From contig NZ_CP011509.1 in NCBI RefSeq assembly GCF_001027285.1, forward strand, positions 12,362,501-12,426,500: a stretch of 64,000 bases of DNA, read 5' to 3'. Below the pieces are notes generated by a model that did no database searches, was not told the DNA's origin, and saw only the letters and a program-made list of their open reading frames with translations. Each line of letters starts with the position of its first letter. Position 1 is the stretch's first letter. The DNA is from Archangium gephyra (GTDB lineage Bacteria; Myxococcota; Myxococcia; Myxococcales; Myxococcaceae). Made by a program: the position numbers and the translations under genes. Of the stretch, positions 1 to 64,000 are shown piece by piece.

Positions 1-782
1 TGCTGCACCTTCGCCACGAAGCAGGCGCTGGAGTCCGCATCCACCGTGTAGTTGGGCCGGCGGCAGTCCAGCATGCTCCCGTTCTTCGTCGCCGGGTCCA
101 CCAGGAAGTACCCGCCGCACCAGGGCGGCACCACCGTGTCCCCGTCGCTCACCACCGAGGCGTAGTGCACCGGGCCCAGGAAGGTGGCCCCGGGCGTCTC
201 GTCGTTGGAGCCATCGCCCTCGGGCGCCACCCCGTTGAGCTTGCGCAGGAACGCGCTGTTGGCGCAGTCCTCCGGGTTCACCCCCGCGCAGCCGGACACG
301 AGCCCACAGTTGGTGATGCCGTTGTGCGGCGAGGACATCACCACCAGGTCATCCACCACCCGGTTCCTCAGGAAGCGCGCGTAGTAGCGCGCCGTCACCG
401 TCCCCTGCGAGTGGGCCACCAGGTCCACCGCCGGGCAGACGCCATTCACGCACGGCACCTTCTTGTCGATGAAGGACGCCAGGCACTTCGCGTAGCTCTC
501 GTTGACGTAGGTGGCCGCGTACCCCGGCAGCACCGCGCAGTAGTCCTTGGCCCCGCAGTCACGCGCCGCGTCGAAGCGGAAGAGGTTGACGCCCTCGGTG
601 TAGCCCCGGGCGCTCCAGCTGGACACCAGCGTGTCCCAACGCGTCGCGTCGTCATTGCGGCCGTGCACCAGGATGACGGGGTGCTTCGGAGTCACGGTGG
701 AGCACGACGTGGCGCACTGCGCCTTCGCCTCCACGGCCACCAGACACGACACACCCGCGACAAATGCCAGGAAACCCTTCAT
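1..782 (-). CDS. Secreted lipase / triacylglycerol hydrolase, truncated at window edge
   Basis: The first 260 residues of an alpha/beta-hydrolase lipase read off the left edge of the window. The ATG at 782-780 follows an excellent AAGGAGG ribosome site. A signal peptide of about 22 residues ends in VEAKAQ. The oxyanion-side motif VILVHG is at about residue 36-41 and the nucleophile elbow AHSQG at about 142-146, so the serine lies in H-S-Q-G. The acid is probably in SDGDTVVPP at about 217-225. The catalytic histidine is expected beyond the window. Several cysteines (CGLVSGC, CAGVNPEDC) suggest disulfides in an exported enzyme. It probably cleaves lipid esters outside the cell, fitting a lytic predator. 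It is divergently transcribed from the barrel gene at 969. Confidence 0.85.
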   Translation of the reverse strand, partial: MKGFLAFVAGVSCLVAVEAKAQCATSCSTVTPKHPVILVHGRNDDATRWDTLVSSWSARGYTEGVNLFRFDAARDCGAKDYCAVLPGYAATYVNESYAKCLASFIDKKVPCVNGVCPAVDLVAHSQGTVTARYYARFLRNRVVDDLVVMSSPHNGITNCGLVSGCAGVNPEDCANSAFLRKLNGVAPEGDGSNDETPGATFLGPVHYASVVSDGDTVVPPWCGGYFLVDPATKNGSMLDCRRPNYTVDADSSACFVAKVQ

Positions 783-968
783 GGAAATCCCTCCTTCGGT
801 GAAGCGAGGGACCCCACGAGGGCTCGAATGAGCACGGGGAAAACGAGACACCCCTGCCATGCCCGGCGTTCCACCGGCCAGGGGAGCGCGGGGGCCCTTC
901 ACCCACCGTTGCGGTCCGATTCCACACGACCACAGCTTGCCAGCGGACACTTGAAAGGAGTCCATGAC

Positions 969-1628
969 ATGAAGTCCGTCATCCGTTTGGGGTTGTGCGT
1001 GGCGGCGCTGTGGGGCGGCGCGGCCCTGGCAGGAGATGAGTGGAAGCAACCGGGCTACGGCGGCTCCGGCGTGGACGACGACTCGTCGTACATGAAGGCC
1101 GAGGAGCGGGGCTCCGACAAGGGTCTCTACGTGCTCCTGGGCGGCGGCACCGAAGGCTACACCGGAGATCTCGCCTCCGACGTGAACGCGGGCTTCGCCT
1201 ACGGCGCCACCGTGGGCTTCAAGCCCACCCGGGGCCTGGGCCTCGAGCTGGCCTACAGCGGCGGCCTGTCCGACATCGACACGTTCGGACCGGGCGGCGC
1301 CTCGGACGGCGCGGACATCATCCGCAACGGCGGCCAGGCGGCCATCACCGTGGGCCTCGTCCCGACGAAGCTCCAGCCCTATCTCATGGGCGGCATCGGC
1401 ATCGAGAACCACAACGTGCGCGGCCTCGCCCCGGTCGCCGGCTTCTCGGACGACACCAGCGGGTACGTGCCGGCCGGCGTGGGCCTGCGCTACAACATCG
1501 GCTCGCTGATCACCGCGGACGCTCGCGTGAGCTACAACATCCCGTTCGCCCAGGACTTCGCCCCGGTCGACAATGACCTCGGCAACGGGCGCTACCAGGC
1601 CCTGCTGCAGCTCGGCGGTACCTACTAG
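969..1628 (+). CDS. Outer-membrane beta-barrel protein
   Basis: A 219-residue protein with a clean signal peptide (MKSVIRLGLCVAALWGGAALA, cleavage before GDEW). The rest is glycine-rich with alternating hydrophobic residues, e.g. GLYVLLGGG, GATVGFKP, LGLELAYSG, YLMGGIGIE and GLRYNIGS. This is the pattern of a small 8-stranded OmpA/OprF-like barrel. The ATG at 969 was chosen over the longer reading frame because AAAGGAG lies 8 nt upstream and a signal peptide follows directly. No ligand or enzyme motif is visible, so the role (porin, structural or adhesion) is unknown. A strong hairpin follows the stop. Confidence 0.8.
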   Translation: MKSVIRLGLCVAALWGGAALAGDEWKQPGYGGSGVDDDSSYMKAEERGSDKGLYVLLGGGTEGYTGDLASDVNAGFAYGATVGFKPTRGLGLELAYSGGLSDIDTFGPGGASDGADIIRNGGQAAITVGLVPTKLQPYLMGGIGIENHNVRGLAPVAGFSDDTSGYVPAGVGLRYNIGSLITADARVSYNIPFAQDFAPVDNDLGNGRYQALLQLGGTY

Positions 1629-1651
1629 GCGGACGTGAGCCCCATCCTGAC

Positions 1652-1690
1652 GGGAAGACTCCGGGGGCCCTCGAGCCCCCGGGCCTTCCC
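1652..1690. terminator. Hairpin terminator between convergent genes
   Basis: Imperfect inverted repeat: GGGAAG plus CCGGGGGC pairs with GCCCCCGG plus CTTCCC around a CCTCGA loop. A T-rich stretch (GTTCGTGTTT) follows on the plus strand. It lies between the barrel gene (+) and the small gene at 1708 (-), so it could serve both. Confidence 0.65.
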
Positions 1691-1707
1691 GTTCGTGTTT
1701 CCCAGGC

Positions 1708-2058
1708 TCAGGGAAAGCGCGCCACGAAGGCGCCCAGCTTCGCCCCCGCCGCCCGCGTCGCCGGATCCAACGGCTTCGCTCCCGTCGCGGGCAGCTGCAC
1801 CACCAGCTCCAACAGCGCCGGCTTCATCTCGTCCCAGGCGGCGAGGGCCTCGGCCTCGCTGCCGAAGAAACGGCTGTGCACCAGCCAGCCCGCCACCCCG
1901 CACGTCACCGCGTAGAACGAGCGCGCGGGCTCCTCCTCCAGCGTGAGGCGCAACCCCGCCGGGTGCTCCTCGTCCCGGACGATGGTGCCCCCTTCCGTCC
2001 CCCCCAACCCCAACGTGCGCCCTTCCTCCACCGGCCTCCAGCTCTGCTCGTCGCTCAT
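1708..2058 (-). CDS. Small conserved-type hypothetical protein
   Basis: A 116-residue soluble protein starting MSDEQSWRPVEEGR. The start at 2058 was chosen because the upstream part of the frame is low-complexity Arg/Ala/Gly, typical of non-coding GC-rich sequence, and a GAGG lies just upstream. The middle (FYAVTCGVAGWLVHSRFFGSE) is beta-like; the C-terminal half is helical (EAEALAAWDEMKPALLELV). There is no signal peptide, membrane segment or catalytic motif. I do not recognise a family. It stands alone between a terminator and a divergent promoter region. Confidence 0.6.
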   Translation of the reverse strand: MSDEQSWRPVEEGRTLGLGGTEGGTIVRDEEHPAGLRLTLEEEPARSFYAVTCGVAGWLVHSRFFGSEAEALAAWDEMKPALLELVVQLPATGAKPLDPATRAAGAKLGAFVARFP

Positions 2059-2379
2059 CGCCTCACGTGCCTCCCGCGCTCCGGCTCCACCCTCCTCCAC
2101 CCGGGGCCCCCACGGCAACGGCCCCCGCGCCCGCCCGCGCGCCCACCGGCGGGCCGCCATCCCTTGGTGCTCCTAGATTTTCCTTCCATTAACCGTGTCT
2201 GATGACCCGCACGGAGCGTGCGGATTTCGGCCGTCCATACCCGGAATAGTCGGGAAGATGCCCAGCTTCCCAGGCCCGCGGGTGGACGGAATGAAAGCGC
2301 GGCGCAGTTGTCCGAGGGGCGCCTTCCAGGCCGCCTGCACGCCAGGCGCATACCCTTCCCCAAGAGGAGTCCGACATTT
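2059..2379. other. 321-bp divergent intergenic region
   Basis: No gene is supported here. Reading frames crossing it are Arg/Pro/Gly-rich shadows. The only AT-rich patch is about 2168-2205 (TAGATTTTCCTTCCATTAACC), the likeliest place for the divergent promoters of the genes at 2058 (-) and 2380 (+). No convincing -35/-10 pair or operator was found. Confidence 0.5.
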
Positions 2380-2844
2380 ATGAATCGCATCACCACCGCC
2401 ATCGCCGTCCTGGTGCTCTCCACCGCCGCCGGGTGCGGCACGAGCCGAAGCGCGACCGGGGGGGCGCGTGAGGGCAATGGCACCGTGACGGGCATCATCA
2501 CCCTGGCCGACGAGGTGGGCCCGAAGACGGGAGACTTCTGCGCGGGCCTGGACGTGCGCGTGACGCCCACGGGCGCGCCCGAGGAAGCCCTGGGCAACCG
2601 CACGGTGCGCGTGAGCCGCGGGCGCTGCAGCTATCAGATCGCCAACCTGCCCAGCGGGGGCGAGCAGCTGGCCTTCACCGTGAAGCCGTCACCGGCCTGG
2701 CAGTGCGGCAACGGCGCCACGCCCACCCTCGCGCCGGAGCCGCAGGCGCTGCAGCTGAAGGACTACCAGACGGAGACGCGCGACTTCCGCGTGAGCTGCA
2801 CGGCGCCGTCGGCCGAGACGTCCACGTCCACGTCCACGCCGTGA
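2380..2844 (+). CDS. Small carboxypeptidase-regulatory-like lipoprotein
   Basis: A 154-residue protein. The signal MNRITTAIAVLVLSTAAGCG ends in a lipobox-like AAGC, so it is probably an outer-membrane lipoprotein. The body has a Greek-key/transthyretin-like pattern: GTVTGIITLADE, GLDVRVTPTGAPEEALGNRTVRV, then YQIANLPSGG, resembling CarboxypepD_reg domains without an enzyme. The C-terminus ends in a Thr/Ser tail (TSTSTSTP) from three tandem TCCACG units. GAGGAG lies 9-11 nt before the ATG. The function is unknown; a structural surface role is an inference. Confidence 0.7.
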   Translation: MNRITTAIAVLVLSTAAGCGTSRSATGGAREGNGTVTGIITLADEVGPKTGDFCAGLDVRVTPTGAPEEALGNRTVRVSRGRCSYQIANLPSGGEQLAFTVKPSPAWQCGNGATPTLAPEPQALQLKDYQTETRDFRVSCTAPSAETSTSTSTP

Positions 2845-2863
2845 GGTAACCCCTCGTGACACC

Positions 2864-2894
2864 GGGCCCCGGTCCGCGCCGCGAGCCGGGGCCC
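2864..2894. terminator. Bidirectional hairpin terminator
   Basis: Perfect 9-bp arms GGGCCCCGG and CCGGGGCCC around a 13-nt loop, placed exactly between the convergent stop codons at 2844 (+) and 2899 (-). No long T-run, as is usual in such GC-rich genomes. Confidence 0.65.
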
Positions 2895-2898
2895 TGGG

Positions 2899-3720
2899 CT
2901 ACCGGGCGTCCTCGCCCAGGTGGCACTTCTTGTACTTCACACCGCTGCCGCACCAGCACGGCTCGTTGCGCCCGGGACGGGGGGCTCGCCGGGCGGGGGC
3001 CACGGGCAGCGTCTCGGCGAGCATGTTCTGGAAGAGCGTGCTCAACCGGTGACGCGAGCGCCGGGCTCGGGCCACCTTGTCGAGCTGCGCCTCATCGAGC
3101 GTCCCTCCCAGCTCCTCGATGGCGCCCCGCAGCTCGATGATGTTCTGGTTGGCGAACAGGTCCTCCGTGTCCTCGTCCACCTCATGGGCCTCGAGGACGC
3201 GCGTCAGGGGCTCGATGGCGCGCGGGTCACCGTAGACGGACAGGTTCATCGCCCCGGCGGTGGGGTCCTCCTTGAGCTGCGCGAGGAGCGCCGCGTAGAT
3301 TCGCTCGTCCTGAACCTCACAGCGGGCCAGCACGGAGAGCAACCCGAAGCGCTCGTCCTCGGTCCTCGCGCTGGCCAGGGCCTCCAGGGCGGCGGGAGCC
3401 ACCGCGGGCCCGAGCTCCTCCAGGGCGTAGAGGAGCGCGTCGTAGAGCACCTCGCCCGGCTCGCTGTGCATGAGCCGCCGCACCATGGCCGAGATGGCCT
3501 CGGGGGCCTTCAGCTGAGCCAGCAGTTGCACCGCGTGGATGGGCGCATACCCCTCTCCTGGTGCCGTGATGTCGGCCAGCGGCTCGTCGAGCAGCACCTC
3601 CACCAGGGGCTCCACCGCCTCGGCGCCGCGCGCGAGGATGTGCGCCTGTAGGGACTCGGGGAGCGTCTCCGTGTGCTCCAGGAGCTGGCGCACCAGCGCC
3701 CGGGTATCACTGTCAGCCAT
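2899..3720 (-). CDS. HEAT-repeat-like protein with C-terminal SEC-C zinc motif
   Basis: A 273-residue protein starting MADSDTRALVRQL. Residues about 10-190 are helical pairs of HEAT/Armadillo type (VEPLVEVLLDEPLAD, LYDALLYALEELGPAVAPAALEAL, GDPRAIEPLTRVLEAHE). The C-terminus carries a SEC-C zinc-binding motif (PGRNEPCWCGSG followed by KKCH), as in SecA and many stand-alone proteins. Its start overlaps the stop of the upstream gene by 8 bp (ATGGCTGA), so the two are translationally coupled. SEC-C domains usually bind zinc and partner proteins; the target is unknown. A scaffold role is an inference. Confidence 0.8.
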   Translation of the reverse strand: MADSDTRALVRQLLEHTETLPESLQAHILARGAEAVEPLVEVLLDEPLADITAPGEGYAPIHAVQLLAQLKAPEAISAMVRRLMHSEPGEVLYDALLYALEELGPAVAPAALEALASARTEDERFGLLSVLARCEVQDERIYAALLAQLKEDPTAGAMNLSVYGDPRAIEPLTRVLEAHEVDEDTEDLFANQNIIELRGAIEELGGTLDEAQLDKVARARRSRHRLSTLFQNMLAETLPVAPARRAPRPGRNEPCWCGSGVKYKKCHLGEDAR

Positions 3721-4873
3721 GGGGCCAGCCTCCCCGGAGGAAGCGGTGGGCCTCCTCCACGAGCAGGGGATCATTCGCCGCCGCGAGCTGCTCGGGCAGG
3801 GCCGAGAGCAGCTCCCACGCGCGCTCCCACCACTGCGCCAGCTCGCCGTCTTCCACCAGCCCGAGCCGGTGCAGGTACTCGCCCCATGGACGCAGCGCGA
3901 GCGCCGTGGCGGCGTGCACGTGCGGATGCAGGGCACGCTCCTCGCCCAGGCCCCGCACCCAGTGCTCCAGGTCCGTGAGCACGGGCAGCAGCAGGTGCAG
4001 GGGCCGCTCCACTACCCCGCCATGCCCCAGCGGCCCGGGCAGCAGGTGGAAGAGCTCCGGGTAGAGCAGCTGCGTGCGGCCCCACGGCCAGCCCTGCCGC
4101 ACCCGCAGCTCCGTCTCGAAGGTCATCACCAGCGCGCGCTGCTCGTCGAAGAAGGCCTCCGGCGGCAGGCCGAGCAAGGAATGGCCCTCACGGCGGGCCC
4201 AGGGCCTGCGGCCAGTGCGCAGCTCCAGCCCTTGCGCCACCCAGTGCGGCACCGCCCGGTCGAAGAGCGAGAGCTGCTCGTTCAACCGCTCCAGCGACAG
4301 GCCCGGCTCCTCGCGCAGCCCCGCGTCCATGCACGTGAGCACCGCGCGCGTCACGTAGTCCACGCGCGTCCACTCGGCGAGCGTCTCGTCCTCGCGCACC
4401 TGGGGCCACGCCTCCAGCAGGCCCGCGCGCGCCTCGTGCAGCCGGCCCCGGTAGAGACACCACTCGGCCAGACGCGACACCAGGGCCGCATCCCCCGTCC
4501 GCCTCGCCAACGACACGAGCGCCGCCTTCACGTCCCGCCCCGGCAACCGCAGCGCCAGCTCCACGCGCCAGGTGCGCACCGCCGGCTCGGCCTCGTACAC
4601 GCGCGGCGCACGCTCCTTCCAGGCCTCCAGCAGCGCCTCGAGCTCCGCGTACCGGCCCGCCTGATTCAGCGCCTCCTCCACGTGGCTGCCCACCTCGAAG
4701 GCGTCCTCCTCGTCGAAGCCCGGGTGGCCCGCCGCCTCGCGCGCCAGTACCAGCTTCTCGTCCACCGAGGCCGCGTGCAGGCGCTCGTAGAAGGTCAACG
4801 GAAGCCCCGCCTCCTCCTGCCCCGGCCGCCCTGGCTCCCGCCATGCCTCGTCTTCAGGCCATTCGTTCCCCAT
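3713..4873 (-). CDS. Hypothetical helical (TPR-like) protein, first gene of operon
   Basis: A 386-residue soluble protein beginning MGNEWPEDEAW. Most of it is amphipathic helix, with TPR-like stretches such as GRYAELEALLEAWKERAPRVYE and YRGRLHEARAGLLEAWPQVRED, and a Trp/Leu-rich C-terminal half. There is no signal peptide, membrane segment or enzymatic motif, and I cannot assign a family. It overlaps the start of the SEC-C/HEAT gene by 8 bp, so the two products probably act together. The region before the ATG (4874-5006) holds the half-repeat that ends cheB and no recognisable promoter. Confidence 0.75.
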   Translation of the reverse strand: MGNEWPEDEAWREPGRPGQEEAGLPLTFYERLHAASVDEKLVLAREAAGHPGFDEEDAFEVGSHVEEALNQAGRYAELEALLEAWKERAPRVYEAEPAVRTWRVELALRLPGRDVKAALVSLARRTGDAALVSRLAEWCLYRGRLHEARAGLLEAWPQVREDETLAEWTRVDYVTRAVLTCMDAGLREEPGLSLERLNEQLSLFDRAVPHWVAQGLELRTGRRPWARREGHSLLGLPPEAFFDEQRALVMTFETELRVRQGWPWGRTQLLYPELFHLLPGPLGHGGVVERPLHLLLPVLTDLEHWVRGLGEERALHPHVHAATALALRPWGEYLHRLGLVEDGELAQWWERAWELLSALPEQLAAANDPLLVEEAHRFLRGGWPHG

Positions 4874-5004
4874 GCCCGGTCAGTGTAGACATGACCGGAA
4901 AAGTTGGCACGGAAATATGACCTGGAATGTCAGATGCGGGAGGACTCGCGGCCCGGCATCCCGCTTCCCGGACGGCCGTGGGCGCGGCCCGGGAACCCCG
5001 AGAT

Positions 5005-5037
5005 CCTCACCCCGGCCCTCTCCCGGAGGGCGAGGGA
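5005..5037 (-). repeat. Half copy of the dispersed hairpin repeat, forming the end of cheB
   Basis: Read on the minus strand, this is one arm of the repeat found at 10832, 13602 and 58740: a CCCTCGCC / GGGAGAGGG hairpin followed by GGGGTGAGG. It encodes the last residues of CheB (PSPSGRGPG), and the TGA stop lies inside the conserved GGGTGAGG. Confidence 0.75.
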
Positions 5038-6074
5038 GGAGCTCTGCCCAGGGCCGCCATGAGCGCGGACATCTCCGCGGGCGTGAGCGTCTGGGTCGCC
5101 GCCCCCATCGCCCTCGCCGCGCCTGGCATCCCGTCCACCACGCAGCTCGCCCCGTCCTGCGCCACCGTCAGCGCTCCCGTCTGGCGCATCGTCAACAGCC
5201 CCCTCGCCCCGTCCTCCCCCATCCCCGTCAGCAACAGCCCCACCGCCCTCGAGCCGAAGAAGCCCGCCACGCTCTCGAACAGCACGTCCACCGACGGCAC
5301 CGCCACGCCCCTCGAGTGCTGCGTCTGCAGCTTGCCCCCGCGCACCACCAGGTCCCTGTCCGCCGGTGACACGTACACCACCCCCGGCTCCAGCCACTCC
5401 CCTCCCTGGGCCACCATCGTCCGGTGCCCCGTCCCCCCCAGCCACCGCGCGAAACCCGGCTCGAAGCCCCGGACGATGTGCTGCGCCACCACCACCGGAA
5501 ACGGGGCCGGGGCCGGCAACGCCTTCAACAGCTCGAACACCAGCGGCGGCGCTCCCGTGGAGCCTCCAATCGCCAGCAGCGAGCACGGCTTCGGCTCGGG
5601 CACCACGGCCACCTGCGACGGGAGGGGCGAGGCCACCGCCGGCGTCCGCAGCGACATCCTCCTGCGGCCCACCACCCGCGCATGCGCCATCACCCGCACC
5701 GTGCGCAGCAGCCGCTCGCGGAACTCCTTCACCGCCTCCAGCCCTCCCACCGTGGGCTTGGCCAGCACGTCCACCGCTCCGGCCCGCAGGGACTCGAACG
5801 TCCTGTCCCTCCCCGGCGTCTCCAGCTGCCCGCTGAGCACCACGATGGGACACGGCGCCGTGGCCATGATCTCCGTGATGGCCTCCACCCCGTCCATGCC
5901 TCCGGGCAGCACCAGGTCCATCAGCACCAGCTGCGGACTCCAGCGTTGCACCGCCACCACCGCGTCGCGGCCATTGGCCACGGGCGGCAACAGCTCGAGG
6001 TCGGGCTCCCGGCGCAGGATCTGCTCGAGGAAGGCCACCACCGAACGCGAGTCCTCCACCAGCAACAGCTTCAA
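5007..6074 (-). CDS. cheB: CheB protein-glutamate methylesterase/deamidase
   Basis: A 355-residue two-domain CheB, the family's usual length. The receiver domain (1-120) has the acidic pair (VEDS), phospho-acceptor Asp53 (LMDLVLPGG) and Lys106 (LAKPT). The methylesterase domain (about 165-345) has the full triad: Ser172 in IGGSTGAP, His199 in AQHI and Asp288 in GMGEDGA. It hydrolyses methyl-glutamates on chemoreceptors, giving adaptation. The start is TTG at 6074 with GGGAGG 8 nt upstream; there is no ATG in frame. No cheA, cheW, cheR or receptor lies nearby, so it is an orphan of a chemosensory system encoded elsewhere. Its last ten codons and stop come from a repeat element. Confidence 0.95.
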   Translation of the reverse strand: MKLLLVEDSRSVVAFLEQILRREPDLELLPPVANGRDAVVAVQRWSPQLVLMDLVLPGGMDGVEAITEIMATAPCPIVVLSGQLETPGRDRTFESLRAGAVDVLAKPTVGGLEAVKEFRERLLRTVRVMAHARVVGRRRMSLRTPAVASPLPSQVAVVPEPKPCSLLAIGGSTGAPPLVFELLKALPAPAPFPVVVAQHIVRGFEPGFARWLGGTGHRTMVAQGGEWLEPGVVYVSPADRDLVVRGGKLQTQHSRGVAVPSVDVLFESVAGFFGSRAVGLLLTGMGEDGARGLLTMRQTGALTVAQDGASCVVDGMPGAARAMGAATQTLTPAEMSALMAALGRAPPSPSGRGPG

Positions 6075-6195
6075 CAGAGAGGCCTCCCACTGTGACCACG
6101 CATGCGTCCCACTCCCGCCCCACTCCCGCCACCTCCCCGCGAACGTGACGGGAGAGGTTACCAGGAGCAGGGGCGTCCGGGGTCTCCCGCCGCCT

Positions 6196-6816
6196 TCACT
6201 TCTTCCCGGAAGGCTTCCCCGAGCCCTTGCGCAGCTGGGCTGTCACCTTCACCAGCGCGTTGTGCGGGCACACGGTGCGGTGCTTCGTCTTCTCGTGGCC
6301 GCGCAGGGAGAACTCCACGAGCACCGGGGTGCCCGGCAGGCACTCGAGCCCCACCGACACGGGCGTCTCGCCCTGGTCCTTCCCATCCACCAGGATGGTG
6401 GCTCCGGCCGGCTCCGAGTCGACCATCAGGACGGCCCCCTCGAAGTCGGCGCGCTCCTCGCGCACCCCCGTCTCCTGCGGCAGCTCCGTCGGGGTCTTGA
6501 GGCCCGGCGTCTCCACGGCGGGGCGCTCCACCGGCGTCGAGGAGAAGGTGGGCTGGAGGGTGATCATCCGCGGCCCGGTAGTCAGCTCGCCCTGCAACAG
6601 GGGGCGCACGAACAGCCCCACCGCCACCAGCGCGCACAGGGCCGAGGCCAGCTTCAGCCCCGCGGCCGCCCCTTCCAACCGGGACACCTGGCCCGCCGGG
6701 GGAGCCGCGGGCGCCGCGGGCACCACCGGACGCGCGGGCGGCGCCGGGGGCACACCCGCGCCCGCGCCTGTGCTGCCGGGCGTGGACGGGTTGGGCTGGG
6801 AAGCATTGCCACTCAC
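6196..6816 (-). CDS. PEGA-domain single-pass membrane protein
   Basis: About 206 residues. A Pro/Ala-rich cytoplasmic N-terminus (PPAPPARPVVPAAPAAPP) is followed by one membrane helix (about 54-75, LASALCALVAVGLFV) and a periplasmic C-terminus with a PEGA domain (VDSEPAGATILVDGKDQG ... PVLVEFSLRGHE). It ends in a basic tail (GSGKPSGKK). PEGA domains are surface or peptidoglycan-associated beta modules. GTG at 6816 was chosen because GAGG lies 7 nt upstream; GTG at 6831 would add five residues. It follows the ATPase gene by under 30 bp on the same strand, so both are one transcript and the product is probably a partner of that ATPase. Confidence 0.8.
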   Translation of the reverse strand: MSGNASQPNPSTPGSTGAGAGVPPAPPARPVVPAAPAAPPAGQVSRLEGAAAGLKLASALCALVAVGLFVRPLLQGELTTGPRMITLQPTFSSTPVERPAVETPGLKTPTELPQETGVREERADFEGAVLMVDSEPAGATILVDGKDQGETPVSVGLECLPGTPVLVEFSLRGHEKTKHRTVCPHNALVKVTAQLRKGSGKPSGKK

Positions 6817-6843
6817 GAGGCCACCTCGCACGAATCACCGCAC

Positions 6844-8370
6844 TCAACCGACCACACGGAGGACCTCCCGCAACGTCGTGGTTCCGGCATTCACCTTCGC
6901 CAGGCCGGCGGCGAGCAGCGGCACCATGCCCTCGGACACCGCGATGTCGTGCGCGCGCGACGTGGGCGACTTGGTGTTGACGCACTCGCGGATGGCCGGC
7001 GTCACCTTCAGCACCTCGTAGAGCGCGGCGCGCCCCAGGTAGCCGGAGCCCCCGCAGCGCTCGCAGCCCACCGGCACGTAGAAGGGGCCCGTGGTGGGCA
7101 GGCCCACCGCCTCCAGCCGCGCCAGCTCGTCGATCTCCGGGGACGCGGCCATGCGGCAGTGCGGGCAGAGCGCGCGCACCAGGCGCTGGGAAATGGCGGC
7201 CACCGACGCGGACGCGAGCAGGAAGGGCTCCACCCCCATCTCGATGAGCCGGTTGAAGACGCCCGCGGACGAGCTCGCGTGCACCGTGGTGAGCAGCAGG
7301 TGGCCGCTGAGGCCGGCCTGGATGGCGGTGCGCGCCGTCTCCGCGTCGCGAATCTCTCCCACCATGATGACGTTGGGATCCTGGCGCAGCACGGACCGCA
7401 GGCCCTGGGCGAAGGTGAAGCCCTGCTCGGCGTTCACCTGCGTCTGCGAGAAGAGCGGCACGTCGTACTCCACCGGATCTTCAATGGTGGCGATGCGCGT
7501 CAGGTCCCCTCGCGTCTTCTTGATGTAGCCGAGCGAGGCATACAGCGTCGTCGTCTTGCCGGCGCCGGTGGCACCCGCCACGAAGATGATGCCCTGGGGC
7601 GCGTCCAGCAGGCGCTGGTAGGCGGTGAGCGTCTCGGGCGCGAAGCCCAGCCGGGGCAGCTCCGGAAGCCGCACGGTGCTGCGGGCGATGCGCAGCGCCA
7701 CGGACTCACCGTGGTTGGTGGGCAGCAGCGACAGGCGGATGTCCGCGGGGCCCTCGGGCGTGCCGAAGGAGAAGTGGCCGTCCTGCGGCCGGTCCGAGCG
7801 GAAGAGCACCACCTTGCCCAGCACCTTGAGGCGGTTGATGAGGCGCGAGTGGTGCTCGCGCGGCATCATCATCACCTCCTCGAGCACGCCGTGGACGCGG
7901 AAGGCCAGGCGCGTGCCCGTCTCCAGCGGGTGCATGTGCACGTCGCTGGCGCCCACGCGCACGGCCCCATCCAGCAGCACGTCCACGAAGGCGATCATGT
8001 CCGGCTCGGGGCGGGAGATGTAGCCGCGCAGCACGCCCTGCAGCTCGACGAGCATCTCGCGCACGGCGAACGCCACGTCCGCGTCCACCACCGCCAGCGG
8101 CGAGAGCGACAGCCGTTGCGTGAGCCCCTGGCGCGAGCGGCGCACGCGCGCATCCAGCGCGGAGCCCGCGGCGCCCAGTGCGAGGCACAGCCCCACGCAG
8201 CCCAGGATGACCGGCGTGACGGCGAGCTCCAGGTAGCGGCCACCGAGCCGCTGCGCGGTCTCCGCGTCCTGGATGGGATTCTGGTACAGCCACATACCGA
8301 TGCTCCCCAGGAGCACCAGCACGGCCAGCACCCAGGTGGCCTGGGCGGCTTTTCGGACGGGCAGACTCAT
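6844..8370 (-). CDS. Membrane-anchored GspE/PilB-type secretion ATPase
   Basis: A 508-residue protein. The C-terminal three quarters is a type II secretion/type IV pilus assembly ATPase: N-subdomain (ASDVHMHPLETGTRLAFRVHG), Walker A GATGAGKTT (266-274), Asp box (TIEDPVEY), Walker B (NVIMVGEIRD), His box (LLLTTVHASSSAG) and the zinc-type CPHC ... CERC pair typical of GspE/PilB. Instead of the usual N-terminal GspE/MshE domain it has two predicted membrane helices (about 11-29 and 48-70). No secretin, prepilin or inner-membrane platform gene is adjacent; the only partner is the PEGA protein. It probably hydrolyses ATP in a pilus- or secretion-like assembly, but the system is not identifiable here. 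Confidence 0.88.
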   Translation of the reverse strand: MSLPVRKAAQATWVLAVLVLLGSIGMWLYQNPIQDAETAQRLGGRYLELAVTPVILGCVGLCLALGAAGSALDARVRRSRQGLTQRLSLSPLAVVDADVAFAVREMLVELQGVLRGYISRPEPDMIAFVDVLLDGAVRVGASDVHMHPLETGTRLAFRVHGVLEEVMMMPREHHSRLINRLKVLGKVVLFRSDRPQDGHFSFGTPEGPADIRLSLLPTNHGESVALRIARSTVRLPELPRLGFAPETLTAYQRLLDAPQGIIFVAGATGAGKTTTLYASLGYIKKTRGDLTRIATIEDPVEYDVPLFSQTQVNAEQGFTFAQGLRSVLRQDPNVIMVGEIRDAETARTAIQAGLSGHLLLTTVHASSSAGVFNRLIEMGVEPFLLASASVAAISQRLVRALCPHCRMAASPEIDELARLEAVGLPTTGPFYVPVGCERCGGSGYLGRAALYEVLKVTPAIRECVNTKSPTSRAHDIAVSEGMVPLLAAGLAKVNAGTTTLREVLRVVG

Positions 8371-8480
8371 TCGGAGCCCCCCACGCTAACAGGCGCCTCC
8401 CTCCGCCTCAATGAGCAGACACGCCGCGTACGGGTGGGCACGCCCTAGCGGAAATCCCCACCCCGGCCGTAACCCCGGAG

Positions 8481-9497
8481 ATGAAGCTTGCGAGCCGCGA
8501 GGACTCCTCCAATATGTGCCCCGCGGGGAGGACCGCATTCATCGACGGGGTGAGGTGTGTCCTCTCCCTCTCGCTGGAGCGTGCCTCCTTGGTCCATCGA
8601 CTCGTCCTCCTCTGTGCGTTGTGGGTGCCCGGCCTGGCCGTGGCGCAGCCGTCCGACCCGCTGCCAGGCTTCGACCTGCAACGCCTGCAGCTCGAGCCGT
8701 CCGGGCTCGGCTCGCTGGTGGTGGGCACGGGCCGGACGCTGGACCCGGGCATCGTCCGCGTCTCGGTGCAGGGGCACTACGAGCACCTGCCGCTCAACTT
8801 CACGCGCGCCTGGGACCCCGGCCTCAACGTGGTGGGGCTGGTCGAGAACAAGTTCTCCGGGCACGTCACCGCCGCCGTCGGCGTGCTGCCCTGGCTCCAG
8901 CTCGGAGCACAGCTGCCCTACATCTTCGGCCAGCGGGGAGAGCCCTTCCTGAGGACCCCTCCCCCCAATGGCCGGGGCCTGGACGAGCCCTGGGTGTCGG
9001 TGCGCCTGGCGCCGCTGCAGGTGAAGCACGGGGCCCCGCTCAACGCCGCCGTGGAGCTCGCGGCCGCGCTGCCCGTGGGCCAGCCGGAGATTCTCGGCAG
9101 GGACGCGTACGCGGTGAACCCCAAGCTGCAGTTGGGCCTGCAGTCCGAGGGGGCCCAGCTGGGCCTCGAGCTGGGCGCGCTGCTGCGTCCCCGGCATGAT
9201 CTGTCGCCCCTGACCCGGCGCGAGCAGGACGTGGTGGGCAGCGAAGTGCGCGTGGGCGCCACCGTCACCTCGCGCGGGATGAACAGCACCTCCACCCGGC
9301 CCGAGCTGAGCGTGCTGCTCAACCTCCCCATGCAGGGCGGCCAGCCCAGCGGCGAGGTGCTGGTGGGCGTGCGCAAGCACACCGTGACGGGATTGGACCT
9401 GTACTTCCTGGGCGGCCCGGGCGTGGGCACCGCCGTGGACATGCCCGCCCTCCGGCTGCTGGTGGGCGCCTCCTTCGCCACCGGCGAGGTGGACTGA
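8481..9497 (+). CDS. Outer-membrane barrel protein (OmpA-N-like, no OmpA domain)
   Basis: Up to 338 residues. A hydrophobic export segment (LVHRLVLLCALWVPGLAVAQ) is followed by an amphipathic beta protein: IVRVSVQGHYEH, VTAAVGVLPWLQLGAQLPYIFG, LGLELGALLRP, VRVGATVTSRG. It ends in a typical closing strand (MPALRLLVGASFATGEVD). This looks like the barrel half of myxobacterial OmpA-like proteins, but the peptidoglycan-binding OmpA domain is absent. The start is uncertain: ATG 8481, the ATG at codon 12 or GTG 8550 are possible, and the signal peptide favours a start downstream of 8481. The gene is divergent from the ATPase operon. The function is unknown. Confidence 0.75.
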   Translation: MKLASREDSSNMCPAGRTAFIDGVRCVLSLSLERASLVHRLVLLCALWVPGLAVAQPSDPLPGFDLQRLQLEPSGLGSLVVGTGRTLDPGIVRVSVQGHYEHLPLNFTRAWDPGLNVVGLVENKFSGHVTAAVGVLPWLQLGAQLPYIFGQRGEPFLRTPPPNGRGLDEPWVSVRLAPLQVKHGAPLNAAVELAAALPVGQPEILGRDAYAVNPKLQLGLQSEGAQLGLELGALLRPRHDLSPLTRREQDVVGSEVRVGATVTSRGMNSTSTRPELSVLLNLPMQGGQPSGEVLVGVRKHTVTGLDLYFLGGPGVGTAVDMPALRLLVGASFATGEVD

Positions 9498-9654
9498 TCC
9501 CGCGTCTCCAGACACACCTCCAGACACACCTCGGGAGCGCCGTGCCCTCACCCGAGGCGGATGGCTCCTCGGGATATTCCAGGGTTACAGTGCTCTCCCG
9601 AGCGGGCCCGCGCCGGGTCCCGGACGCACTGGACGCCAGAAGGAAGACACGCCG

Positions 9655-10824
9655 ATGAGCCGTCACTCCCCGCGCACCTGGATGCTGGCGAGCGCCCTCG
9701 TGGGCTCGCTGGGCCTGTCCTGCACGCCCCCCGAAGAGCCCTTCCCCAACCAGGACGAGCTCGAGGTGCTCCAGAGCCTGCACACCCCCTCGCCCCTGCC
9801 GCCCAAGGACCCCACCAACAAGTACGGGGACAGCCCGGCGGCGGCCGCGCTGGGCCACCGGCTCTTCAACGACCCGGGCCTGTCCAGCTGCGGCACCGTC
9901 TCCTGCCAGAGCTGCCATGACGGCGAGGGCCGCTCGGTGGACACGGCGGTGGCCGAGGGCTGTGACGGCAAGCTCACCGGACGCAACCCGCCCACGGTGT
10001 TGAACGCGGGCTACAGCACCTGGTTCATGTGGGACGGGCGCGCGGACCGGCTGTGGAACCAGGCCCTGCTGCCGCTGCTCAGCCCCGTGGAGATGAACTC
10101 CAACGCCGGGCTCCTGCGCGCCCGGCTGTCCGCGGAGTACGCGGAGGAGTACCGCGCCCTCTTCGGCAAGCTGCCCTCCGAGGAGACCGATGACAACCAG
10201 CTGCTGGCCCACTTCGGCAAGGCCATCGCCGCGTACGAGCGCACCCTCAACCGCAACAACGCCCCCTTCGACCAGGACGTCCGCCGCTTCCTCCAGGCGG
10301 TGGAGGCCGGCACGGCGGAGGAGGATCCCGCCTACCTGGGCCTGAAGACCTTCGTGCGCAAGGGCCAGTGCAGCGCGTGCCACAAGGGCCCCATGCTGAG
10401 CGACGACCAGTTCCACAACATCGGCGTGAAGGACCTGAGCGACAGCCAGCGCGGCGTGGCGGCGGCGGCCACGCCGATGCTCGACTGGACCTTCAACTCG
10501 GCGGGGCCGTACAGCGACGCGCCCGGCGGCATCGAGTCCTCGCGGCTGCTGCGGCTGCGCAATGACCTGCACGAGAAGGCCTCCGAGCTGGAGGGCGCCT
10601 ACAAGACGCCCACGCTGCGCAACGTGAAGCTCACGGCGCCGTACATGCACACCGGCGAGGTGAAGACGCTCGAGGACGTCATCGACCTGTACGACAAGGG
10701 CGGCGAGCCGGCGGGCAACTACGCGGGCTCGGTCTCGGTGACCATCAAGAAGCTGGACCTCACCGACGAGGAGAAGAAGGCCCTGCTCCTGCTGCTCGAG
10801 TCGATGACGGGCGCGGCGAAGTAG
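9655..10824 (+). CDS. Di-heme cytochrome c peroxidase (CCP/MauG family) lipoprotein
   Basis: A 389-residue exported protein with lipobox-like LGLSC (Cys23). It has two covalent heme sites, CQSCH (84-88) and CSACH (239-243), in the spacing of bacterial di-heme peroxidases. Other family hallmarks are HRLFNDPGLS before heme 1, GRNPPTVLNAGY, FMWDGRADRLWNQ and, after heme 2, FHNIGV and YMHTGEVKTLEDVIDLYD. It most likely reduces peroxide in the periplasm with electrons from cytochrome c; MauG-type modification of another protein cannot be excluded. A full copy of the dispersed repeat follows the stop and may end transcription. Confidence 0.92.
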   Translation: MSRHSPRTWMLASALVGSLGLSCTPPEEPFPNQDELEVLQSLHTPSPLPPKDPTNKYGDSPAAAALGHRLFNDPGLSSCGTVSCQSCHDGEGRSVDTAVAEGCDGKLTGRNPPTVLNAGYSTWFMWDGRADRLWNQALLPLLSPVEMNSNAGLLRARLSAEYAEEYRALFGKLPSEETDDNQLLAHFGKAIAAYERTLNRNNAPFDQDVRRFLQAVEAGTAEEDPAYLGLKTFVRKGQCSACHKGPMLSDDQFHNIGVKDLSDSQRGVAAAATPMLDWTFNSAGPYSDAPGGIESSRLLRLRNDLHEKASELEGAYKTPTLRNVKLTAPYMHTGEVKTLEDVIDLYDKGGEPAGNYAGSVSVTIKKLDLTDEEKKALLLLLESMTGAAK

Positions 10825-10831
10825 CAGAATG

Positions 10832-10970
10832 TCCCCTCTCCCCTCGGGAGAGGGACGGGGTGAGGGTGCCGGATGAACCCGGGTTGAACCCCCGGCCCAC
10901 ACTGCGTGACACAGGTTGAAGAACGGGCCCGGTAACCCTCACCCTGACCCTCTCCCGAGGGGAGAGGGGA
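10832..10970. repeat. Dispersed repeat, full copy A (139 bp, 36-bp inverted ends)
   Basis: The two ends are near-perfect inverted repeats (about 34 of 36 match). Each end itself folds (CCCTCTCCC ... GGGAGAGGG) and is followed by GGGGTGAGGGT. The core holds GGTTGAACCCCCGG and GGTTGAAGAACGGGCCCGG, shared with copy C at 58740. It lies between convergent genes and may act as a bidirectional terminator. It encodes no protein, and no target-site duplication was found by eye. Confidence 0.9.
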
Positions 10971-11026
10971 GATCTCCGCCCACTTCCCTGAAAGGGATGG
11001 GCACCGGGGCGGAGACTCGTCCTGGC

Positions 11027-11569
11027 TCAGCGGCCCGTGGGCGCGGGCGGAGCCGGCTGCGCGGCGGGGGCCGGCTTCACGTCCGTGTTCTGCCCCGCGA
11101 CGATGGCCCACTTGCCGCCCGTCAGCTTCAGCACGTAGCGCATGCGGGTGCGCAGCACGCCCGGCTCGGTGGCCTGCACACCCGGGGGCAGCGCCGTGTA
11201 CTTCGTCACCACGTGCTCGGTGTCCACCACCGCCACGAAGGGAGCGACGAAGACGATCTTCCGCACCGTCACCTCCGAGTGGCTGTCCTTGAAGAGGCTC
11301 GCGAAGACCGCGGCGTGCCGCTTCTCGATCTCCTCCCGGCCGCTGAACACCGTGCCCACGATGTTGATGAACTCGGCCTCCGGCGCGAAGTCCTTGCTCC
11401 ACGCCGCCGCGTCGTGACGGTTCCACGCCTCGGTCTGCTCGGCCACGAGCTTGCGCAGGCTCACCTCGTCGCGGGACTGGCCCCGGCCCTGCTGGGCCTG
11501 GACGGGTGAGGCAACGAGGAACGACAGGACCACGGCCATGACGGCCGAGCTTCGCGCGAAGGTGTTCAT
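11027..11569 (-). CDS. Exported SnoaL/SgcJ-like (NTF2-fold) protein
   Basis: A 180-residue protein with signal peptide MNTFARSSAVMAVVLSFLVASPVQAQ, then an NTF2-like alpha+beta cone: LRKLVAEQTEAWNRHDAAAWSKDFAPEAEFINIVG, GREEIEKRHAAVF, VVDTEHVVTKYT and LKLTGGKWAIVAGQNT. This is the SgcJ/EcaC/DUF4440 pattern. Members bind small hydrophobic or polyketide-like ligands, or simply fold; no catalytic residues can be named. A Pro/Ala tail (PAPAAQPAPPAP) ends it. GGGAG lies 6 nt upstream of the ATG. It is convergent with the cytochrome peroxidase across the repeat. Confidence 0.8.
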   Translation of the reverse strand: MNTFARSSAVMAVVLSFLVASPVQAQQGRGQSRDEVSLRKLVAEQTEAWNRHDAAAWSKDFAPEAEFINIVGTVFSGREEIEKRHAAVFASLFKDSHSEVTVRKIVFVAPFVAVVDTEHVVTKYTALPPGVQATEPGVLRTRMRYVLKLTGGKWAIVAGQNTDVKPAPAAQPAPPAPTGR

Positions 11570-11685
11570 GCAGGGCTCCCCTGGAATGCAATGGCGGGTG
11601 CCCGGGACGCGGGCAACCGTGGGCCCCTTCTAGCAGTGCCCCTCACACGCGCGAGACATTCCCATTCCCCGAGAGCGGACACCGC

Positions 11686-12270
11686 TCACGTCGAGGACGG
11701 CGGCGGCGCGGCGGGGCGGGTGGACCGGGGCGGCTGGATGAGCGGCCAGGCGCGCTTGAGGGTGACGGCGGCGGAGGCGGCGAGCGCGGCCTTCACGCAA
11801 TCCCCGGGCACGAAGAAGAGCGAGCTCAACGCGGCCTTGGCCAGCGGCAGCTTCGCGGCCACGGCGAGCCAGGGGATGCCCACGGCATAGAGGACGCAGA
11901 TGCCGCCGAGCACGTTGATGGCGAAGGCGAGCGGCACGGACAGCCGCGTCCAGGCGCGCTCGGTGAGCCAGCCGATGAGGAAGGCGGCGGGCAGGAAGCC
12001 CACGAAGAAGCCTCCGGTGGGGCCCACGTACACGGCGAGCCCACCGTTGCCGCCGGCCAGCAGCGGCAGCCCCGCGGCCACGAGCAGGTGGAAGAGGAGC
12101 AGGGACAAGAAGCCCTTGCGCGCCCCGAGGATGGAGCCGGCGAGCATCACCCCGAGCGTCTGCGCGGTGATGGGCACGGGGATGAAGGGCAGCGCGAGCG
12201 GCGGCAGCAGCCCGAGCACGGCCATGAGGGCGGCGAACAGGGCGACGTGGACGAGATCTCGGGTCTTCAC
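11686..12270 (-). CDS. bioY: BioY, biotin-binding S component of ECF transporter
   Basis: A 194-residue integral membrane protein with about six helices. BioY hallmarks are present: FIPVPITAQTLGVMLAGSILGARKGFLSLLLFHLLVAAGLPLL, then GGNGGLAVYVGPTGGFFVGFLPAAFLIGWL, and FFVPGDCVKAALAA near the end. It binds biotin and associates with the EcfA/EcfT module. The GTG start at 12270 overlaps the bioN stop by 4 bp (GTGA) and has GAGGA 6 nt upstream. Third gene of the bioM-bioN-bioY operon. No biotin synthesis genes are in the window, so uptake may supplement or replace synthesis. Confidence 0.93.
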   Translation of the reverse strand: MKTRDLVHVALFAALMAVLGLLPPLALPFIPVPITAQTLGVMLAGSILGARKGFLSLLLFHLLVAAGLPLLAGGNGGLAVYVGPTGGFFVGFLPAAFLIGWLTERAWTRLSVPLAFAINVLGGICVLYAVGIPWLAVAAKLPLAKAALSSLFFVPGDCVKAALAASAAVTLKRAWPLIQPPRSTRPAAPPPSST

Positions 12271-12878
12271 GAGGGTTCCTCGGAGTCGAAGCAGCGCGCG
12301 TCGATGGCGTCGGCGAGCGTGTCGGCGGTGCGGAGCGTCTTCACGAGCAGCGGGACGAGCACGGCGACGGGATTGTGGTCGAGGCCGCGCACGCGCTGGG
12401 CCTCCTGAATCTCCCGCAGCCACGTGGCGAGCAGGGGGATGAAGCGCAGGGTGAGGGAGAGCAGCAGGCCCAGCCGCGCGGGATGGAGCCCGAAGCGGGC
12501 CAGGGGCCGCAGGGCCCGCTCCAGCGCGTCGAGCATGTCCGAGGCCCGCGTCGTCAGGGACACGAGCGTGGCGAGCAGCAACAGGACGGCGAGCCGCAGC
12601 ACGGCCTCCAGCGCGGGCTCCCAGCCGGACACCAGCGCGTGCAGGGCGAAGAGCGGGACGAGCACGAAGGCGGAGAGGCGGAGGACGGGCGCCACTTCGC
12701 GCGGACGCAGGCGGGCGAGCGCGTAGAGGCCAAGCGTGGCCACGAGCGCACCGGAGAGGACGGGCAGCGAGGAGAAGAGCAGCAGCCCGGTGCCGGCGGC
12801 GAGCAGGGCCAGCATCTTGGCGCCCGCGGGGACGGCATGGACGGGCGAGTCGCGGTGGAGGTAGAGGCCGAGGCTCAC
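12267..12878 (-). CDS. bioN: BioN, transmembrane (EcfT) component of biotin transporter
   Basis: A 203-residue polytopic protein of EcfT/CbiQ type. Four to five hydrophobic helices are followed by the cytoplasmic coupling region with the conserved Ala-Arg-Gly motif ([10 protein letters not shown]). The C-terminal [16 protein letters not shown] is typical of EcfT proteins. It links the ATPase BioM to BioY. Start and stop overlap its neighbours by 4 bp on each side (ATGA with bioM, GTGA with bioY), indicating tight translational coupling. Confidence 0.9.
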
Positions 12879-13549
12879 GCCATCATCCGGACGTAGGCGT
12901 CGAGGGCGACGGAGGGGACGTCATCGACGACGACACGGCCCGCGTCGAAGACGAGCACGCGGTCGAAGTCGCGCAGCAGCTCCAGGTCGTGCGAGACGAC
13001 GATGGCCGTCTGGGGCAGCTCGTGGATGGCCTGGGTGAGGCGGCGCTTGTTGCGCAGGTCCAGCAGCGTGGTGGGCTCGTCGAAGACGATGTAGCGCGGC
13101 TCCATGACGAGCACGGAGGAGAGCGCGAGCAGCTGCTTCTGGCCACCGCTGAGCAGGTGGGCCGGATGGTGGCGGAAGTCCTCCAGGCCGTAACGGCGCA
13201 GGACGGCGGTGACGCGCGTGGAGATGTCCGCCGGTGGCAGCTTGAGGTTCTTCAGCCCGAAGGCGAGGTCCTCCTCGACGGTGGGGAGGACGATTTGATG
13301 GTCGGGGTTCTGGAAGACGAAGCCCACCTTGCGGCGGATGGCGCGGGCATCCTTCCGGGTGTCGAGCCCCTCCACGAGCACCTGGCCCCGCTCGGGCACG
13401 AGCAGACCATTGAGCAGGCGCGCGAAGGTGCTCTTCCCGGAACCATTGCCGCCCACCACCGCGATGCGGCGCTCGGAGAGGGTGAGCTCGAGCCCCTCGA
13501 GGACGGGGCGCTCACCGAAGTGGTGGCTGACGGCGTGGAGTCGAATCAT
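12875..13549 (-). CDS. bioM: BioM, ATPase of the ECF biotin transporter
   Basis: A 224-residue ABC ATPase: Walker [10 protein letters not shown] (about 34-42), Q-loop in [20 protein letters not shown] (the FQNPDxQ signature of ECF ATPases), signature [15 protein letters not shown], Walker [13 protein letters not shown] and H-loop VVSHD. It powers biotin uptake together with BioN and BioY. First gene of the operon. The short stretch before it (13550-13601) leads into copy B of the dispersed repeat, so the operon promoter must lie in or next to that element. Confidence 0.93.
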
Positions 13550-13601
13550 TCGCGACCGCTACGGGCGGGGCGAATGTAGCGCCTTTCTGGAGCCGTGCAC
13601 G

Positions 13602-13730
13602 TCCCCTCTCCCCTTGGGAGAGGGCCGGGGTGAGGGTGTTCCGTCCTCTGCGTGCACCTACGTCACACCCAGAGAAACCCGGGGCCACCCTGTAGACCCT
13701 CACCCCAGCCCTCTCCCAGAGGGAGAGGGA
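13602..13730. repeat. Dispersed repeat, full copy B (129 bp)
   Basis: Same 35-36 bp inverted ends as copy A (CCCCTCTCCCCTTGGGAGAGGG at the left, CCCTCTCCCAGAGGGAGAGGG at the right), with GGTGAGGGT flanking the core inside. The core is diverged from copies A and C. It lies between ndh and bioM, two genes read in the same direction. Confidence 0.88.
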
Positions 13731-13741
13731 GTCCCACGCGC

Positions 13742-15097
13742 TCAGTGCACGTGAGACGGCTCGGGCTCGTGCCGCGGCATGGCCTGTCCGGCGTGCTCGC
13801 CGGCCACTCCCGGAAGGCTCTCGGGGTGGATGGGCGGGAGCTTGTTGGCGTGCAGGCCCGTGATGAGGCGCACGTCCCGCCGCTTGGTGAGGTAGGTGTA
13901 GGCCCAGTCGAGCATCACCGCCACCTTGTTGCGGAAGCCCACCAGGAAGGTGATGTGGATGCCGAGCCACATCCCCCAGGCCAGCTTCCCGCTCACGCGG
14001 ACCTTGTCGTAGAGCACGCCAATCGCCGAGCCGCGGCCGATGACGGCGAAGGAGCCCTTGTCGTGGTAGCGGAATGGCTCCAGCGGACGGCCCTCGAGCC
14101 GGTGACGGATGTTCTTCGCCACGTGCCGGCCCATCTGCATGGCCGCCGGGGCGATGCCCGGCACCGGCTTGCCGTCCTGCACCACCGAGGCGAGGTCTCC
14201 AATCACGAAGACATCCTCATGGCCGGGCACGTTCAGCGTGGGCTCCACCTTCACCCGGCCCGCCTTGTCGAGCGGCACGCCCAACGTCCTGGCCACCGGA
14301 GACGCGGCCACTCCAGCGCCCCACAGCACCGTGCGCGCCGGGATGCGGGTGTCCCCCACGGAGACGCCCAGGTCGTCCACGCCCGTCACCAGGGTGCCGG
14401 TGCGCACCTCCACGCCGAGCTTCTCCAGGTCCCGGCGCGCCTTCGCCGAGAGCTCCTCGGGATAGGTGTTGAGCACCCGGGGGAGTCCCTCGAGCAGGAG
14501 GATGCGGGCCTGGGAGGTGTCGACGCGGCGGTAATCGTGGGGCAGCGAGTGCTTCGTCATGTACGCGAGCGCACCCGCCAACTCCACGCCCGTGGGCCCC
14601 GCGCCGATGATGACGAAGGTGAGCCACTCGCGCTGGCGCTCGGGGTCGGGCTCGCGCTCGGCGGCCTCGAGGGCCAGCAGCACGCGCTCGCGGATGTCCC
14701 GGGCGTCGTCGATCGTCTTGAGTCCGGGGGCGAACTGGGACCACTCCGGGTGGCCGAAGTACGAGTGCGTGGCGCCCATGGCGAGCACCAGCGTGTCATA
14801 GGGAATCTCCCCGCCATCGGAGACGACCACCTTGCGCGCGAGGTCCACGGAGCGGACCTCGGCGAGCAGCACGGTGGTGTTGCGGCCGCGCAGAATCTGA
14901 CGGATGGGCGCGGAGATGTCGCCCGGGCTGAGCACGGCGGTGGCCACCTGGTACAGCAGCGGCTGGAAGAGGTGGTGGTTGTAGCGGTCGAGCACCGTCA
15001 CTTCCACGGGAGCGCGCTTGAGCCGGAGCGCGGCCTGGAGCCCGCCGAAGCCGCCGCCCACGATGACCACCTGATGCCTTCCCGGGGTGTTTTCCAT
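13742..15097 (-). CDS. ndh: Type II NADH:quinone oxidoreductase (NDH-2)
   Basis: A 451-residue single-subunit flavoprotein. An FAD-binding Rossmann motif lies at the very N-terminus (VVIVGGGFGGLQAALRL). NDH-2 motifs follow: DRYNHHLFQPLLYQVATA, the NADH site VIIGAGPTGVELAGALA, TVLWGAGVAASP and VFVIGDLASV. The C-terminal segment (WGMWLGIHITFLVGFRNKVAVMLDWAYTYLT) is the amphipathic/membrane anchor. It moves electrons from NADH to quinone without pumping protons. The ATG at 15097 was chosen because the extra upstream residues do not fit the family; its ribosome site is weak. A His-rich tail (HEPEPSHVH) ends it just before repeat copy B. Confidence 0.93.
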   Translation of the reverse strand: MENTPGRHQVVIVGGGFGGLQAALRLKRAPVEVTVLDRYNHHLFQPLLYQVATAVLSPGDISAPIRQILRGRNTTVLLAEVRSVDLARKVVVSDGGEIPYDTLVLAMGATHSYFGHPEWSQFAPGLKTIDDARDIRERVLLALEAAEREPDPERQREWLTFVIIGAGPTGVELAGALAYMTKHSLPHDYRRVDTSQARILLLEGLPRVLNTYPEELSAKARRDLEKLGVEVRTGTLVTGVDDLGVSVGDTRIPARTVLWGAGVAASPVARTLGVPLDKAGRVKVEPTLNVPGHEDVFVIGDLASVVQDGKPVPGIAPAAMQMGRHVAKNIRHRLEGRPLEPFRYHDKGSFAVIGRGSAIGVLYDKVRVSGKLAWGMWLGIHITFLVGFRNKVAVMLDWAYTYLTKRRDVRLITGLHANKLPPIHPESLPGVAGEHAGQAMPRHEPEPSHVH

Positions 15098-15298
15098 GGC
15101 GGAAAAGGTGCGGAGCCCGGTGGAATCCGGCCACCGTCCCCGGGGACTGGCGCGTCTGTTGGAGGGAGCTGCCTGCTCGCTCGCCAACAGGGCCAGGAGC
15201 CAGGCCCGTGCACGGGAACCTGCCTTCACGGCATCCTGCCCTCGTCATCGCTACCCGCGAGGCGGACACCACCGGTCCATCGCGGCCAGGGGGCTTTC

Positions 15299-16345
15299 AT
15301 GCCGGAGCTACGAGACGGGTCTCCTCCCGCTTCGACACCTTCACGGGAAGGCACGCCCGCGTCCGTCTGGCGGGAGGCCGGTGCAGCCTTCGCGCTCGTC
15401 TTCCGCACGCCGCTCCTCATCTTCCTCGTCTGCAACCTGACCTTCGTCACCACGCTCTTCGCCCTGTTCGGTGCCGACGTCCAGGGGCTGGCCTACCTGC
15501 ACCCGCGCCAGACCAGCCTCTGGCGCATGCTCACCGCGCTCGCCCCCACGTCCTGGCTCCTCACCCTCGTCATCCTACTCGGCGATTTCGAGCAGAACCT
15601 TTCGGCATGGCCACGCACCCGGGGCACCCGGATGACGGTCGTGCTCTGCGTCCTCCTGGGTCTCCCCCTCCACAGCCTCCCCCTCATGGCCCAGTACATC
15701 GTCTTGAAGGAGGAGCCCCTCGTCGCGGCGGCCATCGCGACAGTGTTGCCGACTTCGGATGTCTACCTGAAGCTGCACATCTCCAACATGCTCGGGCTGA
15801 CGGCCACGGTCCTGATCTTCTCCGGGATCATCGGTGTACACACCCAGCTCATCGGCCGTCTGCGGGAACTCCGGCACCACTCCGGCGCCACCGGGTCAGG
15901 CGCCCTGGATGAAGACGTGCGGTGGTATCAACGGCAGGAGGTGCTGTTGAAGCGCTTCCTGACCCTCTGCGCCATCATGCTCGGCTGCTCGATCGTGAGC
16001 GTGGGCGCCCTGCGCAACCTGCTCAATCAGGCCATCTCCACGTCCACCGAGACACTCCCGACGGCGCCCGTCCTGGGCTATGGCATCTACTGCACGGGGC
16101 TCCTCGCCAGCGTCTATCTCCCGGCCCACAACACCCTGAAGAGGGTGGACCACCTCCTCGCGGAGCAGATGCTCCAACAGTCCCCCGGAGCCCCCACCAC
16201 CTGGAAGCAGCGGTACGAGGAGCAGCAGGCAGCCCACGCCTGGCTCGGTCTGCAAGGCTCCGCGCTCCAGGATCTCCAGCAGGGGCTCTCCGTCCTGACG
16301 CCCCTGCTCGCGAGCATCTCCTCCCTGGTTCTCGGCCCGGGCTGA
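15299..16345 (+). CDS. Six-helix membrane protein of unknown function
   Basis: A 348-residue inner-membrane protein with about six helices: LLIFLVCNLTFVTTLFALFG, TSWLLTLVILLGDF, MTVVLCVLLGLPLHSLPLMA, GLTATVLIFSGIIGVHTQLI, LTLCAIMLGCSIVSVGALRNL and VLGYGIYCTGLLASVYLP. Cytoplasmic loops are charged (RLRELRHHSGATGSG, KRVDHLLAEQML). AGGGGG precedes the ATG. No transporter or enzyme family is recognised. It is divergent from ndh across about 200 bp and ends 18 bp from the convergent M24 gene. Confidence 0.75.
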   Translation: MPELRDGSPPASTPSREGTPASVWREAGAAFALVFRTPLLIFLVCNLTFVTTLFALFGADVQGLAYLHPRQTSLWRMLTALAPTSWLLTLVILLGDFEQNLSAWPRTRGTRMTVVLCVLLGLPLHSLPLMAQYIVLKEEPLVAAAIATVLPTSDVYLKLHISNMLGLTATVLIFSGIIGVHTQLIGRLRELRHHSGATGSGALDEDVRWYQRQEVLLKRFLTLCAIMLGCSIVSVGALRNLLNQAISTSTETLPTAPVLGYGIYCTGLLASVYLPAHNTLKRVDHLLAEQMLQQSPGAPTTWKQRYEEQQAAHAWLGLQGSALQDLQQGLSVLTPLLASISSLVLGPG

Positions 16346-16363
16346 GAGGCGGCCCGCGGTGGG

Positions 16364-17755
16364 CTACCGCACCAGGTGGAACGCGGTCTGCCGCTGGAAG
16401 GCCCAGCGCACCTTGCCACTCGCGTCGAGCATGACGTCCTCCTCCTGCGCCGAGCGCACCTTCTGCCCGCCCCACTCCGCCACCGGGCTCGTCGCCTGCA
16501 GCTCGATGGAGAACCACTGGCTCGCAATCACCTTGTGGTCGCCATTGCCCGGCACGCCCTCCTGCCGGTCCCACAGGCCGATCATCGGCCCCGCCCCGTG
16601 TCCGTTCAGGCCGATGGGGTGCGAGTACACCGTCCCATCAATGCCCTCGGCCTTCATCCGCTCGCGCGAGGCCTTGAGAATCTCATTGCCCGAGCGCCCC
16701 GGACGCAGCTCCTCGAAGACGATGTCCTGCAACCGGTTGGAGCGCGCCAGCGCCGCCTTCAGCCCCGCGGGCGCGTCCGTCTCGCCCTCGCGCAGCACGT
16801 AGCCCATGTGCTGCGTGTCCGTGTTCAGCCGCAGCGCCGTCACCCCGAAGTCGCAGTGCAGCACGTCCCCCCGCTCGATGAGCGGATCCTCGCCCACCTC
16901 CGCCTCCGTCTTGCCCTGCCGCTGCACGCTCACCGACGGCTGGAACCACGTCCCCAGCCCCAGGTCGTTCACCCGCTGGCGCATCCACCACACCACGTCA
17001 CTGGTGCGCGTCTTGCCCGGCACAATCACCTGGTTGGAGAAGCCCGTCTCGATGATGTTCCACGCCAGCTTCGTCAGGTCCTCGTAGAAGCGCTCCTCGT
17101 CCGCGCCGCGCCAGGCGATGAGGTCCACCGGCAGGCCCCCGGACGGCTTGAGCTTCGCGGTCCACTCGGGCCCGAGCGCCTCCGTCATGCCCTCGTACTC
17201 GCCATGCGTCAGCCCGTCCGCGAAGGCGAACGTGCGCGACACGTTGATGGCGATGGCCTTCGGCTGCCGCTCCTCCAGCACCGCCTTCAGCACCTTCCAC
17301 TGGTCCGGGCCCCACAGCTCGGCCTGCCGGGTGACGCCGCCTCCGTCCACCTGCATCTGCGCGCGCCGCGCCTCGTACACGCCGCCCTGCGTTCCCCCGC
17401 CCAGCGCGAGCCGCTCCACGCCCTTCTCCGGGCCCCGGTCGTGGAACACGTAGATGGTGCGCCGCCGCGCCGCGAACGTGGTGGGCGCCACCAGCGCGGG
17501 GAAGACGGGGTCCTCGTTGTACTCGCGCATCGGCACCACCCACAGCTCGATGCCGTACTGGCGCATCAACGCGGGCAGCGCCTTGTCCAGGCGCTCGCGC
17601 AGCCAGTCCTGCTGCCGGGTGGCCTGCTCGCGCAGCGTGCCGAAGGGACGCTCGGGCCGGGAGGCCTCCGGCGCAGGGGAGGCCGGCGCGGTGGTGGCAC
17701 AGGCGGACGTGAAGAGGAACAGGGGGACGAGGAGACGGCTCCAGGTGTTCTTCAT
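16364..17755 (-). CDS. M24 metallopeptidase (Xaa-Pro aminopeptidase-like) lipoprotein
   Basis: A 463-residue protein. The signal MKNTWSRLLVPLFLFTSACATT ends in a lipobox (TSAC), so it is a lipid-anchored envelope protein. The N-terminal domain resembles creatinase_N (YGIELWVVPMREYNEDPVF). The pita-bread domain has the expected metal ligands: Asp in HCDFGV, Asp in LNTDTQHMGY, His in YSHPIGLNGHGAG, Glu in WFSIELQA and Glu in QEEDVML. It probably removes N-terminal residues before proline from peptides outside the cytoplasm, suiting digestion of prey protein. It is separated from the upstream histidine kinase by 37 bp on the same strand. Confidence 0.88.
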   Translation of the reverse strand: MKNTWSRLLVPLFLFTSACATTAPASPAPEASRPERPFGTLREQATRQQDWLRERLDKALPALMRQYGIELWVVPMREYNEDPVFPALVAPTTFAARRRTIYVFHDRGPEKGVERLALGGGTQGGVYEARRAQMQVDGGGVTRQAELWGPDQWKVLKAVLEERQPKAIAINVSRTFAFADGLTHGEYEGMTEALGPEWTAKLKPSGGLPVDLIAWRGADEERFYEDLTKLAWNIIETGFSNQVIVPGKTRTSDVVWWMRQRVNDLGLGTWFQPSVSVQRQGKTEAEVGEDPLIERGDVLHCDFGVTALRLNTDTQHMGYVLREGETDAPAGLKAALARSNRLQDIVFEELRPGRSGNEILKASRERMKAEGIDGTVYSHPIGLNGHGAGPMIGLWDRQEGVPGNGDHKVIASQWFSIELQATSPVAEWGGQKVRSAQEEDVMLDASGKVRWAFQRQTAFHLVR

Positions 17756-17792
17756 GGCCGCGCAGCATCGCACGGACGGGCCCGGCCGGGGC

Positions 17793-19097
17793 TCAGGACG
17801 CCACCTTGACGGAGCCCCCCACCGGGAACTCCAGGCGCAGGCGCGCGCCCCCCTCTTCCCGGTTCTCCGCCACCAGCGAGCCCCCGCATTGCTCCACCAG
17901 CTCTCGCGACAGGGCCAGCCCCAGCCCCGTCCCCTTCTCCGGGCCCTTCGTCGTGAAGAAGGTCTCGAAGAGCCGGGGCAGCACGTGCGGGGGAAAGCCC
18001 GGACCGTTGTCCTCCACCCGCAGGACGACCCGCGCGCCCTCGCACACGCCGATGATGCGCACCTCGGAGCCCTCGCGGCCTCGCGCCTCCAGCGCATCCC
18101 CCGCGTTCACCAGCAGGTTGAGCAGCACCTGCGCCAGCCTCCGGCGCACGGCCAGCACCGGCGGCAGATCCTCCGGAATGTCCACCTCCAGCCGGGCCAC
18201 GTGCTGGAGCCGCAGCCGGGCAATCCGCACCGCGTCGCTCACCACGTCCGCCACCGCGCACTCGGTGGGCTCCTCGGTGTCCATGCGCGAGAAGCCCCTC
18301 AGGTCCCCGATGATCTGCCGCACCCGCTCCACGCCGGTGCGCGTCTCGCGGAACACCTCCGCCAGCTCCTCCCGCGAGGCCCGCCGGGGCTCCGCCAACA
18401 CCTCCCGCTCCAGGTAGTCGAGGTTGGCGCCGATGAAGGCCACCGGGTTGTTGATTTCATGCATCACGCTCGCCGCGAGCTGCCCGATGGTGGCCAGCTT
18501 CTCCGAGTGGGCCCGGCGGCGCTCACTGATGGCGAGCGACTCGAGGGCCTCGCGGCGCGCGCGCTCCAGCCGGCCCTCGTTCTCCGCCCGCTGGGCCTTG
18601 CGGAACTCACTGGCCCCATACGCTCCGACGAGCGTCACCGTCACCACGATGCCGACCCACAGCAGCACCTGGGACATCGGGCGACCCGCCATCCACAGCA
18701 TGCCCCCGGCCCCCGCGCTGCACAGGGCGCCCGAGAGCATGACCGGGAGCGTGTCCTGCGGATAGATGAGACACAGGATGAGCGGGAGGCAGGGAAAGAG
18801 GTGGAAGTACGCGCCGTCACTGCCCCCCGCCACGAGCACCAGACCGATGAAGCAGAGGCTGCCGGCCACGCACTGGAAGGTCGTGTGCAGGCGCATCGAC
18901 GACGCGGAGTGCTCGTCCATCCGCAACGCGGAGAGGGCCACGCACAGGGCCCAGACGACACGCAGGACGAGCGCCGGGAGTCCAGGCCCCACGGCGAGGA
19001 CATCCAACACGTATTGGGACAGGAGCGCCGGGGCCAGCCAGAGCAACATCTTCCGGCGGGGCCCCCACTCGCCGGACGCCGCCACCTCAGGCGTCAC
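17793..19097 (-). CDS. Membrane histidine kinase (orphan)
   Basis: About 434 residues from GTG 19097. Five to six helices fill the N-terminal half (MLLWLAPALLSQYVLDVLAVG through VLLWVGIVVTVTLVGAYGASE), then a short coiled coil (QRAENEGRLERARREALESL), a HisKA H-box (SVMHEINNPVAFIGANLDYL) and HATPase boxes N (LLVNAGDALEARG), G1 (VEDNGPGFP), F (ETFFTT) and G2 (GTGLGLALSREL). It autophosphorylates on the H-box histidine. No response regulator is adjacent. A GTG at 19226 would add 43 low-complexity residues and lies inside the hairpin after the kelch gene, so 19097 is preferred, though its ribosome site is weak. Confidence 0.85.
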   Translation of the reverse strand: MTPEVAASGEWGPRRKMLLWLAPALLSQYVLDVLAVGPGLPALVLRVVWALCVALSALRMDEHSASSMRLHTTFQCVAGSLCFIGLVLVAGGSDGAYFHLFPCLPLILCLIYPQDTLPVMLSGALCSAGAGGMLWMAGRPMSQVLLWVGIVVTVTLVGAYGASEFRKAQRAENEGRLERARREALESLAISERRRAHSEKLATIGQLAASVMHEINNPVAFIGANLDYLEREVLAEPRRASREELAEVFRETRTGVERVRQIIGDLRGFSRMDTEEPTECAVADVVSDAVRIARLRLQHVARLEVDIPEDLPPVLAVRRRLAQVLLNLLVNAGDALEARGREGSEVRIIGVCEGARVVLRVEDNGPGFPPHVLPRLFETFFTTKGPEKGTGLGLALSRELVEQCGGSLVAENREEGGARLRLEFPVGGSVKVAS

Positions 19098-19212
19098 GGG
19101 CAACGGCCCGGCCTGCTCCGGAAGCGTCGAAGATGGTGGATCGAGGGGGGGCAACGCCCTCCATCGTAACCCGTTCCCGCCTCCCGGTCCGAGCCCCGCC
19201 CTTCCGCGAAGG

Positions 19213-19240
19213 CGGAAGCGGAGCACCGGCCCCGCTTCCG
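19213..19240 (-). terminator. Hairpin after the kelch gene
   Basis: Perfect 9-bp arms CGGAAGCGG / CCGCTTCCG starting 4 bp after the kelch stop. No T-run follows. Probably a terminator or processing signal between the kelch and kinase genes. Confidence 0.5.
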
Positions 19241-19244
19241 TGCC

Positions 19245-20498
19245 TCACCGCCGGGTGAAGGCGAGGTCCTCCTCGTCGAACACGCCGCAGCCCTCGGCGG
19301 CGCACGCAGGCATCGCCGTGCACGGCCCACACTCCAGCGTCCCGCCGCACCCGTCCGGCACCGCGCCACACGTCGCCTCGCACGTCAGCGGCGTGCACAC
19401 GCCCGGATCATACCGCTCGCTCGTGGCCAGCGTGCCCTCCAGGTCGTTGGAGCCTCCCACCACCAGCACCGCTCCGTCCTCCAGCGGCACCAGCCCCGCT
19501 CCCCTCCGCGCCTCCCACAGCGACGGCTCCACGCTCCACGTGTCCGACACCGGATCGTAGCTCTCCACCGACGCGAGCGAGCCCGACATCACGTGGAAGC
19601 CCCCCACCACCAGCACCCGCCCCTCGGGCGTCACCAGTGCCCCGTGCGCCTCGCGCGGCATCGCCGGCGGCGCCGCCAGCTTCCACTCGCCCCGCCTCGG
19701 GTCGAACAGTTCCGCCGTGGCCGCCGCGCGCGACGTCGTGCCGCCCACCACCAGCACCCGCCCGTCCGGCAGCACCGTCACCGTGTGCCCCGAGCGGTGC
19801 GTTCCCGCCGCGCCTCCCACCGGGCCCGCCTTCGTCCACTGACCGCTCGCGGGCTCGTACAGCTCCGCCTGCAGCCCGCTCACGAAGAGCACCTGGCCGT
19901 TGCCCAGCACCACGCCCGTCTGCGCCCCGGCGCGCGCCGACACCGGCGCTCCCGTGCGCGTCCACTCGCCCGTCGCCGGATCGAACAGCTCCGCCGAGCG
20001 CACCGGGTGCCGGTCCACGTCGAAGCCGCCCGCCACCAGCACGCGCCCGTCCGGCAGCAGCACCGCCGCGGGCTCGTTGCGCGCCTCGCTCATGTCCCGC
20101 ACCGCCGTCCACCGGCCCGTGCCCGGGTCGAACACCTCCGCGCTCGCCAGCGCGCCGAAGGAAGCCGAGAACGTGCCACCGGCCACCAGCACGCGCCCGT
20201 CCGCCAACCGCACCGCCGCGTGGTTGCGCCGCGCCGTGCGCATCGCGCCCATGGCGTACCACTCGCCCGTCTCCGGCTCGTATACCTCGCTGCTCGACAG
20301 CGTGCGGCTGCCGTCATGTCCACCCGCGGCCAGCACCCGCCCGTCCGCCAGCGCCACCCACGGCAGCAGCTTGCGCGGCGTGCTCAGCTCCCGGGACACC
20401 ATCCCCTGCTCCAGCCCCTCCGGCGGCGGCGCCGAGCTGCAGGAGAACACCATCGTGAAGAGCGCCAGCATGGCGCAGGACGTCGAAACCCTTTTCAT
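19245..20498 (-). CDS. Seven-bladed kelch-type propeller surface lipoprotein
   Basis: A 417-residue exported protein. The signal MKRVSTSCAMLALFTMVFSCSS probably ends at a lipid-modified Cys. Seven kelch/galactose-oxidase-like blades each carry the LxDGRVLVxGG core (LADGRVLAAGG, LADGRVLVAGG, LPDGRVLVAGG, LGNGQVLFVSG, LPDGRVLVVGG, TPEGRVLVVGG, LEDGAVLVVGG) followed by ExxDPxTGxW. The end is a compact Cys-rich segment (CTPLTCEATCGAVPDGCGG ... CGPC), a myxobacterial stalk-like motif. No copper-radical oxidase residues are evident, so a binding or adhesion role is likelier than catalysis. AAGGG precedes the ATG closely. Confidence 0.85.
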   Translation of the reverse strand: MKRVSTSCAMLALFTMVFSCSSAPPPEGLEQGMVSRELSTPRKLLPWVALADGRVLAAGGHDGSRTLSSSEVYEPETGEWYAMGAMRTARRNHAAVRLADGRVLVAGGTFSASFGALASAEVFDPGTGRWTAVRDMSEARNEPAAVLLPDGRVLVAGGFDVDRHPVRSAELFDPATGEWTRTGAPVSARAGAQTGVVLGNGQVLFVSGLQAELYEPASGQWTKAGPVGGAAGTHRSGHTVTVLPDGRVLVVGGTTSRAAATAELFDPRRGEWKLAAPPAMPREAHGALVTPEGRVLVVGGFHVMSGSLASVESYDPVSDTWSVEPSLWEARRGAGLVPLEDGAVLVVGGSNDLEGTLATSERYDPGVCTPLTCEATCGAVPDGCGGTLECGPCTAMPACAAEGCGVFDEEDLAFTRR

Positions 20499-20640
20499 GA
20501 CCCTTCCCACTCCGTTCCGAGAAGGACGGGTCTACACGCCGGGTCTGACATTCCCGGCGCCGGATTCCTCCATGATTCCCAGGGGTTATCGTCCTGTGTG
20601 TGACAGACCTGTCAGGTGGGGCGCGGCAGGTGCCGCACCC

Positions 20641-20680
20641 CGTCATGGGCCCGTCATGGCCGCGTCATGGGCCGCGTCAG
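20641..20680. promoter_or_regulatory. Phased direct repeats CGTCATGG upstream of the kelch gene
   Basis: CGTCATGG starts at 20641, 20652 and 20663 (11-bp period, about one helical turn), with a partial fourth unit at 20675. Nearby, TGACAG-AC-CTGTCA at 20601-20614 is an inverted repeat. Both lie 100-180 bp upstream of the kelch start codon. The last units overlap the stop of the gene at 20677. A regulator-binding array is possible but not proven. Confidence 0.35.
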
Positions 20681-20988
20681 AGGCCGGAGTGGGAGGCCTC
20701 CCCGTCCTCCACGTTCACCGGCTCGGAGTCCATGCCGTGGTGGTGGCGCGGCGGCAGCGCTCCGCCATCGTCGTCCTCCAGCTTCAACAGGTGCGGGGTG
20801 CGCTCCAGGTACAGCTCGCCATCGCGCGCGTAGCGCACGTCCGAGAACTCCACGAGGAACTCGTCGCGCGACAACAGGCGCGGCTCGAGCTCGAAGTGCG
20901 TCTCGCCCACCGCGCGCACGCGGCCCACCTTGCGCCCCTCCATGTCCCGCACCACCATGCCTTCGCGAACCTCGTCCTGCACCACCAT
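20677..20988 (-). CDS. DUF2171/PRC-barrel-like small protein
   Basis: A 103-residue soluble protein: MVVQDEVREGMVVRDMEGRKVGRVRAVGETHFELEPRL, then FLVEFSDVRYARDGELYLERTPHLL. The motif 'G-M-V-V-x-D-x-x-G-x-K-V-G' and the beta-rich remainder match DUF2171/PRC-barrel-like modules, small beta-barrels that bind RNA or other proteins. The tail is acidic and His-rich (DDDGG ... PPRHHHG). The start is fixed by GAGGAGG 5 nt before the ATG; the longer frame is low complexity. The molecular function is unknown. Confidence 0.72.
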   Translation of the reverse strand: MVVQDEVREGMVVRDMEGRKVGRVRAVGETHFELEPRLLSRDEFLVEFSDVRYARDGELYLERTPHLLKLEDDDGGALPPRHHHGMDSEPVNVEDGEASHSGL

Positions 20989-21208
20989 GGCGTCCTCCTC
21001 GCGAGCCCCCGGGCCCTCCCGCCCCGGAGCACATCCCTTCTGAGTGGGGAACACCCGGCCCGGCGGCAAGCCCCGGCGGCTGGCAGGAAGAGCGGCCCTG
21101 GAGTCAGGGGGTGGCTGCACTGCCCGGCGCACGTGCGGAAGCCAGTCCTCCAGGGCTCGCGGGGCGCGCGGTGCCTAACGTTCCTCCGAATGAGAGGAGG
21201 AGGCCGCC

Positions 21209-21406
21209 ATGCTCCTGGAACTGACCGCCGTCGAGGCCCGTGAGCTCAAGGAAGTCCTCGACTCGTCGCTGCGCAAGCTGCTCGATGAGATCGCCCACTC
21301 CGACCACCGCGCCTACCGCGAGATGTTGCAGGCGCGCTATGCCCGGCTCGAACAGCTCAACCACCGGCTGGACACGTCCGTGGAGACCGACCAGGTCTAC
21401 GCCTGA
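21209..21406 (+). CDS. Small helical hypothetical protein
   Basis: A 65-residue, highly charged, all-helical protein (ELTAVEARELKEVLDSSLRKLLDEIAHSDHRAYREMLQARYARLEQLNHRLD), probably a helical hairpin or coiled coil. The heptad-like leucines and strong GAGGAGG ribosome site make it a convincing gene despite its size. There is no signal peptide or membrane segment. Similar small proteins occur in myxobacterial genomes without assigned roles. Confidence 0.75.
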   Translation: MLLELTAVEARELKEVLDSSLRKLLDEIAHSDHRAYREMLQARYARLEQLNHRLDTSVETDQVYA

Positions 21407-21545
21407 GTCCCGGCCCGTGCGCTCCGGGCCCGGGGTCCCTCAACGGCGTCCGTGAGGCCGTAAAACACGCGCCCCACGGCATGGAGAGGGGGCCCCGTCG
21501 CCCGGCTCGAAACGTGCGCACGTTCTGGACGTCCGGCATGCTTGG

Positions 21546-23741
21546 GTGCACGTGACGACTCCGGCCGCCCCCATCCGCTTCCTGCTCTCCCCGTCGCTGG
21601 GGGAGGTGAAGGAGCATGTGCGGGCCGAGCTCTTCAGCCGGGCACTCACCCAGCGGCTGGGCCGCCCGGTGGTGGTGGAGCTCGCTCCCTCGTACGAGGC
21701 GCTGGAGAGGGAGCTGGCGGAGGGCCGGGTGGACCTGGCGTGGGCCACGGCCGAGCAGTGCACCGCCTTCGAGCCCCAGGCCCGCGCGGTGCTGCGCGCC
21801 GTGCGCGCGGGGCTCTGGTACTACCACGCGGCCCTGGTGTGCCGGGCGGACGCACCGCTCACGCTGGGGACGTTGAAGGGGACGCGCGCCGCGTGGGTGG
21901 CCCCGCGCTCCACCGGCGGCTACCTCATGGCCGTGCGCCACCTGACGGCCCGGGGGCTGTCCGTGGCGGACACCTTCTCCGCGCAGCGCTTCCACGGCAC
22001 GTACCGCAAGGCCCTGCTGGCGGTACTGGCGGGGGAGGCGGACGTGGCCGCCATCTACTCGAGCCACCCGGAGGAGAACACGGTGCGCGCCTACCTGGCC
22101 GAGCACGTGGGCGCCGACGAGCGCAAGCTCATCCCCTTCGAGTTCACCGGGCCCTCGCCCGCCGACGGGCTCATCTTCACCCACCGCATGCCGGAGGCGG
22201 ACGTGACGGCGCTCGTCTCCGTGCTCACCACGCTGGCGGGCAGCGGCGCGGGGCTGGAGCCGCTGCTGGGCCTCTTCGACAGCGAGGGCTTCGTCCTGGC
22301 CTCCACGCCCCGTCCGCCAACGCCCCGGACGGCACGGCGCGCGGAATACCTCGCGGTGGACCTGGACGGGCAGGAGCGGTGCATGCGGCTGTGGACGCCC
22401 ACGGGGGTGGCCTTCGGCCGGGACGTGCGCCAGGCGGAGGGGCGGCCGTTGGAGGCGGTGCTGGGGCCCGAGGCGGCGGCGGCACTGGTGGCGCTCGCGC
22501 GCGCCGCGCGGCACAGCGGTGTGGGCGGCCGGGTGGAGTACCGCCTGGAGGTGGAGGGCGAGACGCGCTGGTACGCGGCCGAGGCCACGGTGCGCGCGCC
22601 GGCCACGGAGATGGCGAGCCCCACCACGGCGCTGCTGGTGCGGGACGTGACGGAGCTGCGCGCGCTGGAGGCGGAGCTGTACCGGCTGGCCTCCTTCCCG
22701 CTGCTGCACCCGGAGCCGATGCTGGAGCTGGGCCCGGGCGGTGAGTTGCACTACGCCAACCCGGCGGCGCACACGGCGTTTCCGGATCTGCTGGTGCGCG
22801 GGGTGGGGCACCCGCTGGTGGAGGCGGCCCAGGCGTGGGCGAAGCGGGGCGCGGCGGTGGGCGAGTCGCCGCCGGTCGTGCAGCTGGGCGGCCGGCATTG
22901 GGAGCTATCGGTATCGCCGCTGGTGGACCCGGAGGGCTTGCGCGTCTTCGCCAAGAACGTGACGGCACGCAAGCAGATGGAGGCGCAGCTCTTCAAGGCG
23001 GACCGGATGGCGGCGCTGGGCTCGCTGGCGGCGGCGGTGGGCCACGAGATGAACAACCCCCTGGCCTTCATGGTGGCCAACCTCGGCTTCGCGCGCGAGG
23101 AGCTGGCGCGGCTGAAGGCGGCGCTGAGCGAGGAGGGCCACGCGCTGGCCGGGGACGTGGACGACATGCTGGAGGCGCTGAGCGAGGCGACGGACGGCGC
23201 GGACCGGCTCAAGGGAATCGTGCAGGATTTGAGGCTGCTGTCGCGCGCGCCGCCGGAGCACCGCGAGACGGTGGAGGTGGTGCCGGCGCTGGAGCACGCG
23301 CTGGGCCTGGTGCGGGGCGAGCTGCGCCACCGGGCGAGGCTGGAGAAGGACTTCCGGCCGGTGCCGCGGGTGGAGGGCGACGAGGCGCGGCTGGTGCAGG
23401 TGTTCGTGAGCCTGATGCTCAACGCGGTCCAGGCGATGAACGAGCTGGACGCGACCCGCAACGTGCTGCGGGTGTCCACGTACACGGGCCCGGCGGGCGA
23501 GGTGGTGGTGCAGGTGCAGGACACGGGCGTGGGCATGCCGGCGGAGGTGCTGGCGCGCCTCTTCGAGCCCTTCTTCACCACGCGCCCGGCGAGCACGGGC
23601 CTCGGGCTGTCGGTGAGCCACGCCATCGTGACGAGCCTGGGCGGCACGCTGCGCGCCGAGAGCCGCGAGGGCGTGGGCACCACCCTCACCGTCATCCTCC
23701 CGGCCGCCCCGCCCTCGCCCTCCGGAAGAAGTACGGAGTGA
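21546..23741 (+). CDS. Cytosolic histidine kinase with PhnD/SBP-like sensor and PAS domain
   Basis: A 731-residue protein. Residues about 8-260 resemble a phosphonate/ABC substrate-binding protein (IRFLLSPSLGEVKEHVRAELFSRALTQRL, YEALERELAEGRVDLAWATAEQC, FHGTYRKALLAVLAGEADVAAIYSSH). Two PAS-like segments follow (about 275-375 and 380-470), then HisKA (AAVGHEMNNPLAFMVANL) and HATPase (LMLNAVQAMNELD, DTGVGMP, FFTTRPASTGLGLSVS). No signal peptide or membrane helix is visible, so the binding domain should face the cytoplasm, unlike periplasmic relatives. The start is GTG 21546 or 21552. The last residues (PSPSGRSTE) and the stop come from a half copy of the repeat family. Confidence 0.85.
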   Translation: MHVTTPAAPIRFLLSPSLGEVKEHVRAELFSRALTQRLGRPVVVELAPSYEALERELAEGRVDLAWATAEQCTAFEPQARAVLRAVRAGLWYYHAALVCRADAPLTLGTLKGTRAAWVAPRSTGGYLMAVRHLTARGLSVADTFSAQRFHGTYRKALLAVLAGEADVAAIYSSHPEENTVRAYLAEHVGADERKLIPFEFTGPSPADGLIFTHRMPEADVTALVSVLTTLAGSGAGLEPLLGLFDSEGFVLASTPRPPTPRTARRAEYLAVDLDGQERCMRLWTPTGVAFGRDVRQAEGRPLEAVLGPEAAAALVALARAARHSGVGGRVEYRLEVEGETRWYAAEATVRAPATEMASPTTALLVRDVTELRALEAELYRLASFPLLHPEPMLELGPGGELHYANPAAHTAFPDLLVRGVGHPLVEAAQAWAKRGAAVGESPPVVQLGGRHWELSVSPLVDPEGLRVFAKNVTARKQMEAQLFKADRMAALGSLAAAVGHEMNNPLAFMVANLGFAREELARLKAALSEEGHALAGDVDDMLEALSEATDGADRLKGIVQDLRLLSRAPPEHRETVEVVPALEHALGLVRGELRHRARLEKDFRPVPRVEGDEARLVQVFVSLMLNAVQAMNELDATRNVLRVSTYTGPAGEVVVQVQDTGVGMPAEVLARLFEPFFTTRPASTGLGLSVSHAIVTSLGGTLRAESREGVGTTLTVILPAAPPSPSGRSTE

Positions 23742-23745
23742 GGTT
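23712..23745 (+). repeat. Half copy of the dispersed repeat at the end of the histidine kinase gene
   Basis: It matches the half element at the cheB end at about 28 of 34 positions and is read in the same frame: PSPSGR followed by SerThrGlu and TGA in GGAGTGAGG. It also reaches the stop of the convergent GST gene. Confidence 0.6.
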
Positions 23746-24399
23746 CTAGGACGGCGCGTTCCGGGCGAAGGGCGCCAGGTGGTCGGCCATCGCCTTCTGG
23801 AATGCCGGCCGCGCATCGCACCGCTTGACGTAGGCCTCGAGCGCCGGGAACTCCGCGAGCAGCTCCGTGTGCCGCAGGATGCGCAGCACCTCCGTCATGA
23901 GCAGGTCCCCCGCGGTGAAGCGCTCCTCGAGGTACTCCCGCCCCTCCATCCACTTCCCCAGCTCCGCCAGACGGGTCCTCACCGCCTCGACCACCTGGGG
24001 CCGGTGCTGCTTCACCCAGTCCTCCCCGGCGTGGAACAGATCCAGCCCGGCGAGGTTCTGGATCGGCGGCTCCATCGTGTTCAGCGCCGCGAACATCCAC
24101 GTCTTCGCACGCGCCCGGGCCTTCGGCTCGGAGGGCAGCAGCACCTCGGAGCGCTCGGCGATGTGCAGCACGATGGCTCCGGACTCGAACAGCACCAGCC
24201 CGTCCTCCTCGTAGGCCGGCACCTGCCCGAAGGGCTGGAAGCCACGATAGTGCTCGGTCTGCTGGTCCTCCGGTCCGATCAGCCACTCCTCATAGGGAAG
24301 CCCTGCCTCCTCGAGCGCCCAGCGCACGCGGAACTCGCGCACCAGCCCCTGGGCGAAAGGGGGTACCCAGCGGAATGCGCTCACCCGGATCCTGCTCAT
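23746..24399 (-). CDS. Glutathione S-transferase family protein
   Basis: A 217-residue cytosolic GST. The N-terminal thioredoxin-like domain (1-80) includes LVREFRVRWALEEAGLPYEEWLIG, the cis-proline loop (FGQVPAYEEDG) and the glutathione-binding FESGAIVLHIAE. The helical domain follows, with FTAGDLLMTEVLRIL in the N-capping position (the usual Asp is present). It conjugates glutathione or another thiol to electrophiles; the substrate cannot be told from sequence. GAGAGG lies 8 nt upstream of the ATG at 24399. Divergent from the amidase gene by 77 bp; convergent with the kinase, 4 bp apart. Confidence 0.9.
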   Translation of the reverse strand: MSRIRVSAFRWVPPFAQGLVREFRVRWALEEAGLPYEEWLIGPEDQQTEHYRGFQPFGQVPAYEEDGLVLFESGAIVLHIAERSEVLLPSEPKARARAKTWMFAALNTMEPPIQNLAGLDLFHAGEDWVKQHRPQVVEAVRTRLAELGKWMEGREYLEERFTAGDLLMTEVLRILRHTELLAEFPALEAYVKRCDARPAFQKAMADHLAPFARNAPS

Positions 24400-24476
24400 C
24401 CTGTCGTCCTCTCGCGTGAACCTCCCGGACAGGAGGCCCCGGGTGGATATCATCCGCGGCGAAGGGGAGGTGTCCC

Positions 24477-25877
24477 ATGACGGACCTGGCGTCTCTCGCC
24501 CGACTCGACGGCGTGGCGCAGGCGGAGCTGTGTGCCCGGAAAGAGGTCTCTCCGGCCGAGCTGCTCGACGCGTGCATGGCGCGCATCGACGCGTTGAATC
24601 CACTGTTGCGCGCCGTCGTCACGGTGGCGCGGGAGCAGCCCGCTCCCGCCAGGCCCGGGCCCTTCTCCGGGGTGCCCTTCCTGGTGAAGGACTCCACGCC
24701 ATGGCCGGGGCTGCGTTGGTCCATGGGCTCCCGGCTGTTCGCGGCCAACACCGCCCAACAACAGACACCCTACGGCAGGCGGCTCGCCGAGTCGGGCCTC
24801 GTGTGCGCCGGAAAGAGCGCGACGGCGGAGTTCGGCCTGCTCTTCAGCACCGAGACGTTGCTCGAGGGCGTGACGCACAACCCGTGGAACCTCTCCTGCT
24901 CGGCCACGGGCTCGTCCGGCGGCAGCGCGGTGGCCGTGGCCGCGGGGCTCGTACCCCTCGCGCACGCCAATGACGGCGGTGGTTCGCTCCGCGTTCCCGC
25001 CTCGGCCTGCGGTCTCTTCGGCTTCAAGCCGAGCCGGGGCCGCACCGTGCCCGCGGGCCTCGGCGGCTCGGACTTCGGGGACATGACGAGCGACCACTGC
25101 ATCAGCCGCTCGGTGCGAGACAGCGCGCTGTTCCTCTCCATCACCGAGGACCGCTCGAGCGGTACACCCGTGGGCTTCGTGCGCGAGCCCCTCTCCCGCC
25201 CGCTGCGCATCGCGACGTGGACCCGCACGGCGATGGGGATGGAGCCGGAGCCCCCGGTGCGCCGCGCCTACGATGAAGCGGTGGCGCTGCTCACCGGGCT
25301 CGGACACACCGTGGAGCTCATCGCGCCTCCGGACTTCGACAGTCCCGCGCTCGGCGAGGCGTTCCTGCTCGTCGCGGGAGCGGCCGTCGCGGGCATCGTC
25401 GAGAGCGTGGACCAGCGGCGGGACCTGCCCGTGCAACGCGACGAGCTGGAGCCGTACTCGTGGGCCCTGGCCGATGCCTTCCTCGCACGCGGGGCCGATG
25501 CGCTGCCCCGAGCGCGCGCCACCTTCGCCCAGGCGGTGCACGCCTATCAGCAAGCAACCCGAGGGTATGACGTGGTGCTCACGCCGACGCTCACCACCGT
25601 GCCGTGGCACCTCGGGCACCTCTCGCCGATTCTCGGACGGGAGGAGCTGGCCCGCCGCACGGCTCGGGCCATCGGGTACACCCCCCTCCACAACATCGCG
25701 GGCTGCCCGGCCATGTCCGTTCCCCTTCACTTCCCGGAGAACGGGCTGCCCATCGGCACCCACTTCGCCGCGGCCCCCGGGGCCGACGCGCTGCTCCTGG
25801 GCCTGGCGTACCAACTCGAGCAGGCGCGCCCGTGGAAGGATCGCTGGGCGCCCTACTCGATTCCCGCGCTCTTCTGA
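24477..25877 (+). CDS. Amidase (amidase signature family)
   Basis: A 466-residue amidase-signature enzyme with the Ser-cisSer-Lys triad: Lys in FLVKDSTPW (about 71), cis-Ser in the GSSGGSAVAVAAG motif and the nucleophile in ANDGGGSLRVPAS. The C-terminal region (YTPLHNIAGCPAMSVPLHF, GLPIGTHFAAAPGAD) resembles 6-aminohexanoate-cyclic-dimer hydrolase and related broad amidases more than GatA. It hydrolyses a C-N amide bond of an unknown substrate in the cytoplasm. There is no gatB or gatC nearby, which argues against a role in tRNA amidation. GGGGAGG precedes the ATG. Confidence 0.9.
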   Translation: MTDLASLARLDGVAQAELCARKEVSPAELLDACMARIDALNPLLRAVVTVAREQPAPARPGPFSGVPFLVKDSTPWPGLRWSMGSRLFAANTAQQQTPYGRRLAESGLVCAGKSATAEFGLLFSTETLLEGVTHNPWNLSCSATGSSGGSAVAVAAGLVPLAHANDGGGSLRVPASACGLFGFKPSRGRTVPAGLGGSDFGDMTSDHCISRSVRDSALFLSITEDRSSGTPVGFVREPLSRPLRIATWTRTAMGMEPEPPVRRAYDEAVALLTGLGHTVELIAPPDFDSPALGEAFLLVAGAAVAGIVESVDQRRDLPVQRDELEPYSWALADAFLARGADALPRARATFAQAVHAYQQATRGYDVVLTPTLTTVPWHLGHLSPILGREELARRTARAIGYTPLHNIAGCPAMSVPLHFPENGLPIGTHFAAAPGADALLLGLAYQLEQARPWKDRWAPYSIPALF

Positions 25878-25890
25878 GGCGCGCCGGAGG

Positions 25891-26358
25891 CTAACCGCCG
25901 ATGCGCACCCGCACCTGCACGTCCTGGCTCGGGTGCCCCTGGGTGAGGACCGGAACCGGCTCGGAGGTGCCAAAGGTCCTGCCCCCGCCCGTGATGCGTG
26001 CCCGCACCCCATAGGAGCCCTCGGGACGGATGCGCTCCGTGGGGACTCCCACCGAGAAGCGGATGGGCACCTGGCCCGGGCTGCTCCGGGTCCACGTTCC
26101 AATCACCGCCCCCTCGCCTCCCTCCGGCGCCACCTCCACCACCTCCACCAGGACCACGGCCTCCGGGCTGAGCGCGATGCGCTCCAGGTAGAACACGCTC
26201 CCCGTCACCTGGGTCTCCCCGGACTCGGGGGGGCGAGCGGCGGGCTCCTGCTTGTCCACGGGGGGCGCCGTCTCCACGGTGGGCCCCTGCGTCGTGGCGC
26301 ACGCGGCGAGGATGAAGGTGGCGAAGCATCCCGCGAGCACGGTGAGGCGACGAATCAT
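25891..26358 (-). CDS. YbaY-like lipoprotein
   Basis: A 155-residue lipoprotein: signal MIRRLTVLAGCFATFILAACATT with a lipobox (LAAC). The body is a single beta-sandwich of the YbaY/type III secretion lipoprotein-chaperone family: VTGSVFYLERIALSPEAVVLVEVVEV, PIRFSVGVPTERI and YGVRARITGGGRTFGTSEPVPVLTQG match the usual order. Family members are outer-membrane lipoproteins of unclear role. The ATG at 26358 was chosen because the signal peptide starts there. Confidence 0.85.
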   Translation of the reverse strand: MIRRLTVLAGCFATFILAACATTQGPTVETAPPVDKQEPAARPPESGETQVTGSVFYLERIALSPEAVVLVEVVEVAPEGGEGAVIGTWTRSSPGQVPIRFSVGVPTERIRPEGSYGVRARITGGGRTFGTSEPVPVLTQGHPSQDVQVRVRIGG

Positions 26359-26517
26359 GGCGAGTTCTCCCCTGCGGACGGTTCTGGGCATTCTCGGTCC
26401 GCGAGCATTTACTTTCCCGTGAATCAAGAAAAATTGGCGTATCAAGTTGACTGGGAATACCAGTGACTTCACAGTGAGCGGGCTTTACCACCCTCCCCCC
26501 GTTTCACCGAGGTCAGC

Positions 26518-27666
26518 ATGTCTTCACGTTTGTTCGCGCGCCGCTGGGCCGTTGCCAGCACCCTGTCCCTGCTGGTGGGTTGTGGTCCGCAGACCGCCGA
26601 GGAGAAGCAGCCGCAGGAGCCGGTCCAGTCGAGCACCCAGGACATCGTCGGAGGCACCGCCACGACGATCGCCGCCAATCCCTGGCAGGTGTCCCTGCAG
26701 GACAGCACGGGCTTCCACTTCTGCGGCGGCTCCATTCTCAACGCGAACTGGATCCTCACCGCGCAGCACTGCGTGAACTCGGGCAGCTCCATCAGCAAGC
26801 CGGCCCGCGTGGAGGCGGGGAGCACCACGATCAGCGGCTCCGGCCAGGTCCGCTCGGTCGCCGAGGTCGTCGTGTACCCCGGCTACGTGGATGCCAGCTA
26901 CGGCAAGGACGTGGCGCTGCTGCGCCTGTCCACGCCGCTCGACCTGAGCGGTGCGAACGCGAAGGCCATTCCCCTCGTCACGGCGGCCGACGCCTCCGCG
27001 GGCGTCACCAACACGGGCGTCGTGGCCCGCGTCACCGGCTGGGGCACGCTCTCCAGCGGCGGCTCGAGCCCCGACACGCTGCAGACGGTGGACGTGAACA
27101 TCCTGAGCAACAGCTCGGCCCAGTCCTCCTACCCGAATGAGACCATCTCCGCGGACCAGCTCGCCGCGGCGGCGGCCGGCAAGGACTCGTGCCAGGGCGA
27201 CAGCGGCGGTCCGCTCACCGTGCTCAAGGGCACCACGCGCGTGCTGGCTGGCGTCGTCAGCTGGGGCTACGGCTGCGCCGACTCGCGCTACCCGGGCATG
27301 TACGCCCGCGTGTCCTCCTTCGAGAGCTGGATCACCTCGAAGATCAGCGGCGTCACCCCGCCCACCACCACGCTGCTCTCCAAGACGAGCCTCTCGGGCG
27401 CGACCGGCAGCTGGCAGCACTTCGCCATCACCGTCCCGGCGGGCACCACCAGCCTGACGGTGAAGCAGTTCAACGGCACGGGTGACGCGGACCTCTACGT
27501 GCGCTCCGGCGCGCAGCCGACGGCGACGGCGTACAACTGCCGCCCGTACCTGAGCGGCAACACCGAGACGTGCTCGTTCACCAACCCGGTCGCCGGGACC
27601 TGGTACGTCTCCGTGCAGGCCTACTCGGCGTACTCGGGCGTGTCGCTGACCGCGACCACCCCGTAA
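26518..27666 (+). CDS. Secreted trypsin-like serine protease with PPC domain
   Basis: A 382-residue preproenzyme. The signal ends in a lipobox (SLLVGCG, Cys22). A short propeptide is followed by the trypsin N-terminus IVGGTATTIAANPWQVSLQ. The triad is intact: His in LTAQHC, Asp in GKDVALLRL, Ser in CQGDSGGPL; SWGYGCADSRYPGMYARVSSFESWI closes the fold. The C-terminal pre-peptidase domain (about 285-382, GSWQHFAITVPAGTTSLTVKQFNGTGDADLYVRSG) is typical of exported proteases. It digests protein outside the cell, fitting predation. Upstream DNA at 26400-26470 is unusually AT-rich (AAGAAAAATTGGCG, TTGACT) and is the probable promoter. Confidence 0.95.
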   Translation: MSSRLFARRWAVASTLSLLVGCGPQTAEEKQPQEPVQSSTQDIVGGTATTIAANPWQVSLQDSTGFHFCGGSILNANWILTAQHCVNSGSSISKPARVEAGSTTISGSGQVRSVAEVVVYPGYVDASYGKDVALLRLSTPLDLSGANAKAIPLVTAADASAGVTNTGVVARVTGWGTLSSGGSSPDTLQTVDVNILSNSSAQSSYPNETISADQLAAAAAGKDSCQGDSGGPLTVLKGTTRVLAGVVSWGYGCADSRYPGMYARVSSFESWITSKISGVTPPTTTLLSKTSLSGATGSWQHFAITVPAGTTSLTVKQFNGTGDADLYVRSGAQPTATAYNCRPYLSGNTETCSFTNPVAGTWYVSVQAYSAYSGVSLTATTP

Positions 27667-27691
27667 TCACGTTCGTCCCCTGGACGGCACC

Positions 27692-27720
27692 GCCGGCCCT
27701 CGCGAGGGGGCCGGCTTTTT
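27692..27720 (+). terminator. Rho-independent terminator of the protease gene
   Basis: Arms GCCGGCCC / GGGCCGGC around TCGCGAGG, followed directly by TTTTT. The best terminator in the window. Confidence 0.85.
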
Positions 27721-27741
27721 CATGCGGGGACTCCCTCCGGC

Positions 27742-29373
27742 TCATGCGCCTGAAGCGCCCTGGTACTGCTTCAGCTTCCGGAAGAGGGTGGAGGTGCCGA
27801 TCTTCAACGTCTCGGCGGCCTTGAGCTTGTTGCCGCCCACGGCGTCGAGCACGGCGAGGATGTAGTCCCGCTCGACCTCCTCGAGCGAGCGCAGGTTGCC
27901 CGGCGAGTACACCGGCGAGACCGCCCCCCGGAGCTCATCGGGCAGATCCTGCGGCTCGATGCTGCTGCCCCGCGTCAACACGACGGCGCGCTCGAGGGTG
28001 TTCTCGAGCTCCCGCACGTTGCCCGGCCAGTGATAGCGCAGCAGCTGGTTCGCGGCCTCGGGGGTGAGCCCGGACACCTTCCTGCGCAGCCGCGAGGCGG
28101 AGCGCGCGAGGAACTGGCGCGCGAGCACGAGGATGTCGTCCCGGCGCTCCCGCAGCGGAGGAATGCGAATCTCCACCACGCGCAGCCGGTAGTAGAGGTC
28201 CTGCCGGAAGCGGCCCGTCTGGATGTCCGCGGCCAGGTCCCGGTTCGTGGCCGCCAACACCCGCACCTCCACGGACCGGTTCCTGCTCTCACCGACGCGG
28301 CGGATCTCCCGCTCCTGGAGCGCGCGGAGGATCTTCACCTGCATCGACAGGGGCACCTCCCCCAGCTCGTCCAGGAAGAGCGTGCCCCCGTGGGCGGCCT
28401 CGAAGAGGCCCACCCTGTCCTGGGTCGCGCCCGTGAAGGCCCCTCGTGCGTGGCCGAAGAGCTCACTCTCGAGCAGGCTCTCCGGCACGGCCCCACAGTT
28501 GATGGCCACGAACGGGCCCGCCGCTCGCGCCGAATGCTCGTGGATGAAGCGGGCCAGCACCTCCTTGCCCACGCCACTCTCCCCGGTGATGAGGATGGTC
28601 GAGTCCACCTGGGCCACGCGCTCGGCGAGCTCGCGCACGCGCCGCATGGCCGGACTCCTGCCGAGGGTGGCCTTCGCGTCGTCGCCGCCCTCCGCCTGGG
28701 CCAGCTCCCGCCGCTTCGCCCGGAGCGTCCGCTCGGTGGCCTTCAGCGCCTGGGTGACGCGGCCGAGCGCCTCGTCGAGGCAGTCCTTCTCGTAATAGCC
28801 CAGCTGGCTGGCGGCCTCCGCGCCCCACTCCTCCTGGGGCCGGCCCACCATGACGCAGGTGGCGTCTCCCTTCCCGCGGCACCGCTCCTCGAGGCAGTAG
28901 ATGGGGCGGCCATGGCCGTAGCTCAGGTAGCCGCTCGCGAAGCCGCACAGCGTCCAGCACACCGGCTCCTCGGAGCGCCCCAGGTGCAGCAGGTGTTGCT
29001 CGGCCTCGAAGGACTCGTGCCAGAGGGCCTCGGCGAAAGGCGCGTTCGCCACGGGCTGCGCGTGCCGGACGGGCTCGAAGAGGACCAGCCCCTGCAACCG
29101 GTGGAAGCGCCCTCCCGCGCGCCGCCAGTCGTCCTCGGAGTCCCACGGGAAGGCATCCTTCAACGTCTCGGCGGTGCGACGGCCGAGCGCATAGCCGAAC
29201 CGGGTGAGCACCGCGCGCGCCCCCGCCTGTCCGAGCGTTTCAATCAGCTGCTGGCGCAGCAGCCCCAGCGCCACCGCGTCCAGCAGCACGGCCCGTTGGC
29301 CCGCGAAGCGCAGGATGCCGCCCGTGGGCTCGAATTGAAGGAGCTCCCTCAGGTCCAGGTCTTCCAGCCGCAT
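27742..29373 (-). CDS. Sigma-54-dependent activator of XylR/DmpR type
   Basis: A 543-residue enhancer-binding protein. The N-terminus combines an XylR_N-like sensor (1-110, LLQFEPTGGILRFAGQRAVLLDAVALGLLRQQL) with a V4R domain (about 130-200; GFASGYLSYGHGRPIYCLEERCRGKGDATCVM, metal-type cysteines). Family members bind aromatic effectors such as phenols. The AAA domain has Walker A GESGVGKE, the sigma-54-contacting GAFTGA, Walker B LFLDELGE and an R-finger region. A Fis-type HTH (NKLKAAETLKIGTSTLFRKLKQY) ends it. GGGAGGGAG precedes the ATG at 29373. It is divergent from the tyrosinase; the inverted repeat at 29393 lies 20 bp before its start. Confidence 0.92.
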   Translation of the reverse strand: MRLEDLDLRELLQFEPTGGILRFAGQRAVLLDAVALGLLRQQLIETLGQAGARAVLTRFGYALGRRTAETLKDAFPWDSEDDWRRAGGRFHRLQGLVLFEPVRHAQPVANAPFAEALWHESFEAEQHLLHLGRSEEPVCWTLCGFASGYLSYGHGRPIYCLEERCRGKGDATCVMVGRPQEEWGAEAASQLGYYEKDCLDEALGRVTQALKATERTLRAKRRELAQAEGGDDAKATLGRSPAMRRVRELAERVAQVDSTILITGESGVGKEVLARFIHEHSARAAGPFVAINCGAVPESLLESELFGHARGAFTGATQDRVGLFEAAHGGTLFLDELGEVPLSMQVKILRALQEREIRRVGESRNRSVEVRVLAATNRDLAADIQTGRFRQDLYYRLRVVEIRIPPLRERRDDILVLARQFLARSASRLRRKVSGLTPEAANQLLRYHWPGNVRELENTLERAVVLTRGSSIEPQDLPDELRGAVSPVYSPGNLRSLEEVERDYILAVLDAVGGNKLKAAETLKIGTSTLFRKLKQYQGASGA

Positions 29374-29392
29374 GGATGCTCCCTCCCGCGAA

Positions 29393-29427
29393 TCCCAGAA
29401 TGGCATACCTGGAATGCCATTCTGGGA
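29393..29427. promoter_or_regulatory. 14-bp perfect inverted repeat, probable activator site
   Basis: TCCCAGAATGGCAT, 7-nt spacer, ATGCCATTCTGGGA. It lies between the divergent activator and tyrosinase genes: 20 bp from the activator ATG and about 65 bp upstream of the predicted sigma-54 promoter of the tyrosinase. That spacing suits an upstream activating sequence, and also autoregulation. Confidence 0.75.
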
Positions 29428-29491
29428 GTGCCCCGGCAAGCGGTAACCCCATCGAGCCCCTCATTTCAAGGACTTGCGAGCCCGGGGAGCA

Positions 29492-29508
29492 TGGCATCCC
29501 TCTTGATA
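29492..29508 (+). promoter_or_regulatory. Putative sigma-54 (-24/-12) promoter of the tyrosinase gene
   Basis: TGGCAT-CCCTC-TTGATA agrees with the consensus TGGCAC-N5-TTGCA except at two positions (the GC of the -12 box is GA). It is 57 bp upstream of the tyrosinase ATG, giving a leader of about 45 nt. Confidence 0.55.
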
Positions 29509-29564
29509 CTGGCCAGGGCGTGCGCCTCCGCGCTCCGAACCCGACACCGCAGAAAGCCCTCGCC

Positions 29565-30614
29565 ATGTCCAGACCGTCCACACCGCTCACGCTCGTCGTG
29601 ACCCTCCTGGCCTTCCTCCTCGCCGCTTGCGGCGGAGGCACGCCCGCCCCCCGCATCCGCAAGAACGCCAAGGACCTGACGGCCCTCGAGAAGAAGGAGC
29701 TCGTGGACGCCCTCCTGAAGCTCAAGGCCACGCCGTCCCCCTACACGCCCGGCGTCTCGTACTACGACCAGTTCGTCCTCTTTCACAAACAGGCCTTCAA
29801 CCACAGCCTGAGCGCGGAGCACCCCGTGGCCCATGCCCACCCCACCGTCCTGCCCTGGCACCGCAAGATGCTGCTGCTCTTCGAGGACGCGCTGCGCGAG
29901 GTGAGCGGCAAGGACATCACCCTGCCCTACTGGGATTGGACGGACCCCGAGAGCACCCGGGCCCTCTTCTCCGAGTCCTTCATGGGCACCCAGGGAGATG
30001 CCAGCCAGGAGTACGCGGTGACGAACGGCCCGTTCCGCAAGGGCAGCTGGAGCGTCAACGTCTTCTCCGACAGGCCCGAGGGTCTGGCCCAGACGCCGCA
30101 TCCCCATCTGGTGCGCGCCACGGGCCGCTACGAGGCGGACGTCAATGACAACATCCATCTGCCCACGGCCGAGGAGGTGCGGTTCGGCCTGAGCATCCCC
30201 ACCTTCGACGTGTACCCGTGGAACGACAAGTCTCCGAGGGAGCGCAGCTTCCGCAACTACCTGGAGGGCTTCGACCCGGAGCGCCCGGGCTACTTCCACA
30301 TGCACAACATGGTGCACACCTGGGTGGCGGGCCACTTCCGCCTGGAGGATGGCTCGGAGCGGTGGGGGACGATGGGAGCTCCGGATGTCTCTCCCAATGA
30401 TCCGGTGTTCTACCTCCACCACGCCAACGTGGACCGCGTCTGGGCCCAGTGGGAGGAATCACACCCGGGTGTCTATGAGGATGGGGACGGACACCACTCC
30501 CATCACTCGGACATGTATCCCTTTGGCGAGTACCCCGGTGAGCGGATGGACGCGCACGGCCTGAGCGCCGTCTCCATGCTCGACACACGGACGCTCGGGT
30601 ATCTCTACGAGTGA
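29565..30614 (+). CDS. Tyrosinase-family copper oxidase lipoprotein
   Basis: A 349-residue lipoprotein (lipobox LLAACG, Cys22). Type-3 copper ligands are visible: CuA histidines in LFHKQAF and in HAHPTVLPWHRKMLLLFEDALRE (the LPWHR motif), CuB histidines in YFHMHNMVHTWV and in DPVFYLHHANVDRVWAQW. LPYWDWTDPES between the sites is also typical. It oxidises phenols or catechols with O2, perhaps giving melanin-like pigment or modifying phenolic compounds at the cell surface. A His-rich stretch (DGHHSHHSDMYP) near the C-terminus may bind extra copper. No caddie-type copper chaperone is adjacent. It is divergent from, and probably controlled by, the sigma-54 activator. Confidence 0.92.
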   Translation: MSRPSTPLTLVVTLLAFLLAACGGGTPAPRIRKNAKDLTALEKKELVDALLKLKATPSPYTPGVSYYDQFVLFHKQAFNHSLSAEHPVAHAHPTVLPWHRKMLLLFEDALREVSGKDITLPYWDWTDPESTRALFSESFMGTQGDASQEYAVTNGPFRKGSWSVNVFSDRPEGLAQTPHPHLVRATGRYEADVNDNIHLPTAEEVRFGLSIPTFDVYPWNDKSPRERSFRNYLEGFDPERPGYFHMHNMVHTWVAGHFRLEDGSERWGTMGAPDVSPNDPVFYLHHANVDRVWAQWEESHPGVYEDGDGHHSHHSDMYPFGEYPGERMDAHGLSAVSMLDTRTLGYLYE

Positions 30615-30619
30615 GGGCC

Positions 30620-32872
30620 TCAGGGCCCGTCGAGGACAATCACTCCCAGGTCCGTGTCCACCTCCTCCCGGACGGACACGGTGCGGCGGAAGCGGCGGGC
30701 ACCAGGCGTCTCGACCTCATCCCCGAGGATGAACTCCAGCTGGAGCGTGCCGGGACACCGGATGGGCATGGAGAAGTGGCCGTCCTCGCCCTCCCACCCC
30801 TGTTCGTTCACGACGAAGGAAGCAACGGGGGAGCCATCCTTCCAGACGAGCCGTCCGGAGGCAGTGGCCTCGCGCAGGAGGACGGCCCGGAGCTCCCGCT
30901 CCCCTGGCTTCACCGGCAGCGCGATGTGTCCGTCCTCCTGCTGCGCACAGGCGAGCACGGAGTCTTCCTTCATCACCGCCAGCTCCAGCTGCTCCCCCGA
31001 GACACTCTGGAAGGAGAAGCGGCCATCGGGCCCCGTCATCTGGCTCCCCCGGGACGCCCGGACCGGCCTGCCATGGTAGAGGACCTGCGCGCGCAGGGTG
31101 CTGCGCAGCTCGACCCGGGCACCCTCGACGGGCTGGCCGCGCGCATCCACCACGACGCCGGAGAGCACCTGTCCCGGCTCGAAGCGCAGCTGCACGCGCG
31201 TCACCCCCTTGCCCACCTCCACCACCCGCGCGGCGGTATGCGTCACATCGTCCTGCGCGAACTCCGCGGCGATCCGGTAGCGCCCCTCCGGTGGAGCGAA
31301 GAACGAGAAGTACCCCTTCGCGTCCGTGCGCGTGTGGTCGCGCTGCCGCCCCCTCCACGTGCCGGTCTCGGGCCAGACGCTCACCTCGGCCTGGGACACG
31401 GGCGCGCCCAGCTCGTCCACCACCTCGCCCTCCAACACGGGCCGGGGTTCGCGCGAGGCCTCCGCCTCGGCCTCCGCTTCCAGCTGCTCCTCCGCCTCCT
31501 CTCCCTCGAGGCGCTTGAGGACGAAGTCCACGGTGCTCGTCCCCGGCTGGAAGACGGCCTCGTGGCTGTCGTCCGAGAAACCGCGCAGGGACGAGACCTC
31601 GAGCCGCAACCGCCCAGGCCTCGTCGGCCCCACGCGATAGCGCCCCTCCGCGTCCGTCCACGCCGAGGACACGGCCATGGCGAGCGAGAGCCCGTCCTCC
31701 TCTTCCTCTTCGTCCTCCTCGTCCCGCTCCGACAGCTCGACGCTCGCGTTCTCGATGGGCCGCCCCGCCTCGTCCCGCACGACGCCCGTCACCTCGACGA
31801 CGGGCGCCAGCTCCAGGGTGATGTCCGTGCGCTCCGCCAGGAACCGGGAGGAGTCATCCTCCGGGTCGAAGTCCACACGGGTGCTGGCCCACAGCCCATC
31901 CCGCGTGGCGACGAGCTCGAAGCTGCTGGGGGCCAGCCCCTCCAGGGAGAACCGCCCCGCCGCATCCGTGAGGACCTGGCGCTCGGCGTCCTCGTCGTGC
32001 ACCCAGGTGCTGACGCTCGCCCCCGCCGCGGGTGCCCCGGCCACCCGCACCTGCCCGGAGATGCGGCGGGGATGGTTCATGACGAACTTCCGCTCCAGCT
32101 CCCGGCCGTAGGCGATGAACGTCGTATGCATGGGCAGCAGGCCCTCCTTGGAGACGAGCAGCAGGTACTCGCCCCGGGGCAGGGGGCCCAGGTGGTAGTG
32201 GCCCGTGGCGTCGGTGACCGTCTCGAACAAGCGGCTGTGGGCCGTGAAGATGGCGGTGACGAGCACCCCCGCCACGGGCACGCGCTCCTCATCGCTGACG
32301 AGGCCCGACACCCGCACGCCCTCGCCGAGCACCACTTCCACCCCTTCCGCTCCGGCCGGCACGTCCTGCAGCACGCCCACGCCCTCGGGGCTCTCCACCC
32401 AGAGCGCGTAGTGGCCCGCCTTCAGTCCCTCCAACGAGAAGGAGCCTTCGGTCTCGGAGGTGGCGCGGGCGAGCACGGGCGCATCACCGGCGCGCGCGTT
32501 GACCAGCCCGGCCAGCTGAAACGACGAGGCGCAATCGAACAGGGAGCGCTCGGGGTCCTCCTCCCCCGCGCGCCGGCAAGGCATCGCCGAGAGCGACTCC
32601 CCCGCCACCACCGCCGAGGCGAGCACCCGCGCGCCCGCCACGGGTCCCCGTGCGCTCCTCACGGTGCCGCGGATGCGCGGGGACGAGTCCCCCGAGGCAG
32701 CGGGCGCGGACTGGAAGAGGGCCTGGAGCAGGGGACCCGCGCCCGAGCGGGAGTCACGGGAGTCTCCCTGTCCACCCGGAGTGGACGCACCGGGGACGCC
32801 GCTCGAGGCGAACCACAGCACCAGGGCCAACACCGCCAGCGAGGCGCCCCACCACCACCCGTGTCGCTTCAT
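30620..32872 (-). CDS. Large surface protein of tandem carboxypeptidase-regulatory-like domains
   Basis: A 750-residue protein with an N-terminal membrane anchor or signal (WGASLAVLALVLWFASSG), then at least seven CarboxypepD_reg/transthyretin-like beta domains. Each has the pattern 'I-x-G-x-V-x-x-x-G-x-P-V-x-G-A-x-V' followed by a TDAxGRFSLEGL turn (GTVRSARGPVAGARV, GLVSDEERVPVAGVLV, GQVRVAGAPAAGASV, GVVRDEAGRPIENASV, GEVVDELGAPVSQAEV, GVVVDARGQPVEGARV). An acidic linker (ERDEEDEEEEEDG) and a Glu/Ala spacer (LEAEAEAEA) separate them. There is no enzyme domain. It probably spans the periplasm or cell surface as a rod. GGGAGG precedes the ATG. It is convergent with the tyrosinase, 5 bp between stops. 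Confidence 0.85.
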   Translation of the reverse strand: MKRHGWWWGASLAVLALVLWFASSGVPGASTPGGQGDSRDSRSGAGPLLQALFQSAPAASGDSSPRIRGTVRSARGPVAGARVLASAVVAGESLSAMPCRRAGEEDPERSLFDCASSFQLAGLVNARAGDAPVLARATSETEGSFSLEGLKAGHYALWVESPEGVGVLQDVPAGAEGVEVVLGEGVRVSGLVSDEERVPVAGVLVTAIFTAHSRLFETVTDATGHYHLGPLPRGEYLLLVSKEGLLPMHTTFIAYGRELERKFVMNHPRRISGQVRVAGAPAAGASVSTWVHDEDAERQVLTDAAGRFSLEGLAPSSFELVATRDGLWASTRVDFDPEDDSSRFLAERTDITLELAPVVEVTGVVRDEAGRPIENASVELSERDEEDEEEEEDGLSLAMAVSSAWTDAEGRYRVGPTRPGRLRLEVSSLRGFSDDSHEAVFQPGTSTVDFVLKRLEGEEAEEQLEAEAEAEASREPRPVLEGEVVDELGAPVSQAEVSVWPETGTWRGRQRDHTRTDAKGYFSFFAPPEGRYRIAAEFAQDDVTHTAARVVEVGKGVTRVQLRFEPGQVLSGVVVDARGQPVEGARVELRSTLRAQVLYHGRPVRASRGSQMTGPDGRFSFQSVSGEQLELAVMKEDSVLACAQQEDGHIALPVKPGERELRAVLLREATASGRLVWKDGSPVASFVVNEQGWEGEDGHFSMPIRCPGTLQLEFILGDEVETPGARRFRRTVSVREEVDTDLGVIVLDGP

Positions 32873-32958
32873 GACAGTCCTCCCACGCGCCTCCCGGGGA
32901 GCGGTGCGCCAGGGAGGGGAAGCATAGCGCTCTCCTCCACCGGGACTCACGCCCCTTG

Positions 32959-32979
32959 ACCCTCACGTGGCGTGAGGGT
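32959..32979. promoter_or_regulatory. 9-bp perfect inverted repeat before the PhyH-like gene
   Basis: ACCCTCACG-TGG-CGTGAGGGT lies 14 bp before the ATG at 32994, overlapping a TTGACC that could be a -35 box. Possible repressor operator. Confidence 0.5.
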
Positions 32980-32993
32980 GCATCCTGCGTGGC

Positions 32994-33629
32994 ATGGACT
33001 CCCTCTCTCCCACCGAACGGCGGCAGCTCGAGCTCCAGGGCTGGCTGCTGCTCCCGGGCGTGCTGCCGGCCAACGAGCTCGCGGCGATGCACGCGGCCTG
33101 GGAGCGGCTCGCCGCCACGCTGCCCAACGAGGGCGCGAACACCAACTGGGGACCGGATCTCACTTCGGACCCCGCCTTCGCCCTCTGCCGGACGCATCCC
33201 CGCGTGCTCGCCGCGTTGGGCGTGCTGCTCGATGACGACCTCCACGTGCGCTGGTTGCACGGACGCTCGCCACCCCGGGGCCACGGGCGCCAGGGACTCC
33301 ATGTCGACTGGAGCAGCCCTACCCCTCCCGAGCGCCAGATTCTGGCCAATGCCTTCTGGGTGCTCGACGACATGGCTCGCGACAATGGCGCCACGCGCCT
33401 CGTGCCCGGCAGTCACCGTTGGGCACGCATGCCGCGCGGACAGTACGCCCAGCCCCAGGGCCACCACCCCGAGGAGCGCGTGCTCGAGGCCCGTGCGGGA
33501 GACGTCCTCGTCTTCAGCTCCCACCTCTGGCATGCGGGCGCGTGCAACGAGTCCGGGCGCCGCCGCCGGGTCGTCCTCGCGCAGTTCTGCCGCCGCGAGC
33601 TCGCGTCCATGAACGAGGAGTACCGCTGA
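32994..33629 (+). CDS. Phytanoyl-CoA dioxygenase (PhyH)-family oxygenase
   Basis: A 211-residue cytosolic Fe(II)/2-oxoglutarate-type oxygenase. The facial triad can be read as His and Asp in LHVDWSS and His in HLWHAGACNES, with the 2-oxoglutarate arginine in the following RRRRVVLAQF. Other PhyH features are GWLLLPGVLPANELAAM at the N-terminus, NAFWVLDDMARDNGATRLVPGSHRW and ARAGDVLVFSSHLWHAG. The substrate is unknown; relatives hydroxylate lipids, amino acids or secondary metabolites. The ribosome site is weak. Confidence 0.88.
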   Translation: MDSLSPTERRQLELQGWLLLPGVLPANELAAMHAAWERLAATLPNEGANTNWGPDLTSDPAFALCRTHPRVLAALGVLLDDDLHVRWLHGRSPPRGHGRQGLHVDWSSPTPPERQILANAFWVLDDMARDNGATRLVPGSHRWARMPRGQYAQPQGHHPEERVLEARAGDVLVFSSHLWHAGACNESGRRRRVVLAQFCRRELASMNEEYR

Positions 33630-33644
33630 GCGGAAGCCCGGCGC

Positions 33645-34784
33645 TCACGAGCCCCAGTGCAGGGCCGCCGCCGTGACGGGCCCCACGCGGACCTCCTCCA
33701 GGGACTCGGGCAGGCGCCCCTGGGCCTCTCCCAGCGGTACCTCACCCACCATGATCTCGGCGGCGGGCTGGGGGTAGAGGGGTTGGAGCCCGGGCTCGGC
33801 CAGGCCCTCCGGCACGCGCGCATGGCCCTGCTCGTCATAGGCATCCGCGGCGCCCAGACAGTGGAAGAGCTCGTGTGCCACCGCCGTCAGCTCCAGGGTG
33901 AGCCGGGTGTCCTCCAACAGGCCCCGCACCAGACCCACCGAGCCTCCCGCCTCGGCCATGCCCTCCACGAAGCGCGCGCCGTCCTCGCCCGGCGGCTCCA
34001 GCATCACGTAGATGCGGGCATCCAGCGGGCGAGCGGACAACCCGGCGGCCTCGTCCACGGCGGACAGGGTCCGGGACAGCGTCCACGCATGGCGGGCCCG
34101 CGCCACCAGCGAGTCCTCGGGCGGCGACAACTCCAACCCGGCCGCGGGCTGGGGACCGGCGAGGACGAAACGCACCGGACGCCCCAGGTCCGAGCGGTAG
34201 CGGGCCGCCTCGCGCTCGAGCCAGTCCTCCAACCGGCCCAGGCCCTCGCGCCAGGCCTCGTGCACCTCGGGCTTCACCTCGCCGCGGGCGAGCAGCACCA
34301 CCGCCACGTCCAACGGCCGCGCCCACGTCAGGCGCCGCTCGCGGGTGCGCTGGCGCGAGGTGCCCCATTGCACGATGAGCACCAGGACGGCGAGCAGCAC
34401 GGAGACGCGCATCCACTTCGCCCGGGTGCGGCGGGCCCGTTGAGCGCGGCACCGGGCGCAGAGCGGCTGCCCCTCCGGGCCCCTGCACAGCACGCACACC
34501 AGCGCGCGGCAGTCCTCGCAGGGTGACTCCGAGGCCAGGGAGGGGTGGCTGCCGCACAGGGCGCCGTGCCCGGCCACCGGCACCGGCTCGGAGGCCACGC
34601 CGTGCTGCTGGAGGGCCACCACCAGCCGCCGCGCTTCGGACTCCTCTAAATCCCGGGGCAGGATGCGAGGCGCGGCCATCAACTGGCGAGCCTCCTCCAG
34701 GGGAAGCTGAAGCGCCCGCGCCAGTACCAGCGCGGCCCCTCGGGAGCTGGAGGCATCCACCTGGACTCGAAAGACATTCGCCAC
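33645..34784 (-). CDS. Membrane protein with zinc-finger N-terminus and HExxH metalloprotease-like domain
   Basis: A 379-residue protein from GTG 34784. Residues 1-65 resemble a small alpha/beta ligand domain (VFRVQVDASSSRGAALVLARALQLPLEEARQLM). A Cys/His-rich B-box-like cluster follows (CGSHP, CEDC, CVLC, CARC; about 77-112), then one membrane helix (MRVSVLLAVLVLIVQWG). The exported C-terminal domain contains VAHELFHCLGAADAYD, an HExxH zinc site with a further Asp, as in Met-zincin-like proteases. The order 'cytoplasmic zinc finger - membrane - outside protease' is unusual. It is the last gene of a four-gene operon (10-bp gap to the trypsin gene). Proteolytic activity is inferred. Confidence 0.75.
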   Translation of the reverse strand: MANVFRVQVDASSSRGAALVLARALQLPLEEARQLMAAPRILPRDLEESEARRLVVALQQHGVASEPVPVAGHGALCGSHPSLASESPCEDCRALVCVLCRGPEGQPLCARCRAQRARRTRAKWMRVSVLLAVLVLIVQWGTSRQRTRERRLTWARPLDVAVVLLARGEVKPEVHEAWREGLGRLEDWLEREAARYRSDLGRPVRFVLAGPQPAAGLELSPPEDSLVARARHAWTLSRTLSAVDEAAGLSARPLDARIYVMLEPPGEDGARFVEGMAEAGGSVGLVRGLLEDTRLTLELTAVAHELFHCLGAADAYDEQGHARVPEGLAEPGLQPLYPQPAAEIMVGEVPLGEAQGRLPESLEEVRVGPVTAAALHWGS

Positions 34785-34794
34785 GAGCGTCAGT

Positions 34795-35940
34795 CTATCT
34801 CGCGCGCCAGCGGCGGCGTATCAGGGGGCGGACAGCCCTTCCCACGAGCGCGAGCAACGCGGCGAACGCCATCCCCGAGCCACCGCGGCGCCCCGAGACC
34901 GCGCAGCCGCCTCCGCGCTCCTCATCCTCGGATACGGGCTCGTCACAGGGCAGCCACGACCGGCACACCCCGCCCGCCTTCACGCACAGCCGGTCCCCAT
35001 CGGCTCCGGTGCAGTCCGCGCCGAAGCGGCCGGCCTCGAGCCCCGCCACCGCACAGCTCTTCTCCCCATCGGTCCGGGTGACACAGGCCATGCCGACCGG
35101 GCAATCGGTGTGGCCCTGACACCGTGCCATGCACGCGTCCACCGAGGCATCGAACAACGGCCGCGTGGGCGGTGCCCGTGCCACGTCGTCGAGAATGGCC
35201 TGAAGGAAGGCCGCCTGCACATCGACGCGCATGTTGGTGCCCCTCGTGCAGGCGGGGTCTCCATACGAGGTGACACCGACGAGACGCTCGGCCCCCTCGG
35301 CCTCCAGGAACAACGGACCGCCGCTGTCACCGCCGCACGACATCCCAGGCGAGGCCTCGATGGAGAAGGTTCCCGCCCCGACCGCCGTCACCCGGGCCGT
35401 GCCACTGCGCCGGCTGCCCCTCCCGCCCTCGTCATCGAGTCCGAATCCCACCACCCGCAGGGTCCGCCCCACCACGTCCGCGGGCAGCGACACCTCCGCC
35501 AGCGGCACCGGCGCGACGGGCGCGTCCTCGGCGAGGATCAGCACACCGATGTCGTTCTCCACGGCGTTGAAGGCGGGGTGCAGCCGGCCCTCGAGGACCC
35601 GCACGCGCTCGGAGGGGAGCGCCCGCGACGGCTCGGGCGAGAACACCACCGAGAGCACCTGGGAGACGTCGGGGCTCTCCACGCAGTGCGCCGCGGTCAG
35701 GACGACCCGGGGGGCCACCAGCGTGCCCGTGCACAGGAGGGGGGAGGCCTCGTCCGGCTCACCACAGAGCGGCGACACCGGGACGATCGCCACCACGGCG
35801 GGAGAGCCCGGCTCGAGCACTCCCCCGGTGATGGCCCGCCGCTCCATCCGGGGCGAAGGCGCGGGAGGCACGCCGCACGCGCCCGCCACCAGGAGGAGCA
35901 GCACGGCGGCGGGCCCCGGCCTGGGATGGAGCCCGCGCAC
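34795..35940 (-). CDS. Trypsin-like protease with MYXO-CTERM sorting tail
   Basis: About 381 residues from GTG 35940 (ATG 35979 is an alternative that overlaps the upstream gene). The signal is AAVLLLLVAGACG. The protease domain starts AITGGVLEPGSPAVVAI; the triad is His in LTAAHC, Asp in ENDIGVLIL and Ser in CGGDSGGPL. A Cys-rich module follows (CMARCQGHTDCPVGMACV, CTGADGDRLCVKAGGVC). The end has the MYXO-CTERM layout: GGGC, Gly-rich helix (MAFAALLALVGRAV) and Arg-rich tail (RRRWRAR), a surface-sorting signal processed by myxosortase. It is therefore expected on the cell surface. Confidence 0.9.
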   Translation of the reverse strand: MRGLHPRPGPAAVLLLLVAGACGVPPAPSPRMERRAITGGVLEPGSPAVVAIVPVSPLCGEPDEASPLLCTGTLVAPRVVLTAAHCVESPDVSQVLSVVFSPEPSRALPSERVRVLEGRLHPAFNAVENDIGVLILAEDAPVAPVPLAEVSLPADVVGRTLRVVGFGLDDEGGRGSRRSGTARVTAVGAGTFSIEASPGMSCGGDSGGPLFLEAEGAERLVGVTSYGDPACTRGTNMRVDVQAAFLQAILDDVARAPPTRPLFDASVDACMARCQGHTDCPVGMACVTRTDGEKSCAVAGLEAGRFGADCTGADGDRLCVKAGGVCRSWLPCDEPVSEDEERGGGCAVSGRRGGSGMAFAALLALVGRAVRPLIRRRWRAR

Positions 35941-35950
35941 CGTCCGGCGC

Positions 35951-36505
35951 TCAGTCGCGCGAGAAGTCACCCTGCGCATCGACCGAGGGTTTGCCGTCGA
36001 GGTCCCAGTACTTCCACTCACCGGCCTTCTCGCCATTGGCGTAGTGGCCCTGGGCGGCCAGCACTCCATTCGAGTGCCACTCCGAGTAGGGGCCCTGCGC
36101 ACGCTGCGCGAGCAGTGTGCCCTCGGCCCACTTCTTCCCATCCGAGCGCCACGCGGTCCACTTCACCTCCTGCGAGCCGGCGGAGTGGACCTCCTCGCGG
36201 TTCTTCTGTCCCTCTTCGTAGTAGAGGGTCCACACGCCCTGCTTGAGGCCGCCGCGGTACTCGCCCTCAAGCTGCTTCACGCCGGTGTCGAAGTAGCTCA
36301 CCCACCGGCCCTCCATCTTGCCGTCGACGTAGGGCCCCTCGGTCTTGAGCTTCCCGTTGGGGTGCCACTCCGCCCAACGGCCGTGCTTCCTGCCATCGGG
36401 CTTCGCGCACCACTGCAGCGTCCCCTCCGGTGGCGCGCGGCCATGCAGCCGCGCGTCATCGGGGCAGGGATTGGAGGCCTTGCTACACCCGAGCGCCGTG
36501 CCCAC
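35951..36505 (-). CDS. MORN-repeat / YwqK-family antitoxin-like lipoprotein
   Basis: 184 residues from GTG 36505, but the sequence just upstream in frame (RKRLAALAVVVGTALGC) is plainly a lipoprotein signal peptide, so the true start must lie near 36540-36553, where no ATG, GTG or TTG exists. The body has four to five MORN/YwqK-type hairpins (GRWAEWHPNGKLKTEGPYVDGK, GRWVSYFDTGVKQLEGEYRGG, GVWTLYYEEGQ, GPYSEWHSNGVLAAQGHYANGE, GEWKYWDLDG). YwqK-family proteins often act as antitoxin or immunity partners. It follows the Cys-rich PLA2-like lipoprotein gene and precedes the trypsin gene by 10 bp. Confidence 0.75.
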   Translation of the reverse strand: MGTALGCSKASNPCPDDARLHGRAPPEGTLQWCAKPDGRKHGRWAEWHPNGKLKTEGPYVDGKMEGRWVSYFDTGVKQLEGEYRGGLKQGVWTLYYEEGQKNREEVHSAGSQEVKWTAWRSDGKKWAEGTLLAQRAQGPYSEWHSNGVLAAQGHYANGEKAGEWKYWDLDGKPSVDAQGDFSRD

Positions 36506-36543
36506 GACGACGGCCAGCGCGGCGAGGCGCTTGCGAGAGGAGA

Positions 36544-37284
36544 CTAGTAGCAGGTGCCGACTCCGCTGCAGCTGCAGTTGTTGCTGGCGAACGAGTAGTC
36601 ATCGGAGGCGGCCGAGAAGGTGCCGAGGCCGTAGTCGTGCTTGGCGCAGTCCTGGGTGTACGCGGTGGTGCCCACGCACGCGGGGGTGCTGGTGATGCCG
36701 CAACCCTGGCCGCAGCGGCCCTTGCAGCCCTGGCCCGAGCCGCCGGTGCAGCCGCAGCCCATGCCGGCCTGGCGGGTGTAGCCGCCGATGTTCTGGCTGC
36801 CGCAGGAGCAGGAGATATGGGTCCAGCCGCGCGCCGACACGTACTGGTAGGGCGAGAGCAGCTCACCGGTGGGGACGATCTGCATGAAGCTGGTCTGGCG
36901 CATCGCCGCCTCCTCGGAGCGCGTGCGCTGCCCCTCGGCGGGGATGGCGTTGGAGATGCCCTCGAGCAGCGGGGCGATCAACTGGGCCTGCGCCGCGTCG
37001 AGCGCATTGCCCTCGGGCATGAACTTGCCCACGCCCTGGGTGTAGTCGAGGTGGAAGCCGATGACGGGATTGCCGAAGTCGTAGGTCACCTCGACGACGT
37101 TGGCGGAGGTCTCGACCGCCAGCATGCGGACGGACGCGCCGCCCGAGCGGTAGGTGGCCTCGAGCGTGGTGGCGTCACGCTGGAGCAGCGCGAAGCCCTC
37201 CGCCTCATCCACGGCTTGCGTCGGCCCGTTCGAACAGCCGATCGCCATCACCATCGTCATCACGGCCAGGAAGAGCTTCTTCAT
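36544..37284 (-). CDS. Cys-rich lipoprotein with phospholipase A2-like motif
   Basis: A 246-residue lipoprotein: signal MKKLFLAVMTMVMAIGCSNG, Cys17. Residues 25-150 form a beta-rich domain (ATTLEATYRSGGASVRMLAVETSANVVEVTYDFG). The C-terminal 95 residues hold about 16 cysteines: CSCGSQNIGGYTRQAGMGCGCTGGSGQGCKGRCGQGCG, then QDCAKHDYGLGTFSAASDDY and NNCSCSGVGTCY. The Gly/Cys loop followed by C-x-x-H-D resembles the calcium loop and catalytic His-Asp of secreted phospholipase A2; this is a resemblance by eye only. First gene of the operon running to 33645. If catalytic, it could attack lipids of neighbouring cells, with the MORN protein as partner. Confidence 0.7.
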   Translation of the reverse strand: MKKLFLAVMTMVMAIGCSNGPTQAVDEAEGFALLQRDATTLEATYRSGGASVRMLAVETSANVVEVTYDFGNPVIGFHLDYTQGVGKFMPEGNALDAAQAQLIAPLLEGISNAIPAEGQRTRSEEAAMRQTSFMQIVPTGELLSPYQYVSARGWTHISCSCGSQNIGGYTRQAGMGCGCTGGSGQGCKGRCGQGCGITSTPACVGTTAYTQDCAKHDYGLGTFSAASDDYSFASNNCSCSGVGTCY

Positions 37285-37425
37285 CTCGGTCTCGCTTCCG
37301 CGCGGGGGCGCACAGGAAAGGGACCGGAATGCTAGGGAGAGTTCTCGTGCATGTCTATGAGAAATCAGGAATTCCAATAAAACCCGCATGCCGCGCCGGG
37401 TCAGGGATGCATATGGAACGCCGCG

Positions 37426-39210
37426 TCAGGGAGACCGGGTTGAGCCGCCCCGCCCCCGGCGAGCGCCTCGCCGCACCAGCGCGAGCACGGCGAGCCCGAG
37501 CCCCCACGCGCCGCTCCCCGAGCCCACGCCACAGCCACAGCCCACCTGCAGCGCGAGGCCGCCCACGTTGAAGTCGAGCGGCGCCGACCGCGCGCTCCGC
37601 AAGCCGTACTGCTCGGCCCAGGCGGACGCCTCATGCGGCCCCTCGGCGAGCTCCGTGGCGGGCACGACGGCGAAGGTACCGGAGTCGTCCGCCACCACGG
37701 GCGCCCCCAGCGGCTCACCATCGAGGAACACCTGCACGGTGGCACCGGGCGCCGTCCTGCCCTCGAGACGGGGCTTCGCGGAGACTCCGGCCTCCCCGGC
37801 GCCGGGAGACACCCAGCCCGGCACGGCGGGCGCGGCGAAGGCCTGGTCGAGGATGTCCTGGCGGCCCGCGTAGAGCGGATCCTCCGCGACGACGGGCTCG
37901 GCGCCCCGGGTGCCCACGGGCGAGTAACCCGCGCCCCCCGCGCTCACGGTGGCGGAACAGTCCGCGGGCACACCGCCCTGGGCCTGGAGGAACAGCAGCC
38001 CGCCACCTCCACCTCCCCCGGGAGAGGTGTCACTGAACGCGCCCGCCCCACCGTTGGCCGAGAGCACGGTGCAGCCGAGCTTCTGCGCGACGCGCACGTG
38101 CACCGTGCCGCCCGCGCCTCCACCTCCGCCGCCGCCGTGCAGACCACTGGCCGAGGGCGCGCCCAGGCCGTTGGCGGTGATGAAGCCGCGAGGACGGGGA
38201 CCCTCGATTTCACGAGCGCGCACGAAGACGATGCCGCCGCCCACGCCTCCCGCCGTGCCCTCGATGCCCGCGCCACCCCCGCCACCGAGCAGCAGGCGCT
38301 CCTGGCTCCGCGTGTAGCGCAGCGCCGAGCCACCCCGGCCGCCCACCTCGCGCTCCTCCGCTTCCTGCGAGGAACGGCCGCCCTGCCCGCCCGGGCCCAC
38401 GTGGCCACCACCACCACCCCCCGCGTCGTGGCAGTTGCCGCCCCCGCCTCCATTGGCGAGCCGGCCATACCCACTCCTGGGGATGGCATCGCCCAGGCCG
38501 GCGAGCCCCTCGCCCTTGCGCGCGCCGCCTCCCACGGAAGCCGTCCCGTCCTCCGCCGCGCAGTCGTAGAGCTCCAAGGCCACATCCGCCTCGGCCGAGC
38601 CGCCCCGGAAACCCAACCCGTCCACGTCCAGCGAACCCTGGTTGAAGATGGTGCCGGTGACCAGCAACGCCAGCACGCCGCCGCTGCGCCCATCCCACGC
38701 CCGTGCCCGCAGCGTGCCCGCGTTGGCGATGCGCACGTCCGTGTACTCGGGCACGCGCACCACCTGGGAGACGGAGGCGAAGCGATTCACCAGCGGCGCG
38801 CTCAGACGCAGCACCCCGGTCCCCACCTCCGCCACGCGCGCCAGCTCCCACCGGCCCGCGCCCGAGTCCCGCGCCTCGAGCTCGTCCACCGCCGCGCGCA
38901 GCAGCGCGTAGGGCTGCTCGTCCCCCATCTGCAGCACCAGCACCAGCTCGCCCGCGGCGAAGGCCGAGGTGTCCGCCACGCTCAGCTCGGTGGCCCCCGC
39001 CGAGGCCCCGGCGGTGAGCGGCGTGGAGGCGTTGATGACGAACCCCGGGTTCCTCACCTGCAGGCTGCCGTGCTGCCCATTGCCCAGGCCGAAGGTGTCC
39101 GGCTCGGCGTGGACCGCCAGCGGACACAGCCCCAGCACCACGGCCAGCAGCCCGAGCGGAAACCCCGGCGCGAGGCCGGGGATGAAGTGACGCGAGACAG
39201 ATGGCGACAC
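37426..39210 (-). CDS. Gly-rich secreted surface protein with MYXO-CTERM tail
   Basis: About 594 residues from GTG 39210, chosen for the strong GGAGGTGG just upstream; ATG 39240 would add ten residues. The signal (LGLLAVVLGLCPLAVHA) is followed by a beta-helix-like region (TDVRIANAGTLRARAWDGRSGGVLALLVTGTIFNQGSLDVDGLGFRGG) with poly-Gly loops (GGGGGNCHDAGGGGGG, GLHGGGGGGGAGG, SPGGGGGGGL). An Ig-like domain (KPRLEGRTAPGATVQVFLDGEPLG) comes next. The end is MYXO-CTERM: VGCGCGVGSGSGAWGLGLAVLALVRRGARRGRG. Probably an adhesin or matrix protein anchored at the cell surface. No enzyme motif. Confidence 0.85.
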   Translation of the reverse strand: MSPSVSRHFIPGLAPGFPLGLLAVVLGLCPLAVHAEPDTFGLGNGQHGSLQVRNPGFVINASTPLTAGASAGATELSVADTSAFAAGELVLVLQMGDEQPYALLRAAVDELEARDSGAGRWELARVAEVGTGVLRLSAPLVNRFASVSQVVRVPEYTDVRIANAGTLRARAWDGRSGGVLALLVTGTIFNQGSLDVDGLGFRGGSAEADVALELYDCAAEDGTASVGGGARKGEGLAGLGDAIPRSGYGRLANGGGGGNCHDAGGGGGGHVGPGGQGGRSSQEAEEREVGGRGGSALRYTRSQERLLLGGGGGAGIEGTAGGVGGGIVFVRAREIEGPRPRGFITANGLGAPSASGLHGGGGGGGAGGTVHVRVAQKLGCTVLSANGGAGAFSDTSPGGGGGGGLLFLQAQGGVPADCSATVSAGGAGYSPVGTRGAEPVVAEDPLYAGRQDILDQAFAAPAVPGWVSPGAGEAGVSAKPRLEGRTAPGATVQVFLDGEPLGAPVVADDSGTFAVVPATELAEGPHEASAWAEQYGLRSARSAPLDFNVGGLALQVGCGCGVGSGSGAWGLGLAVLALVRRGARRGRGGSTRSP

Positions 39211-39307
39211 GTCCCACCTCCAGTGTCCACGTCTCGTCATATGAGAAAACAAGGGAGAACCGCAACTCCCGAAGGACAGGGACACACCGGCGGTGCGTCC
39301 CCTCTGT

Positions 39308-40075
39308 TCAGAAGCGGCCCTGGGCGAGCGAGAGCACGGTCACCACGCGGCCGGGCCGCGACACATCCGGGGCGAACACGGGAAGCGGAGCGCCCACGGA
39401 GAGGCGAGTGCCGTCGACGTTGAGCAGCGCGCCCGCGGGAGCCCTGGAGGCGAAGGAGGAGCGCTCCTTGGTGAGGTTGATGACGACGGTCTGCACCAGG
39501 GCCACGAAGAACCAGCTGGCCACGTGGGTGGGCCAGAGGATGAGCTCGAGGCCGCCGTGGCGCGAGGGCAGGCTGTACTGGAGGGACCAGAAGGCCGCGT
39601 AGGTGGCGATGCCGGAGAGCCACGTCCAGATGAAGCTGTGGGAGTAGCCCAGGTCGGTGCTGGCGATGAGCCAGATGGGCAGGGTGCTGAGCAGCGGGAG
39701 GACGGCGCCGTTGAAGAGGATCATCGCGTGGGTACCGGCACCCAGGACGAAGTCGGTGCCCTCGCCGCCGGTGAAGGCGGAGGAGAGGACGGTGGCGCCA
39801 AAGAGGGTGACGACCTCCACGGCCCACAGGCCGGAGCCCACGACGAGCTGCGAGCCGAAGCCGGTGACGAACTCCCCGAAGGCGCGCAGGAAGGAGAAGG
39901 ACGAGCGGCGCACGGGCCTGCCGGGCTGGTGCTCGTGCGAGAGGAGCCCGTAGTCATGGGCCACGGCGACGGAGGGCGAGAGCAGGCTCAACGCACGGGG
40001 CGGCTCCACGTCGAGCCGGGGCGCATCCGCCGGAGAGAGCTGGAGAACGGAGAGGACGAGCAGGGTCGCGAGCAT
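39308..40075 (-). CDS. Exported/membrane protein of unknown function
   Basis: A 255-residue protein with signal [18 protein letters not shown]. Several hydrophobic segments follow ([80 protein letters not shown]). It ends in a beta-like tail ([24 protein letters not shown]). The pattern recalls DUF3943-type envelope proteins of Myxococcota, but I am not certain. It is divergent from piuC with 55 bp between starts, so a shared promoter region is possible. Confidence 0.65.
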
Positions 40076-40130
40076 GGAAGGAGTATGCCCGCTGGGAACG
40101 ACACCAGCTCCGTGGTTAGGCTTTCACCCC

Positions 40131-40811
40131 ATGATGCTTCACATCCCCAACGTCCTCACCGCCGAGCAGGTGGCGCGCTGCCGCGAGGTCTTCGCCCAGG
40201 CCTCCTGGGAGGATGGCCGCAGCACCGCCGGCCACCAGTCCGCCCAGGCCAAGAAGAACCTCCAGCTGCCGGAGAACGGCCCCGAGGCCCGTGAGCTCGG
40301 GGACCTCGTCCTGCGGGGACTCGAGCGCAGCCCGCTGTTCGTCTCGGCCGTGCTGCCCCAGCGGGTCTTCCCGCCGCTCTTCAACCGCTACGACGCGGGC
40401 ATGACCTTCGGCTCGCACGTGGACAACGCCATCCGCCCCATCACCGGCACGCCCATGCGTCTGCGCACCGACGTCTCCGCCACCCTCTTCCTGTCCGATC
40501 CGGACACCTATGACGGCGGCGAGCTCGTCGTGGAGGACACCTACGGCAGCCACTCGGTGAAGCTGCCCGCGGGGGACCTCATCGTCTACCCCGCCTCCAG
40601 CCTCCACCACGTCACCCCCATCACCCGGGGCGTCCGGCTCGCGTCCTTCTTCTGGGTCCAGAGCATGATCCGCGACGTCTCGCAGCGCTCGCTGCTCTTC
40701 GACCTCGACATGGCCATCATGCAGCTCAACAAGGAGGTGCCCAAGAGCCCCTCCCTCGTCATGTTGACGGGCGTCTACCACAACCTCCTCCGCCAATGGG
40801 CCGAGCCCTGA
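40131..40811 (+). CDS. piuC: PKHD-type Fe(II)/2-oxoglutarate hydroxylase PiuC/YbiX
   Basis: 226 residues, the family length. Start [17 protein letters not shown]; conserved [13 protein letters not shown]; iron ligands His96 and Asp98 (GSHVDNA) and His159 (SLHHVTP); 2-oxoglutarate arginine 169 ([12 protein letters not shown]). The C-terminal RSLLFDLD is also typical. In enterobacteria and pseudomonads this gene sits beside a catecholate-siderophore receptor (fiu or piuA), as here: tonB, PepSY and a TonB-dependent receptor follow. Its substrate is unknown; a role in iron-siderophore metabolism is inferred from this conserved link. No Fur box was seen directly upstream. Confidence 0.9.
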
Positions 40812-40901
40812 AAGCACCCCCCGTGCCACCCACCTCACACGGGAAACGGCCCCCACATTGACGTCCCAACCCACGTGGGATATCTCTGCCCGGGGTGCAA
40901 C

Positions 40902-40916
40902 TGAGAATGATTCTCA
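40902..40916. promoter_or_regulatory. Fur box upstream of tonB
   Basis: TGAGAAT-G-ATTCTCA, a perfect 7-1-7 inverted repeat matching the core of the Fur consensus. It lies 15 bp before the chosen tonB start and would block transcription of the iron operon when iron is plentiful. Confidence 0.85.
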
Positions 40917-40930
40917 ATTTCCATATCGGG

Positions 40931-41752
40931 ATGCAGGACGTGGCCCCCACGGCCCGGCAGGACGCACGGCCCCCCGTGGGCCTGTTCCGCATGGGCGAGG
41001 CCACCTCGACGGGTGAGCGGGAGCGCTGGGCCTGGGCGCTGTTCGCCGCCGGGCTCGTGCACGCCGTGGTGCTGATCGTCGGGCTCACCCTGCCGCACAG
41101 CGCCCCGAAGGCCGCCACGCTCCCCGAGGAGCCGGAGGTGGTGTTCTTCTCCTTCCCGCCTCCGCCCGCCGCGGCCTCCAGCGCCACGGCCGCCACGGCG
41201 CCCGAGCGGGTGAAGCGCCAGGCGCGGACGCGCGCGCCCCGGGTCGTCCCGACGCTCGCGCTGAAGACGCCGGTCCCCGAGCCCGTGGAGGCGCCGGTCG
41301 AGACGGCGAACCCCGAGACGGTGCGGGACACGCCGCCGGACGTCGAGGAGCCGCCCGCGGGTGAGGGCAGCCCGGGAGTGCAGGGCGTCGTCGCGGGAAT
41401 CGTGGGCGGCGCGCTGGATGGACGTGAGGGCGGGCTGCTGGGCGCCACGGGCGGCTCGGCGCTCGAGTTGAAGCAGGTGGCGCGCGCTCCGGAAGTGCTC
41501 GCGCAGGTCCAGCCGCGCTACCCCCGGCGGGCCAAGGCCGATGGAATCCAGGGGCTCGTGCTGGTGCGCATCATCATCGGCACGGATGGGCGCGTGGAGC
41601 CCGAGCACACGCGCGTCATCCGCTCGGTCCCCGAGCTCGACGCGGCGGCCATCTCCGCCGTCAGCCAGTGGCGCTTCTCGCCGGCACTCGGCCACCACGG
41701 CCGGCCGGTGCGCGTCATCGTCGAGATTCCCGTCCAGTTCTCCCTGAAGTGA
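40931..41752 (+). CDS. tonB: TonB energy transducer
   Basis: 273 residues from ATG 40931. Earlier in-frame starts lie in the Fur box and are unlikely. A cytoplasmic N-terminus is followed by one membrane helix (WALFAAGLVHAVVLIVGLTL), a Pro/Glu-rich periplasm-spanning region (SFPPPPAA, TPVPEPVEAPVE, EEPPAGEG) and a C-terminal TonB domain (EVLAQVQPRYPRRAKADGIQGLVLVRIIIGTDGRVEPEHTRVIRSVPELDAAAISAVSQWRFSPA). It passes proton-motive force to outer-membrane receptors; the receptor at 43298 is the obvious client. No exbB or exbD is in the window, so it must share those encoded elsewhere. Confidence 0.92.
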   Translation: MQDVAPTARQDARPPVGLFRMGEATSTGERERWAWALFAAGLVHAVVLIVGLTLPHSAPKAATLPEEPEVVFFSFPPPPAAASSATAATAPERVKRQARTRAPRVVPTLALKTPVPEPVEAPVETANPETVRDTPPDVEEPPAGEGSPGVQGVVAGIVGGALDGREGGLLGATGGSALELKQVARAPEVLAQVQPRYPRRAKADGIQGLVLVRIIIGTDGRVEPEHTRVIRSVPELDAAAISAVSQWRFSPALGHHGRPVRVIVEIPVQFSLK

Positions 41753-41787
41753 AGCGCGGAGTGGGGCTCCGCACCCTGAGGCACCCG

Positions 41788-43107
41788 ATGAGCAGCATCA
41801 CCTTTCGCAAGATCATCTTCTGGCCCCATCTGGTGTCCGGAGTCATCGCCGGAATCGTCATCGGCATCATGTCGCTCACCGGAGCGGCGATCGCCTTCGA
41901 GTCCGAGCTCGTCGACTGGGCCGACAGCGCCAACCGGCGCGTGCAGGTGCCCTCCGCGGACGCGCCGCGCCTGTCCGTCGACGAGCTGCTGGCCCGCGTG
42001 AAGGAGGCCCGTCCGAAGGCGCAGCCCTCGGGCGTGACGGTGTATCCCGAGCCGGACTCTGCCGTGCTGGTGCTCACCGGCCGCGCCGAGGGCGTGTATG
42101 TGAATCCGTACACGGGCGAGGTGCGTGAGCAGGGCGCGAAGGGCTGGCGCTCGTTCTTCCACCTCATGGAGGAGTGGCACCGGTGGCTCGGCGCGCAGGG
42201 TGACAACCGCCCCGTGGGCAAGGCCATCACCGGCGTGTCCAACGCCGCCTTCCTGTTCCTGGCGATCTCCGGCCTGTACCTGTGGTGGCCGCGCAAGTGG
42301 ACGATGAAGACGGTGCGGCCCGTGCTCTGGTTCCGGGGCGGGCTGAAGGGCAAGGCGCGCGACTTCAACTGGCACAACACCATCGGCTTCTGGGCCCTGC
42401 CCGTGCTCATCGTCCTGACGGCGACGGGCATGGTCATCTCCTACAAGTGGGCCTCGGACCTCGTCTTCAAGCTCGCGGGCACCGAGCCGCCCGTCGCCCA
42501 GGGCCCGGCCGCCTCGGCCCCGGTGAAGGTGCCCACCCCGCCGGAGGGCGCGAAGCCGATCGGCCTCGAGCCCCTCTTCGCCGAGGCGCGCAAGCAGGTG
42601 CCCGCCTGGGAGACCATCACGGTGCGCCTGGGCGGTGGACAGCGCCCGAACCCGGGCCCGCAGGCGCAGGGTCCCCAGGCGCAGGGCCCCCAGGGTCAGG
42701 CTCCGCGGGGCGAGGGCCCCGGTCCCCGGGCGCAGGGTCCCCAGGCTCAAGGGCCCGGTCCGCAGGGTCCGCAGGCCGTCACGCTCGCCATCCGCGAGCA
42801 GGGGGGCTGGCCGCTCTTCGCCGCCGCCCAGGTGTCGTTCGATCCCTTCACCGGACAGGTGCTGCGCCGCGAGACCTTCGCGGACTACAACACCGGCCGG
42901 AAGGCCCGCACGTGGATGCGCTTCCTGCACACGGGCGAGGCCCTCGGGTGGGTGGGCCAGCTGCTGGCCGCCATCGCCTCGCTGGGGGGAGTGCTGCTCG
43001 TGTGGACCGGCTTCGCCCTGTCCTGGCGGCGCTTCTTCCCGAGCCGCCGCCCCAGCGCCACCGCGCAACCCGAGACGGCAACGGCGGAGCCCGAGACGGC
43101 GGCCTGA
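41788..43107 (+). CDS. PepSY-associated membrane protein (iron-uptake type)
   Basis: A 439-residue protein with four membrane helices of the PepSY_TM family: FWPHLVSGVIAGIVIGIMSLTGAAIAFE at the N-terminus with the conserved H, AFLFLAISGLYLWWP, HNTIGFWALPVLIVLTATGMVISY and the C-terminal WVGQLLAAIASLGGVLLVWTGFALSWRRF. PepSY segments lie in the periplasmic loops (VYVNPYTGEVREQG, VSFDPFTGQVLRRETFADYN). Members beside siderophore receptors are thought to reduce or release siderophore iron. GAGG lies 6 nt upstream of the ATG. A low-complexity GPQAQGPQ insert (about 290-330) is unusual. It is co-transcribed with tonB (35-bp gap). Confidence 0.88.
   Translation: MSSITFRKIIFWPHLVSGVIAGIVIGIMSLTGAAIAFESELVDWADSANRRVQVPSADAPRLSVDELLARVKEARPKAQPSGVTVYPEPDSAVLVLTGRAEGVYVNPYTGEVREQGAKGWRSFFHLMEEWHRWLGAQGDNRPVGKAITGVSNAAFLFLAISGLYLWWPRKWTMKTVRPVLWFRGGLKGKARDFNWHNTIGFWALPVLIVLTATGMVISYKWASDLVFKLAGTEPPVAQGPAASAPVKVPTPPEGAKPIGLEPLFAEARKQVPAWETITVRLGGGQRPNPGPQAQGPQAQGPQGQAPRGEGPGPRAQGPQAQGPGPQGPQAVTLAIREQGGWPLFAAAQVSFDPFTGQVLRRETFADYNTGRKARTWMRFLHTGEALGWVGQLLAAIASLGGVLLVWTGFALSWRRFFPSRRPSATAQPETATAEPETAA
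42655..42777 (+). repeat. In-gene GPQAQG low-complexity repeat
   Basis: Degenerate tandem units coding Gly-Pro-Gln-Ala-Gln-Gly occur inside the second periplasmic loop of the PepSY protein. The unit (GGNCCNCAGGCGCAG) is repeated imperfectly at least five times, suggesting slippage-driven length variation. Confidence 0.7.
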
Positions 43108-43201
43108 CGGCCCACGTCAATGCCTAGCAACGCGCGGCGTCACCTCCGCGCGTGCGCCAAAGCCATACGAAAATCATTGTCGCCCCACCAAATCCTGAAT
43201 A

Positions 43202-43216
43202 TGAGAATGCTTCTCA
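43202..43216. promoter_or_regulatory. Fur box upstream of the TonB-dependent receptor
   Basis: TGAGAAT-G-CTTCTCA, one mismatch from a perfect 7-1-7 repeat and nearly identical to the site at 40902. It lies 82 bp before the receptor start in an AT-richer gap (43140-43216), so the receptor has its own iron-controlled promoter. Confidence 0.8.
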
Positions 43217-43297
43217 ACTTCAGGTCCAGACCGAGCTGAACCTCCGCCGGTCCGGCCACCACGACACGCCAGAAGGCCAGAAGGATTGAGGGACCGA

Positions 43298-45586
43298 ATG
43301 TCTTCCACGAAGAACAACAGGACGGGCATCCGCTCGACGAAGGGCACCGCGGGAGGCGTGCGCGGCGCGCTGTGGCCGCTGGGACAGGCGGCGGTGGGCC
43401 TGGCGTCGGCCCTGGCCGCGGGCGGAGCGCTCGCCCAGGAGACGACGCCTCCGGCGGACGCACCGCGCACGGAGCAGACGGCCCCGGCCCCCGAGCAGAA
43501 GCAGGAGGGCGCCCAGGAGACGTTCGTGCTGCCCACGGTGCAGGTGCAGGAGGCGGCGGAGCCGGAGAGCTACCACGCCCCGGAGAGCAGCCTCAGGCGG
43601 CTGCCGGCGCCGCTGGTGAATACGCCGCAGTCCGTCACCGTGGTCTCCCGCGAGGTCCTCCAGGAGCAGCAGGCGACGTCGGTGCGCGATGCGCTGCGCA
43701 ACGTGTCCGGCATCACCATCGCCGCGGGCGAGGGCGGCCGCCAGGGTGACTCCTTCAACCTGCGGGGCTTCTCGGCGCAGACGGACACGTTCCGCGACGG
43801 CGTGCGTGACCTGGGCTGGTTCACGCGCGACACCTTCAACCTCCAGGGCGTCGAGGTCTACTTCGGTCCGTCCTCCGTGCTCTTCGGCCGCGGCTCGACG
43901 GGCGGCGCGCTCAACCTCGTCACGAAGAAGCCGGGCCGGCGCTCCTTCCGCAACGTGAGCCTGTCGGGCGGCACCGCGCCCATGGGCCGTGTCGAGGCCG
44001 ACATCAACGAGGCCATCAACGACCGCGTCCAGGTGCGCCTCAACGCGCTGGGCCAGCTCTCCGGCGTGGCGGGCCGTGACAACGTCTCGGAGAACCGCGC
44101 GGGCATCGCCCCCTCGTTGCGCATCGCGCTGGGCGAGAGCACCGCGCTCGAGCTCGACTACCTCTACCAGCACGAGGACAGCACCCCGGACTACGGCCAC
44201 CCGTACTTCAACGGGGCCCCCGTCTCGACGAGCCTCGGCGTCCCGCGCTCGGCCTTCTACGGCGTGAAGGGCCTGGACACCGAGCGTGTGAATGCCCACA
44301 TCGGTACCGCGCAGCTCCAGCACCGGTTCAGCGACAAGGTCCAGCTCACCAACTCGCTGCGCCTCGGCGGGGTGGACCGCTACGCCCTGCCCACGGCGCC
44401 CCGCGGGCTCACGCCCACCACCGGCAGCCCGACGACGATCGGCCGCCAGCGCTTCGAGACCGACACGGACAACACCTACCTCGCCAACCAGCTCAACCTG
44501 CGCGGCGATCTCGAGACGGGCTTCCTCAAGCACCAGGCGAACGCCGGGCTCGAGCTGACCTGGGAGACGCGGGAGCAGAGCCGCAACAACCTGAACGCGG
44601 TGGGGCTGCCCACCGGGCCCAACATCACCGCCGATCTGTTCGACCCGAATCCCACGCCGGACCTGTCGGCCGTCAACCCCATCTTCAACAACTCCAACCT
44701 GAGCCGGCAGTGGACGGTGGGCGCCTACGCGGCGGATCAGATCTCCCTCGGCCGCTACGTGGATGTGCTCGGCTCCGTGCGCTTCGATGTCTTCGACACG
44801 AAGTACACGGCGGTGGACGCCGCGCGCACCAGCACCGTGCTGCGGCGCCAGGACAACCTCTTCAACTGGCGCGTGGGAATGATCGCCCACCCGCTGGAGA
44901 AGACGAGCGTCTACGCGACGTACGGCACGTCCGCCAACCCGTCGGCCGAGGTGGGCACCCTCACCACCGGGACGGTGAACCTGGAGCCGGAGCGCAACGC
45001 CACCATCGAGTTCGGCGCCAAGGCGGACCTGTTCGAGGATCGGCTGGGCCTGAACGCGGCGGTCTTCCGCGTGGACAAGACGAACGCGCGCGTGCCGAAC
45101 AGCGACCCCGCCGGTCCCCCGACGATCCTCGAGGGCGCCCAGCGCGTGCAGGGCTTCAGCGTCGGCGTGACGGGCAGCATCACCAGCACCTGGAGGGTGA
45201 TCGCCAACTACACCCAGCTGGACTCGGAGATCCGCAAGCACAGCAACGCGTATCTCGTGGGCCAGCCGCTGCCGAGCACGCCTCCGCGCAGCCTCTCGCT
45301 GTGGACGACCGTCACCCCGCTGCAGCAGCTCACGATTGGCGCTGGCGCCGTGTACCAGGACGTGACGACGGCCAACAATCCGGCGTCGGAGAGCGTGGCT
45401 TTCGTCAAGGTGCCCAACTTCTGGCGCTTCGATGCCTTCGCCAGCTACGCGCTGTTCAACCGGGTCGATCTCCAGCTCAACCTGAACAACATCAGCGATG
45501 AGCTGTACTACGAGCAGTACTACTCCGCGCAGGCGGTTCCCGCCGAGGGCCGCTCGGCCAACCTGACGGCCCGGGTGCGCTTCTAA
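43298..45586 (+). CDS. TonB-dependent siderophore receptor
   Basis: A 762-residue outer-membrane receptor. The signal ends GLASALAAGGALAQ. A TonB-box-like segment (ETFVLPTVQVQEA, about 72-84) precedes the plug (LVNTPQSVTVVSREVLQEQQATSVRDALRNVSGITIAAGEGGRQGDSFNLRGFSAQTDTFRDGVRD). The 22-strand barrel follows, ending LTARVRF with the usual C-terminal Phe. ESTALELDYLYQHEDSTPDYGHPYFNG and ISDELYYEQYYS are typical of the FhuA/FecA/Fiu group. It imports a ferric siderophore, most likely catecholate given piuC. GAGGGACCGA precedes the ATG. Fur-controlled by the box at 43202. Confidence 0.95.
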   Translation: MSSTKNNRTGIRSTKGTAGGVRGALWPLGQAAVGLASALAAGGALAQETTPPADAPRTEQTAPAPEQKQEGAQETFVLPTVQVQEAAEPESYHAPESSLRRLPAPLVNTPQSVTVVSREVLQEQQATSVRDALRNVSGITIAAGEGGRQGDSFNLRGFSAQTDTFRDGVRDLGWFTRDTFNLQGVEVYFGPSSVLFGRGSTGGALNLVTKKPGRRSFRNVSLSGGTAPMGRVEADINEAINDRVQVRLNALGQLSGVAGRDNVSENRAGIAPSLRIALGESTALELDYLYQHEDSTPDYGHPYFNGAPVSTSLGVPRSAFYGVKGLDTERVNAHIGTAQLQHRFSDKVQLTNSLRLGGVDRYALPTAPRGLTPTTGSPTTIGRQRFETDTDNTYLANQLNLRGDLETGFLKHQANAGLELTWETREQSRNNLNAVGLPTGPNITADLFDPNPTPDLSAVNPIFNNSNLSRQWTVGAYAADQISLGRYVDVLGSVRFDVFDTKYTAVDAARTSTVLRRQDNLFNWRVGMIAHPLEKTSVYATYGTSANPSAEVGTLTTGTVNLEPERNATIEFGAKADLFEDRLGLNAAVFRVDKTNARVPNSDPAGPPTILEGAQRVQGFSVGVTGSITSTWRVIANYTQLDSEIRKHSNAYLVGQPLPSTPPRSLSLWTTVTPLQQLTIGAGAVYQDVTTANNPASESVAFVKVPNFWRFDAFASYALFNRVDLQLNLNNISDELYYEQYYSAQAVPAEGRSANLTARVRF

Positions 45587-45599
45587 CCTGTCCCCTCTC

Positions 45600-45638
45600 T
45601 CCGAGCGGCGCGGAATGCGGGTACACTGCCCGCTCGGA
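45600..45638. terminator. Hairpin after the receptor gene, overlapping the next ribosome site
   Basis: Arms TCCGAGCGG / CCGCTCGGA with a 21-nt loop, 14 bp after the receptor stop. The right arm runs into GGAGG, the ribosome site of the gene at 45649, so the fold could also limit that gene's translation. Confidence 0.5.
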
Positions 45639-45648
45639 GGTCAGGGAC

Positions 45649-46092
45649 ATGAATGAGACGACGTTCACCTTCGTGTCGGTCTGCGGGCCGCTCTCGCTCC
45701 AGGACGAGCTCCTCGAAGCGGTGCTCTACCTGGGGCCACTCGTCGGGATTCCCCTGCTGCTGTGGCTGCGACGGGGCCCTCGCGACGACCAGGACGTGCT
45801 GGGCTCCGCCCGCGTGGCTCCGGCCAGCCTCTCCCAGCGCCTGCTCGACTTCTCGGGCTGGTTGCTCCTGTCCGGCGCCGTGCTGCTGCTGCCCGCCGGG
45901 GTGACGGCGCTGATCCACTTCATGATGTTCTTCAGGATCGAGGACGACCTGCTGCCCATGCGGCACCGGGTCCTCGAGCCCTCCTGGGGTTGGACCGCCG
46001 CGGCGGTGCTGCTGTGCTGCGCGCGTCTCTTCCTCTGGCTGCGCACGCCCGGCTCCGAGCAGGACGTGCTTCGTGTCAGGGCTCGGACGTAG
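45649..46092 (+). CDS. Small membrane protein of unknown function
   Basis: A 147-residue protein with about three membrane helices (AVLYLGPLVGIPLLLWLRRG, FSGWLLLSGAVLLLPAGVTALIHFMMFF, GWTAAAVLLCCARLFLWLR) joined by charged loops (GPRDDQDVLGSARV, RIEDDLLPMRHRVLE). No family is recognised. GGAGG lies 8 nt before the ATG. The gap to the receptor is 62 bp with a hairpin, so co-regulation with iron genes is possible but unproven. It is convergent with the ABC ATPase gene, 3 bp apart. Confidence 0.72.
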   Translation: MNETTFTFVSVCGPLSLQDELLEAVLYLGPLVGIPLLLWLRRGPRDDQDVLGSARVAPASLSQRLLDFSGWLLLSGAVLLLPAGVTALIHFMMFFRIEDDLLPMRHRVLEPSWGWTAAAVLLCCARLFLWLRTPGSEQDVLRVRART

Positions 46093-46095
46093 CCG

Positions 46096-47109
46096 TCAGC
46101 GCCTGCGCCCGCTCGCCGTGTCGAACCGGTGCAGCCGCTGCGCGTCGTAGCGCAGCCACACCGTCGAGCCCGTGGGGGCCGAGAAGTCCTCGCGGGCCCT
46201 GGCGATGAGGCGCTCGCCGGCCACGTCCACCGTCACCCAGCTCTCCGAGCCCATCGGCTCCACCAGGTACACCGTGCCGCTCAGTGCGCCCTGGGGCGCC
46301 GCGCCGGTGCCCACCTCGAGGTGCTCGGGCCGCAGTCCCAGCGTCACGCCGTCCTCGCGCATCCCCAGCGTCTCCGGCTTCACCAGGTTGATGCGCGGCG
46401 AGCCGAAGAAGGCCGCCACGAACAGGTTCGCCGGGGCGTCGTAGAGCTCGCGCGGCGGCGCCACCTGCTGCACCTCGCCCTGGCTCATCACCACCACCCG
46501 GTCCGAGAGCGTCATCGCCTCGGCCTGGTCATGCGTGACGTAGATGAACGTCGCCTTGAGGCGCTCGTGCAGCTTCTTGATCTCCCCGCGCATCTGCGTG
46601 CGCAGCGCGGCGTCCAGGTTGGACAGGGGCTCGTCGAACAGGAACACCTTGGGCCGCCGCACCAGCGCGCGCCCCAAGGCCACGCGCTGCCGCTGGCCAC
46701 CACTGAGCTCCTTCGGCCGGCGCGTCAGCAGCTTCTCCAGCCCGAGCAGCGCCGCCGTCTCATTCACACGCTGATCAATGGTCGCCTGGTCCGCGCCCGA
46801 GACCTTCAGGGGGAAGGCCATGTTTCCGCGCACGTCCATGTGCGGGTACAGCGCGTAGCTCTGGAAGACCATGGCGATGTCCCGCTCGCGCGGAGACATG
46901 TTGTTGACCGCCACGCCGTCGATGCGCAGCACACCGCCGGAGATCTCCTCCAGGCCGGCGATGAGGTTGAGCGTCGTCGACTTGCCGCACCCGGACGGGC
47001 CCACCAGCGAGACGAACTCGCCATCGGCGATTTCCAGCGTCACGTCCTTCGCCCCCACCACCCCGCCCCGGTACTCCTTGCGAACGCCTTCCAGTGAGAC
47101 CGTTGCCAC
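46096..47109 (-). CDS. MalK/UgpC-type sugar ABC transporter ATPase
   Basis: 337 residues from GTG 47109 (GAGGAGG about 10 nt upstream). Walker A GPSGCGKST (about 39-47), Q-loop MVFQSYALYPHMDVRGNMAFPL, signature LSGGQRQRVALGRALVR, Walker B VFLFDEPLSNLD and H-loop YVTHDQAEAMTL are all present. C-terminal TOBE/MalK domain: GLRPEHLEV, GTVYLVEPMGSESWVTVDVAGERLIARA. It energises import of a carbohydrate, polyol or glycerol phosphate. No permease or binding protein is adjacent; such shared ATPases often serve permeases encoded elsewhere, possibly the one at 63285. Confidence 0.92.
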   Translation of the reverse strand: MATVSLEGVRKEYRGGVVGAKDVTLEIADGEFVSLVGPSGCGKSTTLNLIAGLEEISGGVLRIDGVAVNNMSPRERDIAMVFQSYALYPHMDVRGNMAFPLKVSGADQATIDQRVNETAALLGLEKLLTRRPKELSGGQRQRVALGRALVRRPKVFLFDEPLSNLDAALRTQMRGEIKKLHERLKATFIYVTHDQAEAMTLSDRVVVMSQGEVQQVAPPRELYDAPANLFVAAFFGSPRINLVKPETLGMREDGVTLGLRPEHLEVGTGAAPQGALSGTVYLVEPMGSESWVTVDVAGERLIARAREDFSAPTGSTVWLRYDAQRLHRFDTASGRRR

Positions 47110-47258
47110 GCCGCGTGCCTCCTCGCTGAGGTCCACCCGGCAGACTATCGGCACCGAGGCGCCTTGGGGGCTTCTATTCTCGCGCAGGTGTCCGGTACGA
47201 GACCGGCCTCCCGGTGTCCCTGGTAATCTGCCGGGACAGCGCACTCCGACCGTTCCCC

Positions 47259-48041
47259 ATGCGAAGACCTCCGGTGCAGTTCGTGCTCTCCCTCTCGGTG
47301 GCCGCCGTCCTCGGCCTCTCCTGCGTCACCGTGCGGCCTTACGGCGCTCCGGCGGCTCCCGCACAGTTCCATCAGTCTTGTGGGCCTGCTTGTGCGGCCC
47401 CCGTCGCCCCCAGCACCGGTGAGATTCTCGTGCCGGCAGCGACCCGGGCCGGACAGGTGTTCGAGAAGGCCGTCCAGGCCGCCGAAGTCATTCAGGGCTT
47501 CCTCAACGTCTCCAAATTTCTCGATGAAGCGCAGAAGGAGCGCGCGGAGAAGATCATCGTCGAGTGCGTCAAGGAGGCTCACTTCAAGGTCGAAGAGGAC
47601 CTCTTCGGGAAGGGGAAGACCCTTCCCTCGTCGGACTGCAAGAAGCCCCCCACTGTCGAAAAGAAGCTCGCGCCTACCTGGCAGAGGCATCTTGGAATCC
47701 TCAAACATGCAGCGGCCTTCGCCTGCATACAGGAGCGATTCTCCGAAGAGTTCCCAGACAACTTCGCCATCGAACCGCGTTACCGAAGGGAAGAGCTCAC
47801 GAACGAACTCATGCTGACCGACAGATGGGTGGGCTCGAAGCAGCCTGACCTCGTCCTCCATTTCACCCGGAATGCCACTCGGATCCAGTGCATCTATGAA
47901 CTCAAGTTCCCCTGCGGCAATGAGCAGGGCGATCCCTGGAGGGATAAGCGCGTGCAAATCCAGATGGAGGAATACAGAGCCCTCGGCGGTGAATGCGAGC
48001 CCGTCATCGTCACCCCACAACTCGAGATCAGCCGACGGTAG
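47259..48041 (+). CDS. Lipoprotein with PD-(D/E)XK nuclease-like C-terminus (putative OME/SitA-like toxin)
   Basis: A 260-residue protein. The signal ends in a lipobox (VLGLSC, Cys22). A Cys/Ala/Pro linker is followed by a helical region (VFEKAVQAAEVIQGFLNVSKFLDEAQKERAEKIIVECVKEA) and a C-terminal domain with the PD-(D/E)XK pattern: P196-D197 (QPDLVLHF), E214-x-K216 (IYELKFPC) and a QxxxY-like Q235-Y239 (QMEEY). Codon use is less GC-biased than in neighbours (AAA, TTT, ATA appear), a sign of transfer. The gene 5 bp downstream encodes a DUF3396 immunity-type protein. Nuclease activity and delivery by outer-membrane exchange are inferences; a non-toxic lipoprotein is the alternative. No strong ribosome site. 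Confidence 0.7.
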   Translation: MRRPPVQFVLSLSVAAVLGLSCVTVRPYGAPAAPAQFHQSCGPACAAPVAPSTGEILVPAATRAGQVFEKAVQAAEVIQGFLNVSKFLDEAQKERAEKIIVECVKEAHFKVEEDLFGKGKTLPSSDCKKPPTVEKKLAPTWQRHLGILKHAAAFACIQERFSEEFPDNFAIEPRYRREELTNELMLTDRWVGSKQPDLVLHFTRNATRIQCIYELKFPCGNEQGDPWRDKRVQIQMEEYRALGGECEPVIVTPQLEISRR

Positions 48042-48046
48042 ACCCC

Positions 48047-49087
48047 ATGCCCCCCAGCTACCCACGCGTCCGAATCCAAGGCACTGTTCGCACCGAGTCG
48101 TACGGCTTCGAGGAAGTCGAAGGGAAGCTCGTCAAGAAGGTACGAGAGCACGTGTACGAGCGTGTCCTCGCGAGGGACGTGGTCCGCATCATCTTCTTCC
48201 TGCCCCACCATCACCACCACCTCACCACCGGAGTGACCCACGCTCTCGACAGTTACCTGCGTGCCATCGAGGGATGCTCCGGCGCGCTCTCGAATTACAC
48301 CTGTTGCTGGTGGGAGCCCTCCGACCTGACGGAGCCATCGGACTGGGCCCTCATCCGCGGAACCCTGGAGCCGAAAGAGCCCCGGTTCTTCGAGGACTAT
48401 GAGCCCGACGATGCACGCTTCGCCCACAAGGACGGCGCTGATCCGTACTTCACCCTCTTCGGCGAGCAGGGAAATGGCTACTCCTTCAGCTACCACGCCC
48501 GGCTTCCCTGGCGAGAACCGCCTCCCCACAGCGTGAGTGTCCTCTCCGCCACCCTGCCGACCGAATACCTCGAGGAGCACGGCGCCCAGCACGTGCGGGA
48601 GTTGGCGATGGCCATGGCTTCCCGCCTGCCCTTCGCCACCGGGCATGCCGGACTTGCCCTCCACCTCTGGCGTTCCATCCACGCCCAGCTCGACCGCCTG
48701 CGCACCGAGATATTCCGCCACCCGGGCTTCGATGTTCGCGAGGCCTCCCACTTCGACAGCATGGGCACTCGGGTGGATGGCATTCACTGGATGAACTTCT
48801 TCGGGCCGCCCGTCCTCTCCGAGCTGGGAGGCGCCACGGGTCTGCGTGCCCGGCTCCACTCGCCCACCACCACCGTGCAGGGGCTGGAAGGTGAGCGCGC
48901 CGTCGTGACGTTGGGTGAGGCGCCCGAGGCGGGCGACACGACGCAGGGTCAGACGCTCCCCGCCTACCGCGAGCTCGCCCGCTTGCTCGAGCCCCACCTG
49001 GAGCCCTTCCCCTGGGGATTCCTCGCTCGCCAGAGTCCCTCCGTAGAGGAAGAGCTGCGCCGCTGGTGGCGCCGCTTCCTGGATTGA
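48047..49087 (+). CDS. DUF3396 / type VI immunity-family protein
   Basis: A 346-residue soluble protein with features of DUF3396: VVRIIFFLPHHHHHLTTGVTHALDSYL, ATLPTEYLEEHGAQHVRELAMAMASRLPFATGHAGLAL, FRHPGFDVRE, VDGIHWMNFFGPPVLSELGG and the C-terminal YRELARLLEPHLEPF. The family is found next to polymorphic toxins and is annotated as type VI immunity protein. It starts 5 bp after the lipoprotein toxin-like gene with a poor ribosome site, indicating translational coupling. Expected in the cytoplasm (no signal), where it would block a DNA- or RNA-cutting toxin. Confidence 0.8.
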   Translation: MPPSYPRVRIQGTVRTESYGFEEVEGKLVKKVREHVYERVLARDVVRIIFFLPHHHHHLTTGVTHALDSYLRAIEGCSGALSNYTCCWWEPSDLTEPSDWALIRGTLEPKEPRFFEDYEPDDARFAHKDGADPYFTLFGEQGNGYSFSYHARLPWREPPPHSVSVLSATLPTEYLEEHGAQHVRELAMAMASRLPFATGHAGLALHLWRSIHAQLDRLRTEIFRHPGFDVREASHFDSMGTRVDGIHWMNFFGPPVLSELGGATGLRARLHSPTTTVQGLEGERAVVTLGEAPEAGDTTQGQTLPAYRELARLLEPHLEPFPWGFLARQSPSVEEELRRWWRRFLD

Positions 49088-49155
49088 TGCGGTAACAGCG
49101 TTGCGGCTCCGCGTCTGCTAACCTCCTGGCACGGCGCTCCCCCCGCCGCTCCCCC

Positions 49156-52100
49156 ATGCGCTGCCCGGTCTGCCACCGCCGTCTCATCCCCGGTGCCGCC
49201 TGTCCCCTGCACGCGGAGCGGCCTCCGTCCTCGCCCGAGGCCGAGCCCCTCCCGCTGCCCCAGGTGCCCGGCTTCCAGCTCCAGGCCCTCATCGGCACCG
49301 GAGGTTTCTCCCGCGTCTTCTCCGCCCGGCGCGAAGAGGACGGACGCGAGGTCGCCCTCAAGGTTTCACTCGGCCCCTTCTCCGCCCGCTTCACCCGCGA
49401 GGCCGCCGCCCTGCGCCGCGTCGGCCCTCCCACCGTCCCCGAGTTGCTCTCCGAGGGCTCCACCCCGGGCACCACCGAGGGCCGCGCCGTCCTCGTCCTC
49501 GAGCGTCTGCGCGGACAATCACTCGCCGCCTGGATGGCCGCGCTCCCCGGCTCCGGCGCCGCGCCCCTCTCGCACGTGAGGGATCTGCTCGCCGGCCTGT
49601 GCGGCGCCCTCGAGCGCGTCCACGCCGCGGGGCTCGTCCACCGCGACCTCAAGCCGGAGAACGTCTTCCTCCGCGAGGGCGGGGCCCTCAGCCTCCTCGA
49701 CTTCGGCCTCGCGCGCTTCCTCGACGCCTCGGACCCCGGCGAGCCCGAGGCGTCCGTCAGCCTCACCCGCACCGGCCAGCGGCTCGGCACCGCCGTCTAC
49801 ATGGCCCCCGAGCAGTGTCTCGAGTCGCGCGACGTGGACGCGCGCACCGACCTCTACGCGCTCGGCGTCCTCCTCTTCGAGCTGCTCACCGGCTCGCCCC
49901 CCTTCACCGGCGGGCCCGACGAGGTGCTGCACGGCCACGTCACCCTCCGGCCCCCTCGCGCCTCCGAGCGTGGCCCCGTACCACCGGCCCTCGACGACGT
50001 CCTCCTGCGCTGCCTCGCCAAGGAGCGGGCCGCGCGCTTCGACTCCGCCCCCGCGCTGCTCGCCGCCTTCGACGCCGCCTGCCGCGCCAGCCCCTCCGCG
50101 CCCCCCGCCGCCGAGGAGGCCCTCGCCCCCGCGCGTCCCCAGGGCGTGCGCCAGGTGGCCCTCCTCGGCGTGCGCGGGGAGCTGGACGTGGAGCACCTCG
50201 CCGTCACCGTGGCGCCCGAGGGCGGCCTGCTCGCATGCGTCCACCCGGGCCTCTACCTCGTCGCCTTCCCCGAGCACCCCTCGGCCGAGGCGGGCCTGCG
50301 CGCCGCCACCCGCGCCGCCCGGCTGCTGTCCGCCGAGCCCGGCACCTCCACCGTCCTCCACCTCGCCGAGCTGCGCGTGCGCCCCGGTGCCACCCTCACC
50401 CGCATGGCGGGCCCCGCCCTCGAGCAGCCCGAAGCCTGGTGGCCCACGCAGGGCCCCGGTGCGGACACCTCCCTGCTCGCCACCCCCGAGGCCGCGGCCC
50501 GGCTCGGCGACGGCGCCACCCAGCCCGGCCCCTCGGGCGCCCTGCTGCTCTCCGGCGACTCCTCCCTCACCCGCGTCCCCACCTCCGCCGAGCCGCCGCC
50601 CCTGCTCGGCCGCGACGCGCTGCTCGACACGCTCCTGGCCAGCGCCTCCCGCGCCTTCTCCGGCTACGGCCCCGGCCTCTCCGTCCTCACCGGCGAGCCC
50701 GGCCATGGCAAGACGCGCCTGCTCGACGCGCTCGCCACGCGGCTGGAGACACAGGGTGGGGCCCGGGTGCTCCGCCTCTCCGCGCCCCACCCGGACGCCG
50801 CCAGCGCCGATGCCCTCCTCCACGCCCTGTGGGCGCACTGCGCTCCGGACTCGCCCCTCCCCTCCGCCCATTCCGGCGCCCGGCGCCACGCGCTCGCCCG
50901 CGCCGTGGCCGAGGCCCTGCGCCGGCTCGCCACCCGCCAGCCCCTGGCCCTCCTCCTGGACGACGCGCACCAGGCGGACCCCACCACCCTGGACGCCCTC
51001 GAGGTGGCCACGCTCGCCGCGCCCGAGGTGCCCCTCTGGGTGTGCGCCGCCGGCCGTCCCGAGCTGCTCGGCCTGCGTCCCCTCCTCGGCGAGCGCGCCG
51101 GCCTCCCCGCCCAGCACGTGCTGCCACCGCTCGCCCCCGAAGCCAGCCGCGCCCTGCTGCTGCACCTGCTGCGCCCCGCCGAGTTCATCCCCGAGCCGGT
51201 GCTCGCCCGCCTGGAGCAGCTGACGCAGGGCGTGCCCCTCTCCCTCGTGGAAGTCGCCGGGGCACTGCGCACCTCGGGCGCCCTGCGCCCCCTGCCCGGC
51301 GGCGAGTGGTACGTGGCCGCGGACGAGCTGCTGCACGTCTCGGTGACGCCCCTCTTCGAGCGGCTCGCCACCCGCGCCCTCTCCGTGCTGCCCGCGGCGC
51401 ACCAGGGCCTGGCGCAGCTGTGCGCGGTGCTCGGCCAGGAGCTGACGGTGGCCCAGGTGGACGCGGCGCAGCGGCACCTCGAGGCCAAGGAGGACACGGC
51501 GCGCGTGGCCGGCCTGGACGCGGGCGCGGGGCTCGCCCGGCTGGAGCGCGCGGGGCTGCTGCGGGCGGTGGGCCCGGAGCGCTATGCCTTCCGTCAGCCC
51601 CAGCTGCGCGAGGCCCTCGAGCGCGCCCTGCCCGCCCCGTGGCGCCGGGCCCTGCACGCCGCGGCCCTGCGGGGCCTCTCGGGCCAGGGCGTCGTGGAGC
51701 AGCGCCGCAGGGCCCGCCATGCCGCGGCCTGTGGCGCGCACGAGGAGGCCTTCACCGCCTGGTTCTCCCTGGGCGAGGCCGCGCGGCAGGCCCACCGCCA
51801 CGTGGAGGCCGAGCAGGACTACACCCACGCCCTGGCGCAGCTCCCGGAAGGAGACGTGGCCCGGCGCGCGCGGGTGCTGGCGGGGCGGGGCCGGGTGCGC
51901 TACCGCACGCACCGCTTCCGCGAGGCGCTGACGGACTTGAGCGCGGCACGGGCGCTGGCCGGGCCCCTGGGCCACACCGCGCTGGAGGTGGATCTGCTGC
52001 TGGAGGAGGCCACCCTCCTGGACTGGATGGAGGACGCGGAGGGCTCGGCGGCGCGCACCCAGGAGGCGCTGGAGAAGGCCGAGTCGCTCGATGACCCCCG

Positions 52101-53001
52101 CCTGTCCGTGCGCTGCTCGCTGGCCCGGGCGCGGCAGGCCTGGCGGCAGGGAGACTGGGCGCGCGCGACGCGGCTGCTCACCGCCACGGTGGAGTCGGCC
52201 ACGCTCGCGCGGGACACGGAGACGCGCGTCATCGCCCTGATGCTGCAGGGCACGGGGCTGGCGCTGGCCGGGGAGGTGGACGCCTCGGCGCGGGCCTTCG
52301 ACGAGGGGCTGGCGCTGTGCCGCAAGGAGGGCGACGCGCTGCACCTGGCCGCCACCCTCATCAACCGCACCTTCCTCTGGCGGCTGCGCGGAGACCTGGA
52401 GGGCAACGAGCGGGATTTGCGCGAGGCCATCGCCGTGGCGCGCGAACTGGGCCACGCGCAGGTGGAGCGCTGGTCCGTGGGCCAGCTCGCCGAGTGCCTG
52501 CACTGGATGGGGCGCTCCCAGGAGGCGCTGGGGCTGGCGCGGCGGGCGCACGAGCTGGGGGTGCGCTTCTTCGGCGAGCACCCGGTGGCGGTGGACGCGG
52601 TGCTGCTGGCGCGCGTGGACGCGGCCCTCGAGGACATGAAGGAGGCGCGCGGGCTGCTGGACTGGCTCTCCGCCCACTGCCGGCCCGAGTCCACCCCGCC
52701 CAACACCCTGGCCCTGTGGCGGCTGGTGGAGCTGCGGGTGCGCGAGGCTGAGGCCGGCACCCGGGACGCCGGGGCGTGGAAGGCGCTCGCCGAGGAGGCC
52801 CAGCCGAACACCTCGGGCGACGAGCTGACGGAGGTGCTCTACCAGGCCACCCTCTCCGCGCTCCGGGCCGGCTGCCGCGACGAGGCCCGCGAGTGGCTCG
52901 CCCGCGCCGAGAGCACCGCGGCCGCCTCTCCCCTGTGGCGCTCGCGCCTGGAGGGGCTGCGTGTTGCCTGGGAGTCCACTCCGGAGGCCCGCGGCCCGTA
53001 G
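49156..53001 (+). CDS. Large Ser/Thr kinase with AAA ATPase and TPR domains (PknK-like)
   Basis: A 1281-residue signalling protein. A short zinc-type N-terminus (CPVCHRRL ... CPLH) precedes a kinase domain (about 40-315): Gly loop IGTGGFSRVF, VALKV, HRDLKPENVFL, DFGLARF and YMAPEQC. The next region (about 335-480) is cyclase/FHA-like in length but unassigned. Then comes an AAA_16 STAND-type NTPase: LLGRDALLDTLLASA, Walker A GEPGHGKT (about 513), Walker B LALLLDDAHQAD. The last third is TPR-like (AHRHVEAEQDYTHALAQL, LRGDLEGNERDLREAIAVAREL). Proteins with this order (kinase-AAA-TPR) are common in myxobacteria and act as regulators. First of a three-gene + strand run with a lipoprotein and a second kinase. 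Confidence 0.92.
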   Translation: MRCPVCHRRLIPGAACPLHAERPPSSPEAEPLPLPQVPGFQLQALIGTGGFSRVFSARREEDGREVALKVSLGPFSARFTREAAALRRVGPPTVPELLSEGSTPGTTEGRAVLVLERLRGQSLAAWMAALPGSGAAPLSHVRDLLAGLCGALERVHAAGLVHRDLKPENVFLREGGALSLLDFGLARFLDASDPGEPEASVSLTRTGQRLGTAVYMAPEQCLESRDVDARTDLYALGVLLFELLTGSPPFTGGPDEVLHGHVTLRPPRASERGPVPPALDDVLLRCLAKERAARFDSAPALLAAFDAACRASPSAPPAAEEALAPARPQGVRQVALLGVRGELDVEHLAVTVAPEGGLLACVHPGLYLVAFPEHPSAEAGLRAATRAARLLSAEPGTSTVLHLAELRVRPGATLTRMAGPALEQPEAWWPTQGPGADTSLLATPEAAARLGDGATQPGPSGALLLSGDSSLTRVPTSAEPPPLLGRDALLDTLLASASRAFSGYGPGLSVLTGEPGHGKTRLLDALATRLETQGGARVLRLSAPHPDAASADALLHALWAHCAPDSPLPSAHSGARRHALARAVAEALRRLATRQPLALLLDDAHQADPTTLDALEVATLAAPEVPLWVCAAGRPELLGLRPLLGERAGLPAQHVLPPLAPEASRALLLHLLRPAEFIPEPVLARLEQLTQGVPLSLVEVAGALRTSGALRPLPGGEWYVAADELLHVSVTPLFERLATRALSVLPAAHQGLAQLCAVLGQELTVAQVDAAQRHLEAKEDTARVAGLDAGAGLARLERAGLLRAVGPERYAFRQPQLREALERALPAPWRRALHAAALRGLSGQGVVEQRRRARHAAACGAHEEAFTAWFSLGEAARQAHRHVEAEQDYTHALAQLPEGDVARRARVLAGRGRVRYRTHRFREALTDLSAARALAGPLGHTALEVDLLLEEATLLDWMEDAEGSAARTQEALEKAESLDDPRLSVRCSLARARQAWRQGDWARATRLLTATVESATLARDTETRVIALMLQGTGLALAGEVDASARAFDEGLALCRKEGDALHLAATLINRTFLWRLRGDLEGNERDLREAIAVARELGHAQVERWSVGQLAECLHWMGRSQEALGLARRAHELGVRFFGEHPVAVDAVLLARVDAALEDMKEARGLLDWLSAHCRPESTPPNTLALWRLVELRVREAEAGTRDAGAWKALAEEAQPNTSGDELTEVLYQATLSALRAGCRDEAREWLARAESTAAASPLWRSRLEGLRVAWESTPEARGP

Positions 53002-53065
53002 ACGCGCGGGCAACAGCCGCCCCCACCCTCTTCCCTCTCCCGAGGAGGACGCTTCCCCCTCCCCC

Positions 53066-54580
53066 ATGGCCCGCACCATGCACTCGCACCACACCATGAA
53101 TTTCCAGCGACTCGCGAACAAGCCTGGTTCCCTGCACTTCCTGTTCCACACCCTCTCACTCGGGGTGCTGTTGCTTGGTGCTCCGGGCTGCCAGCCCGAG
53201 TTGCTGGACGAGGGGCTGGAGACAGCGCCCGGCACGGTGGAGCGGGAGCTGCGGGTGGCCAACTCGCTCACCACGAGGGCCCTGGTGCTCAACGCCATCT
53301 CCACCAACCCCCTGGCCAACGACCTGGTGGCCGGCGGGGGCCTGGCGCCGCTGTTCCACCCCCTCACGGGCGACAGCTACCTCCAGTTGCAGCTCAGGGA
53401 TCCGGACGCGCAGAGCTTCATGTCGTACCTGGTGGGCTGCGCGCTGCCCGCGGGCCACACCGTCGCCTGGGAGAATCCGCTCACGCTGACGGTGGGCAGC
53501 TGGGAGGGCAAGGCGGGCCTGTGCCCCCAGTGGGAGTTCGGCGCCCCGTCCGAGACGTGCAAGAACCGGGTGTCGGCGTGTCTGCTGGCGCGCAACAACG
53601 CCCTGGGCCGCCGGGTGGAGCTGTCCATGCGTGGGGAGGATCCGCTGCAGCCGGGGCTCTTCCCGCTGGAGAGCCAGACGCGGCCGGTGGAGTACGACCC
53701 GGACCTCGGCAACGCCCGGGTGCCGAGCTACGAGGCCTGTGCCACGGCGCAGAGCGGAGTGGGCCGCGACTGCGGCTGGAAGGCGGACTTCATCGGCCGG
53801 TGCATCCCGGGCCAGCCGGTGCGGCTGGGAGCGGGAGGCAAGGCGCCGGATCAGTGCATGACGGGCCCCGCGCTGGGCTCGTGGAGCGGCGCGCGGATGA
53901 TGCTGCGCGTGTGCGAGGGCATCATCGGCTGCGACTCGGGCGGCACGCGCTACCTCGGCCAGAACCAGGGGACGTGCGCCACCACGAATGCCGCGGTGAC
54001 GTTCACCTGCCCGGCCTCGGGCCACTTCAACGTGATGAGCGCGCCGTATGACAGCACGCTGACGGGGAACGTCGCCGTGGCGGTGGAGACGGGCACGCCG
54101 GCGGGCACCAGCTACCGGCTCTCGGAGAAGGCGGTGTTCCGGCTGCGCGAGGGCGCCTACTACGGCAACATCTTCGACTCCAAGGCGCTGGCGACGAAGG
54201 TGTACGTGGACGAGAGCGGCCGCGTCGTGGGCAAGGATCAAACCGTGCAGGGCTCGGTGTACCGGAAGATGTTCTCCTGCCAGGCGCCGGAGTGGAACAA
54301 CGAGGCGGCGTATGCCTCGCACCGCGTCTGCGCGGTGCCGGGCTCGGGGGCCAACTGCGCGGCCCGGGTGGTGGGGGAGTGCTTCAACGCCACCACCCCC
54401 TCGGCCTCGAAGTGCCGGAAGGAGGACGGCGCGGTGGTGTGGGGAGATGGGGACTTCGAGGAGTGCTACGATCCGGAGGGCACGCAGTGGAACCAGCCCA
54501 TCACCGTGTACCTCTACGAGGCGTGTGGGCTGACGCCGGGCATCCCGTCCGAGTACTGCACCTGGCGCGGCACGAAGTAG
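53066..54580 (+). CDS. Cys-rich lipoprotein of unknown function
   Basis: About 504 residues from ATG 53066 (ATG 53096 also possible). The signal ends in LLLGAPGC, so it is probably lipid-anchored. The body has many Cys pairs (VGCALPAG, LCPQWEFG, CKNRVSACLLARNNALGRRVELSMRGE, CATAQSGVGRDCGWKADFIGRCIPGQPVRLG, CEGIIGCDSGG, CTWRGTK at the end) and beta-rich stretches (NVAVAVETGTPAGTSYRLSEKAVFRLREGAYYGNIF). No enzymatic motif is recognised. It lies between two Ser/Thr kinase genes read in the same direction, 13 bp before the second, so it may be an envelope sensor or output linked to them. Confidence 0.75.
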   Translation: MARTMHSHHTMNFQRLANKPGSLHFLFHTLSLGVLLLGAPGCQPELLDEGLETAPGTVERELRVANSLTTRALVLNAISTNPLANDLVAGGGLAPLFHPLTGDSYLQLQLRDPDAQSFMSYLVGCALPAGHTVAWENPLTLTVGSWEGKAGLCPQWEFGAPSETCKNRVSACLLARNNALGRRVELSMRGEDPLQPGLFPLESQTRPVEYDPDLGNARVPSYEACATAQSGVGRDCGWKADFIGRCIPGQPVRLGAGGKAPDQCMTGPALGSWSGARMMLRVCEGIIGCDSGGTRYLGQNQGTCATTNAAVTFTCPASGHFNVMSAPYDSTLTGNVAVAVETGTPAGTSYRLSEKAVFRLREGAYYGNIFDSKALATKVYVDESGRVVGKDQTVQGSVYRKMFSCQAPEWNNEAAYASHRVCAVPGSGANCAARVVGECFNATTPSASKCRKEDGAVVWGDGDFEECYDPEGTQWNQPITVYLYEACGLTPGIPSEYCTWRGTK

Positions 54581-54593
54581 GAGCACCCGCCTC

Positions 54594-56036
54594 ATGACGG
54601 ACGGTCAGGACGACTCCCGCGGTACACCCCGTGCTTCCGAGGCCCGGGCCTGGTCGCTGTACGGCGAGGAGCTGTCGCCAGGGGCGCAGGTGGGCGGCTA
54701 CATCGTCGAGGGCACGCGGTACCGGGGCAGCGTCTCGACGCTCTACCGGGCGAAGGAGGCGCGGAGCGGAGCTCCCGCGGCGCTCAAGGTGATGCACCCG
54801 CAGTTCGCCGCCGCGCGCAGTGCGCTGCGCCGCTTCCAGCAGGAGGCGGAGACACTCAAGCGGCTGAAGCACCGGCACATTGTCGACGTGCTGGAGCACG
54901 GGACGCTGGCGGACGGGCGGCCCTTCATCGCCATGGAGTGGCTGGAGGGGAGGGACCTGGCGGCGGAGCTGGCGGCGCGAGGGCCCTTCTCGGCGCGGGA
55001 GACGCTGGAGTTGCTGGAGCAGGTGGGCTCGGCGCTGAAGGCGGCGCACGGGGCGGGGGTGGTGCACCGGGATTTGAAGGCGCAGAACGTGGTGGTGCTG
55101 GCGGGAGAGGGGGCGCCGCGGGTGAAGCTGGTGGACTTCGGGGTGGCGAAGCTGCTGGCGCCGGAGGAGCACCCGGGCGCGGTGATGACGAGCACGGGGA
55201 TGGTGCTGGGCACGCCGCTGAGCATGGCGCCGGAGCAGATTCGAGGGGAGACGCCGGACGCGCGGACGGACCTGTATGGGCTGGGGGTGTTGCTGTACCA
55301 GCTCGTCACGGGGCAGCCGCCCTTCCAGGGGACGACGCAGGTGGAGCTGGAGGAGCAGCACCTGCACGCACCGGTGCCGAGGGCGAGCGAGCGGGCCCCG
55401 GTGCCGGCGGCGCTGGACGCGGTGGTGGGGCGTTGCCTGGAGAAGCGGCGGGAGGACCGGTACGCGGACGTGGACGCGGTGCTGGTGGAGCTGCGGCGCG
55501 CGGTGCAGGGGGAGCGGCAGGGCCGGACGACGCAGGTGAGGGCGCTGGGGTTGTACGTGGAGGCGAGGATGGGGGTGTTGGTGGACGACGCCACGCTGGA
55601 CGCGGTGGACGCGATGATGGAGCACGCGCGCGAGCGGGCGGACGCGGTGGGGCTGAAGGTGATGGTGGAGGGGAGCAGCTTCCTGCTGGGGGTGGCGGCA
55701 CTGCCGGACGGGGCGGACGCCGAGCGGGAGGCGAGGAGACGGGTGTTGGAGCTGGCGCTCGCGCTGGCGGAGGAGCCCGCGCGGGGAGCGGGGACGGCGC
55801 GGGTGCGGCTGACGCCCACGCTGCACCTGGACACGGCGACGCTGCGCCCGGACGCGAGCGGGCGGCCGGCGCTGGGAGGAGGCCGGCTGCTGCGGCTGTC
55901 CGCGTGGACGGGGGGACACCCGGGCCAGGGCGTGGTGGTGACGGAGGCGGCACTCGCGGGGCTGGAGGACACCTTCCAGGTGGAGGTGCTCCCGGGCCGC
56001 GAGGGCCTGTGCCACGTCACCCGGCACGCGGCCTGA
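54594..56036 (+). CDS. Ser/Thr protein kinase with C-terminal cyclase-like domain
   Basis: A 480-residue soluble kinase. The kinase domain (about 35-300) has AALKVMHPQ, MEWLEGRDLAAEL, HRDLKAQNVVV (the usual HRDLKPEN is altered to KAQN), VDFGVAKLL and SMAPEQIRG. The C-terminal region (about 315-475, RALGLYVEARMGVLVDDATLDAVDAMMEHARERADAVGLKVMVEGSSFLLGV ... LHLDTATL) has the fold pattern of an adenylate/guanylate-cyclase-like domain without clear metal aspartates, so it is likely regulatory. There is no membrane segment. GGAG precedes the ATG. It follows the Cys-rich lipoprotein by 13 bp, so the two are co-transcribed. Confidence 0.9.
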   Translation: MTDGQDDSRGTPRASEARAWSLYGEELSPGAQVGGYIVEGTRYRGSVSTLYRAKEARSGAPAALKVMHPQFAAARSALRRFQQEAETLKRLKHRHIVDVLEHGTLADGRPFIAMEWLEGRDLAAELAARGPFSARETLELLEQVGSALKAAHGAGVVHRDLKAQNVVVLAGEGAPRVKLVDFGVAKLLAPEEHPGAVMTSTGMVLGTPLSMAPEQIRGETPDARTDLYGLGVLLYQLVTGQPPFQGTTQVELEEQHLHAPVPRASERAPVPAALDAVVGRCLEKRREDRYADVDAVLVELRRAVQGERQGRTTQVRALGLYVEARMGVLVDDATLDAVDAMMEHARERADAVGLKVMVEGSSFLLGVAALPDGADAEREARRRVLELALALAEEPARGAGTARVRLTPTLHLDTATLRPDASGRPALGGGRLLRLSAWTGGHPGQGVVVTEAALAGLEDTFQVEVLPGREGLCHVTRHAA

Positions 56037-56186
56037 CGCTCTCCGCCAATCCCCTCGAAAGAGCAGACGAGCAGGCCAGCGCTGCCCCTCCCTCCGAGCC
56101 AGCGGCCCGCCGCCTCTCCTGAGCTGTGGGCCCTCCCCCGCAATGCGCAGCCTACAGGGGTTGAGCAGGCGGAGAGGAGTACGGCC

Positions 56187-56486
56187 ATGACGGACCCGGA
56201 CAACGAGTGGGACGATCTGGAGGCGGGGTGGGACGCCACGGGGGCCCTGGTGGGACCGACTTCCGACGAGGTGAACGCACGCAAGGCGCTCACGGGACCG
56301 AAGCCCGATGAGGCGAGCTCGCTCGCGGCCTTGCGGGCACGGGAGCAGGCCAGCGGCGAGGCGCGAGGCACGGAGGACGCCCCCACCGCGGGAGGCAAGG
56401 CCAACGCGCGCCCGGAGGACTGCGAGGGACGCGCGCTGGACGCCATCAACGACGGCGACGGCAACTACCTGGAGCCGCCAGACTGA
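56187..56486 (+). CDS. Small acidic hypothetical protein
   Basis: A 99-residue, strongly acidic, Ala/Gly/Asp-rich protein (MTDPDNEWDDLEAGWDATGALVGPTSDEVNARKALTG, then NARPEDCEGRALDAINDGDGNYLEPPD). It is probably disordered. A good GAGGAG ribosome site 7-9 nt upstream and acidic codon choice support a real gene. No family is recognised. It sits alone between the kinase gene and the convergent FHA-sigma-54 regulator; 150 bp of featureless DNA precede it. Confidence 0.65.
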   Translation: MTDPDNEWDDLEAGWDATGALVGPTSDEVNARKALTGPKPDEASSLAALRAREQASGEARGTEDAPTAGGKANARPEDCEGRALDAINDGDGNYLEPPD

Positions 56487-56507
56487 GCGGAGCGGCCCGG
56501 GAGAAGC

Positions 56508-57863
<1,356 letters not shown>

Positions 57864-57957
57864 GGACGGAGGTTAGCAGCCCATCGCGCCCCCGCACGCA
57901 ACTCCTGGCGCACATTGACGACAATATGGGCGTACCTGGGCCAATGTAGGTCCATTT

Positions 57958-58737
57958 ATGGGGAATCGACCCATGCTCGTCCGCTCGACCGCCGCCACCG
58001 TCCGCCCCCTGCCCTTCGTCCCGGCCGCCCCGGCCGAGCCCCGCCGAGCCTCGGGTCCGGCGCCGCGGCCCCAGGGGGGAGGCGACGTCTTCGAGACGCC
58101 GAGCCCGAGCAAGCCGCCGCGCTTCGAGGGGCTGAAGGACAAGGCGCTCATCCAGGCGCTGCATGACGCGGTCGCGAAGCACAAGGACATTGGCTACAGC
58201 CAAGCGCGCAAGGTCATCTTCACCGCGCTGGACAACCACGAGGGCAAGGTGAAGTGCGTGTACACGAACCGCGAGCTGCGCACGGACAAGATTCCGAACA
58301 GCTCGGACATGAACGTGGAGCACACCTGGCCGCAGTCGAAGGGCGCGACGGGGGCGGCGAAGAGTGACCTGCACCACCTGTTCCCCACGGACAGCAAGGC
58401 GAACAGCCAGCGCAGCAGCTACCCGTTCGGCGAGGTGCAGAAGGTGAAGTGGAGCAGCCCGAGCGGGGCGAAGCTGGGCACGGACGCCGAGGGCCGCACG
58501 GTGTTCGAGCCGCCCCCCGAGCACAAGGGCAACGTGGCGCGGGCGCTGTTCTACTTCTCCACGGTGTACGGCAAGGCGATTCCGGCGGCCGAGGAAGCGG
58601 TGCTGAAGAAGTGGAACGTGCAGGACAAGGTGGACGCCGCGGAGCTGACGCGCAACGGCGCCATCGAGAAGTACCAGGGCAACCGCAACCCCTTCGTGGA
58701 CGACGCCTCGCTGGCCCAGCGCATCACGGACTTCTGA
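57958..58737 (+). CDS. Endonuclease I (EndA/Vvn family)
   Basis: 259 residues from ATG 57958; ATG 57973 has a GGGGA 8 nt upstream and is equally likely. An unstructured Pro-rich N-terminus (LPFVPAAPAEPRRASGPAPRP) precedes the nuclease domain (about 60-255): GYSQARKVIFTALDNHEGKVKCVYTNRE, catalytic beta-beta-alpha metal motif MNVEHTWPQSKG, SDLHHLFPTDSKANSQRSSYPFG. It cuts DNA/RNA non-specifically. Relatives are periplasmic or secreted, but no classical signal peptide is visible here. Likely use: digestion of prey or environmental nucleic acid. Repeat copy C follows the stop. Confidence 0.9.
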   Translation: MGNRPMLVRSTAATVRPLPFVPAAPAEPRRASGPAPRPQGGGDVFETPSPSKPPRFEGLKDKALIQALHDAVAKHKDIGYSQARKVIFTALDNHEGKVKCVYTNRELRTDKIPNSSDMNVEHTWPQSKGATGAAKSDLHHLFPTDSKANSQRSSYPFGEVQKVKWSSPSGAKLGTDAEGRTVFEPPPEHKGNVARALFYFSTVYGKAIPAAEEAVLKKWNVQDKVDAAELTRNGAIEKYQGNRNPFVDDASLAQRITDF

Positions 58738-58739
58738 TT

Positions 58740-58876
58740 TCCCCTCGCCCCCCGGGAGAGGGACGGGGTGAGGGTGCCACGCATCCCGGGTTGAACCCGC
58801 TGTCCACACCGTGGGCCGCGGGTGGAAGAACGGGCCCGGACACCCTCACCCCGACCCTCTCCCGAGGGGAGAGGGA
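58740..58876. repeat. Dispersed repeat, full copy C (137 bp)
   Basis: Inverted ends TCCCCTCGCCCCCCGGGAGAGGG / CCCTCTCCCGAGGGGAGAGGGA, each followed inwards by GGGGTGAGGGT or its complement. The core shares CCCGGGTTGAACCC and GAAGAACGGGCCCGG with copy A, so A and C are the closest pair. It starts 2 bp after the endonuclease stop. Confidence 0.9.
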
Positions 58877-58928
58877 GCATTGAGGGAGGATTGGTCACGT
58901 TCCTGAACGGGCATAGGCTGCGCACGTG

Positions 58929-59576
58929 ATGGCCGGACTCTCCCCATTGTGGGCGCTGGTGCCTGGAGGCGCGGACGTGCCGCTCGCGAAGGTGGGCGGC
59001 GCACCGGAGCCCGAGGGAGCCGTGCGCTGGCCGGCGTGTGCCATGTGCGGCGCGCCGATGCGCTTCCTCTTCCAGCTGCCGCACGTGCCCGGGCGTCTGG
59101 ACCTGACCCCCTACGCCGCGGTGTACGTCTTCCAGTGCGAGAACCCGGACACCGCCTGTGAGCGGTGGGACCCGCACAGTGGGGCCAACACAGTGGTGGC
59201 GCTGGAGCCGGGCACGGCCTCGGTGAAGGAAACGCGGCCCACGGGCCTGCCCTACGCCGAGTGGACCCTGGGCCTCGCCCCGGCCGAGGAGGACACCGAG
59301 GCGCTCTCGGTGGACGTCAACGAGGCCACGGACGAGCAGCTCGTCGCACTGGACCGGGCGCTGGAGGACGCCCCCGAGAGCAAGGTGGGCGGTGTGGCCG
59401 GCTGGGTGAATGGGGATGCGACGCCGGAGTGCTGTGGCGAGCCCATGCGCTTCGTGGCGCAGCTCGCGGCGATGCCCTTCGGGCTGGCCTTCGGGGACAA
59501 CGGCCGGGGCTATGTCTTCCGGTGCCGGAGGGACGGATGCGGCACACCGTTCCGCTTCACCTGGCAGGGCGCGTAG
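58929..59576 (+). CDS. DUF1963/PDCD2-like zinc-binding hypothetical protein
   Basis: A 215-residue protein (ATG 58929; GTG one codon upstream). It has a pseudo-symmetric layout: WPACAMCGAPMRFLFQLPHVPG ... VYVFQCENPDTAC in the first half and TPECCGEPMRFVAQLAAMPFGLAFGDNGRGYVFRCRRDGCG in the second. The paired CxxC-type cysteines with GxPMRFxxQL recall DUF1963/PDCD2-like proteins, probably binding zinc. There is no signal peptide or catalytic motif. Its role is unknown. It is followed by a TerB-like gene 102 bp downstream. Confidence 0.78.
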   Translation: MAGLSPLWALVPGGADVPLAKVGGAPEPEGAVRWPACAMCGAPMRFLFQLPHVPGRLDLTPYAAVYVFQCENPDTACERWDPHSGANTVVALEPGTASVKETRPTGLPYAEWTLGLAPAEEDTEALSVDVNEATDEQLVALDRALEDAPESKVGGVAGWVNGDATPECCGEPMRFVAQLAAMPFGLAFGDNGRGYVFRCRRDGCGTPFRFTWQGA

Positions 59577-59677
59577 GCGGTCGCCGCTCCCCTGCCCGCC
59601 CTGCACGGGACCGGGCGTCTTGTTCGTGGACGAGGACGTGCGAACGGGCGACGCTCGGGGGCGGAGACGACACCGGG

Positions 59678-60013
59678 ATGACGACACCGATCGACGACCG
59701 CTTCTACATCGAGCTGCTCAAGCTGTTGCTGCACGTGGCCTGGAGTGACGACGAGCTGAAGCCGAGCGAGGCGCATGCGCTCATCGGCGCGGCACAGCGG
59801 TGGAAGGTGCCACTGCCGGAGTTGCAGCGGCTGGAGCGCTGCCTGGAGCTGGGCGAGCCCCTGCCGGCGCCGAACCTGGGCCTCTTGCGCCAGCACCCGG
59901 ACGAGGTGCTCGCGACGGCGCGCACGCTCATCGGGAGCGACGCCGAGGTGCACTTCTCCGAGGAGGAGATGCTCGGCCAGATTCGCGAGCTGCTGGGCCT
60001 CGACCCGGCCTGA
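59678..60013 (+). CDS. TerB-like small helical protein
   Basis: A 111-residue all-helical acidic protein: RFYIELLKLLLHVAWSDDELKPSEAHALIGAAQRW, then PLPELQRLERCLELGEPLPAPNLGLLRQHPDEVLATARTLIG and HFSEEEMLGQIRELLGLD. The AWSDDE followed by E at the helix start resembles TerB/DjlA-type metal-binding proteins, usually linked to membrane stress or DNA-damage complexes. GGAG precedes the ATG by 11 nt. No other ter genes are near. It is convergent with the hydrolase gene, 7 bp between stops. Confidence 0.72.
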   Translation: MTTPIDDRFYIELLKLLLHVAWSDDELKPSEAHALIGAAQRWKVPLPELQRLERCLELGEPLPAPNLGLLRQHPDEVLATARTLIGSDAEVHFSEEEMLGQIRELLGLDPA

Positions 60014-60020
60014 ACCCGCC

Positions 60021-61178
60021 CTACGCCTCGAGCAGCCGCGCCCAGAAGGCGACGAGCCGCCAGATATCGTCCAGGTCCTTCAGCCCTTCGAGCTCGGCGT
60101 GGGAGATGAGGGGCGAGAGCAGCAGCCGCACCTCCGTCGCTGGCTCCAGCCAGCGCGCGAGGAGCACGGACTCGACGGCGGGGATGACGGAGTCCTCCGT
60201 GCCGTGCAGCAGGAAGACGGGCGCGGACGAGGCCGGCGAATGCTCGGGCGAAAGCGCCGGCTCGCTCGCGTAGACCTTCGCATGGGGCAGCAGCAGCGGC
60301 CCGAGCGCGGCGACGTCCCGCTCGTTCACATACTTCATGAAGGTGGCGGCCGGCTCGGGCATCGCCGACTGCAGGCGCCGGGCTTCGGCGAAGGTCTCCT
60401 CGGCCTTGTGCATGTCCCGCAGGGTGAGGTGCGAGGCGCGCAGGAACGTCAGGATGCCCGCGCGCAACGGCTCCACCTGCTCGGCGGGCACCACCAGGCC
60501 GGCCACGTTGAGCAGGATGATGGCCACGCCGTAGTCATGGGGCCTGCGGTGCTGGCCACCGGGCTCGATGCCGGTGCACAGGAAGGCGAGCACACGCGAC
60601 AGCTCGCCATGCCCGCCCAGGGAGAAGGCGAAGGCGACCTTGCCAGCGAGCGCGGGCCGCCCGGCCGCGACGAGTGAGAGCCCACCGGAGAAACTGATGC
60701 CCATGAGGCCCACCCGGCCATCGGGCGCGAGCTCCGGCCGCGCGGAGGCCCAGAGCGCGGCGTCCTCGAGCATGTCCGGCTCGCGCGGGGTGATGCGGTA
60801 GCTCAGCAGATCGGGCAGCTCGGGGGTGAGGACGGTGAGCCCTCCGGCGGACAGGTCCCGGGCGAGCTTCACCAGCCGGGGCTCGTCGATGCCATCCGCG
60901 TGCACGCCGGGTGTGAGGAGCACCGTGCGTCCCCGGGGGTGCTCGGGCCGGAAGAGGCGGGCACGCAGCGGGCCGTGGCGGGAGGGAATCCGCACGTCCT
61001 CCTCGGTGATGGGGCCGGTGCCCCAGCGCGAGACGCTCCCGGCCAGCCCCTCCCGCATGCCCGCGGCGCGAGCCACCAGGGACAGGCCCCGGAGGTAATG
61101 CGGGACGACGAGCACCCCCACGAGCAGCAGTCCGCCGACGAGGGCCAGGAGCGTCGCTCTGCGGGTGCGGGAGCGCAT
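60021..61178 (-). CDS. Membrane-anchored alpha/beta hydrolase
   Basis: 385 residues from ATG 61178 (ATG 61199 would add seven). An N-terminal membrane helix (TLLALVGGLLLVGVLVVPHYLRG) anchors a hydrolase of the dienelactone/acyl-esterase type: RTVLLTPGVHADGIDE (oxyanion side), nucleophile GISFSGGLS, Asp in LLHGTEDSVIP and His in ISHAELEGL. The helical lid region (NVAGLVVPAEQVEPLRAG) is large. Substrate unknown. The direct repeat GCCATTCAAAC occurs twice around the start codons. A terminator of the upstream DUF4476 gene lies 34 bp before it. Confidence 0.82.
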   Translation of the reverse strand: MRSRTRRATLLALVGGLLLVGVLVVPHYLRGLSLVARAAGMREGLAGSVSRWGTGPITEEDVRIPSRHGPLRARLFRPEHPRGRTVLLTPGVHADGIDEPRLVKLARDLSAGGLTVLTPELPDLLSYRITPREPDMLEDAALWASARPELAPDGRVGLMGISFSGGLSLVAAGRPALAGKVAFAFSLGGHGELSRVLAFLCTGIEPGGQHRRPHDYGVAIILLNVAGLVVPAEQVEPLRAGILTFLRASHLTLRDMHKAEETFAEARRLQSAMPEPAATFMKYVNERDVAALGPLLLPHAKVYASEPALSPEHSPASSAPVFLLHGTEDSVIPAVESVLLARWLEPATEVRLLLSPLISHAELEGLKDLDDIWRLVAFWARLLEA

Positions 61179-61211
61179 CGCGGGCCATTCAAACGCCATT
61201 CAAACCCAAAG

Positions 61212-61253
61212 GGCCAGACCCGAGGGGCACTCCTGCCCCGCGAGCCTGGCCCC
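61212..61253 (-). terminator. Rho-independent-like terminator after the DUF4476 gene
   Basis: Nested arms GGGCCAG/CTGGCCC and GGGGC/GCCCC, followed on the minus strand by TTTGGGTTTG. It lies 24 bp after the stop at 61278. Confidence 0.7.
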
Positions 61254-61277
61254 TGGAAGGCCCCTTGGACCCGAGCC

Positions 61278-62003
61278 TCAGTTGGAGAGGATGCGCTTCA
61301 GCTCGGCCTTGTCGTTGGAGAACTGGAAGGAGTTGTAGAGCTGGAAGCCGTTGTCCCGGTCGAGCACGCGCGACCACAGCACCCGCACCGCCTTCAACCT
61401 GTCCTGCGAGAACTGGAACTGGTTGAGCACCTGCTGCACCTGGCCGACGAGGAAGTACTGGGTGCCCGCGGCCTCTTCCAGGACGTTCATCTTGTCATCG
61501 GCGAAGGGCTCGCGGGACATGGTGCCCATGAGCTTCTGCAGCTTGCCCTCGGCGATGGGCTGGTAGACGGGAGCCGGGGGCGGGATGGGCCCCGGGTTGT
61601 CGTTGCGGCCACCGCGGCCCCGGCTCCGCAGCTCGGGGGCATCGGCGACCAGCTCGCGCAGGTCCTTCAGCTCCTCGTAGGCCGCGCGGATCTTCGCCTT
61701 GCCGCCGTTGCCGCGCTTGCTGCTCTCGAAGGCCTGCCCCAGCAGGTCCTCCAGGTCGGCGAGGCGCTGCTCCAGGTCCTGGCGCTCGAGCACCACCAGG
61801 GTGCCACGGCGGCCGCGGCGGTACTCGCGGTACTCGTCATCGTCGTCACGGGAGTCACGGTCGTCACGGCCCCGGAACTCGTTGGACGAGGTCGGAGGCG
61901 CGTTGCCGGTGGGCTGGCCCGGAGGCGGCGCGAAGGACGGGGCGGTCTGGGCGGAGGCGGCAACCGAGGTCAGGAGCGTGATGGCGACGAAGAGGGCCTT
62001 CAT
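61278..62003 (-). CDS. DUF4476-domain exported protein
   Basis: A 241-residue protein: signal MKALFVAITLLTSVAASAQ, a low-complexity charged linker (RDDRDSRDDDDEYREYRRGRRG), a coiled segment (ERQDLEQRLADLEDLLGQAFE) and a C-terminal DUF4476 (FADDKMNVLEEAAGTQYFLVGQVQQVLNQFQFSQDRLKAVRVLWSRVLDRDNGFQLYNSFQFSNDKAELKRIL). The domain is common in exported proteins of Bacteroidota and Myxococcota; its function is not established. AAGGA lies 9 nt before the ATG at 62003; an ATG three codons earlier lacks that spacing. Confidence 0.88.
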   Translation of the reverse strand: MKALFVAITLLTSVAASAQTAPSFAPPPGQPTGNAPPTSSNEFRGRDDRDSRDDDDEYREYRRGRRGTLVVLERQDLEQRLADLEDLLGQAFESSKRGNGGKAKIRAAYEELKDLRELVADAPELRSRGRGGRNDNPGPIPPPAPVYQPIAEGKLQKLMGTMSREPFADDKMNVLEEAAGTQYFLVGQVQQVLNQFQFSQDRLKAVRVLWSRVLDRDNGFQLYNSFQFSNDKAELKRILSN

Positions 62004-62365
62004 GGGAGTCATCCTTCAGGGGTAGCTTGCTGCATCTGCCCACTCTGACGAGCCGCGGGCGTCCGCATTCAAACGGATCCGCCCCTCCCCGCCCAGAGGG
62101 CCCCCCAGGGCCGCTCCTTGGTCCAGCAACGAGCCCCACCCGGGGAGCGGGTGCCGGGCGCGAGGTCGCTCAACTGGTCCGACTGTCGGACCAGTCGGCG
62201 CCGCGCGAGCCCGGAGAGTCCCCCGATGAAGCGGTCCCCCTGGTTCCGGGAGGCCCCGCCGTCGTCCCATGCGGACGGAGCATCCCGCGCCTGGACGCGC
62301 GGACGGGCCATGTGCCGGAAAAGACGAGAGTCCACCCTGGGCCAGGCTTTGCACAGCGTCCGGGC
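62004..62365. other. 362-bp divergent intergenic region
   Basis: It lies between the DUF4476 gene (-) and the TPR-like gene (+). It contains the 11-bp palindrome at 62173-62195 and ATTCAAAC at 62069, also found twice near 61190. The frame running into the downstream gene is Pro/Gly/Arg-rich and not convincing as coding. No sigma-54 or strong sigma-70 promoter was seen. Confidence 0.5.
62173..62195. promoter_or_regulatory. 11-bp perfect inverted repeat, probable operator
   Basis: ACTGGTCCGAC-T-GTCGGACCAGT, perfect arms with a 1-nt centre, midway between divergent genes. The size and symmetry suit a dimeric repressor such as a TetR- or GntR-type protein; no such gene is in the window. Confidence 0.65.
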
Positions 62366-63262
62366 ATGATGACACTCACCACTCCCTCACTCCGTCCGTC
62401 GTTCGCGCATGACCCGTCCCTCGAGGCCCGGCTCAAAGGGCTGAGCCGCCTGTCTGGCGTGATGACGTTCACTGGCTTCGGCGGCATCGTCATGCTGCTC
62501 GGCCCGAGCGCCCTGGCCGACTTCTCGGAGGTGGACCTCGCGGTGACCCGGGTCCCCTTGCCCATCGTCCTGGTAGGAGTCTTCTGCGCGGGCATGGCCC
62601 TGCGCCACTGGGTGCTCCGGCGGGTGAGCCAGCTGGAACAGCGGGGTTGGGAGCTGCTCCTCGCGGGCAGACCCGAGGCGGCCATCGGCTCGCTGGAAGT
62701 GGCGGTGTCCGCCGGGAGCGACCGCTCGCGAATCCGGAGCCACTACGCGCTCACCCTCGCCTGGCTCCGCCAGGGTGATTACGAGCGCGCCCTCGCCCTC
62801 GGGGAGGAGACCCACCACCTGCCCCGGAGGAACAGGGACTCCCGCGTCTGCGATGCCCAGGTCCCCGCGCTGATGGCCACCATCCTGGCCCTCTACGGCG
62901 AGCTGGAGGATGCCCGGAAGTGGGTGGGCCGCATCCGCCGCCCCATGTTCGACGAGACGGACCATGCACTGCTCGCGCAGGCGGTGATGCTCTGCCGCGA
63001 GGGCAGGGACGTGGACGCGGTGAGGCGCATCCAGCGCACCGCGCGCGAGGACGTGCCCGAGATGGACGTGGGCGCGGTGGCGGTCATCCACGCCTTCGCG
63101 CGCAGCCGGCTGGAAGGGCAGCTCGTGCCCCTCAAGCCGGGATGCGTCCTGCCCGAGAGGCCCGCGCGGGCCTCTCAGTACGAGTACCTCGCGTGCGAGT
63201 GGCCCGAGCTCGCCGCCTTCCTCCGGGGAGAGGACGCCCCGGCTCCGGTGCTCGACGCGTGA
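62366..63262 (+). CDS. Membrane protein with TPR-like C-terminal domain
   Basis: 298 residues from ATG 62366 (a second ATG follows directly). The N-terminal third holds two membrane helices (SGVMTFTGFGGIVMLLGPSALADF and LPIVLVGVFCAGMALRHWVL). The C-terminal cytoplasmic part is helical with TPR-type repeats: RGWELLLAGRPEAAIGSLEVAVSAG, ALTLAWLRQGDYERALALGEE, PALMATILALYGELEDARKWVGRI, QAVMLCREGRDVDAVRRIQRTA. No enzyme motif; likely a membrane scaffold. It ends 22 bp before the convergent permease gene. Confidence 0.8.
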   Translation: MMTLTTPSLRPSFAHDPSLEARLKGLSRLSGVMTFTGFGGIVMLLGPSALADFSEVDLAVTRVPLPIVLVGVFCAGMALRHWVLRRVSQLEQRGWELLLAGRPEAAIGSLEVAVSAGSDRSRIRSHYALTLAWLRQGDYERALALGEETHHLPRRNRDSRVCDAQVPALMATILALYGELEDARKWVGRIRRPMFDETDHALLAQAVMLCREGRDVDAVRRIQRTAREDVPEMDVGAVAVIHAFARSRLEGQLVPLKPGCVLPERPARASQYEYLACEWPELAAFLRGEDAPAPVLDA

Positions 63263-63284
63263 CGGGGGCGGCGGGCGGGCGCGC

Positions 63285-64000
63285 TTACTCCTTCACGGCA
63301 CCGGCGGTGAGCCCGCTGACGATGCGCCGCTGGAAGAGGATGGTCATCACCACCAGGGGCAGCGTGGCGATGACGGACGCGGCGGCGATCTCCCCCCAGG
63401 GCTCCTTGTGCTCGCTGGCGAAGAGGCTGATGGCCACGGGCACCGTGCGCTTCTCCGGCGAGGACAGGAAGGTGAGGGCGTAGAGGAACTCGTTCCACGC
63501 GAAGATGAAGACGAGGATGGCGGTGGTGGCCAGGCCCGGAGCGGCCAGCGGCAGCAGCACCCGCCAGAAGGCGCCGAGCGGCGTGCACCCGTCCACCCGC
63601 GCGGCCCGGTACAGCTCGTCCGGGAGCTGCCGGAAGAAGGAGGTGAGAATCCACAGCGTGAGCGGCAGCGCGAAGGTGGCGTAGGGAGGCACCAGGCCCA
63701 CCAGCGTGTCGCGCAGGCCCGTGGCGCGCAGGATGAGGTAGAGCGGGCTCACCGTGGCGATGGGCGGGAACATGGACACGGCGAGCGCCGCGGCCAGCAG
63801 CAGGTTGCGCCCGCGGAACTCCAGCTTCGCCAGCGCGAACGCCGCCGACGCGCCCACCGCCATGCAGAAGAGCGTGGTGAGCGAGGCCGCCAGCAGCGAG
63901 TTCACCAGCACCTGGAGGAAGGGCCGGCCCCACAGCACGCTCGCGTAGTTGTCGAAGGTGATCGAGGTGGGCAGCGGCTGGGTGAGCTGCCCGTCCGGCC
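63285..64000 (-). CDS. MalG-type carbohydrate ABC transporter permease, truncated at window edge
   Basis: The last 238 codons of a binding-protein-dependent permease; the N-terminus lies beyond the window (the frame continues upstream with TSITFDNYASVLWGRP). About five helices are present (VNSLLAASLTTLFCMAVGASAAFALA, LLAAALAVSMFPPIATVSPLYLIL, ATFALPLTLWILTSFF, LATTAILVFIFAWNEFLYALTF, SVIATLPLVVMTILF). The EAA coupling loop is ELYRAARVDGCTPLGAFWRVLLPLAAPGL. It imports sugars or polyols with a MalF-type partner expected upstream, and could use the MalK-like ATPase at 46096. Confidence 0.92.
   Translation of the reverse strand, partial: PDGQLTQPLPTSITFDNYASVLWGRPFLQVLVNSLLAASLTTLFCMAVGASAAFALAKLEFRGRNLLLAAALAVSMFPPIATVSPLYLILRATGLRDTLVGLVPPYATFALPLTLWILTSFFRQLPDELYRAARVDGCTPLGAFWRVLLPLAAPGLATTAILVFIFAWNEFLYALTFLSSPEKRTVPVAISLFASEHKEPWGEIAAASVIATLPLVVMTILFQRRIVSGLTAGAVKE

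Follow-up and report, generated by a model that had tools for sequence, protein, structure and literature searches.

In the window (the whole 64,000-nucleotide stretch of Archangium gephyra DNA analyzed here), two genes, cheB and one for a histidine kinase (HK), owe their 3' ends to the same arm of a dispersed palindromic repeat. Both read it in one frame, and in each it contributes nine terminal codons plus a TGA stop codon. The likely explanation is that REP-like elements come to lie immediately downstream of gene 3' ends, and that an occasional gene runs into such an element and is capped by it, the added tail being a tolerated passenger and not a functional cap.

Repeat-derived C-termini of CheB and a histidine kinase

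The two genes and their terminal arms are located as follows:

5007..6074, minus strand: cheB, response regulator plus CheB methylesterase, 355 aa (open reading frame and translation; PF00072 and PF01339; home-made gene caller; start codon uncertain)
5003..5036, minus strand: cheB arm, last nine codons (PSPSGRGPG) and TGA at 5007-5009; 2 of 29 fixed positions mismatched
21546..23741, plus strand: HK with a phosphonate-type substrate-binding domain (translation; PF12974, PF00512 and PF02518; PF08448 (PAS_4) below cut-off only; start codon uncertain)
23712..23745, plus strand: HK arm, degenerate, its stem broken as judged by folding, last nine codons (PSPSGRSTE) and TGA at 23739-23741; 6 of 29 fixed positions mismatched; the G004, G005 and G002 orthologs have 0 mismatches at the same site

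In translation, CheB ends in ...PSPSGRGPG and HK in ...PSPSGRSTE, and the two 34-mers are identical at 28 of 34 bases by hand count. A preliminary description of this DNA had proposed the common origin, frame and TGA of both gene ends, and the comparison with the consensus confirms it. Its coordinates hold for the HK arm, whereas the cheB arm spans 5003-5036 instead of 5005-5037, with an arm length of 34 nt.

The arm-derived tail is found in all six cheB orthologs and in five of six HK orthologs of the genus. Arms with 0-1 mismatches stand at the cheB and HK ends in G004, G005 and G002, while the cheB arm is altered in G001 and G003. The HK of G003 has no tail and ends in ...AAQHP. The genome of the relative G015 has no strict arm anywhere; its CheB stops before the tail, without PSPSGR (...LARQAMKG), and its HK ends in ...GSDAI. 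Together with the alignment ends of three further genes outside the window (see below), these ortholog C-termini suggest that the tails are later additions, as the preliminary description had supposed; at cheB and HK, we infer insertion rather than another form of capture.

Structure and copy number of the arm

The 34-nt arm has the form CCCTCTCCC NNN GGGAGAGGG NN GGGGTGAGGGT, in which a 9-bp stem with G-C as its first pairs encloses a 3-nt loop and GGGGTGAGGGT is an unpaired flank. The consensus was scored over 29 fixed positions, 22 of which precede the stop. The core pattern CCCTCNCCCTCCGGNAGA has 167 matches in the 12.49-Mb genome and its reversed pattern none; the strict arm pattern occurs in 393 copies in this genome and in 205-440 copies in each of five other genomes of the genus (2,253 over all six), with none in reversed controls. 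Inverted pairs of arms are common, with a spacing of 99-102 nt in 15 of 21; in a MITE, terminal inverted repeats would go with a target-site duplication and a parent transposon. The TGA is present in 126 of 127 well-matched arms and is nearly the sole stop across the six frames. Base frequencies show the whole of GGGGTGAGGGT, and not merely the stop that it holds, conserved at 85-100%.

For comparison with genes called by our own script, we classified 133 distinct arms, 8 from the window and 125 from outside it (89 in random stretches and 36 at pattern loci), with mirrored matches of one palindrome merged into one arm. Excluded from these counts were 22 rows at 7 mismatches, a level at which reversed controls are frequent. 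In the separate comparison of gene ends over the 22 pre-stop positions, L041 (7 mismatches) and L031 (8) are at or near chance.

Placement of arms relative to genes

Called genes overlap with 16 of the 133 arms; of the others, 97 face the 3' end of a gene and 20 a 5' end. The 3'-facing arms thus make up 97 of the 117 outside called genes, compared to 41% under random intergenic placement (binomial p 2e-20), and 29 of these 117 (25%) lie within 20 nt (3-20 nt) behind a stop codon, compared to 4.6% at random. Complete copies in the window are located as follows:

10834..10968, no strand assigned: two-arm inverted copy, 9 nt beyond the gene that stops at 10824; arms at 10834 (plus, 0 mismatches) and 10935 (minus, 1)
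13604..13729, no strand assigned: two-arm inverted copy, 12 nt from the stop of the minus-strand gene 13742-15097; arms at 13604 (plus) and 13696 (minus), 0 mismatches each
58742..58875, no strand assigned: two-arm inverted copy, 4 nt beyond the gene that stops at 58737; arms at 58742 (plus, 1 mismatch) and 58842 (minus, 0)

The outer arm of the copy at 10834..10968 is common to A. violaceum, and the same site in A. lansinium is without the arm. Other elements lie inside genes in other frames, and MnmE is among the genes with interior copies. The arm probably belongs to a REP-like palindromic family of Archangium, and the family is probably mobile.

Gene ends within arms

A sense-strand, frame-0 stop inside the arm was found in 6 of the 133 arms (two of the 8 window arms, one of the 89 from random stretches and three of the 36 at pattern loci). 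All six gene ends stop at the TGA of GGGGTGAGGGT, the arm supplying nine residues that read PSPxGRGxG if intact. The four cases outside the window are unrelated genes, encoding a MutS-domain-V protein, a histidine kinase, a MobA-like protein and an MCP. For three of them, the alignment ends suggest that G004, the nearest relative, has the tail as well (as does G001 in one case) and that more distant genomes lack it. In the fourth, P0005, the picture is patchy: the alignment reaches residues 429-432 of 432 in G002, G003 and G005, 424 in G004 and 416 in G001.

No gene end in sense frame 1 or 2 was found among the 133 arms. Outside the window, four gene ends run into an arm (≤6 mismatches) from the outer side and have their stop inside it, and all four are in frame 0, with a chance probability of 0.012. 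A slight frame bias is thus weakly supported, by four independent ends of which only one came from random stretches. The frame shared by cheB and HK is largely forced: the consensus arm has a stop in no other frame, so that two genes in one frame carry little information. A preference for frame 0 is in any case expected under simple tolerance, since entry in this frame adds a median of 9 codons from the arm start, as against 51 in frame 1 and 59 in frame 2. The proposal of the preliminary description that an open frame and a stop come ready-made with the element, as one of its features, found no support: no built-in frame is needed, because a 34-nt arm read in six frames would hold 1.28 stops by chance, close to the one seen.

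Several single loci lie at the edge of this classification. The 7-mismatch match L087 has a gene end in sense frame 2, with the stop at arm position 17, and would count against a frame bias under a laxer cut; L095, also with 7 mismatches, ends in frame 0 at a stop 8 nt past the arm and not at the TGA. At L099, an antisense gene uses a TAG created by an arm variant; this case speaks against the stop being always TGA and falls outside the sense-frame test. Excluded from that test were L108 (7996057, antisense, 6 mismatches), probably a mere hairpin, and L058, where the apparent start within the arm is doubtful. L115, which reads PSPSEREAH before its stop and departs from the consensus at 6 of 22 fixed positions, may be another case in decay and is not counted among the six.

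Origin of the tails and alternative explanations

The proposed sequence of events would begin with an element landing in or directly behind the last codons of a gene. The native stop may be removed by the insertion or lost afterwards, so that translation would continue into the arm. With entry in frame 0, translation would stop after nine codons; the protein would gain a short tail, presumably without structure, and such an allele could survive; the other sense frames would typically add 50-60 residues and be mostly purged by selection. The tail would then drift along with the gene as a passenger.

If the tail were instead a functional cap, with the hairpin over the stop slowing termination or lowering expression, or with the tail itself having a role, selection should keep it. 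Its retention in most cheB and HK orthologs and the nearly intact arms of G004, G005 and G002 fit this idea, as does the ribosome stalling described, in passages of PMC12306157, for E. coli REPs within 15 nt of stop codons. To compare rates of divergence, we set the identity of the arms against that of 900 upstream coding bases in 12 ortholog pairs, from four of six genomes per gene chosen for a recognizable arm, a choice that favors conservation. The arm was significantly more alike than the upstream coding DNA in none of the 12 pairs; in the closest case, HK of G005 and G002, the arms are identical at 34 of 34 positions (P 0.058), and for HK of G000 the similarity of the arm falls below that of the gene. 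Orthologous arms that are still recognizable thus appear to diverge at about the pace of the gene, and the broken HK stem in G000, the missing HK tail in G003 and the altered cheB arms in G001 and G003 also argue against a functional cap, which we consider unlikely. A bolder version, in which mobile stop cassettes with a hairpin over the TGA become fixed at gene ends time and again and are then adapted to regulate termination or protein output, so that signaling genes of Archangium (CheB, kinases, MCP) share a C-terminal cap that is genus-wide for CheB, is distinctly unlikely. Should a hairpin across the stop affect translation, it would be relevant to expression, as a candidate effect only.

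It is very doubtful that the form of the element serves to provide an open frame and a stop, making insertion at gene ends harmless, with stop codons as a preferred target. The near-constant TGA and the 29 arms just behind stop codons would agree with such shaping, but the number of stops in the arm is that of chance, GGGGTGAGGGT is conserved as a whole, copies also lie within genes in other frames, and the preference for 3' ends is shared by REPs of other species, according to sections of PMC3733652. An intrinsic terminator overlapping the stop is highly improbable. The cheB arm folds at -25.3 kcal/mol, but its lowest-energy fold, like that of the copy at 10829, differs from the simple 9-bp stem, and in the HK copy of G000 the stem no longer forms. 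The folding z-scores of four arms (-0.3 to -1.7) are unremarkable, and the GC-rich hairpin is not followed by the T-run of an intrinsic terminator. Three terminator-like sites were predicted in 4600-14200, a range holding the cheB arm and the copies at 10834 and 13604; none of the three is at an arm, and shuffles gave a mean of 2.0. The terminator function, part of the preliminary description, was rejected on these grounds. A search of 4500-24500 against Rfam at gathering score returned no matches. The probability that two Pro/Ser/Gly-rich C-termini merely coincide in a genome of 69% GC is close to nil. Such a genome does yield weak matches in numbers not much above expectation at 9 and 10 mismatches (6 versus 3.7 and 24 versus 14.9), but the reversed pattern has no matches, and arms without a mismatch at orthologous ends refute coincidence. 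The HK arm has 5 mismatches within the 22 pre-stop positions (hand count), whereas only 2 of 70,424 in-frame windows from gene interiors, about 3 per 100,000, had ≤6.

Relation to known palindromic repeats

The arm family fits REPs in the broad sense of short, high-copy, mostly extragenic palindromes that prefer gene 3' ends, with 117 of the 133 arms lying clear of any called gene. As described in passages of Di Nocera et al. (2013, PMC3733652), REPs tagged by GTAG or CGTC are short multicopy palindromes, mostly intergenic near gene 3' ends and often dimeric; GTAG termini often supply the stop codon of flanking ORFs, and other REPs lie entirely within ORFs. The arm family resembles these in being palindromic, multicopy, mostly intergenic, near 3' ends and a source of stops, but its stop is the TGA of the unpaired GGGGTGAGGGT flank and not the TAG of a GTAG tag. 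The bases flanking the stem, tallied over 127 arms, give no GTAG. CGTC occurs in 74 of the 127 arms in reverse reading, its last C lying inside the 9-bp stem; for that superfamily the same passages give a terminal CGTC (or TGTC, CCTC), A-T at the first two stem positions and a loop of 4-5 nt, as against the G-C first pairs and 3-nt loop found here. No RAYT (Y1_Tnp) gene flanked by the repeat was detected: three PF01797 matches scored 23.3-23.9 bits against a cut-off of 23, with no arm at ≤5 mismatches in these 3-kb loci.

Rickettsia palindromic elements are in-frame palindromic inserts in unrelated genes (PMC10969869), and the arm repeat likewise lies within unrelated genes such as that for MnmE. 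The Rickettsia elements are described as encoding a conserved peptide within the ORF, whereas the arm lies mostly between genes and has almost no frame closed by a stop, as expected from its composition. In enterobacteria, RU-1 is fused to the C-terminus of an amidase whose normal stop is lost, so that repeat DNA ends the protein (Delihas, 2007, PMC2759123, in part), as arm DNA does here; RU-1 adds 35 residues and its stop arose by a point mutation in the repeat, whereas the stop of the arm is part of the consensus. The stalling E. coli REPs lie behind the stop (PMC12306157, as excerpted), whereas some arms contain it. Literature on REPs in Myxococcus, inverted-repeat transposable elements in myxobacteria and palindromic repeats in Archangium did not describe the repeat, judging by titles and the beginnings of abstracts; a text search by the stem letters gave, among the matches listed, only papers apparently unrelated by title, and a search of PMC5009743, in the part covered, found no REP passages. 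The arm family is separate from the GTAG-tagged ones and shows an already known behavior, the supply of stops by palindromic repeats. It provides an example, with orthologs bearing and lacking the element, of a palindromic repeat adding short C-terminal tails to working proteins. For annotation of these genomes, terminal PSPxGRGxG and interior HPHPxPLPEGEG stretches can come from the repeat. At locus L084, two read-through arms are interior to the gene rather than gene ends.

Structure and Abundance of the Repeat

The genome holding the window is a single contig of 12,489,432 bases. Over the best segments, the window CheB shares 94% identity with its counterpart in Archangium violaceum Cb vi76 and 89% with the one in A. 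lansinium; the source is therefore Archangium or a near relative. The observation that the 3' ends of cheB and of the substrate-binding-domain (SBP) histidine kinase gene (HK) are homologous to one arm of a dispersed repeat was confirmed, with a single arm identified at each end.

Copies of the repeat in the window
5003-5036, minus, single arm forming the end of cheB
10834-10968, complete element, two inverted 34-nt arms
13604-13729, complete element, two inverted 34-nt arms
23712-23745, plus, single arm forming the end of HK
58742-58875, complete element, two inverted 34-nt arms

HK and an opposite-strand GST-like gene converge with a gap of 4 bases (23741-23746), and the stop of the GST-like gene immediately follows the HK arm remnant.

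To sample arms we used 120 evenly spaced 20-kb stretches (2.4 Mb), 30 3-kb loci (the first 30 of 167 pattern hits) and the window, with genes called by our own dicodon caller, independently of any annotation. Allowing up to 6 mismatches, this yielded 133 distinct arms (89 in stretches, 36 in loci, 8 in the window). The consensus, CCCTC[T/G]CCC NNN GGGAGAGGG NN GGGGTGAGGGT, was built on 127 arms that had no more than 3 mismatches. Decayed copies are very few, 122 of the 133 arms lying within 2 mismatches of the consensus, as if copies were young or rapidly lost. Arms also occur in pairs, some of them inverted (15 of 21 spaced 99-102 nt) and others tandem, at distances of 62-69 nt.

The arms are concentrated downstream of genes: 97 point toward a gene's 3' end, 20 toward a 5' end and 16 overlap called genes, with a 3'-facing share of 41% expected under random intergenic placement. 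Among the 117 non-overlapping arms, 29 (25%) have a stop codon no more than 20 nt away, compared to 4.6% expected.

Searched with a strict arm pattern, this genome gave 393 matches and the five other genomes of the genus 205-440 each. An order-wide search found the pattern in 15 of 145 genomes (reversed controls, 0); it is present in all six of the genus, patchy elsewhere in the family and absent from the remaining 130. Outside the genus, G008, G012 and G016 carry 190, 90 and 47 copies, two genomes of genus g26 carry 27 and 38, and a few more carry 1-2 each. An arm-like hairpin with 4 mismatches also lies in the alphaproteobacterium Methylobacterium sp. J-090 (L261:14745-14778, minus), 99 nt past a called gene end, the sole such match among the out-of-genus loci fetched.

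Genes Ending Inside an Arm

An arm holds the stop of six sense genes. Two are the window genes cheB and HK; the other four lie outside the window (one among the 89 stretch arms, three among the 36 locus arms).

Genes outside the window ending in an arm
L074, MutS-domain-V protein
L016, histidine kinase
L007, MobA-like transferase
L029, MCP

The stretches hold 1,764 gene ends. One has a perfect arm tail and a second is mismatched at 6 of 22 fixed positions, making two arm-like ends versus 0.05 expected from in-frame interior windows. With 2 cases in 57 genes, the window is thus a rich patch, noticed for its richness.

All six genes use frame 0, the sense frame with a TGA after nine codons, and the identical TGA; one antisense gene (L099) also terminates within an arm, at a variant TAG. 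Six-frame translation of 127 arms gave 126 TGA stops in frame 0 and 12 others, so that a typical arm offers a gene no other place to stop, and the frame shared by the two window genes, raised in the preliminary description, is therefore little evidence. We asked instead whether frame 0 is used by more than a third of the genes that run into an arm from its outer side. All four such genes outside the window use it (4 of 4, chance 0.012), a slight frame bias. Filtering by tail length accounts for this excess, since translation continuing from the arm start would lengthen a protein by a median of 9 codons in frame 0, compared to 51 and 59 in frames 1 and 2. The idea that the element carries a ready-made open frame and stop was not borne out: 1.28 stops are expected per 34-mer of this composition, and one is about expectation.

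Orthologs, Conservation and Folding

The arm-derived cheB tail is present in all six genomes of the genus. Its stop is the arm TGA in G000 (this genome), G004, G005 and G002; G001 and G003 have an altered arm, and their protein terminates at a TAG. At the A. lansinium cheB end (L153/L212) the arm appears, by eye, to be interrupted by about 30 nt of different GC-rich sequence, and this stretch supplies a TAG. G015, of a related genus (0 strict arms), ends in ...LARQAMKG* without the PSPSGR tail; the G008 locus stops short of the gene end. The HK tail is found in G000, G004, G001, G005 and G002. G003 (...AAQHP*), G015 (...GSDAI*) and G008 (...SMLCG*) lack it, G008 despite having the repeat in its genome. 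At the junction of kinase core and tail, HK has seven consecutive AAC (Asn) codons in G002 (L185) and two in G005 (L186); this run is a small codon-repeat expansion.

The other four proteins (P0004-P0007) were compared by alignment ends alone. The P0004 tail is apparently shared with G004 and G001, alignments stopping at 618-619 of 629 in G005, G002 and G003. The P0005 pattern is patchy. P0006 and P0007 tails are apparently shared with G004 only; for P0007, G002 and G005 hold no close ortholog, and the alignment to G001 crosses a TGA, reaching 503 of 509. From these sequences, the tails look like additions of differing ages.

We compared the cheB and HK arms with 900 coding bases upstream in 12 ortholog pairs, from the four of six genomes with a recognizable arm. 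In none were the arms significantly more alike than the upstream DNA (lowest P 0.058); in G000, HK itself has changed less than its arm. These comparisons fit an arm tail that behaves as a passenger. A terminator hairpin, also suggested previously, found no support: no terminator-like site coincides with the arms within 4600-14200. For the cheB arm, the lowest-energy fold (-25.3 kcal/mol, z -1.7) differs from a simple stem, and the HK arm has only a different, weaker fold.

Copies Inside Coding Regions

Proteins with in-frame copies inside
L014:1100-2623, minus, MnmE (tRNA-modification GTPase), two arms, genome 498369-498467
L091:18680-19957, minus, shikimate-dehydrogenase-like protein, matches under curated cut-offs
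L130:12066-14684, condensation/luciferase-like protein
L133:14950-16608, N6-methylase-like protein

The NCBIfam match of MnmE covers 503 aa of protein over 445 model positions, and its double-arm insert resembles a Rickettsia palindromic element in lying in-frame inside a protein. In a very long ORF (L084), two arms (genome 5518029 and 5521257) are read through in frame 1, at equivalent places in apparently successive domains about 3.2 kb apart; we take the flanking motifs to resemble NRPS adenylation domains. The insert was apparently copied along with the modules. Hits at genome 5481180, 5484375 and 5487600, seen as pattern matches only, have the same spacing. Given such in-frame copies, the repeat is occasionally translated in whichever frame survives.

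Relation to Known Repeats and a Second Hairpin

Repeats supplying stop codons are already known. Passages of Di Nocera et al. (2013; PMC3733652) describe GTAG REP termini that often supply neighboring ORFs with their stop codon, and other REPs located within ORFs, and a passage of Delihas (2007; PMC2759123) describes RU-1 joined to a protein end, the normal stop being lost. Given this precedent, the finding is of modest interest. The Archangium repeat is not GTAG and only in part CGTC. Our literature searches returned no description of this family, its TGA or the ortholog series.

No gene for a RAYT, the Y1_Tnp-type enzyme mobilizing REPs, was found linked to the repeat. At the site of the 10834 element, A. 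violaceum has the outer arm; A. lansinium has no arm, with flanks aligning at 89-90%, and a different short hairpin, AACTGGTCCGA-N-TCGGACCAGTT, replaces the first repeat there. This second hairpin occurs four times in 2.4 Mb (scrambled control, 0), each time between convergent gene ends.

Copies of the second hairpin
L048:3251
L076:14869
L104:10811
L112:3744

Further copies lie at about L212:4420 and, in L156, downstream of cheB.
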